Source of the DNA: Periplaneta americana
Taxonomy: Eukaryota > Arthropoda > Insecta > Blattodea > Blattidae
Length of the DNA stretch: 64,000 bases
Assembly (NCBI RefSeq): GCF_040183065.1
Contig: NC_091130.1
Coordinates: 128,937,914-129,001,913, forward strand
Direction: 5' to 3'
A program made the translations under genes and the position numbers. Every line of letters begins with the position of its first letter. Within the stretch, counting starts at the first letter, position 1. Of the stretch, positions 1-64,000 are shown in pieces. The notes beneath the pieces are model-generated. The model was not told the DNA's origin. It made no database searches and was given only the letters and a program-made list of their open reading frames with translations.

Positions 1-53
1 CAAGTTGGATCTGTCGTGAGGGAAAGATGGCTGTGCATGTGTTGTGAGTAAAA

Positions 54-1056
54 TTGTGTTGTCTAGTGGTGATAAAGTGTCTATTAATAATGGTTGAGTA
101 CACTTATGAACAACGTATTTTTCTCTATGATGCGTATGTGAAATACTCTTCTGCAAGAAGGTGTCGAAGAGAATTTGAACATCGGTTTGCAGGTGTTCGA
201 ATTTCTAGCAGGTCGACTATTCATGACCTTGTCAATAAAGTCAGATGTACAGGATCTTTTTTGAACAAGAAACGTGTTCAACGTCGTGTACTGACAGAAG
301 AGAAGCTTGATGAAGTAGGGGCCCGGTTAGAGCATTCACCCTGCAAGTCACTGTGATGTTTAGCACAAGAGGTTAACATTTCCAAGACGTCAGCTTTTGT
401 GGCAACGAAACTTCTGAAACTTAAGCTGTACAGGGTAACTGTAGTTTATGTTTTACAACCACAAGATCTTGTAAGTAGGGTTAATTATTGCAATTGGTTT
501 TTGCAGTCCGTTCATAATGGCAACATGGACTCACTTTTAACGTTCTTTACTGATGAAGCATGGTTTCATCTTCACGTTCATGTTTCTACTCAGAACAATA
601 GATACTGGGCTACCGAAAATACCCATATTATTCATGAAGTTCCTCACACGCTGCAAAGGTTGGGTTTTGTTGTGCAGTGAGTGCGAGTAGAATTATCGGT
701 CTCATATTTTTCGACACAAAAGTTGATTCACACATTTATGTAACTTTAATTTTAAATATTTTTTTTCCGCAACTAACAAGAAATGAACGATTGAGTGGCT
801 GGTTCAGCAGGATTCAGCAATTAGTCGAGGATTGTGGCCACCTCGTTCCCCTGACCTATCTCCATGCGATTTTTATTTATGGGGAACATTAAAGAATAAA
901 GTGTATGCATCAAATCCGCACACATTACAAGAATTGAAGGACAACATCACGAGAGAAATACAGGCAATCAGTCAACATGAACTTTTGCGAGTGAACCAGA
1001 ATTGTTCCCGGAGATATAGGGAAGTTGAAGGTCATCGCTTTCAACATCTGTTGTGA
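54..1056 (+). pseudogene. Decayed Tc1/mariner-superfamily transposase
   Basis: Broken remains of a cut-and-paste transposase. The N-terminal part (54-356) has a helix-turn-helix-like segment beginning MVEYTYEQR, a type often found in insect mariner relatives. After a stop, 399-680 carries the first catalytic aspartate in TDEAWFH (codon at 552). After two more frame changes, 832-1056 carries SPDLSPCDFYLWG with the third catalytic aspartate at 868. Between them, around 800-830, the stretch that should hold the second aspartate (HDGAPAH-like) is missing, so the product could not be catalytic. No clear terminal inverted repeats are visible; the 5' end may lie outside the window. Superfamily is secure from the motifs; the exact family is not. 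Confidence 0.75.
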
Positions 1057-2784
1057 TGCAGGTAAGCCTAATGTTAGTAGAGTAGTTAGTGTTCTATACC
1101 AATGACTTGCCGGTCGTTTACGTGTAACTCTGGCGGCAAGCGCGCCAATCTTCACCCAGTCCAAGGACGCCGCAGAACAGTCCGGCTGAGCTATGAATGC
1201 ACTGTAGAAATAACCAGCTCAAACGTTTGGAATTCTTTACTTTTTCTTTATTTGGAAATTGTGACAACACTTATGTTAATATTGTCATTTAGTCCATTTT
1301 GGAAAGATAACTCGATCGGAGACAAAACAGGTGACATGATTAGATAAAACTAAGAAATAGAATATTATAATTCGTTTTAGAAATATGAACCATTTATGAA
1401 CATTACCTTGGCATAATGTAGTCAACTGAGTAAACCATTTTCCTCAAGATGATTAAAGAATGGAAATAATATATATTACTGTGCATTGAAATTGCAACAC
1501 CACGAACAAACTAAGCTTGTAAGATTGATTGTTGTTGTGAAATTTCAATAAACAGCAGTACATATCCTGAAGAAGAAACTAATAATGATATTCGAAACAT
1601 TGGACATTATGTCAGTGATTTCTCATATTGTGTAATTGTGATTTGAAAAGAAGTGGATATGGTCCTTGTGTACATATTTATTAAAATTGTTTCTATTGTT
1701 CTGTTTTTTTGTACTTTTATGTACTGGGAATAATCTCATACTATATGATAGGCCTACTTTACTTTTTAAACGCAATTTACAGTAAGTGCTGTACATACCG
1801 TACTGATACAATATATGATATGTAAAGAATTAAGTTAGTTTAATTACGAAATGAATAAAAAATGCTATAAGTTGTAGTAAAATTATTTGTTTATAAGTGT
1901 TTTTTCTTATATAAAATTCCAGTTTTAGTCTAACCACATTTAATTACTTTTGATTTTAATATATTGTTATATATTTTCAAATATTGTTTTTTTTTATTCC
2001 CTTAATTATATAAAATAAGTTATATCCCTAGTAAAGTTAATCAACCTGGTTACACATCATTGGAAAAATAAATACCTGAAAAATTGTTGTAATAAATAAA
2101 TTAGTCTCGGTTTTTATAGTATTCTGATAGTGAGACTTTTAACTGACAATGTGTGGGTCAGTCAACGTAAAGAATAATATACTACTTTTCAGCTACTATG
2201 TCATTATTGTTGTGAGATTGAAATGAAGAGAGTCACAAAATAGAATCCTAATTTACAAAGAATTAATTTTTAACGACCCATGTTACAATTTTAAATGAAT
2301 TACAGATGACGCAAAAGAACCTAATGTGTTACCATTTAATCACTGCCTGTATAGATTTTTAGAAAAAATTAATATATTTCTTTATTTTCCACTTCAGAAT
2401 ATGGAAAGATGTATGTTTTTTCTATACATCGCACTGCATAATTCAATGTAATGTATACATTTATCATCACTCATATTTCATTTAATTTTTTGTACTTATT
2501 TCTGGAATTTATGAATTCATTGAGAATATAAAATATTGCTATGTATACGTAAGAAGTTTATATTATATGGATAATAAAATATTTTAATAGGTAATTCTCA
2601 ATTTTTAAAATTGCAAGGCATTCTGAAACTCATTATTTAGCAAAACTACTTTCCTTTAAATTATAAATTTGAATGTTTATTTTGTAAATTCGTGAATTAG
2701 ATTCGAGCTAACGAGGGATAGATAATTCAGTTATTTTGAGAATAGACAAGATTTTTAATTTATTATATCTCTTTTCCTCTCTCA
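1057..2784. other. AT-rich intronic sequence, nothing supported
   Basis: No finger-like reading frame, terminal repeat or tRNA-like head is visible. Presumably lola intron. Confidence 0.5.
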
Positions 2785-3505
2785 CTCTATTTACGGAGCT
2801 TATTTCCGAAGACATTCTGAGCAAAAGATGTCATACAGTATAAACATGTATCCTAATCTCAATATTTTCAGAGTTACACTAATTTGAATTGTTAGTAAAT
2901 ATCTTTTTTCTTTAGTTTTAAGGGTAAAAGAATATTACAGATAAAGAATGAATTATTCATAAATATTTTATAATTTCGTTTATTGACTAATGTTCTGAAG
3001 CTAAAACTGTGTTGTTAATTGTTTTGTACAAATTTTGTTTTTCAATTTTTAACTAAAAATTACATCATTCTAACGCAATTGCCACAATTGTTATAAATCA
3101 TATGACTTAGGAACTTCATTCTTTACAGTTTAATTTTTGCGTCTAATGTACAGTGGCGTGATTTGTAACAATTGTGATAAGTGACTAAGAAAAATGTAAT
3201 TTTGTAGTTAAAATCGAAAAAAAAAAAAAAAATTCTGTACGAAGTAAGTTACTGTAACTATGGAACTCATAACAAATTTTTAGCTTCAGAATACTAGCTA
3301 ATTAAAGAAATGATACTGGTGAATAGTTCATTCTTTATCTGTAATATCGTTTCACCCTTAAAACTAAAGAACAATGGTATTTTACAAAGAACTTCAAATC
3401 AGTGTACCTTTGAAAATAATGAGAATAGGACCCATCTTTATATGACTTTTTTGCTCAAAATGTCTTTGGAAATATTCTCCGTAAGTTTCGGTAACTCCTC
3501 GTGAA
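2785..3505. repeat. Diverged foldback (inverted repeat, arms about 340 bp)
   Basis: The left arm (about 2785-3110) and right arm (about 3170-3505) are reverse complements at roughly three quarters identity. Shared landmarks are the inverted stretches around TTTAGTTTTAAGGGT (2914) and ACCCTTAAAACTAAA (3354), and the ACAATTGT blocks near the centre. The arms are too diverged to be recent. Probably an old MITE or foldback transposon; no coding capacity. Confidence 0.6.
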
Positions 3506-3610
3506 TAAAAAAAATATCCACTTTCTTCTAGAAAAAGGAGATTTTTTATCGTTTATCATAGAAATCTGATAAAATGAAGAAGTCAGTATGCTCATAATCA
3601 ATATTATTAG

Positions 3611-4509
3611 TAGAGCTCGGATGTTTGGCAAAATGCCTTTTTTACTGGGTGGAAGTAAATTATTATTTTCATAGATATAAATGTGATTTGGGATAAGTCA
3701 AAATGATAGGGCCAACTTTTATTTTGCCTATTTTGCCTTTTTAAGGTGTTCCACTAATTCAATAATAAATGCCTTTTCTTGTCACTTTAAAGCAATATTT
3801 CTTGTTTATTTGCAATTTTCTAATTAATTGTAATGTGATGTGTACGAAATTTAAATATATGAAACAATGACTCACTTTGCTAACAATAGTAAATAAAAGT
3901 AATTTATTTCGGTGCTTAATCTGCTAATAATCGTGCTTTAATACTATTGAATATGAATAATGATCGACAACCCACAGTTACAAATATAAGCCATGTCTTC
4001 ACAGTACCAACAATCAGCTTTATAATTTTAAATATTAAACCCATTCTCATAGAAGATGTCACGTACCTGTAGTATTTTCAATTGTTCGCCTTTATATTTT
4101 CAAATCTTACTGTTACAATTTTGTGCTACACGTGTTTTTTATTGCAGGAGGAAGTCAGTTATTGTCGGGTGACAAAGGTATAAGATCGGTTATCTAGAAT
4201 GTCTGAATTCAATAAACCATTGAAAAGTAAACTTCATGCATATGTTAGTAAATTTGGTGCCCTTGGAACAGTTTTGTTATGTAAGGTTTGTGAAAAGACA
4301 GTTAATCACGAAAAAAAGTATTTTTATAAGTCAGCATGTGTCAACTACGAAGTAAAAATGTTAGTTGTGTTGGTATAATTTAAATTTATTGGTAAAATAT
4401 AGGCTATTATGCATTTTTTAAAACTGATTGTGCCTTTCTTTTTACGTTTTTATTGTCTTTTTTGCCTGACTATTTTAACTCTTATAAATGCCTAAACATC
4501 TGGGCTCTA
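3611..4509. mobile_element. Non-autonomous hAT-like element
   Basis: The ends are imperfect inverted repeats: TAGAGCTCGGATGTTTGGCA at the left and the complement of AGAGCCCAGATGTTTAGGCA at the right. Flanks are attattag (3603-3610) and actattag (4510-4517), an 8-bp target duplication with one mismatch, as expected of hAT. The interior keeps only a short BED-finger-like reading frame at 4199-4378 and no DDE domain. Confidence 0.6.
4199..4378 (+). pseudogene. BED-type zinc-finger N-terminus of a hAT transposase (fragment)
   Basis: Short open frame of 59 codons inside the hAT-like element, too short for most gene finders. It starts ATG TCT GAA TTC and includes LLCKVCEKTVNHEKK, the Cys-x2-Cys half of a BED-like finger, as in hAT-derived proteins such as the CGGBP1 type. 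The His half is absent because the frame ends soon after. In an intact element this domain would bind the transposon ends. Function here is unlikely. Confidence 0.45.
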
Positions 4510-4517
4510 ACTATTAG

Positions 4518-6402
4518 TCACACTAATTGGTGTATTATTTCAGACATTGTTTGCGAGTTTGTTTTCAAAAGATGTTTGGTCTGAAATCTCAATATTCATT
4601 GTCACTTGCTAGACTGAAACTATATGTATGATTTAATTTTTATTTTGTTATGTTCTTTGCTGCGTTAATGTGTTTTCGGGATTTTAGAAATGTTCTTGTA
4701 TGTTTTGCGGAAGAAACATTTTATAATAAATACCCCAAAGTCTTTTCTCATGGTTTGCTTAGAAGTGAGACTCGTTAGAAGATAATACACAGTTAATAAA
4801 CATGATTGGTGAATCTACAGGTTGACTGTCACTCTTCGTTGCCTAACGAATTTAAATGCTTTTTGTGACTACCAAAACAAGTAAGATTTTTAGGACTAGT
4901 ACATGCTGGTGTAGAACGAAACAATACCTCCCCTTTACGTCGAGTGTGCACAGTGGAAGTCTTTTATTCAACAATACGACTATAGTACATCTGAAGCATT
5001 TTATAGGCAAAAAGAAATGCAATAATTACGTCATACAGTAAAGACAGTTTTATTGTGGATTCTTAAACTTACGTAAATGTAGATGCTAGGTAATAAAACT
5101 GTAGTTGAAGGTGGAAATAATCGGAAATTTCGAACCATGGCATAAAATAGAAATGGAAGATATTAATATAAGGTAATAATATATATTTTTAAAATTTATC
5201 TTCAAACTCGTTTTAAGTGTCCTTATGATAAATTACAATCTTATGATTTGTGAAGTGTTTTAATTTTTATGAAACACTTGTCCATGATTTTCTATACTAC
5301 CTATATTTATAGAGATTTATCATAATAAATTCCGAAGGCAACAGAAAACAGTTCCTATCTTACAGTTTCTATTCTCTCTCTCTTTTTAGTCTGTCCCAAT
5401 AAAAGTGCTATTGTTGTTTTCCTGTAAGTTTCTCGACTGTTATATTAGCATTACCGTATTTCATGCAGTTTGAAGAAAACCAAAGTATTCCCTTGGCTTT
5501 TCTGCTTTGCTTTTTAATAGAGAAAGCTATCCAGCTTTCTTATATAAGCCTACTGGTATGAATAAGTTACCACTATTGAAACTCGGTTTGCTCTTTTTTA
5601 TATAGCCTATACCGGTATATTTCTCTTCTATTATTCTTTAGCACAGAACTGTACAATCATTTTAGTGAAATAAATATTTAAATTCCATACAAATTGTTGG
5701 ATTGTGATATTATAGACCTATACATGATTGTGTGTGTACTGGGTATGTATGTATGTACGTACGTATTTAAGCATTATGCCACTCTTCCCTTATCCTTTCT
5801 TCTTCATCAGTCGAATAAATTTGCGACATTTTTAAATAGAGTTTCTGTACCAGATTGTATCACTTAGAGGTTTGCAGTAGATCCTAATCCTGATACTTTT
5901 CCATTTCTTTATTCCGGATTCTGTAATTTTGGTTATCTACAAATTGTGAATCATCCTCTTCTGTACGGTATTCTGTTTATAGTTAATTTATGTTATATTC
6001 AGTCATGTGGTGTAGCACTAGTAGTATAGGCTTGAGTTAGAACACTTTCATCAATAATATTATTTTTAGTTTATTTATGCAAGAATGAAATTAGAACAAA
6101 AATGGAAAGTATTGTTTGTATAGTCAATTGTGAAAGTAATTATCTGACAAAGGTACAGTAAATGTTACTGACAATAGAAATTTAAGGAATTCACAGACAT
6201 GTTAGTTTTACATGTGTACCAAATTGATTATTTTCATTTACGAACATAGAAAAATGTGACTTCCTATATTTATATTATTCTTTTTTTATACATAAGTTAT
6301 TTTGTCATAACTCATCTTTTTAATTATTTTATGATAGATCGCCTGAAAATAGGTTAAAATTGTATTATATCAGTTCAGTAATATGAATAATTACCTTTCC
6401 AG
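4518..6402. other. AT-rich intron upstream of the first terminal exon
   Basis: Only a short GTAT-type microsatellite at about 5740-5766 stands out. The 3' end supplies the branchpoint region and the acceptor ttacctttccag (6391-6402). Confidence 0.5.
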
Positions 6403-6740
6403 ATTTGAACTTCTATCGACACACATCTGGTACGAATCTAAGGTCGTCAGGTAACACTGTCTATATCCAGCAAACATTGAGCAATTTTCAGCAATCTCCG
6501 GCTGCACAAAATTCTTTGAGATTATCAGATCAACCACGTGCAAGCAGTCCTGGACTTTATCCATGTACAGATTGTGGGAAAGTTTACCGATGGAAGAAAA
6601 ATATGATGAGTCATAAACGGTTTGAATGTGGGAAAGAACCACAGTTTCAGTGCCCTTATTGCCCTCATCGTTCTTCACAGAAGAGTAACCTCAATACACA
6701 TATTAAAAAACTTCATCGACAGTTTGCTCTCAATATGTGA
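6403..6740 (+). CDS. lola: lola alternative terminal exon 1 (C2HC + C2H2 zinc-finger pair)
   Basis: Isoform-specific C-terminus of the BTB transcription factor Lola; the fingers give each isoform its own DNA specificity in the nucleus. The exon follows the acceptor ending CCAG at 6402. Two bases (AT) complete a split codon, then 111 codons run to the stop. There is no need for an ATG, because translation enters from the shared 5' exons. A Ser/Gln-rich linker (1-50) precedes finger 1 (C54, C57, H70, C75; CGKVYRW signature) and finger 2 (C83, C86, H99, H104; FQCPYC). The ECGKEPQFQCPYC inter-finger joint is typical of lola. It is 8.7 kb upstream of the next such exon. A repeat at 6785-7160 starts 45 bases after the stop, so the 3'UTR is at least partly transposon-derived. 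Confidence 0.9.
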
Positions 6741-6784
6741 AAGTAAAATGTTTATGAAGTAAACCTTTATAGCACCATTAAGTT

Positions 6785-7160
6785 CTTTTTTGCACGATCA
6801 TGTTTTTTGTTGTATTTACAGCTATTGTTGTTAGGCCTTGAAAGTAGAATTCCCACACAGAAACTTTTTGCTAGGGAAACCATTCTTCGTAACATAAAAA
6901 TATACAGAAATAGACCTATTACAGTGCACTTATTGTTACTTAGTTACTATTACAGTGCACTTTTGCGAAGGCTTTGAAATAATATTGCCCTAAATTTTCA
7001 ATGCAAAATATATTGTATTTGCAATTTTAAAAATATGATCGTGCAAAAAATGTTGTACAAAACACGTTTGTGAAGTGCATTACAAAATCTCGGAAATTGA
7101 AAAAGTCGTTCTGTTCGTTTTTAAAACTTTTCCTCGATTTTGTAAAAAGCACTTCCCAAT
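6785..7160 (+). repeat. Dispersed repeat, copy 1
   Basis: About 370 bp that recurs as the reverse complement at 43546-43920, starting at TTTTTTGCACGATCATG and ending near GTAAAAAGCACTTCC. Copies are perhaps 85% identical by eye. No coding potential. It lies just downstream of terminal exon 1 and may form part of its 3'UTR. Confidence 0.6.
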
Positions 7161-7658
7161 CTTGTATTGTAATATACTATTCCAGTATTATTCAACATTA
7201 TTGTCAAAAAAACTATCTTGTAAAAACCGAACAACAGAAATATTCCACTTCTTAAATAACTGGAATTCACTGATTATATTTACATTAATTTGTACAATTT
7301 AATCCATTGTTGACATCACTTTTAGATAATGTTTTTGCTGCATCATTAATTACAGAATAATTTAAACTTTTTATATTTATTTTTGTCTTATAAAATCACG
7401 TCTTGTACATTCATACAAGCATTTATTTATATTAAAAAGTTCCATCGCTTATTTTGAAATACGTAGTATATTTCAAGTGTTTGAAAATTATGAATCTTTC
7501 GAAAGACAATATTATTTGTACTTAACTTGTATGTGCTTGGTATTAATACTCCTTCTTTCAGTATTATTTTATTGTCTACTAATATGTAATAATTGATACA
7601 AGAAGGTATTATTTTTGTGTTAATTTTAATATCTTTGTCCGTTATAAATTTCTATTAG
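7161..7658. other. AT-rich sequence, possible 3'UTR or intron
   Basis: Nothing recognisable. An ATTAAA at 7431 could serve as a polyadenylation signal for exon 1; not decisive. Confidence 0.35.
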
Positions 7659-7677
7659 TAAAAGTATTTGCAAGCCT

Positions 7678-7980
7678 GGCAGCCGGGTAGCTCAGTTGGT
7701 AGAGCAGCTGGCTACGGACTGGAAGGTCCGGGGTTCGATCCCAGGTGGTGACAGGATTTTTTTCTCGTTGCCAAACTTTCAGAATGGCCCCGAGGTTCAC
7801 TCAGCCTCCTATAAAGTTGAGTACCGGGTCTTTCCCGGGGGTAAAAGGCGGTCAGAGTGTGGTGCCGACCACACCACCTCATTCTAGTGCTGAGGTCATG
7901 GAAAGCATGGGGCTCTACCTCCATGCCCCCCAAGTGCCTTCATGGCATGTTACGGGGTTACCTTTACCTTTACCTTTTTT
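7678..7980 (+). mobile_element. tRNA-derived SINE with 19-bp target duplication
   Basis: The 5' head looks like a tRNA gene with an A box (TAGCTCAGTTGG) and a B box (GGTTCGATCCC), followed by a non-tRNA body and a CCTTTA-repeat tail. The same 19 bases (taaaagtatttgcaagcct) flank it at 7659-7677 and 7981-7999, proving recent insertion by target-primed reverse transcription. The acceptor stem does not pair, so it is not a working tRNA gene. Confidence 0.9.
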
Positions 7981-7999
7981 TAAAAGTATTTGCAAGCCT

Positions 8000-8758
8000 A
8001 TAATTCAAGAGACTTCTTTTACCCATTTATTGTCCACTGGTGAATTCACATAAATTTTCTTATTCAAAAAGAACAGGAATATGTATTTGACAACTTTGAC
8101 AATAAGTAGCCTATATTGCTTTCTCAGCGTGTTCATTCATATCAAATATGATTCGTACACAATAGTATCTTGTTGAAAATGTGAGAAAGTTCAAAAATTT
8201 TGCAGAATAACAAGAATAACAAACTAACTTTTGCTGTTTATCTTGAAGTTTGACTTGTTATTGAATGCAGGTATTTCGTTTAGTACCGGTACACAATTTC
8301 CAGTTTGGAAAATAATTCAGTCAGTACTTCTGTTCCTGTAAATAGAAAGGGTATGTGATACATTGTATATTTGAACAGTTATGCTTAAGAATAATGACGG
8401 CGAATAATTGATGTTCTTTTACAGTTCATTTAAAACTTTTTAATAAATTAATTCATATAGACATGCAGACAATAATTTTATTAACAACAATGACAAGGAC
8501 TAATAATGTTGGAAGCTTAAACTGAAGTAAGATGCATACTTTGCCTTCTAGTGGTATGCTATGTAGGTTAAGTAAATGCAGATAGGTTACAGGCTTGCTT
8601 AAATGGATGGAATATTGTAAAGTACTTATTACCATCATCATAGTTATTGTCTTTGTCATTGTCTTTGTTGCCACCTTCACTATCCTTACTTCCAGTAAGA
8701 GGATCATGGTGAAAATATTGATCACCACCAAATGTAAAATCACCATCACTACCATCAT
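8000..8758. other. AT-rich intron with trinucleotide-rich end
   Basis: From about 8625 the sequence becomes a degenerate CAT/CAC-rich simple repeat. Otherwise nothing seen. Confidence 0.4.
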
Positions 8759-9342
8759 TAGGGTTGCCAACCCTCTCCCGTATTTCCCAGGATCTCCCGT
8801 TTTTGGTCCTAATTTTTAACAGTCTCCTGGCTCCCGTATTATTTTTTTCTTCAAGCATTTTTCTCCCTTATGTTTGGATAATGTAAAAATTCTTTATTTG
8901 AAACATTTAATTTTACAGTGATTGTAAAGGATTTATATATTGAATTTTGTTGTTCCAAAAATGTATTAAAATATACAGTGTCTGTAGAAAGTAATGCTTG
9001 CCAGAAATGGGTTTCAGTGCTCATCAATTTAAAATGAAACAATGTTAATGTTACAGTTTTGGTGAAAAACTAGTAGTAATGTTCATACAGAGAGTGTTTT
9101 TCTCATGAGCAATAAATGGACTGATGTTCGATACACAGGAATGCAACACATATAATCAAATTAGAACTGCAAATGCATTTATTATGCCAGGCGAAATTTC
9201 TTTCAAAATACCCTTAATTTAAGTCCAACTGCCAAAGTGAAGAATAAAATTGTTTTTAGTAACCGAACGGAATAATTTTCAATTTTCTCTGTACAATTTT
9301 GTCGATTCTTAAACTTTCCATATTTTCTTAAAAAAATGGTAG
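8759..9342. mobile_element. Possible hAT-type MITE inside a simple repeat
   Basis: The left end TAGGGTTGCCAACCC and right end GGTAGCCCTA resemble a short terminal inverted repeat of the hAT kind. The CAT/ACC-rich simple repeat seems to continue on both sides (about 8625-8758 and 9343-9400). No clean 8-bp duplication could be found because the flanks are repetitive. Confidence 0.3.
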
Positions 9343-10348
9343 CCCTAACCACCACCACCACCACTATCCATGCCAGCACTACTATCATGATTGTTTGAGT
9401 CATTGTTAATTATTGATAGAATTACATTTCTGTGATTGTTTGCAATATTTACTGTGAAAAAAGTTCTGTTAACTTCTCATTGAGCGAGAAAATACAATTT
9501 CTGAAATTTAAATCTTATATTTTATTGATTTCTGTTATGAGTGATTTCAGAAAAGTTGAAAGTATTACAAAATGGTTGTTGGACGGTTATTTGAAAGTTT
9601 TTCCATCTCAGACTGTTGATAACGCAAATGAGTCTCAAATTATTTCATCCTATAATATGTGAACTCTAGACACCAGCTAGTCTTTTGTCTGAGCATACTG
9701 CTGTCCTGGTGATATGAAAATTAATACTATGATAAAATAAACAGTAATGATTGTAAAATTTTTTATGGTGAAAAGAATAGTAGGAGAATAATGAATAGGG
9801 TTACGATGAAAATGATCATACCAATGATGACTGTGATGATGATAATGATAAAACTGATGACGATAATATAGTAGCTTATGTTTTCAGTTTTTTGCATATC
9901 TATTTTTGAAAGATATAATCTGACTAGCCTGTAGGCTCTTTGCATTTGTTTTATTACAAGGTACTGCTGTACTTGCATGCTCTCGTTATGCCATGACAAT
10001 TTTATTTCAACATATCAATATGCAATATTACAGAGAAGTCAAACCTAAGTTACTGGTAGCCTTACCGAATCACAAGGTTGCTTTTTAACAGGCAGTGTAT
10101 GAGTTTTCTTGGTCTCTTCTTTGCTTTGAGCTCACCAATTACTGGGACACAATATATGGGTTTTTCCTATTAGCTGTTACACTAGGCAGGTGACACAATT
10201 ATTCTGGTACTTTACATTGTCTCAGTCAGTTGTTTGAATTGTTTTAAGGGGAGAGGACTATATTTTTTGGTGAAAAATGAGTAAATTAAAAAAAAAATCT
10301 TTAGAATACTCTGTGATATGTCTGTAATACATTGCATAACATTTTGTG
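9343..10348. other. Simple repeat remnant, then AT-rich intron
   Basis: ACC-rich repeat to about 9400, and a degenerate GAT-rich stretch around 9775-9870. No gene seen. Confidence 0.4.
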
Positions 10349-10484
10349 GGTATTTGTGCCCTTAGCGGATGTTGAGACGCCATTTTTAAACTTCCTGCAA
10401 TGTGGATTTTTAAATTGGTATTTATGCCCTTATCGGATGTTGAGACGTCATTTTTAAACTTCCTGCGCTATGGATTTTTAAATC
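10349..10484. repeat. Tandem duplication, 68-bp unit
   Basis: Copies at 10349-10416 and 10417-10484, both containing CGGATGTTGAGACG and CATTTTTAAACTTCCTGC, with a handful of substitutions. No coding role evident. Confidence 0.8.
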
Positions 10485-12014
10485 ACACGCCCCCTTTTAT
10501 CATTGTTTCCTGTAACTTCATTTTTTTGCTACATTGCCAGACAAAAATGGATATAATTTCTGAACTATTAAAGATACATGCATGAAAATTAGAACACACA
10601 TTCTTTAGACTATTAGGAAACTTTTCTCTTTAACAGAATTTTGTTAATTGATTTCATTTTAAAAATATTTCCGTTTGTTTGCAAAAAGGAAATAAAAAAA
10701 GTGCTATTAAATTTTAATTGTTTATTTTACAAACGTAGGGACTAATATCAAAATTCTGTTACAGACAGTTTGTAGAGCATGCTTTTGCAAGTGCAGTGCA
10801 AAAAACTGTTTGAATCTATCTTAAAGAATGGTTTAGATATATTAGTTTTAGTAAAATCCTGCATTGGGTATATTTTTTTTCAAATCTGGACCCCCAATTT
10901 TTTTTTTTTTTTTTTCTTCAAAAATTTATATTATATTTGGTTGAGTTGCTACAGCTATGAGCTATCTACATACAAAAGATTAATATTTTACGCCAAATAG
11001 GAAAACAATTAAAAAAAAAACCATCCTCTCTGCTTAAATGGTTAGGTACATAGTACAGCAAGCATTTTCCTCATTGAAATTTTTTAACAATACATTGTTT
11101 CAGTGGCTGTGTAGTCTCTGGAAAATGGCGCCGAAACTTCCCTAAACAACTCGCACGACTTCTTCGTCATTAGTTATATTTCAATGAGGAAGAAGTGTAT
11201 CTAACGAATGATGGTTAAAAATATGTATATTTCTCAATACAGTTTAGACAACCGACATTGACAATGTAAAGTGCCAGCAGAATTATGTCACCATTAGCTT
11301 AATGTAACAACTGATAAGGAAAACTTACACATTGTGTTTTTGCCGGACTTAAACAAGAAGCTCAGAAAACACAATGGACCTCCCATCAGAAAACGACCTC
11401 GTAGCTCAGTAAGAATGCTGGTAATTAGGTTGGACCCACTCTTGATTATACATAATATAGAATTAATGTTAACATTTGTTATAAATACAATGTTGCTTCA
11501 TTTCTTTTGTAACTGTGAACGAAATATTTGTATTTTTTCAACATAAATGTTTTGTTTGCATTAAAGTGTGTTCATTTTTATGAATGTGTGTTTTATTAAA
11601 AATGGCAATGAGACTGAAGTATTCCTGTACTCAGTCTCATAACATAACTTATAAGTCTATTATGCTGTTTAATATGATAACTTCAGTGAAAAAAATCGTG
11701 TCTGTGACACACTCAAATTTTCTGGCAGTATGGAACTAATCAAGACTCTCAGCTCATACAGTCTCAGCATTTGGAACCTGAAAACTATAGAGTTAGAAAC
11801 GTCTTGGTGACCAGTTTATTTTGTATAACCTTTTATATATTATTATTGTAGAAATGTTTGTTTAAAATATTATTTACATGCAATTTAAACAGAAATGTTA
11901 GTTCTTCATGAGTTATCACAAATGTACATTTCTTTGGCAGTTTTAATTATATTACAAGGATGATTATGGTAGCATACACTACAATTTGTGACTGTTCACT
12001 GAAAATTTTCCACA
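10485..12014. other. AT-rich intron, nothing supported
   Basis: Homopolymer T and A runs (about 10898, 11008) but no repeat ends, tRNA head or finger exon recognised. Confidence 0.4.
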
Positions 12015-12235
12015 ATATAGTGTTGTCTAAAGCATCATGCTTGGACTCGCGTTATGGAATGAGCCCTTGTTCGAGTTCTCATGGGAAGATATTTTCTCAT
12101 GAAATTTCGGCCTACCCAGAATCATGATGGATTTGAGGAGGTACGATAGGTAGCAAACTCCAGCTTAGAAACCCAACTATAATGGCTGTGGGGATTTTCA
12201 TGCTGATCACACGTTACTCCTGTACTGGTTGGATG
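12015..12235 (+). mobile_element. Old SINE (family B) relic
   Basis: Contains a degraded tRNA-like B box (TTCGAGTTCTCATG) followed by the body landmarks TTCTCATGAAATTTCGGCC. These are shared, in the opposite orientation, with the better-preserved SINE at 41606-41930. No target duplication remains, consistent with age. Confidence 0.6.
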
Positions 12236-14652
12236 ATCGTTCATCTCTTCCAAGACATGTGATTCTAGACCAGGTGATCCGTTTCTGCACAAAAAAATTA
12301 AATCTTCAATTAGACGTTTTAATGGTCTTTCTAGTCGCTTGCCTTCGAGTTGGTAATTCGAAGTTGGTAGAGGAATTTCGCTTTCTTCTATTCTTTGCTT
12401 GTAATTTTTCCTTTCTAAAAATAAATTTCATTTCTTTTATGGCCTACGAAATTATATTGAGCTTATTTCCTGAAATTTTCATATCTGCAGTGTTTAATCT
12501 TGTTAAATCTTGTTTTCAAAATGTCCAAATTTTGCTACCACACAGCAAAATCGGAATTGTTGAAGTGTTTTACCACTTTTTCTTATAATTCTTTATTAGA
12601 TTTGAAAATCTTATTTAATGTGTTCCATATTTGTTATTATTTAAGTATTTTTGTTGGAAATATTTTTCATCTTCATATATGAAGATATACTACAGAGCGT
12701 TCCAGTGATAAATACTGGTTTATTCTTCAGCTGCTGGGTGGCATGGTGCTTGAGTGACCACCGGCAACTGGGCGCTTAAAAAAGCACTTCACCGAATTAA
12801 AACTTACATGCATACTTACTAACCATAATATGTTGTATTTAACATTAATGATTATATACTGTATTATATTAATTACAGAATTTTGTACCCTCCCTCATGA
12901 CAGTAGCTGCTGGAAGTGTTGACCATTTTGCGCTACCGGTATACCACAGAGTTCACATCGCCATAGACAACCATTGTTCACATTCATGAGCTCCACTCCA
13001 CTGATATGTCTAATTGTGTCACGAATGTTATCTTTCAGTTGTTCAATTGTGCGAGGATTTTTGTTGCTCGATGGGCAAATATTTTTTTAATTCCAGACTC
13101 CTGTGCTACACGTCTCAGAGACTTTTTAGGTGAAAGTTTCAAAGCAGCTCCAACTTCGTCAATTTTTTCTTCTCAGTTGCTCAGCCACCGCCGCTGCCTA
13201 GCAGCCGACAAATAAACCGGTACTTATCGTTGGAACACTCAGTAGATTGTTAATCTGTTTACTTGGCCCATTATTTTCTTCTGCATTACTATTTTACTTC
13301 TTACAGGTTGTTGGCCTAAATAAAATGTGGTGTTAGTTTTCGAGGATGAAATATTCATATCAAAATCGTTCAAAATATTGTTCAAAAGAAAAACACCTGT
13401 TTGTAAATCATATCCTGAATTAGACATGAGTACCATATCATCGGCATTTATTATTGTGTTGAATTTCGTGTTATGGTTTGTTATAATTCGTTTAGTATAA
13501 ATAATGTTATTTCATCTAGAATCTCTGAAGTTTATACATATATTCGGCATAAACAAAATAAATGGCAATGAGAAACCCCATTGATGCCTCCATTAATTTG
13601 TTTTAAATTTGGCATTTTATCATTTGTTTTTATTTTTATGTTTGTAGTTCGATATATCCTGTTATGTTACGTAATATCCGATTTTCAATTTGTTTCTGGT
13701 ACTGGTAAGTACTTTATTATTTCTTCTAGGAATAGCTCAAATGTTTTAAATTTAGCTTAGCCGTGGTAGGCTATATAAGTTCTTGTATTTTAGATTAAGT
13801 TGCTAGCAATGAGTCCACTTTTTTTCCAGTTTATCTGAACTGATTTATGAAAACGAAATGTGACAATAAACTACTCACTCTACTCTGTTTCTATAAAGTA
13901 TAAAAAAGGCCATATTCATTTCCAAATGAAATTCTCTTCTTGCTTGGAACATGTTATTGGTGCACGTTCTTTCTTTTCTAAATCCACTCTGGCATTGAAG
14001 AGAGAAACCTTCTACCCACAGATTCACTTTCCATGGTTTACCACTGCCCAAAAATATGAAATGGATTGCGTGCCATTCTCAGGATCATGGTAAAATCTTC
14101 CATTGCTCCATCACTTACTTCTATTCATGTGGAAAAAAAGGGAGAGAGATCGAGCATGAGTACAATGATGCACGATGTAGGTATTTTTTAAAATTTATTT
14201 TAATGTAATATTGGTAGAGTCTTATTGTGCAACCCGAATAAATGTACTGTTTTAAAATTCCTTTTCAGAACAAAAAATTACATTAGTTCGGATCAAATTT
14301 TTGCACATTTAAAAGACAAAACTAAAATTCTTTAAATCACTTATTATCATAATACACTACTCTCTTAAATTTACTGAGCATATTGGGAATCAAATCAGTG
14401 GCTTTCCGAAAACATGCTATGAAATATTTCATATAAAACGATTTTTAATCTCGAAAAGGAAGCAAAAACGAGCAAAATTTTATTAAACTTTTCTGTTCGA
14501 AATATCTCAAAGAATACCCCTTGAATTTAATAACGTTACTTTACAGTTCACCCTATATAATCACTGATGAACTATTAAGTTATCGGTATTTAGATTATAT
14601 AAATAACAACTTGATTGTGTTAATATTTAAATTATGGTGTTATTTTTACCTG
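12236..14652. other. AT-rich intron, nothing supported
   Basis: Several short open frames are present but look like chance. No finger signature or transposon terminus was recognised. Confidence 0.4.
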
Positions 14653-14967
14653 ATTAACTAGTTTCGATGTTATTTCCATCAAGCCACCGGCGTGGCTCAG
14701 TCGGTTAAGGCGCTTGCCTGCCAGTCTGAAGTTACGTTCGGGCGTGGGCTCGATCCCCGCTTGGATTGATTATCTGGTTGGGTTTTTTTCCGAGGTTTTC
14801 CCCAACCGTAATGTGAATGAAAGGTAATCTGTGGCGAATCCTCGGCCTCATGTCGCCAAATATCATCTCGCTATCACCAATCTCATCGACGCTAAATAAC
14901 CTAGTAGTTGATACAGTGTCGTTAAATAACCAATTAAAATAAAAAATATTTCCATCATCTTCTGAAT
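14653..14967 (-). ncRNA. Hammerhead-like motif split by a SINE
   Basis: Removing the SINE and one target copy joins 14653-14681 to 14958-14967. Read on the minus strand this gives: stem I ATT, core CAGAAGA (CTGANGA with U4 changed), an extra T, stem II GATG/CATC around a 7-base loop, GAA, the palindrome ACTAGT, one T, and the stem I partner AAT. It has the same plan as the motifs at 26.7, 33.4 and 40.5 kb. Because of the insertion and the core change it is presumably inactive. Confidence 0.4.
14682..14946 (+). mobile_element. tRNA-derived SINE with 11-bp target duplication
   Basis: Starts with a tRNA-like head (A box TGGCTCAGTCGG, B box GGGCTCGATCC), then a body with GGTTTTCCCCAACCGTAATG and a TAAATAACC-rich tail. 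Flanked by tatttccatca at 14671-14681 and 14947-14957. A decayed relative of its body lies near 62010-62190. Confidence 0.85.
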
Positions 14968-15446
14968 ATGAACATACATATATATCTGTGTTTTATTACG
15001 TTCATTAACTTCCAGCCTATGAAAGAGAAATTATGTGATTTTAATACACCGTTTTATTATACCAGTATTTATGTCTGTCTTAGTAAAATTACTACTTCCA
15101 TTTTCGCTGGCCTATGTTATATTCTGGTAAGTATAAAATCCTTAAGTACAAACTAATAAAACGATTTTCAAAAGGAAAATAGTTTATAAAAGTTTATGTA
15201 GAAAGGAAATCCGGATTGACTTCTGATACTAAGCAATTGATGTAACAATCAGAATGGATAATGATAAATGAGAAGTACAGAAATAAATTTAAAAAAAATT
15301 TATTTAAAGAATACAATTGATTTCCATGCTTCTTTACATCTTCCCTTAATCCTACTTTTTTAATAATATTTTTTTAACTTTATTAAAATGGGGTTTTAGT
15401 AATTGTTGTCTCAGTGCTGTCACTGATTTTGTTTTCTATATTTCAG
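14968..15446. other. Intron upstream of exon 2
   Basis: AT-rich; ends in the acceptor ctatatttcag (15436-15446). Confidence 0.5.
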
Positions 15447-15754
15447 ATCTAAACTGCAAATACTTTAGGCGCAGCAGAACTAAGTCTAAGCCAAGATTTA
15501 TTGCCACAAATGCCACTATACAGTTTGGTGTAGATGAGACCTATGGCAAGCCGAAAAATTGGATGGTGAATGATGGACCTGGGACTTTCACATGCAATAT
15601 GTGTGGAAAAACATATCGATGGTACAGAAATCTTCAAAGTCATGTTCGTCAAGAATGTGGCAAAGAGCCACGTTTCCTATGTCCCTACTGTCCACATCGT
15701 ACCAAGATAAAGAGCAATTTAAAAAAACACATCAAGATTAAACATCAGACATAA
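15447..15754 (+). CDS. lola: lola alternative terminal exon 2 (C2HC + C2H2 zinc-finger pair)
   Basis: Alternative C-terminus of the nuclear BTB-zinc-finger factor Lola. It begins after the acceptor TTTCAG at 15446: AT completes a split codon, then 101 codons run to the stop with no interruption, although no ATG occurs before residue 39. The phase equals that of exon 1. If the upstream exon ends in G, both continue Asp-Leu-Asn. A basic, tyrosine-containing linker (1-46) precedes finger 1 (C49, C52, H65, C70; NMCGKTYRWYRN) and finger 2 (C78, C81, H94, H99; CPYCPHRTKIKSNLKKH). The protein ends two residues after the last histidine, so the exon is little more than the finger pair. A hAT-like insertion begins 184 bases after the stop. 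Confidence 0.9.
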
Positions 15755-15937
15755 GAAATTACATTTCATAAAATGTACAAGGTAAGAGACACAGACAGAA
15801 TTCACTCATTAGGATAAAGATCTGGACATAATGGACAGTAAAGTACTAACTCACCTGATGATGCCACTGCAAGCTGTTTTAGTTTCATATTTAAACAACC
15901 TTTTATTATGCTAATAATACTGGAAGGCTTCTGACAA

Positions 15938-17087
15938 CAGTGGCGGCTCCTGTGTATTTCTTAAGAGGAGGAAAGAAGTTAACAGCACGAAATGATACCT
16001 TCTTGAATGAAACATGCTACAAATTAGCCTACATGCATACATGTAACACCAGGTAGTGTTGGGGTTGGCCTTCCCTTCTGTATAGCAATAATCTGTCCTT
16101 GTAAACTGAGTTTCCTAAATTTTACAAAATATATTATGTTTTCACTTCCATTCATTGTTGAATAATTGCACAAATTAACAATTACAAGGAAATTCACAAC
16201 CTCGCAGCATTTCTCGCGCACACTACAGCATCACATGTGTTGGAAGGGACCAGCTACTAACAAGTAATCGGAACTGTTTTACGGAAGTGGAAATGGGAAA
16301 TAATCTGAGGAAAGCGAGAACACTGCACCCACCCACGTGGTCTGTGTTGCCACATGTACATTTTACAAGTTCAGGTCGTGTGGCTGTTGCCCTGTCTAGT
16401 AGACAATGAATGAAAGTGAATTTCAGGGGCCAAAAGACCAGCGATACTAACGTAGAACTAACTAGTTCCTCTCTGTTTTATATAAACTCAACTTTAACTT
16501 TCAAATATCCTTGAAAGTTTCAAACCATGTAAAGTAGCCTATATAAAGTGCAATGAATAATATTTTTTATTTATGATTTTAAAAAAAGCTTATATGGTAT
16601 CTTTCGTAGCTTTGGTTTAAAACTGTTTTTATTGTGCCTCCTCCTAGATGTGTTATAGTCTGGTTGAATGCAAAATCGTTAGATGGCAGCGGTAGCGAGC
16701 TTACTAGTCGGTTTCTATTTCCCGCCCATGCGCTGATTCAGAGGAGGATCTCCTCCCTCTCCGTTCATTTACTTGCTTTAAAACTCTGCTTCTTTCTCTG
16801 GCCGCTAGTGCGCTGTTGTCTATGTGTGTTAACTGCAGTGAAGGAGGAATGGATTGACTTTCCTCCACACAAACAATCTCGCATCTTTCTCACAGTTTTC
16901 TAGCAGCACATAAGCGCACGTTGTTTAAAACTCGATCAACCGAGGTTTTCTTATAGCTGAGAACTTAAAAATTATCGAATCTTCCTCGAATTTCAAGGCA
17001 CATATTTTAGTTGGTATTTACTTTCAAAAGAAAAAAAAAATGTGAGGAGGACGTTCCTCCCTTCCCTCCCCCGAGGAACCGCCACTG
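15938..17087. mobile_element. hAT-like non-autonomous element
   Basis: Terminal inverted repeats CAGTGGCGGCTCC and GGAACCGCCACTG; flanks tctgacaa (15930-15937) and cctgacaa (17088-17095) form an 8-bp duplication with one mismatch. AGGAGG/CCTCCT blocks follow each end. The interior has short open frames but no recognisable DDE or dimerisation domain. It sits in the likely 3'UTR or downstream intron of exon 2. Confidence 0.75.
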
Positions 17088-17095
17088 CCTGACAA

Positions 17096-19254
17096 CCAAT
17101 GACTACTTTAAATGAAGGTCATGTTCAAAGTATAATTCCTGTTGGAACTTCTTCAAGAGTCAGTTGTGAATTATTTGAATCAATATTTTGAGCACATTAA
17201 TTTGTCATGGTCGAATTTATTGAGTGCGGATAAAGTATTTCAAAGTAAAACTCTATTTCATTTCTCTTCATGGGGTATAATTAGCATGTATATATTAACT
17301 TCGTTGTTTCAAGAAAAAACTCATGAATAAAAATAATAGAATATATCGACTTACTTAATGAACAGAACATTCATGTTTCTTCATGAAAACGGCTATGCAT
17401 TGAGCAATGTTGTAGACATTTAAAAAGAAATACATAGGTACTATAATGTATGTTATGATATTTATGTATAAATAAAGGAATTGATTATTGCTACTGTTGA
17501 TTCTTTTGTGAAAATGCCTTTTGTGCAAGTCATAGATCTAGATCTGGGGTAGATAAAAATTGGTAATTTGCTATTTATAAATTTATGTTCGAAACTCGGA
17601 GAGTTCATGGTGGACAAAGACAGGTTTTGTCAGTGCATTCTTGCTTGTCCTGACAGTTTTCTACCATCTTTTCTTCCTAACTTATATGCAAATAAAGAAA
17701 GCACTTATGTTTTATCTAGACTTTTAATGTACCAGTATTATAGAAGTAAAGTGTGAAATCACCAGTGTAATGCTATGCTCTGAAACTTTAACATTATGCT
17801 CACGTGATCAGAATCAAATCATTCTCATCATTAATTGCATTCAGTGCTCAAATTTGTAAAAAAAAAAAAAAAAGGAATAACATAAGAGTTTTTATTAGCA
17901 AAACTCTCTTATTTATCTTCTTTCTATGTACTCGATTCTTGGCATAATTTTTCATAATTCAGAGATGAAATTTAGCAAATCAATGCTTTTTTTTTTCTTA
18001 AATACCTTCGATGCTGGGGTAATAGTTCATAATAGATAAAGGCCAAATCCTTTCTAATTTGTTCCTATTTGGCAATTCATAATCAGCCTGTCATCTCATT
18101 GATGCAAAATAACCTTCAAACTTGAAAATTTATTTAAATAGTACTGTACCCTAGTACTATTACTATTACTACTAGTACAGTGAATAAAAAAAGCATATTT
18201 TCACATTGTCCTTGCCCATTATATTTCTCGTAACATGACAAAATGGGAGACTTCAATAAAATATAGAGGGTCTCAGTGAAAGTTGATGTAATGTTTGTTG
18301 GTCAACCAGTGATTAAGTTCCCACATTACTGTTGCTGTTTGCCTGATGCAATTCCATCATTAGCAGTGTAAGCTGTGGTGTTATGCTGAAAATACGCCGT
18401 GAAATGTTCTTCATAGTATGATAATTCATCATACAGTGTTTCTAAAATGAGACTTATGTATTACTTCGCACTGCTATTTTTTTTTTCAACAGTTTTATGG
18501 GCACTGACGAACACCACACTCCTCTATGGGCAATGACGAACACCACACTCTTACTTTTTCATCATACGAGTACTGTTGACCAGTATCTGTTATTACGTGA
18601 TGGAACATGGCCATGCAGCTTCATGAAAAATAAAATCAGTCTGGGATCAGTTCTGCTGGTATTAATGTTTTATAACATCGAATTACAAAATAAAATGTAA
18701 TATGTATAAATAGGAACGGATTTCAAGGTGCTAAAAAGAGAGATTTAGAACTTTATAAAATACAATTTAGGACTTATAGAAGTTTATATAAAATTCCTAA
18801 TTTTAATTTTAGTAAATATTACATTTTAGGAATAATTTATGTACAGAGGACTGGTACTGACAATGAGTTCTACTGAACTGAAGACTGAAATTCTATCAGT
18901 GAAAGAGACTGATTGCTGATTGGTCAGTTTCATTTCCGATAATGGGAGTACACTGACACGAAAACTAATTTGTAAGCTCTCATCTAACCTAAACAACCTA
19001 CTACCCTTTTTATGCTAGGATGGACTTTTTCAAACGAATTTCAGTTCCAGGAAATTAGGTAAAATCTTCTTCCCTTACCTTCTAAGACCAATATGAAACA
19101 AACTTGCCAGACAAGTGTTTGTCTGTAAGAGATCCTTTTTGGGAAATTTTGCATTTTTGTACTGGTATTTTTATTTTAAATATACTCAAAATACTAAAAA
19201 GGTGCTTTTCAGGCAAAAACATAGTTTTTAGGCATTTATAGGAGTTTATGAGTT
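17096..19254. other. AT-rich sequence, nothing supported
   Basis: AATAAA at 17326 and 17471 could polyadenylate exon 2 transcripts if the hAT element is read through. No gene or element recognised. Confidence 0.35.
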
Positions 19255-19798
19255 AGGAGTAAAATTTGCTTTGGAACCATACGTTAGAACAGGTAAACTC
19301 ATTTAAATATTTAGGTTATAATTTGACATATTTACCTATTACTGATATATCTGAAAATATTCAACATTTTAATGGAGCCATAAGAACCATCAACCAGGTT
19401 TTCACATCCACGAAAACCCAAAAAACATACCAGATTAAAAGCATATAAAGTTCTAGCAAGACCTGTCCTCATGTATGGTAGTGAGGCCTGGACTGTCCGA
19501 AACTCAGATGTTCAATGCCTAACAACTGCGGAAATGAGATTTCTAAGGAGGACTGCCGGCTACAGCTTGCTTGACCACAAAAGGAATGAACTAATTACAA
19601 AAGAATTGGAAATTACACTTATTTATGAACATCTCAACCGCTGTAGACAAAAATGGCTTAACCATGTCAATAGGATGGACCATTCCAGACTCCTAAGACA
19701 AATTCTCCGCCATATACCACATAGAAGACGATCTTTGGGACGCCCCCTGAAAACATGGATGGAGACTATAACAGGCCACTAGGCCTAATACCTGCAAG
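19255..19798 (+). pseudogene. 3' end of a LINE reverse-transcriptase ORF
   Basis: Two overlapping-phase fragments (19266-19448 and 19471-19782) match the C-terminal region after the RT palm: VNSFKYLGYNL, then YGSEAWTVRNSD (the usual YGSETW box), a degraded RRTAGYSLLDHKRN motif, and WLNHVNRMD with a terminal RRSLGRPLKTWME. A frame break separates them near 19450. This is a different family from the minus-strand LINEs here. It is 5' truncated and runs directly into a GAT microsatellite that probably grew from its 3' tail. Confidence 0.75.
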
Positions 19799-19801
19799 GA
19801 C

Positions 19802-19842
<41 letters not shown>

Positions 19843-19885
19843 GGACGACGACGACGACGATGATGATGATGATGACGATGACGAT
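19799..19885. repeat. (GAT/GAC)n microsatellite
   Basis: About 85 bases of GAT units with an internal GAC run, immediately after the LINE fragment. Confidence 0.95.
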
Positions 19886-20414
19886 ATAGGAGTTTATGGT
19901 TAATTTAGATGTTTTAGGTTCTATAGAATTTTAATAGGGGGATCCTGTGTACATGAAATGTAGAGATATCTAAATAACATACGTCTAGGATGTAACAAAC
20001 AAAATAGGCATAGAACTAGAAATCCGTAGTGATAAATTAGGCTACTAATTAACATAATTATGCGAAATAATTCATGGCATATTTTTTGCAGGGTATATAA
20101 TACTACAGTTCATACTGCTTGTATGTATCCATGACTGAATTGCACTGGGCATTTGTGAAGATAAACAGCGACAGTGGTCAGCCAACATAGCCTATGTTAC
20201 ATTAGCGTTCACTGAGAATCTCTGTACAATTGCTTTACTTGTCCAAAATAATAAATTGTATATTTACTGCATTGAAACCTGTATCTTTATAGTCTGCATT
20301 CTGTTGTACCTATTCTATTTTATTATATTCAGAGGCATCATTTGTGGGGCAGGATAGAGCAATGCCCCCCCCCCACCCCATTTAAGATTGAAAGAAAATT
20401 AATAATTGAATAGT
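19886..20414. other. AT-rich intron
   Basis: Nothing recognised apart from a C run at about 20367. Confidence 0.4.
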
Positions 20415-22006
20415 ACTTACTTACTTACTTACAAATTGCTTTTAAGGAACCCGAAGGTTCATTGCCGCCCTCACATAAGCCCGCCATCGGTCCCTATCCT
20501 GTGCAAGATTAATCCAGTCTCTATCATCATATCCCACCTCCCTCAAATCCATTTTAATATTATCCTCCCATCTACGTCTCGGCCTCGCCAAAGGTCTTTT
20601 TCCCTCCGGTCTCCCAACTAACACTCTATATGCATTTCTGGATTCGCCCATACGTGCTACATGCCCTGCCCATCTCAAACGTCTGGATTTTATGTTCCTA
20701 ATTATGTCAGGTGAAGAATACAATGCGTGCAGTTCTGCATTGTGTAACTTTCTCCATTCTCCTGTAACTTCATCCCGCTTAGCCCCAAATATTTTCCTAA
20801 GCACCTTATTCTCAAATACCCTTAACCTATGTTCCTCTCTCAGAGTGAGAGTCCAAGTTTCACAACCATAAAGAACAACTGGTAATATAACTGCTTTATA
20901 AATTCTAACTTTCAGATTTTTTGACAGTAGACTAGATGATAAAAGCTTCTCAACCGAATAATAACACGCATTTCCCATATTTATTCTGTGTTTAATTTCC
21001 TCCTGAGTGTCATTTATATTTGTTACTGTTGCTCCAAGATATTTGAAATTTTCCACCCCTTCGAAGGATAAATCTCCAATTTTTATATTTCCATTTTGTG
21101 CAATATTCTAGTCACGAGACATAATCATATACTTTGTCTTTTCGGGATTTACTTCCAAACCGATTGCTTTACTTGCTTCCAGTAAAATTCCCGTGTTTTC
21201 CCTAATCGTTTGTGGATTTTCTCCTAACATATTCACATCATCTGCATAGACAAGAAGCTGATGTAACCCGTTCAATTCCAAACCCTGCCTGTTATCCTGA
21301 ACTTTCCTAATGGCATATTCTAAAGCGAAGTTAAAAAGTAAAGGTGATAGTGCATCTCCCTGCTTTAGCCCGCAGTGAATTGGAAAGGCATCAGATAGAA
21401 ACTACCTATACGGACTCTGCTGTATGTTTCACTGAGACACATTTTAATTAATCGGACTAGTTTCTTGGGAATACCAAATTCAATAAGAATATCATATAAT
21501 ACTGCCCTCTTAACCGAGTCATACGCCTTTTTGAAATCTATGAATAACTGATGTACTGTACCCTTATACTCCCATTTTTTCTCCAATATCTGTCGAATAC
21601 AAAAAATCTGATCAATAGTTGCTCTATTACGCCGAAAACCGCACTGATGATCCCCAATAATTTCATCTACGTACGGAGCTAATCTTCTCAAAAGAATATT
21701 GGACAAAATTTTGTATGACGTCAACAAAAGTGATATTCCTCGAAAGTTACCACAGTTGGTTTTGTTCCCCTTCTTAAAAATAGGTACAATTATGGACTCC
21801 TTCCATTGTTCTGGTACAATTTCCCTTTCCCAAATAGCAAGTACACGTTTATAAATTTCGCTATATAATGCACTTCCACCCTCTTGTATTAATTCTGCTG
21901 GAATTTGATCGATACCTGGAGACTTGTACTTTTTCAGATTTTCTATCGCTAAAGTACTGCTAAAGAAAAATGTGAGAACTGTACTTCTAATATTGAAATA
22001 TTCCAC
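20415..22006 (-). pseudogene. LINE (non-LTR retrotransposon) reverse transcriptase, longest copy, broken
   Basis: Reading right to left, 22006-21365 holds the RT fingers and palm: KYKSPGIDQIPAEL, PEQWKESIIVPIFKKG, FRGISLL, GFRRNRATIDQI and LFIDFKKAYDSV. The frame then shifts near 21395 and continues with [13 protein letters not shown] and the catalytic box VYADDV (about 21240-21260). A stop interrupts just after MSRD (about 21107). The last part (21056-20442) has FKYLGATVTN, YGCETWTL and a basic RRLRWAGHVAR tail. The 3' end carries a TAAG-repeat tail. The endonuclease part is absent (5' truncated). At least five shorter copies of the same family occur in the window, all antisense to lola. Confidence 0.9.
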
Positions 22007-22408
22007 TTTTATAACTGCGTCAGAAATAAAAGACGAGATTTGTTGGGGCTAATTCAGGAAATTATTTATGACAATACCTTATCCCATTAGGAATGCATCA
22101 GAAAATCTGGTGTTTTAATCCACTGTACAATTAAATGTTAATATTTTCAGCATATGAAATAAATTTATGAATATGTATTCATAATATAATAATTATATTA
22201 ATAATTTAGTATTACTTAATGTATTGAATTTGTATCGTCACTTAAAGAAAAGATCTTGTGTTATTTGCTAATACATAAATCTTACATTGAGGGCATAATA
22301 TAATGACGAAAGGTTTGAAGAAAGGAAAATATGTTTTATAGGCGATTTCTTCATAATTCTTGTTGCTTAAGATTATGATATATTGAAATATATTTTTCTT
22401 TCATCCAG
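22007..22408. other. Intron upstream of exon 3
   Basis: AT-rich; ends in the acceptor tttctttcatccag (22395-22408). Confidence 0.5.
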
Positions 22409-22728
22409 GCATATATTATGAAGATGTGACTGATGGAAGAATGCAAGATCTGGTTGACTGTCGATATCTTGAAGTGGGCTGTATGCAGTCAGGTTCCAAC
22501 GGGACTCAGGAACGTTTTACAAGTTGTATTGCAAGAGATGGACCTGGAATTTTTCCCTGTACAATGTGTGGAAAAGTGTATCGGTATTACAGAAATCTTC
22601 ATACACACCGTCAGCAATGTGGCAAGGAACCAAGGTTTCACTGTCCATTATGTAATTACCGTACAAAAGCCAAAAGCAATCTCAAGAGACATATATATCA
22701 TATGCATAAAAATTCTCTACCAATGTAG
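22409..22728 (+). CDS. lola: lola alternative terminal exon 3 (C2HC + C2H2, shortened first finger)
   Basis: Alternative Lola C-terminus. It begins after the acceptor CATCCAG at 22408 with two bases (GC), then 105 codons to TAG: the same phase as the other terminal exons. An acidic start (IYYEDVTDG) and a linker with three cysteines precede finger 1 (C50, C53, H66, C70; TMCGKVYRYYRN) and finger 2 (C78, C81, H94, H99; CPLCNYRTKAKSNLKRH). In finger 1 the spacing from His to the last Cys is three residues, one fewer than the four seen in the other exons, which should alter the zinc loop. A larger overlapping frame (22433-22933) is a shadow. The last finger half plus 3'UTR is duplicated in tandem downstream. 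AATAAA at 22768 lies 40 bases after the stop. Confidence 0.9.
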
Positions 22729-23454
22729 GAATATCCAAAGAAAGAACACAAGAGAATTCAACTGCGTAATAAATTTAAACCCAGTTATTGAAGAGTGTGT
22801 ACTGAGCCTTTCTGTGCATAATGTAATAATACAGAGCCTTCTTTTCTCTTTGGTTTGTACAATTATTGTTTTCATAGGTCATGCACTGCTTTATGTTTCA
22901 ATTTATAATGCTCTGATTTCTTGCAAAAAGTGAATGATCATTAAACCAGTGACATAATCACATCTTAAAATGCATTGCTGCTTATGTAATGTAATATTCA
23001 TCTCTGACTTGATATTAAATTATTCTTATTGATAGGAATGATGATCATTCTCATACAACAGCCAAAAGCAATCATAAGAGGCATGTAAAACATATGCATA
23101 AAAAGTATCTAACAATGTAGGAATATCCAAAGGAAGAACACAAGAGAATTCAACTGTGCAATAAATTTAAACCCAGTTATTGAAGAGTGTGTGTACTGAG
23201 CCTTTCTGTGCATAATGTAATAATACAGAGCCTTTTTTCTCCTTGGTTTGTACAATTACTGTTTTCATAGGTCATACATTGCTTTATGTTTCAATTTATA
23301 ATGCTCTGATTTCTTGCAAAAAGTGAATGATCATTAAACCAGTGACACAATCACATCTTAAAATACATTGCTGCTTATGTAATGTAATATTCATCTTTGT
23401 CTTGATATTAAATTATTCTTATTGATAGGAATGATGATCATTCTCATACAACAG
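22669..23454 (+). repeat. Tandem duplication (392-bp unit) of the exon 3 end and 3'UTR
   Basis: Copy 1 is 22669-23060 and copy 2 is 23061-23454, highly similar throughout. Copy 1 starts inside finger 2 at GCCAAAAGCAAT. In copy 2 the matching frame still reads AKSNHKRHVKHMHKK and ends in TAG, but the conserved Leu is now His and the upstream Cys pair is not present. Confidence 0.9.
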
Positions 23455-23597
23455 TCCTTACCATCTCATTTAAATATATTTATATTTTTCCTTCTATATC
23501 TTGAAATTTCAAAACTTATATAATTATGTATTGTTCGTAACTGTCCCCTTTGACTCAGCTTCAGAATTGGTTGCACTTCTGTGATATTGTTGGTAAG

Positions 23598-23727
23598 TAG
23601 TAGGTTATTTTACGACGCTGTATCAACATCTTAGGTTATTTAGCGTCTGAATGAGATGAAGGTGATAATGCAGGTGAAATGAGTCCGGGGTACAGCACCG
23701 ATAGTTACCCAGCATTTGCTCATATTG
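23598..23727 (-). mobile_element. 5'-truncated SINE (family A)
   Basis: Matches the minus-strand SINE body at 53830-54087 (TTATTTTACGACGCT, TTACCCAGCATTTGCTC) but lacks the tRNA head. Flanked by tattgttggtaag at 23585-23597 and 23728-23740, a 13-bp target duplication. Confidence 0.85.
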
Positions 23728-23740
23728 TATTGTTGGTAAG

Positions 23741-24181
23741 ATATTGAGTCAACAACTGAAATACATGGTCAAGTAAAATTATATTTAGTAAAAGAGTAGC
23801 ATTAAGTCATTTATGCAATTCATATTTCCTAATCCTATTATTTTTCTACTTCCTTTTCGTATCTTCTTCTCCTTTCATTCTTTCTTTATCTGTTTTACCT
23901 CCTCTGTAATACCGATTTTCAGACCATTGTGGTATAGGGGAGGGAGGTTATTGCTTCTGAATCATCTACACATTGTGGTCCTCTCTGGTTGTAGGACCAC
24001 TGCAGAGACATCACAGGACAGTCACAAAACAACGGACGACCATCCGGTCTCTTAGACGAAAAGCAAATTTCCTCCATTGCCTATGCCAGGCCATTCTTTT
24101 TCGCCGATGTAAAATATATTACTTAATTATATAAGTTAGTAATAATAAGGTTTTCAATTAAAATTTCAATTGAACATTCCT
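23741..24181. other. Unassigned sequence
   Basis: Contains a less AT-rich patch (about 23930-24060) that may be another degraded repeat. No motif recognised. Confidence 0.3.
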
Positions 24182-24427
24182 AATTGAAGGGTTCAGAACC
24201 ATAGTGGGCCAAGCGCCATTTACTAAAACTGTAGAAAACAAGGGTTAAAATGAAGTTATTACCATAATTCAATGGAAACATATAGCAAGTAATATAAAGT
24301 ATACACATTAAAACTAAATGATATGTCAATCTTCATTAAACTATGGTATCCACTTAACTTTAACCCTTGTTTTCTCCATTTTTAATAAATGGTGCTTGGC
24401 CCACTATGGCTCTGAACCCTTCAATTC
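24182..24427. mobile_element. Foldback MITE
   Basis: Arms of about 70 bp: TTGAAGGGTTCAGAACCATA at the left is mirrored by the complement of CTATGGCTCTGAACCCTTCA at the right. Flanks read aat on both sides, so the duplication size cannot be fixed. No coding capacity. Confidence 0.7.
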
Positions 24428-24699
24428 TTTGTTGAGTTTTACATTGTTGAAAGTTACTTGCATGCTGTATCGTTTAATTTAATTAAAGGTCGTGGATTTA
24501 TTAATTAGCCTACAAATAATAATGTGTGTAACTTTCATTAAAAATATTACCAGATAGTTGATAGGTGTGGCTTTTAACTTAATTATGGACTGTCCGTTTT
24601 GCTTATACTTAGTGTCTAAAATGCTGTATTGTAAAATACGAGCTTTCTGATCCAAAAAATATATCCGTAAATTTCTGTACGAAACTATGTGGGCCTATC

Positions 24700-25682
24700 T
24701 GTAATACTCAACAATGTGGTGACTTGAAACACGCACCATAGGGATTTCAATGCTAAAATTTGTATTTTGTTATATTAACTCCACTAATTATTATAGAAGA
24801 AAATGTCATTAAAGTTTTTTGTAGAGAAAATAATTCTGTATCCAATCATATCATTAAAAACAATATTTTACTGGGATAAAAAATTAAAAAAAATAATAAA
24901 AAATAATTCCACTACAGAAACTGCACTAATTTTTAATGCATGCTAATCGTAATTGGCCATGGATTAGTAAAAACAATTGAATGCAAAGATATTGTTATTT
25001 ATGGTTCATTTGTTAATCTGAATAAAAAGTTCAAATCATTAAATGGTATTACCACAGTCTAATATCATACAGTCACGAAGCTTGAGGTGATTTTTTGCAT
25101 TTCTCGTGATACAGCGCTCCAAGCAGTTAGCAACTGAGAGTACTGGGAACAATAGACTGTGCCGGTACTATTTTGCATTGTCTGTGATGAGGCGATAGTA
25201 GCGATCCTAATGGCTAACAACTGAAGTTCAACTGTCATTGGATGCATATTTCCTACATATTGAGTTTCGTGACTGTATATACTATACTGTGGTATTATAA
25301 TCAAAATATTTATTTAATAAAACAAATGGATGCAGCATTTTTTTTCTCTACAAGAAACTCTAGCAACAAATTCCACAATTTGGGACATCTGGCCGAAATC
25401 TACGGCTGACCACTAGGATCCAGAATACAAAGCAGAGGTTAAATGAAAAATACAATATGATTGCGGAGAGAATACGGAACAATGATAAATTTAAAAATAA
25501 AATACAATTTGATTTCTGAGAAACATGAGATGAAAATACATTGAGGAGTAATGAAATGAAGTAAAAAAAAATTATAATGTAATTATATAATATTAGGGGA
25601 GCTAATATAAAAAAATATAAATTTTAGCGTTGAAATTCCTATGGTGCATGTTCCAAATCATTGTCTGGTATATTGAGGAATA
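24700..25682. mobile_element. Inverted-repeat element with a second one nested inside
   Basis: About 95 bp at 24700-24797 is the reverse complement of about 25585-25682; landmarks are CACCATAGGGATTTCAATGC and its partner GAAATTCCTATGGTGC. Inside, 25043-25305 is another inverted repeat with ends GGTATTACCACAGTCTAATA and ACTATACTGTGGTATTATAA. Both look like non-coding DNA-transposon derivatives; superfamily not determined. Confidence 0.6.
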
Positions 25683-25878
25683 TAAAATTAAAGTTTTTGA
25701 AAGCTATATGAATCTAGATGAAAGAAGGAATGCTCACATATTTTAATTTTATTCTAATATTTGTGTTTACCTAGAATGCACTCAGCCTAACGTCTATACT
25801 GTGAAGAAAGACTGGAAGGTCGAGGAAAGTACTTTGCTTACGTCATCTCTGCCTATTCGGACGTATTGTTGTTGTTAC

Positions 25879-25921
<43 letters not shown>

Positions 25922-26689
25922 GTTATTATTATTACTACTGCTACTGCTACACCAAAACATATGTAAAAATATGGTATAGTTTGCTCCAATTAAAGAAGTG
26001 CTAAGAAAATGTGAACTGTGATATATAGTGATTGGGGGCTCCAACAACGTAAATAAAAATTATGGCAACACAATGATTAGAACACTGAGAGAACAACTAT
26101 CCAAGATCAGAAAAGGTAAGTAACACCATGCTTCTTAAATTAAGCCTACTTTACAGGCATGATTTCCTCGAAAACGTCATTGTCAACAAAGAAAAGAAGA
26201 GAATGAACTCACAACTACAAAACATAATATTTTTTTAAAATAAATATGCTAGATAGAAGCTCTTCACATGACATGATCAGTGTATGAACAGGACTGACAA
26301 AGATACAATATATAACATTCTTGTCAAAGAAATACAGAAATTATCAGAAATAAGTAAAAATACAATTCTGCAACCCTAACAAACCAACAATCTCCAGTTT
26401 TTCCAACTACGTCTCATGAATCAGCTGTTTAAACCACACTTCCAGAGCCCAACACTCAAACAAACGCACATCAAGTCCATCCAGTAGCTGTCATAAGTGA
26501 ACAATGTTCATCTCTTCCAGCTACACCTTTTGAACCAGCGCCATAGGCCTATTTCCAAAGCCCAACAATCAAGTGACCTCATATCAAGATATGTCCAGGG
26601 AAAAATCAGGATCACTTGCACCTCTAGCAGAAATCCGAAGAAACCAGCCCAATTGGAAGATTTTTTGTGTCCAGGTTTATGCTCAAACT
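25683..26689. other. Intron with (TTA)n microsatellite
   Basis: A TAT/TTA triplet run at about 25868-25930. Otherwise nothing recognised. Poly-Tyr and poly-Asn frames here are artefacts. Confidence 0.5.
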
Positions 26690-26750
26690 AATTCATATCA
26701 GTAATTGATTAACTAACGGTCTTACTCGTGTTAATTATGTAAGTCTGTGC

Positions 26751-26794
26751 GGCTTACAGCTGTTTCAGTGCTTCATCACACCATCCTCAGAGCC
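26751..26794 (-). ncRNA. Hammerhead-like motif, element D left arm
   Basis: Minus strand: stem I GGCT, core CTGAGGA, extra T, stem II GGTG/CACT around an 8-base loop, GAA, 8-base palindrome ACAGCTGT, one A, stem I partner AGCC. The conserved GAA is intact. A perfect palindrome in the stem III position would allow pairing between two RNA copies. Confidence 0.5.
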
Positions 26795-26935
26795 TACTAG
26801 ATCTCGGCGTCATCTCGAACTTCTCTGCCTGTTATGTGCCTGTGGTATATTTGACTCCACTTTTCAACACCTTTCAACAATGAAACGCACCCACATAACA
26901 GGCAGAGAAGTTCGAGATGATGCCGAGATCTAGTA

Positions 26936-26979
26936 GGCTCTGAGGATGGTGTGATGAAGCACCAAAACAGCTGTAAGCC
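26936..26979 (+). ncRNA. Hammerhead-like motif, element D right arm
   Basis: Plus strand: same plan as the left arm, with stem I GGCT/AGCC, core CTGAGGA, stem II GGTG/CACC and palindrome ACAGCTGT. The G of GAA is A, which would be expected to impair catalysis. Confidence 0.45.
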
Positions 26980-27295
26980 GCACAGACTTACATAATTAAC
27001 ACGAGTAAGTCCGCTAGTTAATCAATTACTTATATACAAGTGTTAAAAGTAGTGTACGCAAGATTCAAAATGGATAATTCATATCAATGCCCATAGTTTT
27101 TGAAATTGGAAATGAAAATCCGAGTCTAATAAATGAACATTGACTCACTGTATATTCATTTTAAATTTCAATTAGGGAATGCATATTGTTGCACACGATT
27201 GAAAAATGGTGCTGTATGCATTTTCTTAGAAAAGAATCTGAAATTTAAAGTAATAAATCTATAGTCTTACTATACTTTTTATTGATTTACACTAT

Positions 27296-27538
27296 TTTAA
27301 AATGCTTTATCAACTTCGATGGTTATCTAGCATCTGAGTGAAATGAAAGTGATAATGCCAGCGAAATGAGTCTGGGGTTCAGCATCGAAGGCTACCCAGC
27401 ATTTGCTCTCAATGGGTTGAGGGAAAACCTCGGAAAAAACCTCAACCAGGTAACTTGTCCCAACCACAATTTGAACCCAAGCCTGCTCATTTCACAGTCA
27501 GACATGCTAACCGTTACTCCACAGCGGTGGACTGGCTT
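27296..27538 (-). mobile_element. SINE family A
   Basis: Same body as 53830-54087 in the same orientation (GGGTTGAGGGAAAACC, TTACTCCACAGCGGTGGAC). The tRNA-like head is at the right end. No convincing target duplication found. Confidence 0.7.
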
Positions 27539-27636
27539 ACTGTATTGACAAAATATGTGAAGTCTGTGTAATCACATTATATTACTGGTGTGTGGATAAG
27601 CTTCAGGGCTTCTACCGCGTTATCTTGATGTTATTG

Positions 27637-27676
27637 GCTGACGTTTCGACCGCTGTGTTGTGGCCATCTTCAGAGC
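27637..27676 (-). ncRNA. Hammerhead-like motif, element A copy 1 left arm
   Basis: Minus strand: stem I GCT, core CTGAAGA, extra T, stem II GGCC/GGTC (one G-U pair) around a 10-base loop, GAA, palindrome ACGT, C, stem I partner AGC. Confidence 0.45.
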
Positions 27677-27717
27677 AGTTGTTGGATAAGGAAATAGTCT
27701 GCCAGCACTTATATATA

Positions 27718-28437
27718 CAGGGTGTTTCAAAAATACGGGGCATAATTTCAGGAATGTATTTCCCACATGTAGACAATCAAAATAGTTCATTACAACATGT
27801 GTCTGGAAACGCTTTATTTCCGAGTTATGGCCTTCATAACATTGAAATTCACTGGAATGTTTTTCTTTCCGCAGGTCGTTGCCGTCAAAGGAGACATTAA
27901 GAGGGCACTCTGACAGTTCATTCCGAGGCGAAGGTTACATTCAGTGTTGTGTAGGCGTTAGACTGTGCGACATGTATTCAAATCAAACAGACTTACGGGG
28001 CAGGTGTACATAAACTTCCTGGAAAACACCATACCTTATGTTTTAGAAGACACTCCACTGATCAATCGTCAACACATTCACTTCTTACATGATGGCGCTC
28101 CTGCACACTTCAGTCGTACGGCTCGCCGGTACTTGGATCGAAGGTTCCCTGATCGATGGATAGGTAGAGGTGGCCCAATTGCTTGGCCTCCACGCTCACC
28201 TGATCTGAACCCTTTCGATTTCTACTTGTGGGGCCATTTAAAATCATTGGTTTATTCGTCTCCGGTGCCTGATTTGGAATCCCTTCGGAATCGAATTGTG
28301 GCATGTTCTGAGGACATACGCAATACTCCTGGAGTTTGGGAAGCATTTCCGGACACATGTTGTAATGAACTATTTTGATTGTCTATGTGTGGGAAATACA
28401 TACCTGAAATTATGCCCCGTATTTTTTAAACACTCTG
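27718..28437 (+). mobile_element. Internally deleted Tc1/mariner-superfamily transposon
   Basis: Precisely bounded: the ends CAGGGTGTTTCAAAAATACG and its inverted partner ...AAACACTCTG lie between TA dinucleotides (27716-27717 and 28438-28439). The terminal inverted repeats extend about 97 bp with only a few mismatches, unusually long for the group. Only 720 bp remain, so it is non-autonomous. It landed in the left arm of foldback element A and is therefore younger than that element. Confidence 0.9.
27965..28378 (+). pseudogene. C-terminal half of a Tc1/mariner transposase
   Basis: Open frame of 137 codons inside the 720-bp element. It carries the second catalytic aspartate in HFLHDGAPAHF (codon 28091) and the third in SPDLNPFDFYLWG (codon 28217), separated by about 41 residues. 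The N-terminal DNA-binding domain and the first aspartate are missing. The last codons overlap the 3' terminal repeat. Lack of stops suggests a recent deletion product, but it cannot act as a transposase alone. Confidence 0.85.
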
Positions 28438-28946
28438 TATAGCAGTCTCGATGGGGGGAGTACCTGCTGTGATAGGTCGTAGGTTCTCCTTCTGGCATCT
28501 GATTGGGCCTACGTTGTCCCATCCGGTTGAGGTCTGTACGAAGGGGAGTATTCATATTAAATACTGGCCCTCATAAGGTACGAAAGACCTTCCACAAAGC
28601 CTTCCACATCAAACAACATCAACAAGGACGAGGGGTTACAACTGAGCAACTCATGGGGAAGTCTATTCCAAGATCATACTTAGGAACGAGAAGCCAGGTC
28701 TCCACATGTACTCGGCGCCCCCCTTCATCCGGACATCGGACACGGTATCAAGGTCACTCTTTCGGACCTTATGAGGGCCAGTATTTAATATGAATACTCC
28801 CCTTCATACAGACCTCAACCGGATTGGACAACATAGGCCCAATCAGATGCCAGAAGGAGAACCTACGACCTATCACAGCAAGTACTCCCCCCATCGAGAC
28901 TACTATATATATAAGTGCTGGCAGACTATTTCCTTATCCAACAACA

Positions 28947-28986
28947 GCTCTGAAGATGGCCACAATACAGCGGTCGAAACGTCAGC
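28947..28986 (+). ncRNA. Hammerhead-like motif, element A copy 1 right arm
   Basis: Plus strand: GCT, CTGAAGA, T, GGCC/GGTC, GAA, ACGT, C, AGC; identical plan to the left arm. Confidence 0.45.
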
Positions 28987-29219
28987 CAATAACACCAAGA
29001 CAACACGGTAGAAGCCCTGAAGCTTATCCACACACCATGTACACCAGCCGCGGAAGCCTACGCGAACATTATATGACTACCTAAGGCTTACTACTTTAAT
29101 ATCATTCTGTCACTCTCCAAGTGGAGATATTCCCATATTCTTTCAAAAGTTTGAGGTGGGCAGTCCTAGCTGCTATTATTAAATGTAATAAGTTACTAAA
29201 ATAATTATTATTGGTACAT

Positions 29220-29707
29220 TACTTACTTACTTACTGGCTTTTAAGGAACCCGAAGGTTCATTGCCGCCCTCACATAAGCCCGCCATTGGTCCCTATCCTG
29301 AGCACGATTAATCCAGTCTCTACCATCATATCCTACCTCCCTCAAATCCATTTTAATATTATCTTCCCATCTACGTCTCGGCTCCCCAAAGGTCTTTTTC
29401 CCTCTGGCCTCCCAACTAACACTCTATATGCATTTCTGGATTCGCCCATACGTGCTACATGTCTTGTCCATCTCAAGTGTCTGGATTTTATGTTCCTAAT
29501 TATGTCAGGTGAAGTATACAATGCGTGCAGTTCTGCATTGTGTAACTTTCTCCATTCTCCTGTAACTTCATCCCTCTTAGCCCCAAATATTTTCCTAAGA
29601 ACCTTATTCTCAAACACCCTTAATCTCTGTTCCTCTCTCAAAGTGAGAGTCCAAGTTTCACAACCATACAGAACAACCGGTAATATAACTGTTTTATAAA
29701 TTCTAAC
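29220..29707 (-). mobile_element. LINE 3' fragment (same family as 20415-22006)
   Basis: Carries the C-terminal RT region (LRVFENKVLRKIFGAKRDE, RNAYRVLVGRPEGKRP) and a TAAG-repeat 3' tail. Flanked by ttattggtacat at 29208-29219 and 29708-29719, a 12-bp target duplication, so the 5' truncation happened at insertion. Frame damaged near 29380. Confidence 0.9.
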
Positions 29708-29808
29708 TTATTGGTACATATTTAAATAATCTCACTGAATCAAGTAATGAGATGGGGTGGTCTCTGGATAAACTTCGGGGCTTATACCGTGTTGTCTTGC
29801 TGTTGGTG

Positions 29809-29845
29809 GCTGATGTTTCGACCACTGTGTTGTCATCTTCAGAGC
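29809..29845 (-). ncRNA. Hammerhead-like motif, element A copy 2 left arm
   Basis: GCT, CTGAAGA, T, shortened stem II GAC/GTC region (weaker on this strand), GAA, ATGT in the palindrome slot (self-pairing only through G-U), C, AGC. Confidence 0.35.
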
Positions 29846-29877
29846 TGAGAAAATTGGATAAAGAAATAGTTTGCTCA

Positions 29878-29914
29878 GCTCTGAAGATGACAACACAGCA
29901 GTCGAAATGTCAGC
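29878..29914 (+). ncRNA. Hammerhead-like motif, element A copy 2 right arm
   Basis: GCT, CTGAAGA, T, stem II GAC/GTC, GAA, ATGT, C, AGC. The stem I pair GCT/AGC is kept despite divergence elsewhere. Confidence 0.4.
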
Positions 29915-30000
29915 CACCAACACCAAGACAACGTGGTATAAGCCCCGAAGTTTATCCAGAGACCATGTACACCAGCCGCGGAAGCCATGTGAACACTTAA

Positions 30001-30519
30001 TGTGTTAATGGGATTTCTCAAACTTGCTTAAGTGCCATAATTTGTATCCCACTATCCTTAGCTTAACCAGATATGAAGCATGTCTTGATTACTTTTTTTA
30101 CAGATATCCCAAAAATCTACCGTGAAGTATCCCCCATAACTTTTGATTCTTTGATCACAGGGCTTAAAATGCATGTTATGGTAGAAAAACATATCTCTCT
30201 CATGACAAGAATGAATACAAACTAGTAATGCGACTTTTGTGACAATTATTTTGTTAAATTTTGTGATATGACAGGTTCAAGATTGGAACCCATTAATCAT
30301 CTGGACAAAGGTTGACCTATCATTTCAAAATTTTATAAATTATCTTGTAAATTGCTTCGAAACCTGCTTTTCATTACAACACAAAGAAAAAAAGTTAATG
30401 CAAGATTATCTAACTGAAAATAGTACATTAAAAACTCAAAGCTTTTAAAACTTGGTACTCTCCTAAGTTGCAAACACTGTTAATAACATCTCACTCAAAT
30501 CTTAACTAGCTGAAGTTTT
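30001..30519. other. AT-rich intron
   Basis: Nothing recognised; may include 5' sequence of the next LINE fragment. Confidence 0.35.
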
Positions 30520-31465
30520 CACAGATCAATAATCTTAACATAGCTAAGCAATGGTTTCAATCAAACAGGCTAATTCTAAATGAGAAAAAAACTATAAAAC
30601 TGATCTTATACCTCTCCAGCACACTAGATAATGAAATATCGTGCGTTGAGATATTAGGTTTTTATTTGGATTCAAAATTAGGATGGCACAAACACATAGA
30701 AAATATTGCCTATACATACGAAATTATCAAGGATACTTTTTTGTTTTTAGGAAGTTACAGCCGCTGGTCTCAATGGAAACTCTCAGACAGGTATACTTTG
30801 TAATATTTGAATCTCACATTAACTATGGAATTTGTATATGAGGAAGTGCAACAAGAGTCAGTAATGTCTTATTGCTACAAAATAAGTGCCCTGGAATAAC
30901 ACCAAGGAATCATGTAGGCCACTATTTTTCAGAGTTAAAGGTAATGTCAGTTTACAGCTTATTCATTTATAGAATCAACCTAGATCAGAAATACACTTTT
31001 CTAACACTAGAAAGAAGATAAATTAGATTACACAAGGTGCAAATTGAGTGTGAGCTCCAGTACTTGCTCTTTTAATGGCTTTAATATATTTAATAAGCTA
31101 TCATTGGAGGTGAGGAAGATACCAATAAATAGATTTAAGTCCTGTGTACATAGATGATTGCTGAACAGACCTTTGTAGTCAATGAATGAATTCATGGATT
31201 GTGATGTAAATATTGTATTTTAGACATATAACCTTTTATATTTTAATTATTCTCTTTGTATTTTAATTTTTCTTTTTTTTTGTGTAAATGTATTAATGTG
31301 CATTATACTATGTTCGTTTATTTGTCTATTTATTTCCTATGTTTGTTTGTTTGTTTGTGCATGTGTGAGTGTGTGCGTGCATATATTATACAGTATAACC
31401 TGACAATGTCATATCCAGGTCTTATGTACTGGTCTCTGACAAATAAATATTATTATTATTATTAA
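30520..31465 (+). pseudogene. Jockey-like LINE 3' end
   Basis: Decayed reading frame with recognisable post-RT motifs: QWFQSNRLILNEKKT, then ISCVEILGFYLDSKLGWHKHI, then several stops. The 3' end runs through a region ending TCTGACAAATAAATATTATT with a TTA-repeat tail (31445-31465). It is on the lola sense strand. Not the same family as the minus-strand TAAG-tailed LINEs. Confidence 0.7.
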
Positions 31466-31955
31466 GAAGTAGCCTTTGTATATTATGTGATGTCCTAAGT
31501 AGCATGATTTAATTTCATTATAAATTCCAAAATATTTCAATGAATAGTTAACCTTAATCTACAACAGTTTGGATAGCTTTTAACACACACTGGAATTACA
31601 GAATTCATTAGTAGTATAAAATTTGCTGTAATAAATCTTCTTTTCAATACGCCTATTGAAACAATGAGTTTTTTTTTTTTTTTTCTTTTTGTGTTTATAA
31701 GTGAAGTGTCCATTCTAAAGCTTATTATGTAACTGTATTATACCTCCCTTAATTTTCACGTCACTCTGTCATGAAAGTAAGCAATAGATATAAAATAATT
31801 TTTAGTGTAAAAGGTAGAATACTGAGTGAAATTTATTTATTTGCAGTACAGATAACTTACTACATCGATTTGTCATGAAAATAACATATGTGCTACAACT
31901 TTCATCTATACTTATTTTGAGATCTAAAATTAACATTACTTCTATTATTTTATAG
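31466..31955. other. Intron upstream of exon 4
   Basis: AT-rich; ends in the acceptor tctattattttatag (31941-31955). Confidence 0.5.
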
Positions 31956-32230
31956 GTTTTATAGAAGAATCCATCCTTAAAAATTTGATGCCTTACGGAA
32001 TTACGACTCCTTCCATGTCAGATGGGCCTGGTGTTTTTTGTTGCACAAATTGTGGGAAAGTGTACCGATGGCGGAGAAATCTGCAGCGTCACCAGCGTTT
32101 TGAATGTGGAAAATTACCTTCTTTGCAATGTCCATACTGCCCTCACTGCACAAAGTTGAAAGCTAATCTGAAGAAGCATATCATTCAGCAACATAAACAA
32201 GTTTTTGACGAGAATTTAATATTATCATAA
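31956..32230 (+). CDS. lola: lola alternative terminal exon 4 (C2HC + C2H2 zinc-finger pair)
   Basis: Alternative Lola C-terminus. After the acceptor TTATAG (31955), two bases (GT) are followed by 90 codons to TAA, with the shared phase. A very short linker (FIEESILKNLMPYGITT) leads to DGPGVF, a stretch it shares with exons 2 and 3 (DGPGTF, DGPGIF). Finger 1 is C29, C32, H45, C50 (TNCGKVYRWRRN), very close to exon 1. Finger 2 is C58, C61, H74, H79 (CPYCPHCTKLKANLKKH). There is an extra Cys right before C29 and another inside finger 2. The inter-finger joint reads CGKLPSLQ rather than CGKEPQFQ, a departure at positions usually fixed. Confidence 0.9.
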
Positions 32231-32588
32231 GGAGTATTATTTAAATTTGACAAAAGCTGTATTGGATGGATTGTCAATTTGGTCTCCACTTAATTTTGGT
32301 ATATTTTTCTTAAATTTATAATCAAGAGTTTGTAATTTTTTTATCTTTAAAATGCTGAAGTCTTAGTATTGTTCTTTCTTGCCATATTTTCTTTGGTGTG
32401 TAATGCTTTTTGAAAGAATTGTCAAATGCGTGATTTATAGCAATCTGTTGAATAATTGGAAATTTATTCATTTAAGGTATAACAATTTGTTGGAATATAG
32501 CAAAACCTCAAGTTATCTTCCTTTTCAGAATATTGACAGATATTTTAAAAATGTTTTGTTATTATTACGTTAAAATCCTTCAACTTAT
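32231..32588. other. Likely 3'UTR of exon 4
   Basis: T-rich, no AATAAA seen before the transposon cluster begins. Confidence 0.4.
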
Positions 32589-32669
32589 TCTACTAGGTAA
32601 ATAATTAGTAGAAAAACCGCAACATGAGGTCCGAACTCTGAGCCGAGCTGCTCACACACTCTGCTTATA

Positions 32670-33235
32670 CAGAGGTGTGAAAATTATTAGAATAATCTTA
32701 ATTTTAAAGGGGTTTTTTAATAGTTCCTTCACAAATATTCATTGAATTGATGAATATTGGTATATAATATTACTATACTGATGTAGGATATATTTACTAC
32801 TAACAATGCCGGAGAGCATTGTTGTACGTTGGTATTTTTCTTATTTTACAATTGTTATGGGAATTCAGAAATTATTATATTATGTTGGCGGAATTGGAAA
32901 CATAAAAAATTAATTAAGAAATGCTTTAAACAAATTGTTCTTTGCGTTTACATTGTTGTGAAGGTTCAAATGAACGTATACATCTGTTTTGTGCATATAA
33001 TTTTTTATGTTTCCAATTCCGCCAACATAATATAATAATTTCTGAATTCCCATAACAATTGTAAAATAAGAAAAATACCAATGTACAACAATGCTTTCTG
33101 GCATTGTTAGTAGTAAATATATCCTACAACAGTATAGTAATATATACCAATATTCATCAATTCAATTAATATTTGTGAAGGAACTATTAAAAAACCTTTA
33201 AAATTAAGATTATTCTAATAATTTTCACACCTCTG
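32670..33235. mobile_element. Foldback Tc1-type MITE (566 bp, arms about 240 bp)
   Basis: Ends CAGAGGTGTGAAAATTATTA and its inverted partner lie between TA dinucleotides (32668-32669, 33236-33237). The arms are almost perfect complements around a short centre near 32955. No transposase. TA flanks and the CAGAGGTG end suit the Tc1/mariner superfamily. Confidence 0.85.
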
Positions 33236-33365
33236 TACAGTTTGCTATTGGCGATATGCCATGCAGTATTGGGAATTCAGCACAACACAAACTATTAATG
33301 TAATAAATTTCAATTGGACCGTCTATGCTTATCTTGTATTACAAATATAATTTTATTGATTTGTT

Positions 33366-33407
33366 ACATTAACGTTTTCGGTATTATGGTGTACCATCTT
33401 CAGATGT
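33366..33407 (-). ncRNA. Hammerhead-like motif, element C left arm (best copy)
   Basis: Minus strand: stem I ACAT, core CTGAAGA, extra T, stem II GGTA/TACC with an 8-base loop, GAA, palindrome AACGTT, A, stem I partner ATGT. Every pairing is Watson-Crick and both conserved boxes are intact. The only departure from the textbook hammerhead is the extra T between CTGANGA and stem II, and a stem III that must form between two molecules. Confidence 0.5.
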
Positions 33408-34171
33408 ACAGTATACGTGATACTAAATGTAAACCTAGCCAATAGGTGCATGTGTTGTGGTCTTAGATGATCTGTTTATGTACGTAACATACTACTGGGT
33501 ATACCCATGATCAATTACAGTGGTTATATAAATACCATAAAACACTTATATACTATTAATTAGATAAAACAAACAATTAATATCAGTTATTTAAAAACCA
33601 GTGATCATTTCTGTTATGACGTGATCTAGGTTACATGATGTTGTTGATGTGTGTTGTCGTGATAGTTCAATGGGACAACAAGTTATTAAAACTTCACTAC
33701 ATTGATTGCACTGTAATGGTGGATATATATAAAATTGAACCTTGAAGTTTCTTTTCTGATGGGTATTGTCACTTATTGTTCGATGTTGTACACACATATA
33801 ATGTTAAAGCACTTTAAATTAGAACGTAGCGTGGAGTACACCAATGATAAGAGTTTTTGCGCGTAAATTAACTAATTCACCTTACTATATTTTAAGTTAC
33901 AATTTCTTTTGAGTTGGTTGTCACTCCCAGGATTCCAGTCTAGCCTTGCTTTCTGCGAACAATATAGATTAAGTTGTAAGAGTTTTTGTTAATATTAGTT
34001 GATGCACTGCTGTAAATGATATGTGATAAACTTACATTCAGGCAGCTGGATGTGGTGTGTTTTCGGTGATGGCTTGGCTTATGGGTATAGTATGTTACGT
34101 ACATAAACACAGATCACCTAAGACCACAACACATGCATCTATTGGCCAGGTTTACATTTAGTATCACATAT

Positions 34172-34213
34172 ACATCTGAAGATGGTACACCATAGTACCA
34201 AAAACGTTAATGT
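34172..34213 (+). ncRNA. Hammerhead-like motif, element C right arm
   Basis: Same layout (ACAT, CTGAAGA, T, GGTAC/GTACC, AACGTT, A, ATGT) but GAA is AAA. Confidence 0.45.
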
Positions 34214-34789
34214 AACAAATCAATAAAATTATATTTGTAATACAAGATAAACATAGATGGTCCAATTGAAATTTATTACATTATAGTTAGCTTATCGGAA
34301 AATCAAAACAAGACAAACTATTAAGCCAAAATATTACTTAAAAATGGCTTTTAGAGAACCCGGAGATTCATTGCTGCCTTCACATAAGTCCGCCATCAGT
34401 CCCTATCCTGAGCAAGATTAATCTAGTCCCTAGCATCATATCTCAACTCCCTCAAATCCATTTTAATATTATTCTCCCATCTACATCTCAGCCTCCCCAA
34501 AGGTCTTTTTCCCTCCGGTCTCCCAACTAAGACTCTATATGCATTTTTGGATTCGCCCATATGTGCTACATGCCCTGCCCATTTCAAACGTCTGGATTTA
34601 ATGTTCTTAATTATGTCAGGTGAAGAATACAATGCGTGCAGGTCAGCATTGTGTAACTTTCTCCATTCTCCTGTAACTTCATCCCTCTTAGCTTCAAATA
34701 TTTTCCTAAGCACTTTATTTTCTAACATCCTTAACCTCTGGTGTGTGGATAAGCTTCAGAGCTTCTACCGCATTGTCTTGGTGTTATTG

Positions 34790-34829
34790 GCTGACGTTTC
34801 GACCGCTGTGTTGTGGCCATCTTCAGAGC
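34790..34829 (-). ncRNA. Hammerhead-like motif, element A copy 3 left arm
   Basis: GCT, CTGAAGA, T, GGCC/GGTC, GAA, ACGT, C, AGC; same as copy 1. Confidence 0.45.
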
Positions 34830-34922
34830 AGTTGTTGGATAAGGAAATAGTCTGCCAGCACTTATATATATAGTAGTCTCGATGGGGGAGGGGCTGGCAG
34901 ACTATTTCCTTATCCAACAACT

Positions 34923-34962
34923 GCTCTGAAGATGGTCACAACACAGCGGTTGAAACGTCAGC
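34923..34962 (+). ncRNA. Hammerhead-like motif, element A copy 3 right arm
   Basis: Same plan; stem II is weakened to GGTC/GGTT. Confidence 0.4.
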
Positions 34963-35226
34963 CAATAACACCAAGACAACGCAGTAGAAGCCCTGAAGCT
35001 TATCCACACACCATGTACACCAGCCGCGGAAGGCTACGCGAACACTTATCCTTAACCTCTGTTCCTCTCTCAAAGTGAGAGTCCAAGTTTCACAACCATA
35101 TTCTTTTTATATAATCTTTCAGGTTTTTTGAGAGCAGACTGGTTGACAAAAGCTTCTCAACCGAATAATGACGGACATTTCCCTTATTTATTCTGCGTTT
35201 AATTTTCAAATACTTGTCAAAGCTGT

Positions 35227-35573
35227 TAAGAAGTGATGCATTTCCCATTGAGAAATGGAGACGATGTTTTCCCGGATGCTATTTTTCATTTATTTCAGGG
35301 TACTTATCTGGATTATTTTAGAGTTCTCCACAAATAAATGTCAATGAAAAGATAAAATCACGCTACCTTTCTGATGAGACTCTGCAACAGCTCATAGAGC
35401 CTATTATTCTATGGATGGCCTTCATAAAGTATTCGAGGGTGGAGAACTTTAAAATGCAAACTGTACAGAAATAATCCATATAGGTGCTCAGAAAAAACTG
35501 AAAATTAGCATCCTGGAAAACATCGGCTCCATTTCTCCACAAGAACTGCAGTTACTGATGCATCACTTCTTAA
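35227..35573. repeat. Foldback repeat
   Basis: TTAAGAAGTGATGCAT at 35228 mirrors ATGCATCACTTCTTAA ending at 35573, with further pairing of GAGAAATGGAG and CTCCATTTCTC. Probably a MITE. No motif of the hammerhead type found. Confidence 0.6.
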
Positions 35574-35840
35574 ATGGGTGGGACAAATGTTGGGAACAAG
35601 AAGGCAGACAGTTTTAGCATTCTTTTCTTAATATTTGGGTTTGTAAGTGATGCTTTAACTGCTTATATTCAGTATTATTTTACGTTAATTGCTTGAGGCG
35701 TGTTAGATTACCAATACTGTGTGGTCTATAACCAATATTAAGCCCTCCACATAAGCAGAGTCTACAAGCAGCTCATCCAAGAGTTGAGCCACCACATTGC
35801 GGTTTCTCTAAAATCTGTTCACCCAGTAAATACAATAGCT

Positions 35841-36612
35841 TGTTGGGGAAAAAAAAGAAGATGCAATATTAAACCATATTTTACCTTCCAGATGTTTTCA
35901 TTTTCCTGTGTTAATACAACATTTTCAATAATTTTGACAGAATGCATCTCAAATTATACTTAGGTTAACTAATATACATAGACTCTGAATTCTATTACAG
36001 TATAAGATTTCTTTAAGCTCTTCTATTGTTGTAGAAAAATAGTCTGAACATACATTCTGTTCTGTATTGCTTTCATTTATGTAGTATTTTGAACCCTTAT
36101 TATTTTTATAGTTTCCTGACAGAGTAGGACTAATATTTTATAATGTTATACATTTATCTTGAAGTGAGAGATGATAGTATCGTCTGGGATTGTATTAAAC
36201 TTAACTAATCTGAGAAAATAACCTAAGAGGAGTTCCTTACTATATAGGGTGTAACTAAATTATATGTCAAAATTTTAAGGAAACATTCCTCTTACAAGAG
36301 GATGAAAATATGCTATATGAGCATGGATCCGTAAATGCTTGATTTCCTCGTTAGAGCTCCTTTTTTAAACCCCGCTTACATTGTATGATGCGCAAGTTAT
36401 TTTTCTAAACCCTGCTTACATTCTAAGATGCATAAGAAATATTGGTTTTTTGGGGACTGCATCATAGATATTGTGTATGTTACACCCAATAACAGAACAC
36501 TGAACATCAGAACTGTGGAAAACACACAGAAAGAGAATGTACAGTACATTATCCCCACCCCAACTCCACCCCATGTGTAATTACATTCTAACCAGAGATA
36601 AACAAAAGCATC
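35841..36612. other. AT-rich intron
   Basis: Nothing recognised. Confidence 0.4.
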
Positions 36613-36614
36613 TA

Positions 36615-37605
36615 CAGTAAAACCCCGATAAGACGCTATTCAAGGGACGCGTGTAAACTGCGTATTAACTGGGACCGCGTATTAGGCAGATATACTAATT
36701 TTGACTTCTATACAGTATCTATTAGCATTTTTCTTTATTGAAATACATGATTCATGAAAGGTAATATAGTATTACTCCATTATGTAATTACTGTACTGTA
36801 CGTCAAAGACATTTACAATATGTACTGCACTTAATTCTTTCGGAAAGAAAGTCATTTATAGTTGTTTGCCATGTGCGTGTTCTCCAAGTCCTCATGTTTA
36901 CCACACTTCAGTTTCCTGCGATTTTAACCCCCTGACGACATCGCAACTGTAGTGATTGAGTCGCAGTTTTTTATTATCATTCTTAATATCGATGATGGGA
37001 TTCCTAATGCATCAGAGAGTTGTTTCTGAGTAAGAGTACTGCTCTTCATACTTCATAAGATTTCCAATTTTTCCGACACAGAAAGCTCTTTTCGTTTAAC
37101 ATTCATTGTAATGACATTCACAGACACTCCAATACACTAAAGGACAACAAACTGCCCAACAAAAATTTCCAGAATTTTATTACGGCCGAGTCAGGAATAC
37201 TGTTTGAGAGAGAGAGAGAGTTAGCAAGAGGGTGAGTTATTGTAACTGTATGTAAACTTTAGCTCGCAGGTAAAGAGTCGAAGAAGAGAGCATAACAAGA
37301 GATGGGGTATACTAAGGTATGAAGTATGAAGGTTTAAACGCGCAGATAAAAGGTCGAATACCAATACTTTTCAGGTTAATGGCACCAGTGAGTTCAATGA
37401 TCAAGATGTTTCATTGCTGTTACAGTACATTGCTGAAAATTATATCGAAAATATTCCACAAAAAAAGCGTATTATGCGGGACGTGGGCGCAACAAACGGG
37501 ATATTTTATAAAGGCGTTATATATGAAATGTGCAGGGACTGCACAAAAAAAGCATATTACATGGGATAGCATAATAAGCGGGCGCATCTTATCGAGGTTT
37601 TACTG
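36615..37605 (-). mobile_element. pogo/Tigger-like element, broken copy
   Basis: Terminal inverted repeat CAGTAAAACCCCGATAAGAC at the left; right end CTTATCGAGGTTTTACTG; TA at both flanks (36613-36614, 37606-37607). It is the reverse complement of 57301-58296 throughout. The helix-turn-helix frame that is open in that copy has a TGA soon after its start here (near 37085). About 1 kb, so most of a transposase is missing. Confidence 0.85.
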
Positions 37606-37607
37606 TA

Positions 37608-40141
37608 TATGTAATCAGACTATTCTAGTGTGGAGTTGTTATATGAAAGCTATGATGACATTTCACACTAACTAGCTTGCATTCTAACAAAGACATAAAG
37701 TGTTTCCAGACTCATGTTTATATAACATAATTTCATCATCTACATGTCGATGGATGAGAACCAGACTCTTCTAAGTCCAACTTTTTATAAGAAAGAAATG
37801 TGTAATTCATTGTGTTCCAGTTCTTGTCTGCATATATGAATCGAACAAAATTGTAAATATTCCTCTCCATAAGGTTGCTATGAAGCTATTCTAAATTTTT
37901 CATGAAGCTTTGAATGTCAGGAGCTTAAAATAGTTTTCCTGAAAAAAAAAAAAAAAAGTAAAATGGACTTGGAACAGTCTTGTTCTGGGCCATCGATGTG
38001 AAGAATGTGTCCCTAAAGTTATAGCATACATATTTGTTACATTCTGTATAATGATGCAACTTAATGTAAAATCTGATTCTTTGCAAGGATGACTACCTTA
38101 CTTAATAGTACATTCATGACACATATTTATGTATGGTTTTTCCATTAGTAAACAAATTTTACTAATGGAAGTTCAAATTAATTGAAGTCTTAGTAAAACA
38201 GACCTCTTATTTTGAGTAACTCACATTATAATACTATCAATGTAAGCTGATATCATTCTAATTCGCTGTGCATGTCACACTTCAATCCTGTGGGACTGAA
38301 TGTTTTCAAACTGATACCTATACTACTGATAGATAGCCTCAGTAATTGAAAATAAATATTTAAAAAAATTGCAGTAGATAACATATACCTTCAGGAAACA
38401 CATTTTTGTTTCGAGTAAGTACTATATTATGTCTTTATTTTCGAATAAAATATTGTGCCATATTGTTTCATTATTTACTATATAATAAGCAGAAAATAAA
38501 AGAAAAATGTTGTTCTTAATTTTAGTCAAAAGAAAAATGTTGTTCTTAATTTTAGTAAAAAGTTGAAGTAATGTATGTAGTTCCCAATTTTGTGTTGTTT
38601 GTGTTCGAGATTAAGTGACATTTAAAGAATAAAGAATTCATGTACAGCGTGCATAAACAAAAGCAACACTTATTTCCTTATTAATTCTAATTATATTGTA
38701 TGATTTTTATGCTGTATTATTTGTATTTTGTAATAGTCACTTTTCAGTTGTGTGTTCGCAAATGGCATACATTTTTTGCAGTATTCTGTAACATTGTAAG
38801 ACCTCAAATAAGCCATTTGAATAAAACATATTTAGCATAAATTGCACAGAGCATATTGTATCCTTATTAATTTGTATGTATACACACACATCTTATTCTG
38901 AGCCTGATAAGGATCATTGTAACAAAATGTTTTTCAGTATATCTCTCTTTGAATGTATTGAATTATGATGTGTGTGAGAGAGAGAGAGAGAGATATGAGT
39001 GTATGTAGATGGTTTGAGAATATACAGTGGTGTGTAATTCTGTCTTATCGCACTGGAGTAGTAAAAATACTAGAAAATAATACCATTGGAACATGCTCAC
39101 TCTCACATAAAACATACCGGTACATTATCTTTATTCATTCATAGCTTTCTGCCCTAGAACAGGTCTTTCACTGCAAGAAAATCAGCATTCTTCAATCTTC
39201 CCTATTTTCTACCTTTCTCTTAGTTTCCACATACGATCCATATATCTAAATGTTGTCTATCAATTAATATCTGCTTCTACCCCGAACTTTTGTCCCGTTC
39301 ACTATTCCTTCCAGTGCATCCTTCAGTATGCAATTCCTTCTTAGCCAGTGACCCAACCAATTACTTTATATCTTTCTGATCCTATTTTTATTGTAACTAT
39401 TTTATTAAATATATATAGCCAATTCAGAATCATCAAGACAGTGTTTTAACGCACACTTGTTGATCTTATGATGAATACAAATGCTGTATGTACTTAATAT
39501 ATAATACCGGTATTTAAGAATTAAGTAAGAACAAACATTCTTATTTAAAGAATATTCACATTTAATTCTTAATCACACCATCAGGTGATCATGTTCAGAG
39601 GAATATTCCAAAAATGTTTTAAGATAGAGAAAATCCATTATGAGGATTGCTGTCCTTAAAGGGTTACTGAAATGATACACCTACTATTTAGCCCATTACA
39701 AAGGATAATAATCAAAATACGCTAAGAATATTTAACATTTTATAAATAAAAGATTAAATAAGCAATAACTAGTTTTAACATGTACTTGTATATGAATATG
39801 GCAGCTATCCCTATATCATTATATATTTTATTTTCCATTTAAATCAGATTATACAAACGATTATGCAGAATAAGCAACGAATCACATATAATTTGACTAC
39901 CAATGTCGTGCAGCACACTAAGTTTGAGTCCAAATCTTTTAAACACATTCACTGTAAATTTTATATTGCACCTCGAGCACCAAAACTGTTTTGGCATTGT
40001 AATGGCTTCTCCCTTAGTTTTGAAACGTTCTTTTATCGAGATTGAAACATTTGTCATATTGTGAAAGTAATATTTCTATTGCATTATCGGAAGCTTTATG
40101 TCCTATAATTTTAACCATCATGATATATACTGTATATCTTC
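37608..40141. other. AT-rich intron
   Basis: A 32-base unit is tandemly doubled at about 38497-38562, and a short GA run lies at 38974-38992. No gene or element end recognised. Confidence 0.4.
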
Positions 40142-40239
40142 ATGTCCTTAACACTGTTAAACTTTGTTTCTCTAATTATTATTTAGAGCAATGTCCTTAA
40201 CACTGTTAAACTTTGTTTCTCTAATGATTATTTAGAGCA
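40142..40239. repeat. Tandem duplication, 49-bp unit
   Basis: 40142-40190 and 40191-40239 are nearly identical, starting ATGTCCTTAACACTG; one base differs near the end. Confidence 0.9.
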
Positions 40240-40548
40240 GGAAAGGGGTGAGTTCTATGCTGATAAATTCAAGATTCACCTAACAATGTTTTACAGAGTT
40301 CAACATGGTGCATTCTGCTGGAAAATTGTTGGGTCACCCTGTCCTGGTATGTTATTGTTACACTAATTTAATTTCGAACAGGTCAGTGGAGATGTATACA
40401 ATGCAAAAATATATAATTGTAATTTAAATGGAAACGTCCAGGACTGTCAACGAAATTTTCATACATCTTGATTACACAACTTTTAACACTGTATCACTTC
40501 GGAATATGTATGATAAGTACTTTATTGTGTTAAATATTAACGTACCTT

Positions 40549-40587
40549 GTTAACATGTTTCGACCTATTTTCGGTCATCTTCGGAAC
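40549..40587 (-). ncRNA. Hammerhead-like motif, element B left arm
   Basis: Stem I GTT, core CCGAAGA (U4 is C), extra T, stem II GACC/GGTC with a 7-base loop, GAA, palindrome ACATGT, T, stem I partner AAC. Confidence 0.4.
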
Positions 40588-40910
40588 TGGTCGTTGTTGG
40601 TCTTGGCGCCTCTTGTTTCCTTTGTGGGTGTGTTCATAGTGTAGAGTCCAAAAGTGTATGTGTTTTGAAATTGAGTTGTGTGTTGAGAATATCATTGGGG
40701 TGTGTTTTCGTGTGTCTGTATATTTCATATTGTTCTAGTGTGTTGAGTTTCTGGCTTTTTGGTTGGATGTGCAAGTATACAGATACACGAAAACACACCC
40801 CAGCGATATTCTCAACACACAACTCAATTTGAAAACACATACACTCTTTGACTCTGCACTACGAACGCACCCACACAGGAAACAAGAGGCGCCAAGGCCA
40901 ACAACGACCA

Positions 40911-40949
40911 GTTCCGATGATGACCGAAAATAGGTCGAAACATGTTAAC
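40911..40949 (+). ncRNA. Hammerhead-like motif, element B right arm
   Basis: Same plan with core CCGATGA. Both arms share the U4-to-C change. Confidence 0.4.
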
Positions 40950-41276
40950 AAGGTACGTTAATATTTAACACAAGAAAGTACGTATCATACATATTCCGAA
41001 ATTTTCATGTTATATGTCAATTCTGCAGGATGAGTAGGAAATCATGGGTGATCTAATTTATAGCCAGTGATTTCACTTATTTTTTCTCTGAAAAGTCAGT
41101 CCTAGTATTGATACAGTATGAACTTTTAACAATAAGAAAAATAAAACAATCTTAATATGTTCCCATTATCTCTTGCATGTTAATAATGTGTTGAAAACCA
41201 CAATGGGAATCATTAGATTTTACTTATATTTTTTTCTGATAAAAATAAAATAATACACAATATATGTATTTTTTAT

Positions 41277-41440
41277 ACATCTTGATTGCCCACTTTTAAC
41301 ACTTTTACCACTTAAAATTTGGTAAATTTTTTATAGAAACAACTTTCCTGTGTTAATGGGAAACTATGTTGGTACCGTAATTTACCTTAGTTTCACATTA
41401 ACATAGGAAAAACATTTCTATAAAAATTTACTATATATTT
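41277..41440. repeat. Small foldback with the same tail as element B
   Basis: Begins ACATCTTGATTGCCCACTTTTAACAC, close to the element B tail, then short arms (about 41320-41370 and 41390-41437; GTGTTAATGGGAAAC mirrored by GTTTCACATTAACATAGG). No hammerhead-like core seen. Confidence 0.4.
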
Positions 41441-41605
41441 TTTAGTGCTCTTCGTAAAGTAAAATTATATATTACTACCATTTGTAGCTAGGGATGTGAC
41501 AGAAGTTGGTAATTTTATTCACTATTAATATACATATGCCTACTATAACTTGCCTTGAGAGGTAAGAGATTATGTATTATTGTTATCGTTTCTTCAGAGT
41601 TATTA

Positions 41606-41930
41606 ATAATCCGTGGGCCTAGACCGACTAGCCGGCTGCTGGCCTCACGCCCACATGCCGAAGCAGAGGTGGACGATCATCCAACAGAATGGAGGTATCG
41701 TGTGGTTAGCACGATGATCCTCCCAGCCGTTATAGCTGGCATTCGCAACCGGTTTTCGCTACCTATCATAGCTCCCCAAGTGCATCACGATGCTGGGTGG
41801 GCACTGGTCCCATACACTGGCCGAAATTTCATGAGAAAATTTCTTCCCTCATGAGGACTCGAACCAGCATGCATTTTGTAACACGAGTCTTAGGCAGGAT
41901 GCCTTAGACCACGATGCCACGGCGTGGGAC
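41606..41930 (-). mobile_element. SINE family B with 14-bp target duplication
   Basis: The tRNA-like head is at the right end (B box on the minus strand GGTTCGAGTCC); body landmark TTCTCATGAAATTTCGGCC on the minus strand. Flanks cttcagagttatta at 41592-41605 and 41931-41944. It ends only 79 bases before exon 5. Confidence 0.9.
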
Positions 41931-42008
41931 CTTCAGAGTTATTAGTCCTAGTAAATCTTTTATTCAGTTTGAGAACACATATTAATTTATGTTTTACTAT
42001 TGTTTCAG

Positions 42009-42442
42009 AAGATTACAAAATTGACCCACTATTCATCACATCAGGATCTCTTGGCCTCTTGGGATCTACAGTTGTAACCCAGTATACACAGCAGCAATTG
42101 CAGGGAATTAATAATCCAAACATTCCTGTGCACAATCCAGAAGTCCCATACTCTCGTTCTAGTATCTCACGTAAATTGGACAAGACTTCGTGGCAAGCAG
42201 GCGCAAGTTCTCAACCTTCAAAAACAACTATAACCCAACCAAAATTATTTCCATGCAAGAAATGTGGAAGAACTTATCAATGGAAGAAAACTTTACTGCG
42301 ACACTTAAGACTGGAGTGTGGTATAGAACCTCAGTTTCAGTGTCCTTATTGTCCAAAGAAATCAAAACTAAAAGGAAACTTAAAGCAACATATAATGTAC
42401 AAACATGAATATTCAACAATTACGCATCAGAAAAATAAATAA
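42009..42442 (+). CDS. lola: lola alternative terminal exon 5 (C2HC + C2H2, longest linker)
   Basis: Alternative Lola C-terminus and the longest in the window: after the acceptor TGTTTCAG (42008) come two bases (AA) and 143 codons. An open frame extends upstream of the acceptor but is intron. The linker (1-80) is rich in Ser, Gln and Thr and lacks predicted structure by eye. Finger 1 is C82, C85, H98, C103 (KKCGRTYQWKK); finger 2 is C111, C114, H127, H132 (CPYCPKKSKLKGNLKQH). It ends in a polar tail with a second His cluster. The joint ECGIEPQFQCPYC has Ile in place of the usual Lys. A recent SINE occupies most of the 400 bases before the acceptor. Confidence 0.9.
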
Positions 42443-42520
42443 CACTCGGTATGTAATTATTTAGAAAGTATTTGAATAAGAAAGTTCATAAATCATATAA
42501 TGTTCAATTGATACCATTAT

Positions 42521-43105
42521 ACGATGAAGAGTAATGGAACGGAGAAAAATTCTCTCCGGCACCGGGGTTTCAACCCGGGTTTTCAGCTCTACGTGCTGAT
42601 GCTTTATCCACCAAGCCACACTGGATACCCATCCCGGTGTCGGACAGAATCGTCTCAGTTTAAATTCCAACTCTTGGGTTCCCTCTAGTGGCTGCCCTCT
42701 GACTACGTCATAGATGTCTATGAACATAGGACTGAAGTCCACATATGTGCTGAGGTGCACTCGTTATGAGTGACTAGTTGGCCGGGATCCGACAGAATAA
42801 GCGCCGTCTTAAATCACGAAGTGATTTACGCATATCGTATATATTATTTTAATGTACCGAAGTACATATGATATTTCCATGCAGATATTCTGTGTCATCA
42901 TACGATGAAAGAGTAATGGAACGGAGAAAAATTGTCTCTGGCACCGGGATTTGATAAAGCATCAGCACGTAGAGCTGAAAACCCGGGTTCAAATCCCGGT
43001 GCCGGAGAGAATTTTTCTCCGTTTCTTTACTCTTTCTTTGTATGATGACGCAGAATATCTGCATGGAAATATCATATGTACTTTGGTACATTAAAATAAT
43101 ATATA
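42521..43105. mobile_element. Composite SINE/foldback with 12-bp target duplication
   Basis: Flanked by tgataccattat at 42509-42520 and 43106-43117. Two tRNA-like segments face each other: one on the minus strand (about 42540-42610, GGTTTCAACCCGGG) and one on the plus strand (about 42960-43010, GGGTTCAAATCCCGGTGCC). From about 42842 to 43105 the sequence is a large palindrome with arms near 115 bp. It seems to have inserted as one unit. Confidence 0.65.
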
Positions 43106-43117
43106 TGATACCATTAT

Positions 43118-43545
43118 GTTTTAAAGGGGCAGTGAACTAAAAATCACATTATGAAATGATATATTTTAAACAACATGTATTTAATTATACATATAAAGGC
43201 GCAAACTAGACCTTTCTATGACGAAAGATTTCAAAGTAACACCTTTAAATGTGGATATTGACAATGTGCGTGATGTCACACTGCCATGCCACACCGCAAC
43301 GAGTCCATTCTTGCTTTAGTTAATCACGTTACATTTACTATAATTTATGTCAAAATCGCGAAAAATACCGTTCTTTTCATAACAAAGCGTAAAGGAGCTG
43401 CGAGCTTACACAACAGAAACCATGGGTGTAGCAGTGTGACGTCAACAGCAGCAGTGAACAGAATTCCTGCCTTCTATACATTGAGAATCATTTGATATTT
43501 TCAGTTGCGGTTTTCAGTGAACAACATAGTATATTACGATACAAG
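43118..43545. other. Unassigned sequence downstream of the composite element
   Basis: Nothing recognised. Confidence 0.35.
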
Positions 43546-43920
43546 GTTGGGAAGTGCTTTTTACAAAATCGAGAAAATGTTTGAAAAACGAGCAGAACGA
43601 GTTTTTTAATTTCCGAGATTTTGTATGCACTTCACAAACGTGTATTGCACAACATTTTTTGCACGATCATATTTTCAAAAATTGCAAATACAATATAATT
43701 TTCATTGAAAATTTAGAGTAATATTATTCCAAAGTCTTCACAAAACTGCACTGTAATGGTAACTAAGTAACAATAATTGCACTGTAATAGGTCTATTTCA
43801 GTATAGTTTTATGTTATTTTTATAGTTTCCCTAACAAGTTTCTGTGTAAGAATTATAACTTTCAAGGCCTAACAACAATAGCTGTAAATACAACAAAAAA
43901 CACGATCGTGCAAAAATAAT
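43546..43920 (-). repeat. Dispersed repeat, copy 2
   Basis: Reverse complement of 6785-7160; see that entry. Ends with GCACGATCGTGCAAAAA-like sequence at the right. Confidence 0.6.
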
Positions 43921-43985
43921 TTTTTTGTTCAGTGCTCTTTTAATCACCGGAAGCCATAGTACTGGTACGTAAGTGATAGTTTTAT

Positions 43986-44326
43986 GCAATGTGTTAATTA
44001 AGTTTGGAATATCGCTAATAACTCTTTGTATAATATTCATTTTATGAAAAAATACAAAAAACGAAAGTTGTTGGAGATATCTAACTAAAACTTATGGCTG
44101 TGGTCTCACAAAAGTATTGATTCGTGTACAGAGTGTGACAAAAAAAAATAACACTTTTTTTTTTTTAATTGGCACTCTATATTAAATTTTACATATTTGA
44201 AATCTCCATTCAAGTTTTAGTTAAACATCTCCAACAACTTTTTTTTTTTTTTTTTTTCATAAAATGAATACTAGGCTATATAAAGAGTTAATAGCAATAT
44301 TCCATACTTAATTAACACACTGTATA
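43986..44326. repeat. Foldback repeat with poly-A/T tracts
   Basis: About 110-bp arms: AATGTGTTAATTAAGT at the left and its complement near 44310-44326, with GTTGTTGGAGAT mirrored by ATCTCCAACAAC. MITE-like. Confidence 0.6.
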
Positions 44327-46408
44327 AAAACGAGGTAAGTTTTATAGCAGAATAAATTGAGAGACATGCTGTGGAAAAGGAATAATTACCGTATGTCTTT
44401 GAATTTACTGTAATAATTTGGCAGAGAATGTGTTAATACTTGCTTGAGATTACAATACTTTTACTGACTTTCACCTTTACTTCTGAAGAACCATGCTGTA
44501 TCCACATGTATCACTTAGCACCTGTCTTCATCAACGAAGATAATTACATTTTATGTTTACTTGCTGCATATTTCCAGTAATAAATGACTACACAAATTAT
44601 ATATCTAACTATTTCCTGAACAGAAATCACTTAATTAATAAGTAGATAATTTCTGTTAAAAAGACGGTAAATAATAATTTTGTAACTTTCGTAATTATAG
44701 TGACCTAAATTTGTATATATTCTTTTATTTTACTGTAAGCTCATTTCCATGATATTATATTATACACTAACTACCGGTACATGTTACATTGCACTAAAAC
44801 AATAACTGTTGATTGATCACATACTTAATTTGATATACTTGTGTTATGCTTGAATTAATAAAGAAATGTAATTACAAAGAATTAAACTCTTTTTTATGAA
44901 CTCATAAGAACTTGTTGAGAACCATATATTTTGAAATTGGTAGTTATGTGGTGGATTTCAACATGCCATTGTACAGTAAGTAACTCATCAGTATTTTTAA
45001 GTTTTATAATTTCTTTCTTCCTTCTTTTTTATTCCTTTTCTTGCATTTCTTTGTTCATTTGCCTATTTCTTCTTCTTTGTTTGTTTGTTTGTTTCTTTCT
45101 TTCTTTCTTTCCATCTTACCTTTTCAATTTTCCTTTCTTTTCGTTTATTTTTCTCTTAAAGAAGTTAGTAGGGATATTTTCAAAATCCATAACATTTTAA
45201 ATCGGATTTTGATTGTGCCTACAAATGTGGTCAATTTGAGTCCATGAATGAAAAATATATGTAACAGCTAACAGTTTGAAACGTATTTTGTCCTTTACTT
45301 GTATCAAGATTTTATTAATAAGTGGTTGTATAACACATCCTACACTTGACTCTAATTGAATTCAACGTTTTCAGAGAAGAAGATATATAACCTATACCTT
45401 TATGTTCCTTTTTAAGGAAAACTTTATTATGAACAAATTAAGTTTTATGAACTTCATTTTGCAATAAATTTTATGTAAAAAGATTTGCGTAAAATTAAGA
45501 TGTACAATAGTTACATTTTTCAACAGCAATTTTATTTTAATTTACTCACTTATAAGGTAAGTTAAATGATATATTCCTACTTTCCTAGATAATTATATCA
45601 TTATGATTATTGTATACAACGATTTTTAAATACTTGGCATGTTGTGCAATTGCCAGGAACATGATACATAATAATTTTGAAAGTGAGAGAATTATATTTT
45701 TCCTGGTGTTTAGCTGCCCTCCTGTCGCGGACAAATTCATTTGATATTATACAGTATTTATAGACTGTTCAGAACTCATTATTTAACTAAAGATTTGATG
45801 CCATTTAGAGTAGAATTACAGATTTTAAGTTTTATGGTTGATATTTAGAACTATGAGTTGAATCAGGACACTTTCTCATTTTCTTCACATTATAAATCAG
45901 TGTTTCACCAAACAAAATGAACCTTATGTTAGTGTAATTTTGATTGTCACCAGATGTCTTTGCATTTTTATTTTATTCGTCAACGTCATTAAAAAATCAT
46001 TTTGTATAAAAGTAAGAAAATTAATATTACTGTATTTCCATTTGTGTAGTTGCTGTCCTCTTCAGTGTTATCATAAATCAAAATATATGACATAAATTAT
46101 ACGGCATTTTTCACTTAATATTTACGGAACATCAACTAAACAAACGTTTATGTCAAACGAATTATCTAAAAGATATGTGATGGTTGCATAATGAGCTACA
46201 CTGACGATAAAACTTTTCTGCTATATGTTGTGTGTACAACAAGACAGAATAGAATGTTTTATTTTCACTGGCAGAGTTAAGGCCATAAGGCCTTCTCTTC
46301 CATTCAACCAGCTTTAATCAATACAATAGTGACAAACATATTTAAATTATGGATATTTACAATACACTAAAGATTCTCCAGCAATATTCTTCAGTTAAAT
46401 TTTAACTA
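44327..46408. other. AT-rich intron with pyrimidine-rich tract
   Basis: A T/C-rich, TTTC-repeat tract spans about 45004-45150. Its reading frames are low complexity. Otherwise nothing seen. Confidence 0.4.
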
Positions 46409-46815
46409 CTATAGTCCCGACGCTGTTATTTCCGGCGTGACTCCGCCTCTTTGCTTACGTCTTAGAAAGTGAAAGCTCTATAAAGTCTAGGTAGGTAGTA
46501 TCATTCGCCATTTTTGTTCTTACGTTGTCGAGCTACCATACGAGGAATCTATTTGCAACACCATTAAACATTATCATGTCGTAACTCCTATGATATTAAA
46601 TCAAACGCAATGTAATTCAGCAAATAATTGAGTGGCAAATAACGTCTTCGTGTGCTTTCTGCGAATGCCAACTAAAGAGCTAAAATGGCGGGCGATTATA
46701 TTAAGTATTTATCGAGCCTTAAGAAATGAATCAGTGAATCACAAGACGCACACGTTTAAATGTAGCCGACCTTCAACGCGATTGGCTGCCGGAAATTAGA
46801 GCGACGGGACTATAG
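46409..46815. mobile_element. MITE with TIR CTATAGTCCCGACGCT
   Basis: The left end and the right end (AGAGCGACGGGACTATAG) are imperfect inverted repeats of about 28 bp, including CCGGAAAT/ATTTCCGG. The interior is less AT-rich than the surroundings and has no coding frame. The palindromic ends blur the duplication. Confidence 0.7.
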
Positions 46816-47382
46816 TACTTACATTTTTATGTAATTTGAGATAAAGCCTATACGAAAATGTTACCCTGAAAGTGTAGTTAAGATGTTCTATAGTAGAAAG
46901 AAAATGGTTCCTCTTGTACAAAAGCATATTGTCATCATTATCATCATCATTATTACTACTAGTAGTATTATATGCAGAAGCACAGGACAACTCGACTTTG
47001 TAGGAGAATATGTGTACTCTACTACTTCGAGAAGAGAACAAACTTCCTTTTACAGTCCAGATGATATGAGAAAGGTCAGTGGGCCAATCTTTGTTAGTTA
47101 TTTCAACTGCAATAGTTAATCGCGTCATAATAATGAAACAGTTATGAATTTTCAAACACAAAGTATCTGCAAAGAAAATTATTCTCTCAGGCTCACTTCA
47201 AACAAATTTAGATATTCAGTACCTATATTAGCAGCTTTATTAAATACAAGGTAATGTATAAGAAAATATGACCAATTTCACATTCTTTATTCCATTCTTT
47301 TTTGTTGAGAAGTAATGTTTAGATAGGTTTCATCATTCCATCAATTAGGAGCATAATAGCCATTTTTCTCCTGTTTTTTCAG
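46816..47382. other. Intron upstream of the linker exon
   Basis: AT-rich with a short ATC triplet patch (about 46930). Ends in the strong acceptor ctcctgttttttcag (47368-47382). Confidence 0.45.
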
Positions 47383-47464
47383 ATGCGACATCAAAACAGG
47401 AATTATGGGATCAGAATGTGCCTGTGCAAGCAGATGAAGATAATGTTCTGGTACAAGGGACAAG
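47383..47464 (+). CDS. lola: Proposed lola isoform linker exon (6a)
   Basis: Not found by ATG-based ORF calling. A very strong acceptor is followed by AT and then 26 open codons (ATSKQELWDQNVPVQADEDN...), with the same incoming phase as the terminal exons. A candidate donor AAG|GTCTGT ends it at 47464, leaving two bases (AG) of a split codon. The next finger exon at 50087 starts with exactly one base (T) before its frame, so the pair restores the frame as AGT. The peptide is acidic and polar, like other lola linkers. The frame actually stays open to a TAA near 47595, so a terminal non-finger exon is an alternative reading. Confidence 0.55.
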
Positions 47465-47992
47465 GTCTGTGTTTTTAAGTCTACTGCAAGTTCATTCTCA
47501 ATGTTTTTCACTTTTTCTACCAACGGAAGGAGACTTACAAGCCACTGTACTTAAATCATGTCAGAAAATTTACAAAATGAATCAGAGAAAATAAGCAAAC
47601 GATTGTACCGACATCTGAATGAATGAAGGGACGAACAAATGTATGAATGAATGAATGTCAGGAAGTTGACAAGATGGTAAGTTGGACCCATAGTTTTTAA
47701 ATAGAAGTTTTTTTTTTCTCCTGAGTTATATGTTAAACTGGTGTATGGTATGGTGAATATGGCTGGTGTTTACTGATTATTTTAGATACCTGCATTTAAC
47801 AGATGTCGTTATTCATTGTTTATTCGTCTTATCTTTCATTTTGTTATTACTACTGTTTCTATGTAGTTCAGTTTTTAATATGAGTAATGGTACTGGTAAT
47901 ATTATTGCTAATAATGTTGTTGTCATTGGAAGAAGGGAGAAGAAATTCTCAGTGAACCATAGTGAAGATAGGGAAAGGAAAGTTCGAAATTA

Positions 47993-48000
<8 letters not shown>

Positions 48001-48029
<29 letters not shown>

Positions 48030-48100
48030 TTAATATAATAATCGCCTTCTTTCTGTCATTGTTAAACAGCTACTGGCCTGATTGCGATTTCAAACCATGT

Positions 48101-48139
<39 letters not shown>

Positions 48140-48210
48140 TAATCGCCTTCTTTCTGTCATTGTTAAACAGCTACTGCCCTTGTTGCGGTTTCAAACCATG
48201 TTTAATAATA

Positions 48211-48262
<52 letters not shown>

Positions 48263-48270
48263 TAATAATA
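48001..48270. repeat. Three AAT microsatellites joined by a 101-bp tandem duplication
   Basis: AAT runs at about 47991-48030, 48103-48140 and 48204-48272. Between them is a duplicated unit starting AATCGCCTTCTTTCTGTCAT at 48040 and 48141. Poly-Asn frames across this are not genes. Confidence 0.9.
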
Positions 48271-48711
48271 ATATTTGATGTTCCTTAATGTGAGCTTCCA
48301 CCATAATGTATCAGAAAGTTTAATGGATACTTCAGTATAGAAATCCAACTATGGTACCAAAAGATTACAATATTTCGTCTTTTTACGTCGTAGTTTGAGA
48401 ATTTAAAAAGCATGGATTGCATAATAGATGTATTACATTGAAATAATCATAATCATTTATTGCATCCACTGATCATATTCATAATATGGGGCGTGTCATA
48501 TTTACAAACTAATAATTAATTACATTAATAGACATGTGATTAAATAATAACCGTAATTAAATGCAACACAAATACAAATGTACACAACTTGGAACTTAAA
48601 TGGTAGAAAACTACAGGTCAGGTTGATTGCGGCTGTAAGACCCTTTTGCAATATGTCTTGAAGTCAATAATAATAATTTCCAGAGACTAACATTATATAT
48701 GTGCTATCAGT
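48271..48711. other. AT-rich intron
   Basis: Nothing recognised. Confidence 0.4.
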
Positions 48712-48955
48712 ACTTACTTACAAATGGCTTTTAGAGAACTTGGAGGTTCATTGCACCCTTATATAAGACTGCCATCGGTCCCTATCCTTAGCAAGATTAA
48801 TCCAGTCCCTAACATCATCCTACCTCACTCAGATCTATTTTCATATTATTCTCCCATCTACGTCTCGGTCTCCCCAAAGATCTTTTTCCCTCAGGTCTCC
48901 CAACTAACACATTATACACGTTTCTGGATTCACCTATATGTGACGTAATATCAGT
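48712..48955 (-). mobile_element. Short LINE 3' fragment
   Basis: Same TAAG-tailed family; encodes only the final RNVYNVLVGRPEGKRSLGRP region and is diverged. Confidence 0.8.
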
Positions 48956-50086
48956 ACCGGTACTGTAACTTTTTTGTTTCCATATCTTCTTCAGTTTCAC
49001 TGCTATTACTATGTGTTTATTCTTCTTCTTTTTCTTCTTCTCTTCTTTATATCATCATAATCATCAACATCATTGCAGGGATTTGGATTATTGAACATCC
49101 ATTTGACATAAGTCTTGTTAATTGTTCCCTTACATACTGGTAAGCCTATGTAGTATGTGAAGATTAATAGGTTTGCAAGCTAATAGTATCAAACAAACTG
49201 CATTTTTTTTTGCACACTATCATAAATGTTGAAACATTCAACATTTCAGAGCTGCATATTGGCTCCTTGATCAGAAAGTACTGTGAAAGGGAGACCGATC
49301 TGTTCAATCTATTACTAAGAGGTACTCTTCAAGACTGATCCAGTCTATCTTTAAACACCGCAAAAGTTATGTACCAGTATGCAACTGCAATTAATCTGCC
49401 AGTAGAGTTTCTTTTCCCCTTTCTATAACCGAACACCCTAGCGACATAATTACATACAGATTGTAGTAGGGATTAGCCAGAAATTGACAAATGAACATAT
49501 TGGCACTCCCACATCTTTCTGTTACTAGTTCATCTCCATTAATACTCAACTTCCAGGTAGTCCTGTTATAATACATTGGAATTTTTTAATCCAGGTTCAC
49601 CTTAATAAGACAAATTTCTTAGATATCAATTCCCATTTATCTAATTATCTTACCTCGCTGATATTTAATAACACATGCATTTCCTATATAAAAATTAACT
49701 AAAGAGGAATTTCATAAATGACTCAGAATTATTGGTAACTTTATACTTAATACATGTTAACTAATGTGTCCATAACTGTGTTTGTGTTCGTGAATGTAAG
49801 ATGTGCAGTATAATACTTACAGTACAATTTTTATCATGTCTGTTAGTAAGTATTATAATCATCATGAACGAATGTTGTAACTTGCAGGATGAACATTGAG
49901 TATTATATTTCTCATAACATGAACGAACTAAATCATGTTTATTTTGTCACATTACTTACACTGTTTTATAGCTTTAATTGTAAATTCATAGCTTTCTCTG
50001 ATTCCAGTTCCTTTTTATAATTAACACTGCAATATGTATCTGTTGAGATTGTATTACAATAAATAACTGTAACTTTTATTCCACAG
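48956..50086. other. Intron between 6a and 6b
   Basis: AT-rich, no element recognised; ends in the acceptor cttttattccacag (50073-50086). Confidence 0.45.
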
Positions 50087-50321
50087 TATTAAAAATCGTT
50101 CTCAACAAATGCAGCATATGAACTGTGGAGGAATGGAATGGCCTGAGTTTTCGTGTGAAAGATGTGGTCGATTCTACTCCTTGAAGAAATCGCTTATACG
50201 GCATATGAAGCTTGAATGTGGCAAGGAACCTCAATTTCAGTGTCCATATTGTTACATCAAAACAACACGCAAGAGTAGCTTAATGAAACATATACGTAAC
50301 CTTCATCCAGAATGTTTGTGA
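50087..50321 (+). CDS. lola: lola alternative terminal exon 6b (C2HC + C2H2 zinc-finger pair)
   Basis: Lola-type finger exon with a phase unlike the others. After the acceptor ATTCCACAG (50086), one base precedes 77 codons (IKNRSQQMQHMNCGG...). Using two bases instead runs into a TGA in about ten codons, so this exon cannot be joined directly to the shared donor. It fits the donor of the proposed exon 6a. An alternative is a one-base sequence error in the A run near 50093. Finger 1 is C23, C26, H39, C44 (ERCGRFYSLKK), with Phe where others have Val or Thr. Finger 2 is C52, C55, H68, H73 (CPYCYIKTTRKSSLMKH). The joint ECGKEPQFQCPYC is canonical. AATAAA at 50443 follows the stop by about 120 bases. 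Confidence 0.85.
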
Positions 50322-50969
50322 CTGTAACATCCTATTTATTCTGTAGGTAATGAACAGGCTCATATTCGTGAATACGCTATCCCATAAGCTGTGTCAAAAC
50401 AACATTAACATAAAAGCTACTTAACCTCCGACAAGCATATATAATAAATATGTTGTATTTTTATGCAATTTACAGTATGGTAATGAACTCATGATATTTT
50501 AAATCATTGCTTTTGAAGTGATGAGATGTACATTTGATTGTATATAAGCAGTTATGTTATTGTGCATAAAAGTATTTTAATGTTGTATTTTTATATTAAT
50601 TTAATCAAAATTACTTCAGTCATACAATATGATGGCAGTAAAAAACCCTAACAGCATTGTTATCGTACTGTATAGAATTTTTAGTGATGTACATACTGTT
50701 TACTGTACATAGATGTTCTATTTGTGCAATGTGCGAGAAATATTAACACACTTTACTGCTTTACCATACATTCAATTACCATACAGTATTTTTATTATAA
50801 AATTCGTAGTTATTAGCCATTGATGATAACATTTTTCAAGGATTGTTTTCTTTGTGATAATTATTTTTTCATTAAGTGTGAAACTTACACATCCATTTCT
50901 ATTATGAACGTTTTTGTTTCTTAATTCAGTAAGTTAAAGAAAATAAATTGTAATGCTGCAGGAAAATGG

Positions 50970-50971
<2 letters not shown>
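50322..50971. other. Likely 3'UTR of exon 6b and flanking DNA
   Basis: AATAAA at 50443 is a plausible polyadenylation signal. Nothing else recognised. Confidence 0.4.
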
Positions 50972-51033
<62 letters not shown>

Positions 51034-51061
51034 TATATTATTACTATTATTATTATTGTTA

Positions 51062-51124
<63 letters not shown>
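50972..51124. repeat. (TTA)n microsatellite
   Basis: About 150 bases of TTA units with minor interruptions. It yields spurious poly-Leu, poly-Tyr and poly-Ile frames. Confidence 0.98.
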
Positions 51125-51499
51125 GAGTACTTTGTTTTAGGATTCTTTTCATCGAGAAACTGTTTTATATACCAGCATTTTGTCTGTCTTCTGTCTCTCT
51201 TACTATGTATTGCTGTAGTATCTAGGGTACCGATATTTCACAATTTCTACCATTTTTGATATACCAGTAACATCCTGGAAATCAATCAGTAAAGTATCAT
51301 AATATTTAATTAGTTACAACGATACTTTATACGAAATTACTAGAGGAAAATAGCTCAAAAAGACAATTTGCTCAAAATTGATCCTCACAGTTTTTATAAA
51401 TTTGTAATATAATATAAATAATATTAATGAATACGCTACATATTAGGGCATTCGAAAAGTAATGCCAACAGTGTTGTAAATCAGTACTGTTATAAAAGT

Positions 51500-52150
51500 T
51501 TTCTTTATTTCTACAGTGAAAATGTAGTGTTATATTTGATAAAATTGAAGGTTTTATAAATATAAAAACAGGGTAATGACAAGATACGTAATTTAAAAAA
51601 AAATAGCCTGCAGCTGGTAGTTTGAGGCGCTTGAACTATGGCTGTAATAGCTCTATTTTGTAGTTTAAATATTTGGATTGCATTAGGCGAATTACCCCAA
51701 AAGATTACACCATATGTTAGAACAGAGTGAAAGTATGCAAAGAACAATGTGTGTGTGGATTCAATAGATGATGCTCTTATTAATAATCGCAAAGCAAAGC
51801 AAATTTTGCTTAATTTTCTTCCTAGTTCCTGAAGGTGTACATACCATTTTAAATGTTCATCTAACCATATTCTAAGAATTTTTTGTTATTGTTAGAATAC
51901 TGAATTGTTTCATTTTGATACTTTATGATCACCCACTCAGAGTTACTGTTTTGTGAATGATGAAAAGAAATGACTATGGTTTTCGACTTATTGATTACTA
52001 TCAGTCTGTTTCTCGCAAACCATTCCACTAGTTGATTTATAGTCCTTTCTATAAGAAAACGCATGGTTTTGACATCTTTTCCTGATGAAAGATACTGGTA
52101 TCATCTGCAAAGAAAGTTGGTTCTCCATGAGTGATGTATGACTCTAAATC

Positions 52151-52206
<56 letters not shown>

Positions 52207-52300
52207 GAATTGGTCCAAGAATTGAGCCCTGTGGAACACCATATTCTATACGTTTTACTCGACACAATGAACAGAAGTTAGTGTCTGTCTTTATTAACAG
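51500..52300 (-). pseudogene. Jockey-like LINE reverse transcriptase fragment
   Basis: Reading right to left: GVPQGSILGPILF (RT motif 4), then an AT microsatellite, then ESYITHGEPTFFADDTSIF with the catalytic FADD box (about 52095). Next come WFARNRLIVINKSKT and, in another frame, SVLTYGVIFWGNSPNA. At least two frame breaks, so it is dead. It differs from the TAAG-tailed LINE and resembles the + strand fragment at 30520 in motif style. Confidence 0.85.
52153..52201. repeat. (AT)n microsatellite inside the RT domain
   Basis: About 24 AT units sitting where the RT would read YINDL; encodes alternating Ile-Tyr. Confidence 0.95.
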
Positions 52301-53453
52301 GTTGGATAGTGTATGCTAAAATAATGTGTAGTATGCAAATATTTTATTTATAAACGGGTTGGATGTTACAAGTTATAATGATGTGTAGCATGAAAATGGA
52401 ACGATTATTTGCATAGAATTATACAGTTTATTTTATATTATGTTCTACTTACATCATCATACATCTATTGCTGCTAAGCAACTGTGATTTATTTGAATAC
52501 ATATGTACTATTCCTGTTGATGTTTAATCATAATTTTGTAATAAAAATGATCTGTTATTACAACTATATAAAACTTCACAAGATTTGTTCTAAATCCTTA
52601 CGAAAGCTAAAGCATGAACGAAGGGGAGGGGAGAGGAGAGAAGGTCAATGAACTTCAAGGGTGAGTTCAAACGAACATGACGTATCTGCTGCTGTAAAGT
52701 GAACTTCGGTTCTACACAGACTCTGTAAACTTGAACCGATCATAGTGCCTGTAATGCACGATGCTAATTATTCTTAGTTCTTCATTTGTTTGATGAAGTA
52801 TGAAGTTTGCCTATGTCTGTGATCATGGTACTGGAGGTCTTTTTAATGGGTGCTGGTTAAGGACGACTCTTCACCACGTCGACAATGGCCTACTGTGCAC
52901 CCAAAATTATGGAATGAATGAGAATGACTTGTACCAGCCCACTGGCTACATGAGACCCCTCACGTGTTCACCCAGTGGGCCCCCTACACCTCCCTGCGTT
53001 AAGTTCATACCGCCAATGTGACCAAGCAGCACAGAATCCATTTCAACAGTCCTTCTAAGGTGTCAAAGCGCCTTCAGAAGTGCTCTTAAGAAATGAATCC
53101 TGGCAGAGATATTGCGAAAGGCTCAGAGATATTTTCAAAGAGGATGCCCTTCCTGCAAGTGGACGAAGACATGCGTCATGATCTGAATATGGCTATGGAA
53201 TGAGATGATGAAGATGAATGATATGAAATCTAAATTCTTTTTCCACAGGGAAGAGGAAGAAATTAACTGTGGCAATGAAAATAAAATTCCAATCCGACAT
53301 TTGCCTAAGTAACTGTGGAAAAGCACGGAAAAACCACAGTCAGGTTGGGGATTTGCACCGCAGACTTCTCGCAATAATACTGTAATATAGTGTGAGAAAA
53401 ATGAACAATTACAATGAAGAAATCACTTCAATATTTCTATAAGAAAAAATAAA
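52301..53453. other. Unassigned, partly less AT-rich
   Basis: 52790-53390 has a different base composition and may be an unrecognised repeat; the end (about 53330-53390) resembles the 3' body of the SINE near 55.8 kb. No coding evidence. Confidence 0.3.
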
Positions 53454-53464
53454 TATAATATTAA

Positions 53465-53668
53465 TGTACTTACAAAGGAACCTGGAGGTTCATTGCTGCC
53501 CTCTCATAAGCTCGCCATCGGTCCCTATCCTGTGCAAGATTAATTCAGCCTCTATCATCATATCCCACCTCCCTCAAATTCATTTTAATATTATCTTCCC
53601 ACCTATGTCTCGGCCTCCACAAATGTCTTTTTCCTTCTGGCCTCCCAACTAACACTCTATATGCATTA
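53465..53668 (-). mobile_element. Short LINE 3' fragment with target duplication
   Basis: TAAG-tailed family. Flanked by tataatattaa at 53454-53464 and 53669-53679 (11 bp). Confidence 0.85.
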
Positions 53669-53764
53669 TATAATATTAACATGAATAAACTTAATACTTC
53701 CTTACTTTAACAAGCAAATCACTTGAAAACTATTGTAATGTAACAAAGTAATCTAATGCACGGC

Positions 53765-54335
53765 AGCTCATGAAAGGCTAAGGCCGACTGTTGGCCTCAC
53801 GTCCACATGCCTCAATAGAGCTGAACAATTTATTTTATTTTATTGGGTTATTTTACGACGCTTTATCAACATCTAGGTTATTTAGCGTCTGACTGAAATG
53901 AAAGTGATAATGTCGGTGAAATGAATCCGGGGTCCAGCACCGAAAGTTACCCAGCATTTGCTCGTATTGGGTTGAGGGAAAACCCCGGAAAAAACCTCAA
54001 CCAGGTAACTTGCCCCGACCGGGATTCGAACCCGGGCCACCTGGTTTCGCGGCCAGACGTGCTGACCGTTACTCCATAGGTGTGGACGAGCTGAACAATC
54101 TTCCAACCATTACAAGGGTATCATGTGGTCAGTACGATAATTTTCCCAGCCATTATAGCTGATTTTCGAAACCGGATTTTGCTACCTAGCGTAGAGCCCC
54201 AAATTTATGACGATATTGGGTGGGTACTGGTCCAATTTAGGAAAAGAAACAAATTCTTCCTTTGTGAAGACTTGAACCAATGCTCATTCCATAACATGAG
54301 TCCAGGCATGATGCTTTAGACCAGGGATGTCAAAA
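53765..54335 (-). mobile_element. SINE family B interrupted by a SINE family A
   Basis: The outer parts (53765-53829 and 54100-54335) match 41606-41930 (GTTGGCCTCACGTCCACATG; GATGCTTTAGACCA). The inner SINE lies at 53830-54087. Confidence 0.8.
53830..54087 (-). mobile_element. SINE family A, full length
   Basis: The tRNA-like head at the right has a minus-strand B box GGGTTCGAATCCCGG. Flanked by gagctgaacaat at 53818-53829 and 54088-54099, a 12-bp duplication of the older SINE. Confidence 0.9.
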
Positions 54336-54607
54336 TGCCTGCACTGCATGCTCTTAAAACCCGCACAACATTTCCTTAAGAGCGATGATTGTACTTTATC
54401 TTGTTAAAAAGTGAACCTTGTTTGGATTTGTATTGCTTGTAGTATGAGCACGTAATACAAACTCTTTGACATCCCTTCCTTAGACCATGACACTATTACT
54501 GGGACTTAAGCATTTCTATACGAACTGGAATGTAAACACTGTGAGAACCCTAATCAACACGACATAAATCACAGGAGTACTGGTAACTACTTCGGAAGTG
54601 TGCCCTT

Positions 54608-55181
54608 GTACTTACTTAGTTACTGGCTTTTAAGGAACCCGGAGGTTCATTGCCTCCCTCACATAAGCCCGCCATTGGTCCCTATCCTGAGCAAGATTAA
54701 TCCATTCTCTGTCATCATATCCCACCTCTCTCAAATCCATTTTAAAATTACCTTCCCATCTACGTCTCGGCCTCCCTAAAGGTCTTTTTCCCTCCGGCCT
54801 CCCAACTAACACTCTATATGCATATCTGGATTCGCCCATACGTACTACATGCCCTGCCCATCACAAACGTCTGGATTTAATGTTCCTAATTATGTCAGGT
54901 GAAGAATACAATGCGTGCAGTTCTCTGTTGTGTAACCTTCTCCATTCTCCTGTAACTTCATCCCTCTTAGCTCCAAATATTTTCCTAAGTACCTTATTCT
55001 CAAACATGCTTAATCTCTGTTCCTCTCTCAAAGTGAGAGTCCAAGTTTCACAACCATACGGAACAACTGGTAATATAACTGTTTTATAAATTCTAACTTT
55101 CAGATTTTTCGACAGCAGACTGGATGATAAAAGTTTCTCAACCGAATAATAACAGGCATTTCCCATATTTATTCTATGGCC
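54608..55181 (-). mobile_element. LINE 3' fragment
   Basis: TAAG-tailed family, two frames: 55166-54861 (SVEKLLSSSLLSKNLKVRIY, YGCETWTL) and 54839-54630 (NAYRVLVGRPEGKRPLGRP). About 8 bp (gcccttgt) recur on both sides, a possible target duplication. Confidence 0.85.
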
Positions 55182-55789
55182 CTTGTGGTACTTACAAAAG
55201 AGTTTGATACTATACCCTTTTCTATGACAACCTAAAAGAATGCAGTGCGGATATTGGTTCTGGACTTCACATTTTTTTCTTGTTGATCTTGAAGCAGGGT
55301 GTAGCGAGGGAGGGTAGGATGGAAAGCACGTGCTAATGAGTTGTCAGGCACTTTCTTTCCCTGTGCAAACTGTAATTTAGTTGTGTTCTTTAGTGTGATG
55401 CCTGTTTTATAATTCGGTTCAATGATGAAATATTTTCATTTAGATAACTATATCAAATGTTTGTGATAAGGAAGAATAGGCCTACTGACTGATTCCATTA
55501 CTGATTAATTTTTCCTTTGATGCCTGTTTATCTTTACTAATTGTGTGGTAGGTATGGATTTAAATAATATTGTAATAATAAATTCGAAATATTTCTTCTC
55601 TTCAACCTTTCATGTATTAAGCCTAATGGCATGTACAATCTCATTCCACTGTTTAGGATTTCTGGATAGGCCGTTTTTATTATTTTTGAGCTCCTGTTTG
55701 TAGTGTGTTCATGTAACTGATTTAGATTTTGATTAATGTTTATACTGATGGATGAGACAGTGATGGATGCATCATGGTATGCAAATTTC
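55182..55789. other. Unassigned intron
   Basis: Nothing recognised. Confidence 0.35.
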
Positions 55790-55924
55790 CAATATGTTAT
55801 TTGCCTTTTGTGACTGAGGGAAACCATGAAAAACCCCAGTTAGATTAGTCGGCCACAGAGTTTGAATCCGGGACCTCCCGAATGTGAGTCTCAAACATAA
55901 CCGTCTGAGCCCACTTGCTCGGTT
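55790..55924 (-). mobile_element. tRNA-headed SINE relic
   Basis: On the minus strand: a degenerate A box GGGCTCAGACGG, a B box GGATTCAAACT and the body TGGGGTTTTTCATGGTTTCC. No target duplication recognised. Confidence 0.6.
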
Positions 55925-56826
55925 TAGTGTTATATATGAACTGATTATAGTGACATTTTATATTAAATAAATATAGGCTACATACAAGTTCCACATTATT
56001 TCGATTTTACTTAATTTCTAAAATTTTAAGATCTGCTATAGTTTTATTGTCTTTTGTAGAATATTCAGCATTTATATTTTAAAAATTCATGCTGTTACTA
56101 TTTTGTTACGAAAAAAGTGCAATATTTCATCCTAATGCAAAGTTATGCAACCATATGTAGTTTAGTGATGTTTCCACAGTAGTATTCAGATTTAATTAAT
56201 ATTAACTAATGCCGAAGTAAAGAGAGTACATTTTTATTGTTTAATAACACATTTTTTTGTCTGATTATCTTCGTCATCATCACTACCTTCACCATTATTG
56301 GACGTTTTAGCCCATTTTATATTCTCATGGTGATCAGTCATGATGTTAGACTATCACATTGCATAAGAATCCTTGATCATGTAGTCAATAATATGGCGCA
56401 AAACCATCACTTGAGACAACATAGGACAGTACCGGTGTACAAAACAATGTATAAGAATAATAATATAATTCTTCACTCTCTTCTCCAGGAATAAAATCTA
56501 TGTTTGTTGAGTCAGTAGCTACTGGCCATAATTCAAGGCTTATTTAACTTATAAATTACCGGTACAATAATTATCATTGCTGGAAATGTATATAATTTAA
56601 GAATAATTGAACTCCATTGTTCATTATAAACGTTACGAAAATTTCTTCAGAATATATTGTAATAAATACTAATACCAGTCATGATTTGTTAATTAAATGT
56701 AATTAAACACGATTGAAACTGTGTATTTTATTTCATGGAATTTATATTGATTGAGATATCTTTCTTATGAACTTGTTGACTAGTTATATGTAATTCTTCT
56801 TCTGATATATCTATTTCCTTTTACAG
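55925..56826. other. Intron upstream of exon 7
   Basis: AT-rich; ends in the acceptor tatttccttttacag (56812-56826). Confidence 0.5.
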
Positions 56827-57122
56827 TAAAAATGACATGGACTTCATCAATTCAAAAGTGGCAGCCCTGGGATCGAATTATTCCCATGAATATTATATCA
56901 ACAATGAGACAACATGGAAGAGAACATATTTCTGTGAAATTGTATAGATGCCAAGCTTGCGGCAAGCAGTATCGTTGGAAGAGTACTCTCAACAGACATC
57001 AGTTAGTGGAGTGTGGCGGGAAAGAACCATTACATCAATGTTCTTGGTGTTCTTATCGTGCAAAACAGCGTGGAAATTTAGCAGTGCACATACGGAAACA
57101 TCATCCTGAAAAACTGACTTAA
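56827..57122 (+). CDS. lola: lola alternative terminal exon 7 (C2HC + C2H2, extra Gly in joint)
   Basis: Alternative Lola C-terminus. After the acceptor CTTTTACAG (56826), two bases (TA) and 97 codons run to TAA, in the shared phase. The linker (1-38) contains two Trp and KWQPWDR. Finger 1 is C41, C44, H57, C62 (QACGKQYRWKS); finger 2 is C71, C74, H87, H92 (CSWCSYRAKQRGNLAVH). The joint reads ECGGKEPLHQC: one Gly more than the ECGKEP of its siblings, which lengthens the spacing between fingers. Finger 2 has CSWC instead of CPYC, so it is the most diverged second finger here. A pogo-like element starts 179 bases after the stop. Confidence 0.9.
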
Positions 57123-57300
57123 GTGGTCTATATATTCTACATTAAAGTAGAAATTTTTGTCATTATGTAGGCTACTAACTAAACTCCATTCCTCAGGTCA
57201 AATTAGTTATTATAGTCACTTGTGATAATTCAGTAATACGTCTGCTAAATTTAAAAACAGATTTTTTTTTTTTTCATGCTTCTAATTTAAAAAGATATTA

Positions 57301-58296
57301 CACTAAAACCTCGATAAGACGCGCCCGCTTATTACGCTATCCCGTGTAATAAACTTATTTTGTCCGCTCCCTGCACATTTCATATATTATAACACCTTTA
57401 TAAAATACCCCGTTTGTTGCGCTCAAGTCCCGCATAATACGCTGTTTTTGTGGAATATTTTCGATGTAATTTTTAGCAATGTACTGTAACAGCAATGAAA
57501 CATCTTTGTCACTGAACTCACTGGTGCCATTAACCTGAAAAGTATTGGTATTCGACCCTTTACCTACACATTTAAACCTTCATACTTCATACCTCAGTAT
57601 ACCCCACCCTCTTGTTATGCTCTCTTATTCGATTCTTTACCTCGCGCCCTTAAAGACTACATACAGTTACAATACCTCACCCTCTTGCTAACCCTCTCTC
57701 TCAAACAGCATTCCTCACTCGGCCGTAATAAAATTCTGGAAATTTTTGCTGGGCAGTTTGTTGTCCTTTAGTGTATTGAAGTGTCTGTGAATATGATTAC
57801 AATGAGTATTAAACAAAAAGCGCTTTCTGTGTCGGGAAAATTGGAAATCTTACGAAAGTACGATGAGAATAGTACTCTTACTCAGAAACAACTCTCTGAT
57901 TCATTAGGAATCCCATCATCGATATTAAGAACGATAATAAAAAATCGCGACTCAATCACTACAGTTGCGACGTCATCGGGAGGATATAATCTCAGGAAAC
58001 TGAAGTGTGGTGAACATGAGGACTTGGAGTACACGCACATGGCAAACAACTTTAAATGACTTTTTTTCCGAAAGAATTAAGTACAGTACATATTGTAAAT
58101 GTCTTTGACGTAGAGTACAGTAATTACATAATGGAGTAATACTATATTACCTTTCATGGATCATGTATTTCAATAAAGAAAAATGCTAATAGATACTGTA
58201 TATAAGTCAAAATTAGTATACCCGCCTAATACGCGGTCCCGGTTAATACGCGGTTTACACGCGTCCCTTGAACAGCGTCTTATCGGGGTTTTACTG
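57301..58296 (+). mobile_element. pogo/Tigger-like element
   Basis: Ends CACTAAAACCTCGATAAGAC and the complement of GTCTTATCGGGGTTTTACTG between TA dinucleotides (57299-57300, 58297-58298). 996 bp; near-identical in reverse to 36615-37605. Only a helix-turn-helix frame remains. Confidence 0.85.
57781..58059 (+). pseudogene. CENP-B/psq-type helix-turn-helix fragment of a pogo transposase
   Basis: 92 codons, starting GTG or at the ATG at 57793. LSVSGKLEILRKYDENS and LTQKQLSDSLGIPSSILRTI form the N-terminal DNA-binding helix-turn-helix of pogo and CENP-B relatives. After about residue 55 similarity stops. The second DNA-binding domain and the DDE catalytic domain are absent because of internal deletion. 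It could in principle bind transposon ends if expressed, but nothing shows expression. Confidence 0.6.
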
Positions 58297-58897
58297 TATT
58301 CCTGAAGTATGTAATTCATATTGTACAGTTAATTTATCATCACCATCGCAGTGTAATACAGTTTATTTATACTGGTATTGCAAACCTATCATCTGAAGTG
58401 CATTCTGTAAACTTTAAAATAAAAATAATATAGTTTTATGGCCTAATCGCTAATAACTTCTATGTTAGATATACTTCATTAAGATATTTGAAGAAAATTG
58501 TAAATATAGAATAAACAGGAAGTAAATATGACATTTATCAACATTTTTCCATTCATACATAATGTCACACCAGTTTTCCTTACTTTTACCATGAACTTTT
58601 AATTAATACACCTACCCATATACCATGAATATGCAACGTGAATATCTAATTTAACTAATTCTTATTTTTTATGCTCTCGGTGTAATGCGAATTGTTTTTG
58701 TTAAAAATGGCTGCTATTAAGATTTTCTTGTTTCAATTGGTTTCTCCACTTGAAATCATAAAAATATGTGCTACCCGGTAACAAGATAAACCTTTGTGAA
58801 AACAACATATTATAGTGTCTTCATTCTGGGATACATTCTTTTAACGTGTATACCATTATCTATTCAAATGAAGTGAGGCTTGTACGTCTCACATTCC
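58297..58897. other. AT-rich intron
   Basis: Nothing recognised. Confidence 0.4.
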
Positions 58898-59073
58898 TGA
58901 TGATGACTAGAGGAATTTACGATGTTTCGAAGTGTCAGTATCATTAAATTGGATTTAGCTGTTTGTAATGATCTCGAAGAGTAGAATATCCTTCTCGCCT
59001 ACCATTCTTGTTCATCTTGGATGAAGATAAAGACAACCTTCGAAACATCGTAAATTCTTATATTCATCATCAA
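58898..59073. repeat. Inverted repeat with degraded hammerhead-like flavour
   Basis: GAATTTACGATGTTTCGAAG (58913-58932) is perfectly inverted at 59038-59057, with extension through TGATGATGA outward. The right arm reads TGAAGAT, AAAG/CTTC, GAA, AC-atc-GT, A, but stem I does not pair. Weak resemblance only. Confidence 0.4.
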
Positions 59074-59199
59074 CAATGGGTGAAGCCTGAGCCTCATCTC
59101 TTCTGAATAATTCACCATTGCTTTTTTCCTTATTCAGAAAATTAAATTTTTCACTGATTAACATTATTGAACAAGTAATAACTGCTTTACAGTGTTAAT

Positions 59200-59299
59200 A
59201 TTATGATAAATTACCTGGCTGACTAGTTTTGACGTGGTTTGCGTCATTCTCCAAAGTCTAAACCTTTCATCTGGAGCCAGTTATATCATAATATTGAAC
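59200..59299. repeat. Short inverted repeat around a second weak hammerhead-like core
   Basis: TATTATGATAAATTACCTGGCT mirrors the segment ending near 59299. The minus strand shows GACG/CGTC, AAA, palindrome ACTAGT, C, AGCC, but the CTGANGA box is not intact. Confidence 0.3.
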
Positions 59300-59689
59300 A
59301 TATTATTGAATGAGGACCAAACTGATAAGTTTTAGGAAGAGTAACATGTTTTCATATGGGAAAGGGACATTAGTTTGTAAATTGTTGTTCTTATGAAATA
59401 ATTTACTTACTAAAATAACTCTGCTATATGCCATAACCGACCTATTTCAAAGGAAGAATATATGGTCTATGAAGATATCAAAATACTGTATTTATCATTA
59501 CTTAATATCTGTAATTAATATCTGTTTATGTTGGTAGCTATAGTTTTCGTAGTATTTTCATGGTCATCCACCGGTGAGCTGGTGAAAGAAAGAAAGAAGA
59601 GGAAAAATTTATAATATATACATATACTTTTTCATATCTGAACTATTTTCACTTCACTTTTCAAACCATTCCATCTAGTTGTGTTCCTG

Positions 59690-60185
59690 TAGTGTGGAAG
59701 TAACCATGGCTACCACCATCGAAACTCTTGCAAACTGCGCACACCATCCTCCTTACAGTCCAAACCTTGCATCAAGCTATTATCATCTGTTTCCAAAGAT
59801 GATAGTGTGATTGGAGACACAGCAAGTCAAGAAACTAATGAGTGATGTTACGAGTTGGCTGAACTTCTAAGTATACTGTTCTGTGCAGACTTGAGTTGTC
59901 ATGGATAAATTCTTGGAGAATTTTCCGTGAAATTTGAGAAAATTCAGATAGAAGTACTGCGAACCGACAGTCCACTTTGTTTACTCTTTCAGCGAGATCA
60001 TCGGTCACTACAGATGCCTCCCTTGACCATCTTTATCGTGCACGTCAGTTAATCCATCTCGAAACTTCTGACACCATTCCCTCACATCCTTTCACTTAAG
60101 AAATTTTGTCCGTACATCTTCAGCCACAATGTGTCTGCAGTTGGCAATAGCTTCGATGGTGGTGGCCATTTATTGCATGTTCAGG
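59690..60185. pseudogene. Rearranged mariner remnants facing each other
   Basis: Plus strand from 59706: a start MATTIETLANC runs straight into HHPPYSPNLASSYYHLFPK, the C-terminal mariner box. Minus strand from 60175: a related start MATTIEAIANC is followed by VREWCQKFRDGLTDVHDKD, the N-terminal mariner region, with stops. Two transposase ends thus lie head to head. Dead, with an internal deletion or inversion. Confidence 0.65.
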
Positions 60186-61050
60186 AACAACACTATATCT
60201 GCTTTTTTTTTTTTTTCCGAAAGATGGGACATTACAGTTAAGCGGTCATGCTTGGAACTACAGCACTACTTTGCCAATTTGGGCGACCACGTGATCAGCT
60301 AATGCGAGCTACCAGCATTAAAACATTCATTGACAATAAAATTGGCGCGAAGGTACAAAAATCGACAGAGAATAAAATGCGAAACATATTAATAGCTGAC
60401 ACTGTGTGCACAATAAATGGCTAAAAAAGAGCTATTGAGCACTCATCATGTGGGAACTGTAACATTGGCAACTCAGCTGCTGTTACCATAGCAACAGTTC
60501 TCCCACGCTATGTGATATTCAGTTGTTTTTCTGATCGCAGCACTAATGTCATGTCCAATCTTTCGAAAGAACAGGTATAGAGAAATAAATTGACAGGTGG
60601 CATGGAAGTGGTATAGATATGTAAAAATTATAAGTAGGTGTAGACTATCTATATAAACAAGTTTTCCCCTTTATTCTAGTTTTATTTTACCAGCTCACTG
60701 GAGGTTGATTTCCAGATGGTCCTTTAGTTGAACTATTAGGTCTACTTAAATTAATTATTTTTTTGTCAGACATAAAAAGTCAAAAAGTCTTTTTGCTTTT
60801 GCTTTCTCAGTGTATTCCTGCATGCACACCCAAAAATGGACATACACACACGAAATTTTGTGCGCATGTGCCTGCCATCACCTTTTCTATAATTATTTAG
60901 TATTGAAGTAATGTGTGTGTGTGTGTGTGTGTCCTGATACTTTTGAACAGCTCCATATATTACATTGAGTTATGTTAATTTGTTGAATATCAAGTAGCTT
61001 TATTTTATTCTCGTACCTAAGAAGAACATGAACAGTGATTGTCCAGGGCA
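60186..61050. other. Unassigned intron
   Basis: A short GT microsatellite at about 60912-60932. Nothing else recognised. Confidence 0.4.
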
Positions 61051-61974
61051 CAGTGGTTCCCAAACTTTTTTAAGGCATGACCCACTTTTGCGTTAGACTT
61101 TTTCTGTGACTCCCCCCCCCCCACCTCACTACTACGTCGATACTTAATTTCATTTGAAGAGTACAAAACCCTGTAAAATCAAAACCAACGATAATTTGAC
61201 TCAAAACCAGTGGATCCCACCCAAATTGAAATTTTCCAATTCTCTTTGCTTCATAGTTTGGTCTTTCGTGCTGATATATTTAAAATGAAAGGATTTATAA
61301 GGAAACTTGATTTCTGGTCCACAACACTTGACAAAAAAAAAATTATTTATTCCAGTATATTAAAGAACTCGTAGAAAATTTAGCTTTTTGAGTATTATTC
61401 GGAAGAAAGTCGAAACAATTATGATAGGTTGAATCCGTTTTTAAACAGTTGCGTTCAACTGGCTGAAATTTTAAAAAATATCAAGGAAATACTCATTAAA
61501 TACATAGGCTATATACCTATTGCTAGAATGCAGAATGTTGACCAGTTTTAATAATGCAAGAATACCTCGAGCTTGCAAAAGCTCTTAAATATTTGATAGC
61601 ATTTGCAAACTCGTATTTATGTAAAACAAGTTTTTTGTCTATGATTGCCATAAAAAAGCGAGATATCTCCTTGAACTTGAAAATGATATCATTGTGAGTA
61701 TATTGATTACAGAGTCTAGATTTGAGAAGCCATGTACTTTGAAAAAGGGCAAATTTATTACATTAATAATTTTTAATTTATAGCTACTGAAATATTTATT
61801 TTATATTTTTTTATGTTCACATTCTTTATGTTTTTGTTTCTAAATGCAACATAAATATATGTTAATAAGGCGGTTTTTTAAATTACTTTTTAAATCATCT
61901 CGCGAAGCCCCTCAGCTCTTCATACATCCCCCTCCCCCCCAAGTGGGTCGCGGCCCACACTTCGGGAACCACTG
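61051..61974. mobile_element. hAT-like non-autonomous element
   Basis: Ends CAGTGGTTCCCAAACTTTTT and TTCGGGAACCACTG, with GTGGGTC/GACCCAC subterminal blocks, are typical of hAT elements. Possible flank pair gtccaggg and gtctaagg is imperfect. Interior AT-rich with no domain seen. Confidence 0.7.
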
Positions 61975-62009
61975 GTCTAAGGTTTAGCAAGCAGAACTTA
62001 TGCTACGAA

Positions 62010-62190
62010 GTTATGATCCACCGTGGGCTCCAATTATGGTTGGTCTGAATACTTACCTAGTTGGGTTTTATCTGAGGCAAATGTCTGGTAACCCCATGGC
62101 GAATTCTCAGACTCATCTCGCCAAAATATCACCAACACCAGAAAACCGCGCATTTGGTACATCATCTTTAAATGATTGATTAAAAACTAT
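62010..62190 (+). mobile_element. Decayed SINE relic
   Basis: CCGTGGGCTCCAATTATG, GTTGGGTTTTATCTGAGG and TCTCGCCAAAATATCACC match the body of the SINE at 14682-14946. Confidence 0.5.
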
Positions 62191-62552
62191 AGCAGTGTTA
62201 ACTATTAGTTAACAATTATAATTTTTGGGGGGTTAGGTGTGGGAAAAACTATCTCCTGTATTAGAAATAGTAGCCTAATATAAATAAAATAATGTTATTT
62301 CCAGAGAAGAAGAAGCATGTTTTGTTATGCACTGTTTAAGTTAAAATGAAATCAGAATGAAATGAGGATTGTGCTGGAGATAAATTATTGAAATTCTTTT
62401 TTAGCTCAATATGATATTAAATAATGTATAATAAAAAAAGGACAGGTAAATACAGTTCAACACTTTCGTTTTCTCTATGTCAATAATAATAAGTCTTAAT
62501 GATTTATTTGAACTCTGTTTCCTTATAAATGTATTCTTTAATTTATTTACAG
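62191..62552. other. Intron upstream of exon 8
   Basis: AT-rich; ends in the acceptor tttaatttatttacag (62537-62552). Confidence 0.5.
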
Positions 62553-62806
62553 TATGGAGTTGGTCTCAAGATACTAGTGCAACAAATGACCAAGATAAAG
62601 TCTTTCAGTGCAACAACTGTGGAAAAGTTTATCTTCGATATCGCTCCCTTTGGAGACATGGACGCTATGAATGTGGAAAACCTGCAATGTTCCAGTGTCC
62701 TTTCTGTGACTATCGAGCAAAACAGAAGATAAATGTTGTCAAACATGTAAAACATTTGCATAAAAATGAAGTTACTGGTACTGTTAATTCTCCTGTTTGT
62801 TATTAA
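62553..62806 (+). CDS. lola: lola alternative terminal exon 8 (C2HC + C2H2, minimal linker)
   Basis: Alternative Lola C-terminus. After the acceptor TTTACAG (62552), two bases (TA) and 83 codons run to TAA, in the shared phase. The linker is only 16 residues and polar (WSWSQDTSATNDQDK). Finger 1 is C19, C22, H35, C40 (NNCGKVYLRYRS); finger 2 is C48, C51, H64, H69 (CPFCDYRAKQKINVVKH). The joint reads ECGKPAMFQC, so the Lys-Glu-Pro order common in the other exons is changed. A 14-residue tail ends in a free cysteine. An upstream extension of the open frame is intronic. AATAAA at 63301 is a candidate polyadenylation signal about 500 bases downstream. Confidence 0.9.
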
Positions 62807-64000
62807 AATGTCCTGTTTGTTCAGCAGTTCAAAAATGCATTTGTTTCATCATGATATTAATGGTAAACATTTTATGAATGTCATCTTTAATTTATTATTT
62901 TAATACTTGTGAGTAAATTATTTCTCAGCTAGAAAGTGGCAACATTGCTATCCTGCATGAGTGATTGTGTAGTGTACATGGAAGTTTTGGTCAAGGCCTA
63001 GCTCATGCCAGCCTGCTGAGTGGAACCCAAAACAAGAATACAGACAGGTTACAGAATCTCCTTTCTTACTTTGATTGAGTAAATAACGTTTTAACTGGTA
63101 TTTTCTATATTAATAGTTTGTGGTTTGTATCTTCTGTCTCCATAATTAGTGTGTAGGAATGCACCTGCTGATAGTCAAAGTTGCTGTTTTCTGGGCGAGA
63201 GATAAATTATTCACCCAGTACAATTCTCATTGCAGTGCATATCGTTCAAGTTGTTACCTAGGTAGTGTACCGTTTTTTAATATTGAGTTTAGACTGAAGT
63301 AATAAACAAGTGCTACTGGTATTGATGAAATTAACAGTTCAGCGACCATTTTAATAATGTTCTTTTTTTTTTGAAGTCATGTTCTTTTTTCTAAGTATTG
63401 TACCTATAATGTACCTGAATCTGAACTATTTATAAATTTGGACACAAGATGACATAACCTCAAATTGAAGATACTGAGAAATGTTTTCATTTGCTGTATA
63501 ACAAACCAATATTGGAACTTATAGAATAAGGAAGCATGGTATTAAGTACAGTATTGAAAAACATTTATGGCATTTGTTCAAACTGTATATTAATCTTCAC
63601 TTTTATACGAACAGGTACAGTTACTGTAAAATAAATAATGCATGTTATTAGGATAACCTAACAGGAGAGTTTTAATAACAACACAAAGACTGTAAAATCG
63701 CATTTCTTTCTCAGAGTTCAACTTAGGAGTCTTAAAACATTGCACAGATACGGAAATAAAATTTGAAGCTCCCTTTACAACAAAACTGTGCATGTGCAGT
63801 AAACAAGAGCCCCTGTATATATGCTACTTGTGGACAATTGTGCGAAATTGTTGCCTACATACAGGTGAATTCCCATCAAGTTTCGCTCCAAATTTTAATT
63901 CCGTAGCTGTACACATCTGGTAACATGTATGGTTAAGTTTACAGTGATCTGTGTAATGAAAATACTTATTCAAAATTTTAAAATTTTTATAGCATTACTG
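62807..64000. other. 3'UTR and downstream sequence
   Basis: AATAAA at 63301. No further finger exon or transposon end recognised before the window ends. Confidence 0.4.

Follow-up and report, generated by a model that had tools for sequence, protein, structure and literature searches.

Features of the Window and Motif Scan

The window is the whole stretch of DNA analysed in the present study, that is, 64,000 nucleotides of the Periplaneta americana genome (NC_091130.1, positions 128,937,914 to 129,001,913, forward strand), and all positions below are counted from its first letter. Repeated C2H2 zinc-finger exons were found at 6387-6740, 15350-15754, 22387-22728, 31934-32230, 41894-42442, 56784-57122, and 62450-62806 (Pfam matches on three), and we take them to resemble the alternative exons of a lola-like gene. 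The window also contained inverted-repeat elements, or foldbacks, that carry a hammerhead-like motif.

The motif was scanned with a strict pattern consisting of CTGANGA, 0 or 1 inserted base, a stem II of at least 3 bp, GAA, a palindromic stem III, and a stem I of at least 3 bp. The strict scan returned 7 matches in the window, each with one inserted T, whereas the mean over 100 dinucleotide shuffles was 0.01 and the maximum was 1. The first-pass annotation had placed the motif at 13 sites, with an extra T after the core in every family. When one mismatch was allowed, 11 of these 13 sites were recovered, and the extra T was present in all 11. The sites gained in this way were those at 26.94 and 34.17 kb, where GAA is changed to AAA, and those at 40.55/40.91 kb, where the core is CCGANGA. 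The other two did not hold up. The site at 14653 lacks CTGANGA, matched in neither scan, and consists only of a minus-strand half motif, GATGGAAATAACATCGAAACTAGT; the left site at 29.8 kb has decayed, as it also matched in neither scan and its stem III, ACAT, is by eye not self-complementary. The one-mismatch scan further returned an unrelated match without insertion at 49274. An inserted-A match at 1566 looked like chance, since neither a stem I nor a palindrome could be seen by eye.

BLAST revealed that the pairs at 27.6/28.95, 29.8/29.9, and 34.8/34.9 kb are copies of one family, A. The window thus contains four motif families (A, B, C, and D), where at least five had been claimed. The features are as follows.

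14640..14690, minus strand: claimed site, half motif (stem II, GAA, palindrome ACTAGT) without CTGANGA, which does not qualify (window scans)
26701..27074, plus strand: element B, with inverted arms and a right-hand tail of 45 nt; TAATTCATATCA on both flanks (26689, 27075), 12 bp
26751..26794, minus strand: family B left motif, GGCT/CTGAGGA/T/GGTGT..GCACT/GAA/ACAGCTGT/A/AGCC, intact (scans)
26936..26979, plus strand: family B right motif, with AAA instead of GAA (one-mismatch scan)
27583..29065, plus strand: element A1, with inverted arms interrupted by a transposon (27714-28441); ACATTATAT on both flanks (27574, 29066) as a weak repeat of 9 bp
27637..27676, minus strand: family A1 left motif, intact (strict and one-mismatch scans)
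28588..28683, plus strand: probable C-terminal end of the family A reading frame, PSTKPSTSNNINKDEGLQLSNSWGSLFQDHT, then stop TAG, between the A1 arms
28947..28986, plus strand: family A1 right motif, intact; the ATG at 28956-28958 opens MATIQRSKRQPITPRQHGRSPEAYPHTMYTSRGSLREH across arm and tail (scans, translation)
29806..29845, minus strand: decayed left motif of family A2, in which stem III reads ACAT (by eye)
29878..29914, plus strand: right motif of family A2, with a 3-bp stem II (scans)
33299..34312, plus strand: element C, with inverted arms and a right-hand tail of 32 nt; ACAAACTATTAA on both flanks (33287, 34313), 12 bp
33365..33408, minus strand: family C left motif, TACAT/CTGAAGA/T/GGTA..TACC/GAA/AACGTT/A/ATGTA, intact (scans)
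34171..34214, plus strand: family C right motif, with AAA instead of GAA (one-mismatch scan)
34741..35047, plus strand: element A3, with inverted arms and a right-hand tail of 36 nt; ATCCTTAACCTCTG on both flanks (34727, 35048), 14 bp
34790..34829, minus strand: family A3 left motif, intact (scans)
34923..34962, plus strand: family A3 right motif, intact (scans)
40463..40996, minus strand: element D, with inverted arms and a left-hand tail of 39 nt; CGAAATTTTCAT on both flanks (40451, 40997), 12 bp
40549..40587, minus strand: family D left motif, core CCGAAGA (one-mismatch scan)
40911..40949, plus strand: family D right motif, core CCGATGA (one-mismatch scan)

Several further sequences were observed beside these features. 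By eye, a tRNA-derived SINE-like stretch at 14690-14760 starts at the breakpoint of the half motif at 14653. The transposon in the A1 left arm (27714-28441) has 93% inverted ends and a DDE_3 match of 4.2e-6, just below the Pfam cut-off. A motif-free foldback of 570 bp at 32668-33237 has the ends CAGAGGTGTGAAAA and, by eye, TA flanks, like a Tc1/mariner-type MITE, and a small motif-free foldback at 41267-41460 has 45 nt (84%) in common with the tail of element D. The letters AAG-GTACGT after a motif of element D (40940-40960) form a possible splice donor of a Penelope-like element (PLE) intron.

Covariation of the Motif Stems

The hammerhead core consists of CUGANGA and GAA, and the base at the cut site is not G. 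The motifs have this core, paired stems I and II, and a cut-site base other than G. A covariation alignment was prepared by hand. It contained eight family rows, selected because their stems are intact (F1 and F2, which are identical there, share one row), and the decayed copies, namely, the A2 left motif, the B and C right motifs, L047, and L086, were left out. All 72 of the 72 cells (9 pairs in eight rows) were paired, which is partly a matter of choice because the rows were picked for intact stems and decayed copies were omitted. Changes on both sides of a pair occurred in 26 cells versus 6.7 in shuffles, and the covariation score reached 1.06, compared with 0.24 for shuffles and no more than 0.125 after sliding the alignment. 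These results confirmed compensatory changes between the families. Among the 92 motif strings listed for contig C1, a stem II of at least 3 bp was kept in 45 of the 52 distinct strings, the first pair being set by the pattern, and 29 of the 92 contained a stop inside the motif. The motif is real, and its fold is under selection. The motif together with the compensatory changes supported a minimal type I hammerhead fold as in PLEs, in which a palindrome replaces stem III, as the first-pass annotation had proposed.

The hammerhead models of Rfam reported no match in the window and none on 8 PLE loci up to an E of 5. An Rfam match to mir-2513 at 29806-29917 (61.9 bits, threshold 89) was rejected as a miRNA, since it coincides, on either strand, with the long hairpin formed by element A2.

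Start Codon in Gene-Bearing Families

PLE genes were located in the genome by an RT-linked motif. The pattern ADKGN.T occurred at 218 places (reversed control, 0), 100 of which were listed and 80 fetched; 79 PLE gene loci from these 80 places are included in a set of 117 fetched genome loci. The sites counted were 80 distinct ones, each with at least 900 nt upstream. In 13 of the 80, the hammerhead-like motif CTGAAGATG preceded the RT-linked motif by 835-843 nt; these copies fall into five families, each with its own stems. By eye, stem III is broken in one of the loci, L086. The full core was absent at the remaining 67 sites, although one of them, L047, came close with a near match at -831. 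Truncation or inversion of the copies may account for these sites, which is a guess.

In all 13 copies, A9-U-G is ATG, and in 10 of the 13, this ATG shares the reading frame of the RT-linked motif. The frame was open from the ATG through the RT-linked motif in 8 of the 13 copies, which belong to three families. Two frames of 784 and 786 aa reached the end of the fetched locus, and RVT_1 was found in both; the Pfam values for RVT_1 were 4.6e-13 for L059 and 2e-15 for L064. The same two loci also contained GIY...YIG letters (GIYKIPCECGEVYIG and GVYRIPCSCGKVYIG) in frames cut by the locus end, and Pfam gave no match up to an E of 0.01 to a GIY-YIG domain, the endonuclease at the C-terminus of PLEs. 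The first amino acids varied between families, and the fold was kept. Because A9-U-G is ATG and is mostly in frame in these copies, the extra T is simply the U of the start codon in these gene-bearing families.

Family A was examined in the same respect. The search for its start in the genome yielded 2,945 first-look candidates, of which 150 were scored, all at 3.7e-17 or better, and the 39-aa start was without a stop in 148 of the 150. Among the matches listed, 20 of 30 family A loci had an inverted partner within 1.5 kb, and only 1 of the 30, L019, ran on into a gene. At L019, the frame is open for 182 aa from the motif ATG, past the tail, and into PLE coding sequence; the frame is broken further on, and RVT_1 (8.1e-10) was found downstream in a frame other than that of the start. 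Apart from L019, BLAST with 500 nt of this continuation matched nothing but 38 nt in L027, so the other 29 loci stop at or near the tail. Family A thus has a pseudo-LTR that includes the first codons and is extended by a tail, and a GIY-YIG endonuclease was not seen for it. Between the A1 arms, the peptide PSTKPSTSNNINKDEGLQLSNSWGSLFQDHT encoded at 28588..28683 presumably belongs with PLE C-termini, which it resembles. Counting family A through L019 with the five families above, the inserted base is the U of the start codon in six gene-bearing families.

Inserted Base across the Genome

The motif was counted by pattern over the 3.23-Gb assembly, with reversed patterns as controls. A T inserted before the G was found in 16,203 motifs (control, 47). 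One of the other three bases took its place in 4,186 motifs (control, 193), A alone accounting for 2,345 (control, 102), and 320 motifs had no inserted base (control, 211). A decay control with the core G8 changed gave 1,029 motifs (control, 155). The T count, together with the window shuffles, ruled out chance as the source of the motif. An inserted base is the rule in this genome, with U the commonest but not the only base. A type I hammerhead has no base between the core and stem II, whereas one inserted base was present in all 11 recovered window sites; what had been regarded as an unusual trait of these copies is the general state across the genome and completes an ATG in the gene-bearing PLEs.

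The non-T motifs, about 4,000 above their control and mostly with a total length of 30 or 34, were not due to decay alone, because their number exceeded that of the G8 decay control. The start codon was therefore excluded as the sole reason for the inserted base. These numbers, along with the near absence of motifs without an insertion and the T retained by B, C, and D, whose frames close soon after the ATG, point to a base that is structural in this hammerhead variant, with its use as a start codon secondary. However, T is by far the commonest base, and the 13 gene-bearing copies and L019 use it in an ATG. We regard the structural reading as a serious possibility that falls somewhat short of probable. 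It is compatible with the start-codon reading, and both can hold.

Build of the Elements and the Predicted Cut Site

The elements consist of inverted arms with a one-sided tail beyond one arm, which was 25-45 nt in the five elements measured. Target duplications of 12-14 bp flanked 4 of the 6 elements (14 bp in A3; 12 bp in B, C, and D). No flanking duplication of 8 bp or more was found for A2. The 9 bp repeat of A1 is weak, as 4 nt are by eye left over and one motif-free inverted repeat also has 9 bp; none of the 10 motif-free inverted repeats had a flanking repeat above 9 bp. Among the matches listed, the head-to-head arrangement was observed in 22 of 24 neighbouring pairs within 2 kb for 100 T motifs, in 9 of 11 neighbouring pairs for 98 non-T motifs, and in 10 of 10 neighbouring pairs of RT-linked motifs (100 of the 218). 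The tails, the duplications, and the family A coding sequence ruled out foldback DNA transposons as a general reading. The foldbacks had been described as unrelated carriers of the motif; instead, their inverted arms, one-sided tails, and target duplications, together with the family A coding sequence, identified them as Penelope-like retroelements.

In five elements, the inserted copies extended 82-103 nt past the predicted cut site, and their templates were therefore not ended by the ribozyme. This would also be expected if the fold were kept because the PLE protein or the ribosome binds or initiates there, with no cutting in the animal. The core letters and the palindrome, however, fit what is generally required for catalysis. 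The available text of PMC11167929 gives support to both sides: insertion in vitro had no need of the cut, and public RNA-seq contained no RNA ends at the cut site, but the Anolis motif does cut when the protein is present. We consider a fold maintained without cutting unlikely.

Affiliation of Families B, C, and D

Elements B, C, and D have all three traits of build, namely, inverted arms, a one-sided tail of 30-45 nt, and a target duplication. BLAST of the B, C, and D arms against the 117 fetched loci found no match, and no gene was found behind them. Because of this and the early closing of their frames, their assignment to PLEs rests on build, motif, and the likeness of the B and D tails (26.7 and 40.5 kb), which are partly alike over 31 nt (87%, E 3e-5). 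They are candidate members, PLE-like by build only. That they are foldback or MITE-type DNA transposons with a hammerhead-like motif would agree with these negative results, but is quite improbable given that their 12 bp duplications and one-sided tails are as in family A, that the B and D tails are alike, and that such duplications are absent from the 10 motif-free inverted repeats.

Proposed Mechanism

Collectively, it is very probable that the motifs are minimal type I hammerheads of Penelope-like retroelements that lie over the gene start within the pseudo-LTR, with A9-U-G10.1 as the ATG. The foldbacks would be head-to-head pairs of inverted pseudo-LTRs left by PLE insertion. Two motifs, on tandem transcripts or on two RNAs, would likely pair through the palindromic stem III, and the cut would likely fall one base beyond the palindrome, at a distance of 27-30 nt (hand count) from the first base of the ATG; the PLE protein probably helps the cutting. 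Since such a cut would leave the ATG and the remainder of the gene on separate RNAs, the folded ribozyme and translation would be mutually exclusive.

We tentatively suggest, as a proposal that could well prove wrong, that the ribozyme junction and the start codon form one structure in which ribosome loading and folding compete. The PLE protein would favour the fold, so that its own mRNA is cut and becomes untranslatable, and gene-less families would keep the base since the variant ribozyme needs it. If folding and translation do exclude each other, the role of PLE hammerheads becomes directly testable. The hammerhead interpretation turns a list of foldbacks into one explained thing, and a start codon inside the ribozyme junction offers a testable reason for the inserted base. 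Having that base is the normal state of this kind of hammerhead in this genome, and none of the motifs tried was picked up by the Rfam models.

Comparison with Known Systems

Minimal hammerheads of Penelope-like elements were reportedly described by Cervera and de la Pena in 2014 and by Lunse, Weinberg and Breaker in 2017. The motifs here are of this known kind in new families, and the inserted base may already be described in these two papers, the main ones on hammerheads of PLEs. In the available text of PMC7761336 and PMC6155905, PLE minimal hammerheads are of type I, have a short or missing stem III, occur in PLE repeats, and are thought to be active as dimers; the present motifs are alike in type, stem III, and location in PLE repeats.

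Metazoan retrozymes, as outlined in part of PMC7229834, are non-autonomous elements with type I hammerheads for which PLEs are proposed as helpers; they have short tandem repeats and canonical motifs, whereas inverted pairs and minimal motifs were found here. The Penelope elements of Adineta vaga (PMC3846280) have an inverted pseudo-LTR without a tail, a 31-bp tail on the other one, 8-10 bp duplications, and pseudo-LTRs that contain the first codons. This is the same build as that of the window elements, and the portion of PMC3846280 available makes no mention of a hammerhead.

A further close system is PAc, a Poseidon element of Anolis carolinensis, one PLE for which, according to the available sections of PMC11167929, a start codon at hammerhead stem II is stated in print. 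Its ORF begins at stem II, with C3 and G8 before the start codon, and the RNA is cut 26 bp after the start codon in a reaction that needs protein, insertion in vitro being independent of the cut. As far as that account goes, PAc is like the present families in having a hammerhead at the start codon and a tail. It differs in its tandem pseudo-LTRs, whereas the window elements are inverted pairs, and it is one lizard element tested in vitro, whereas several insect families are described here from sequence evidence only.
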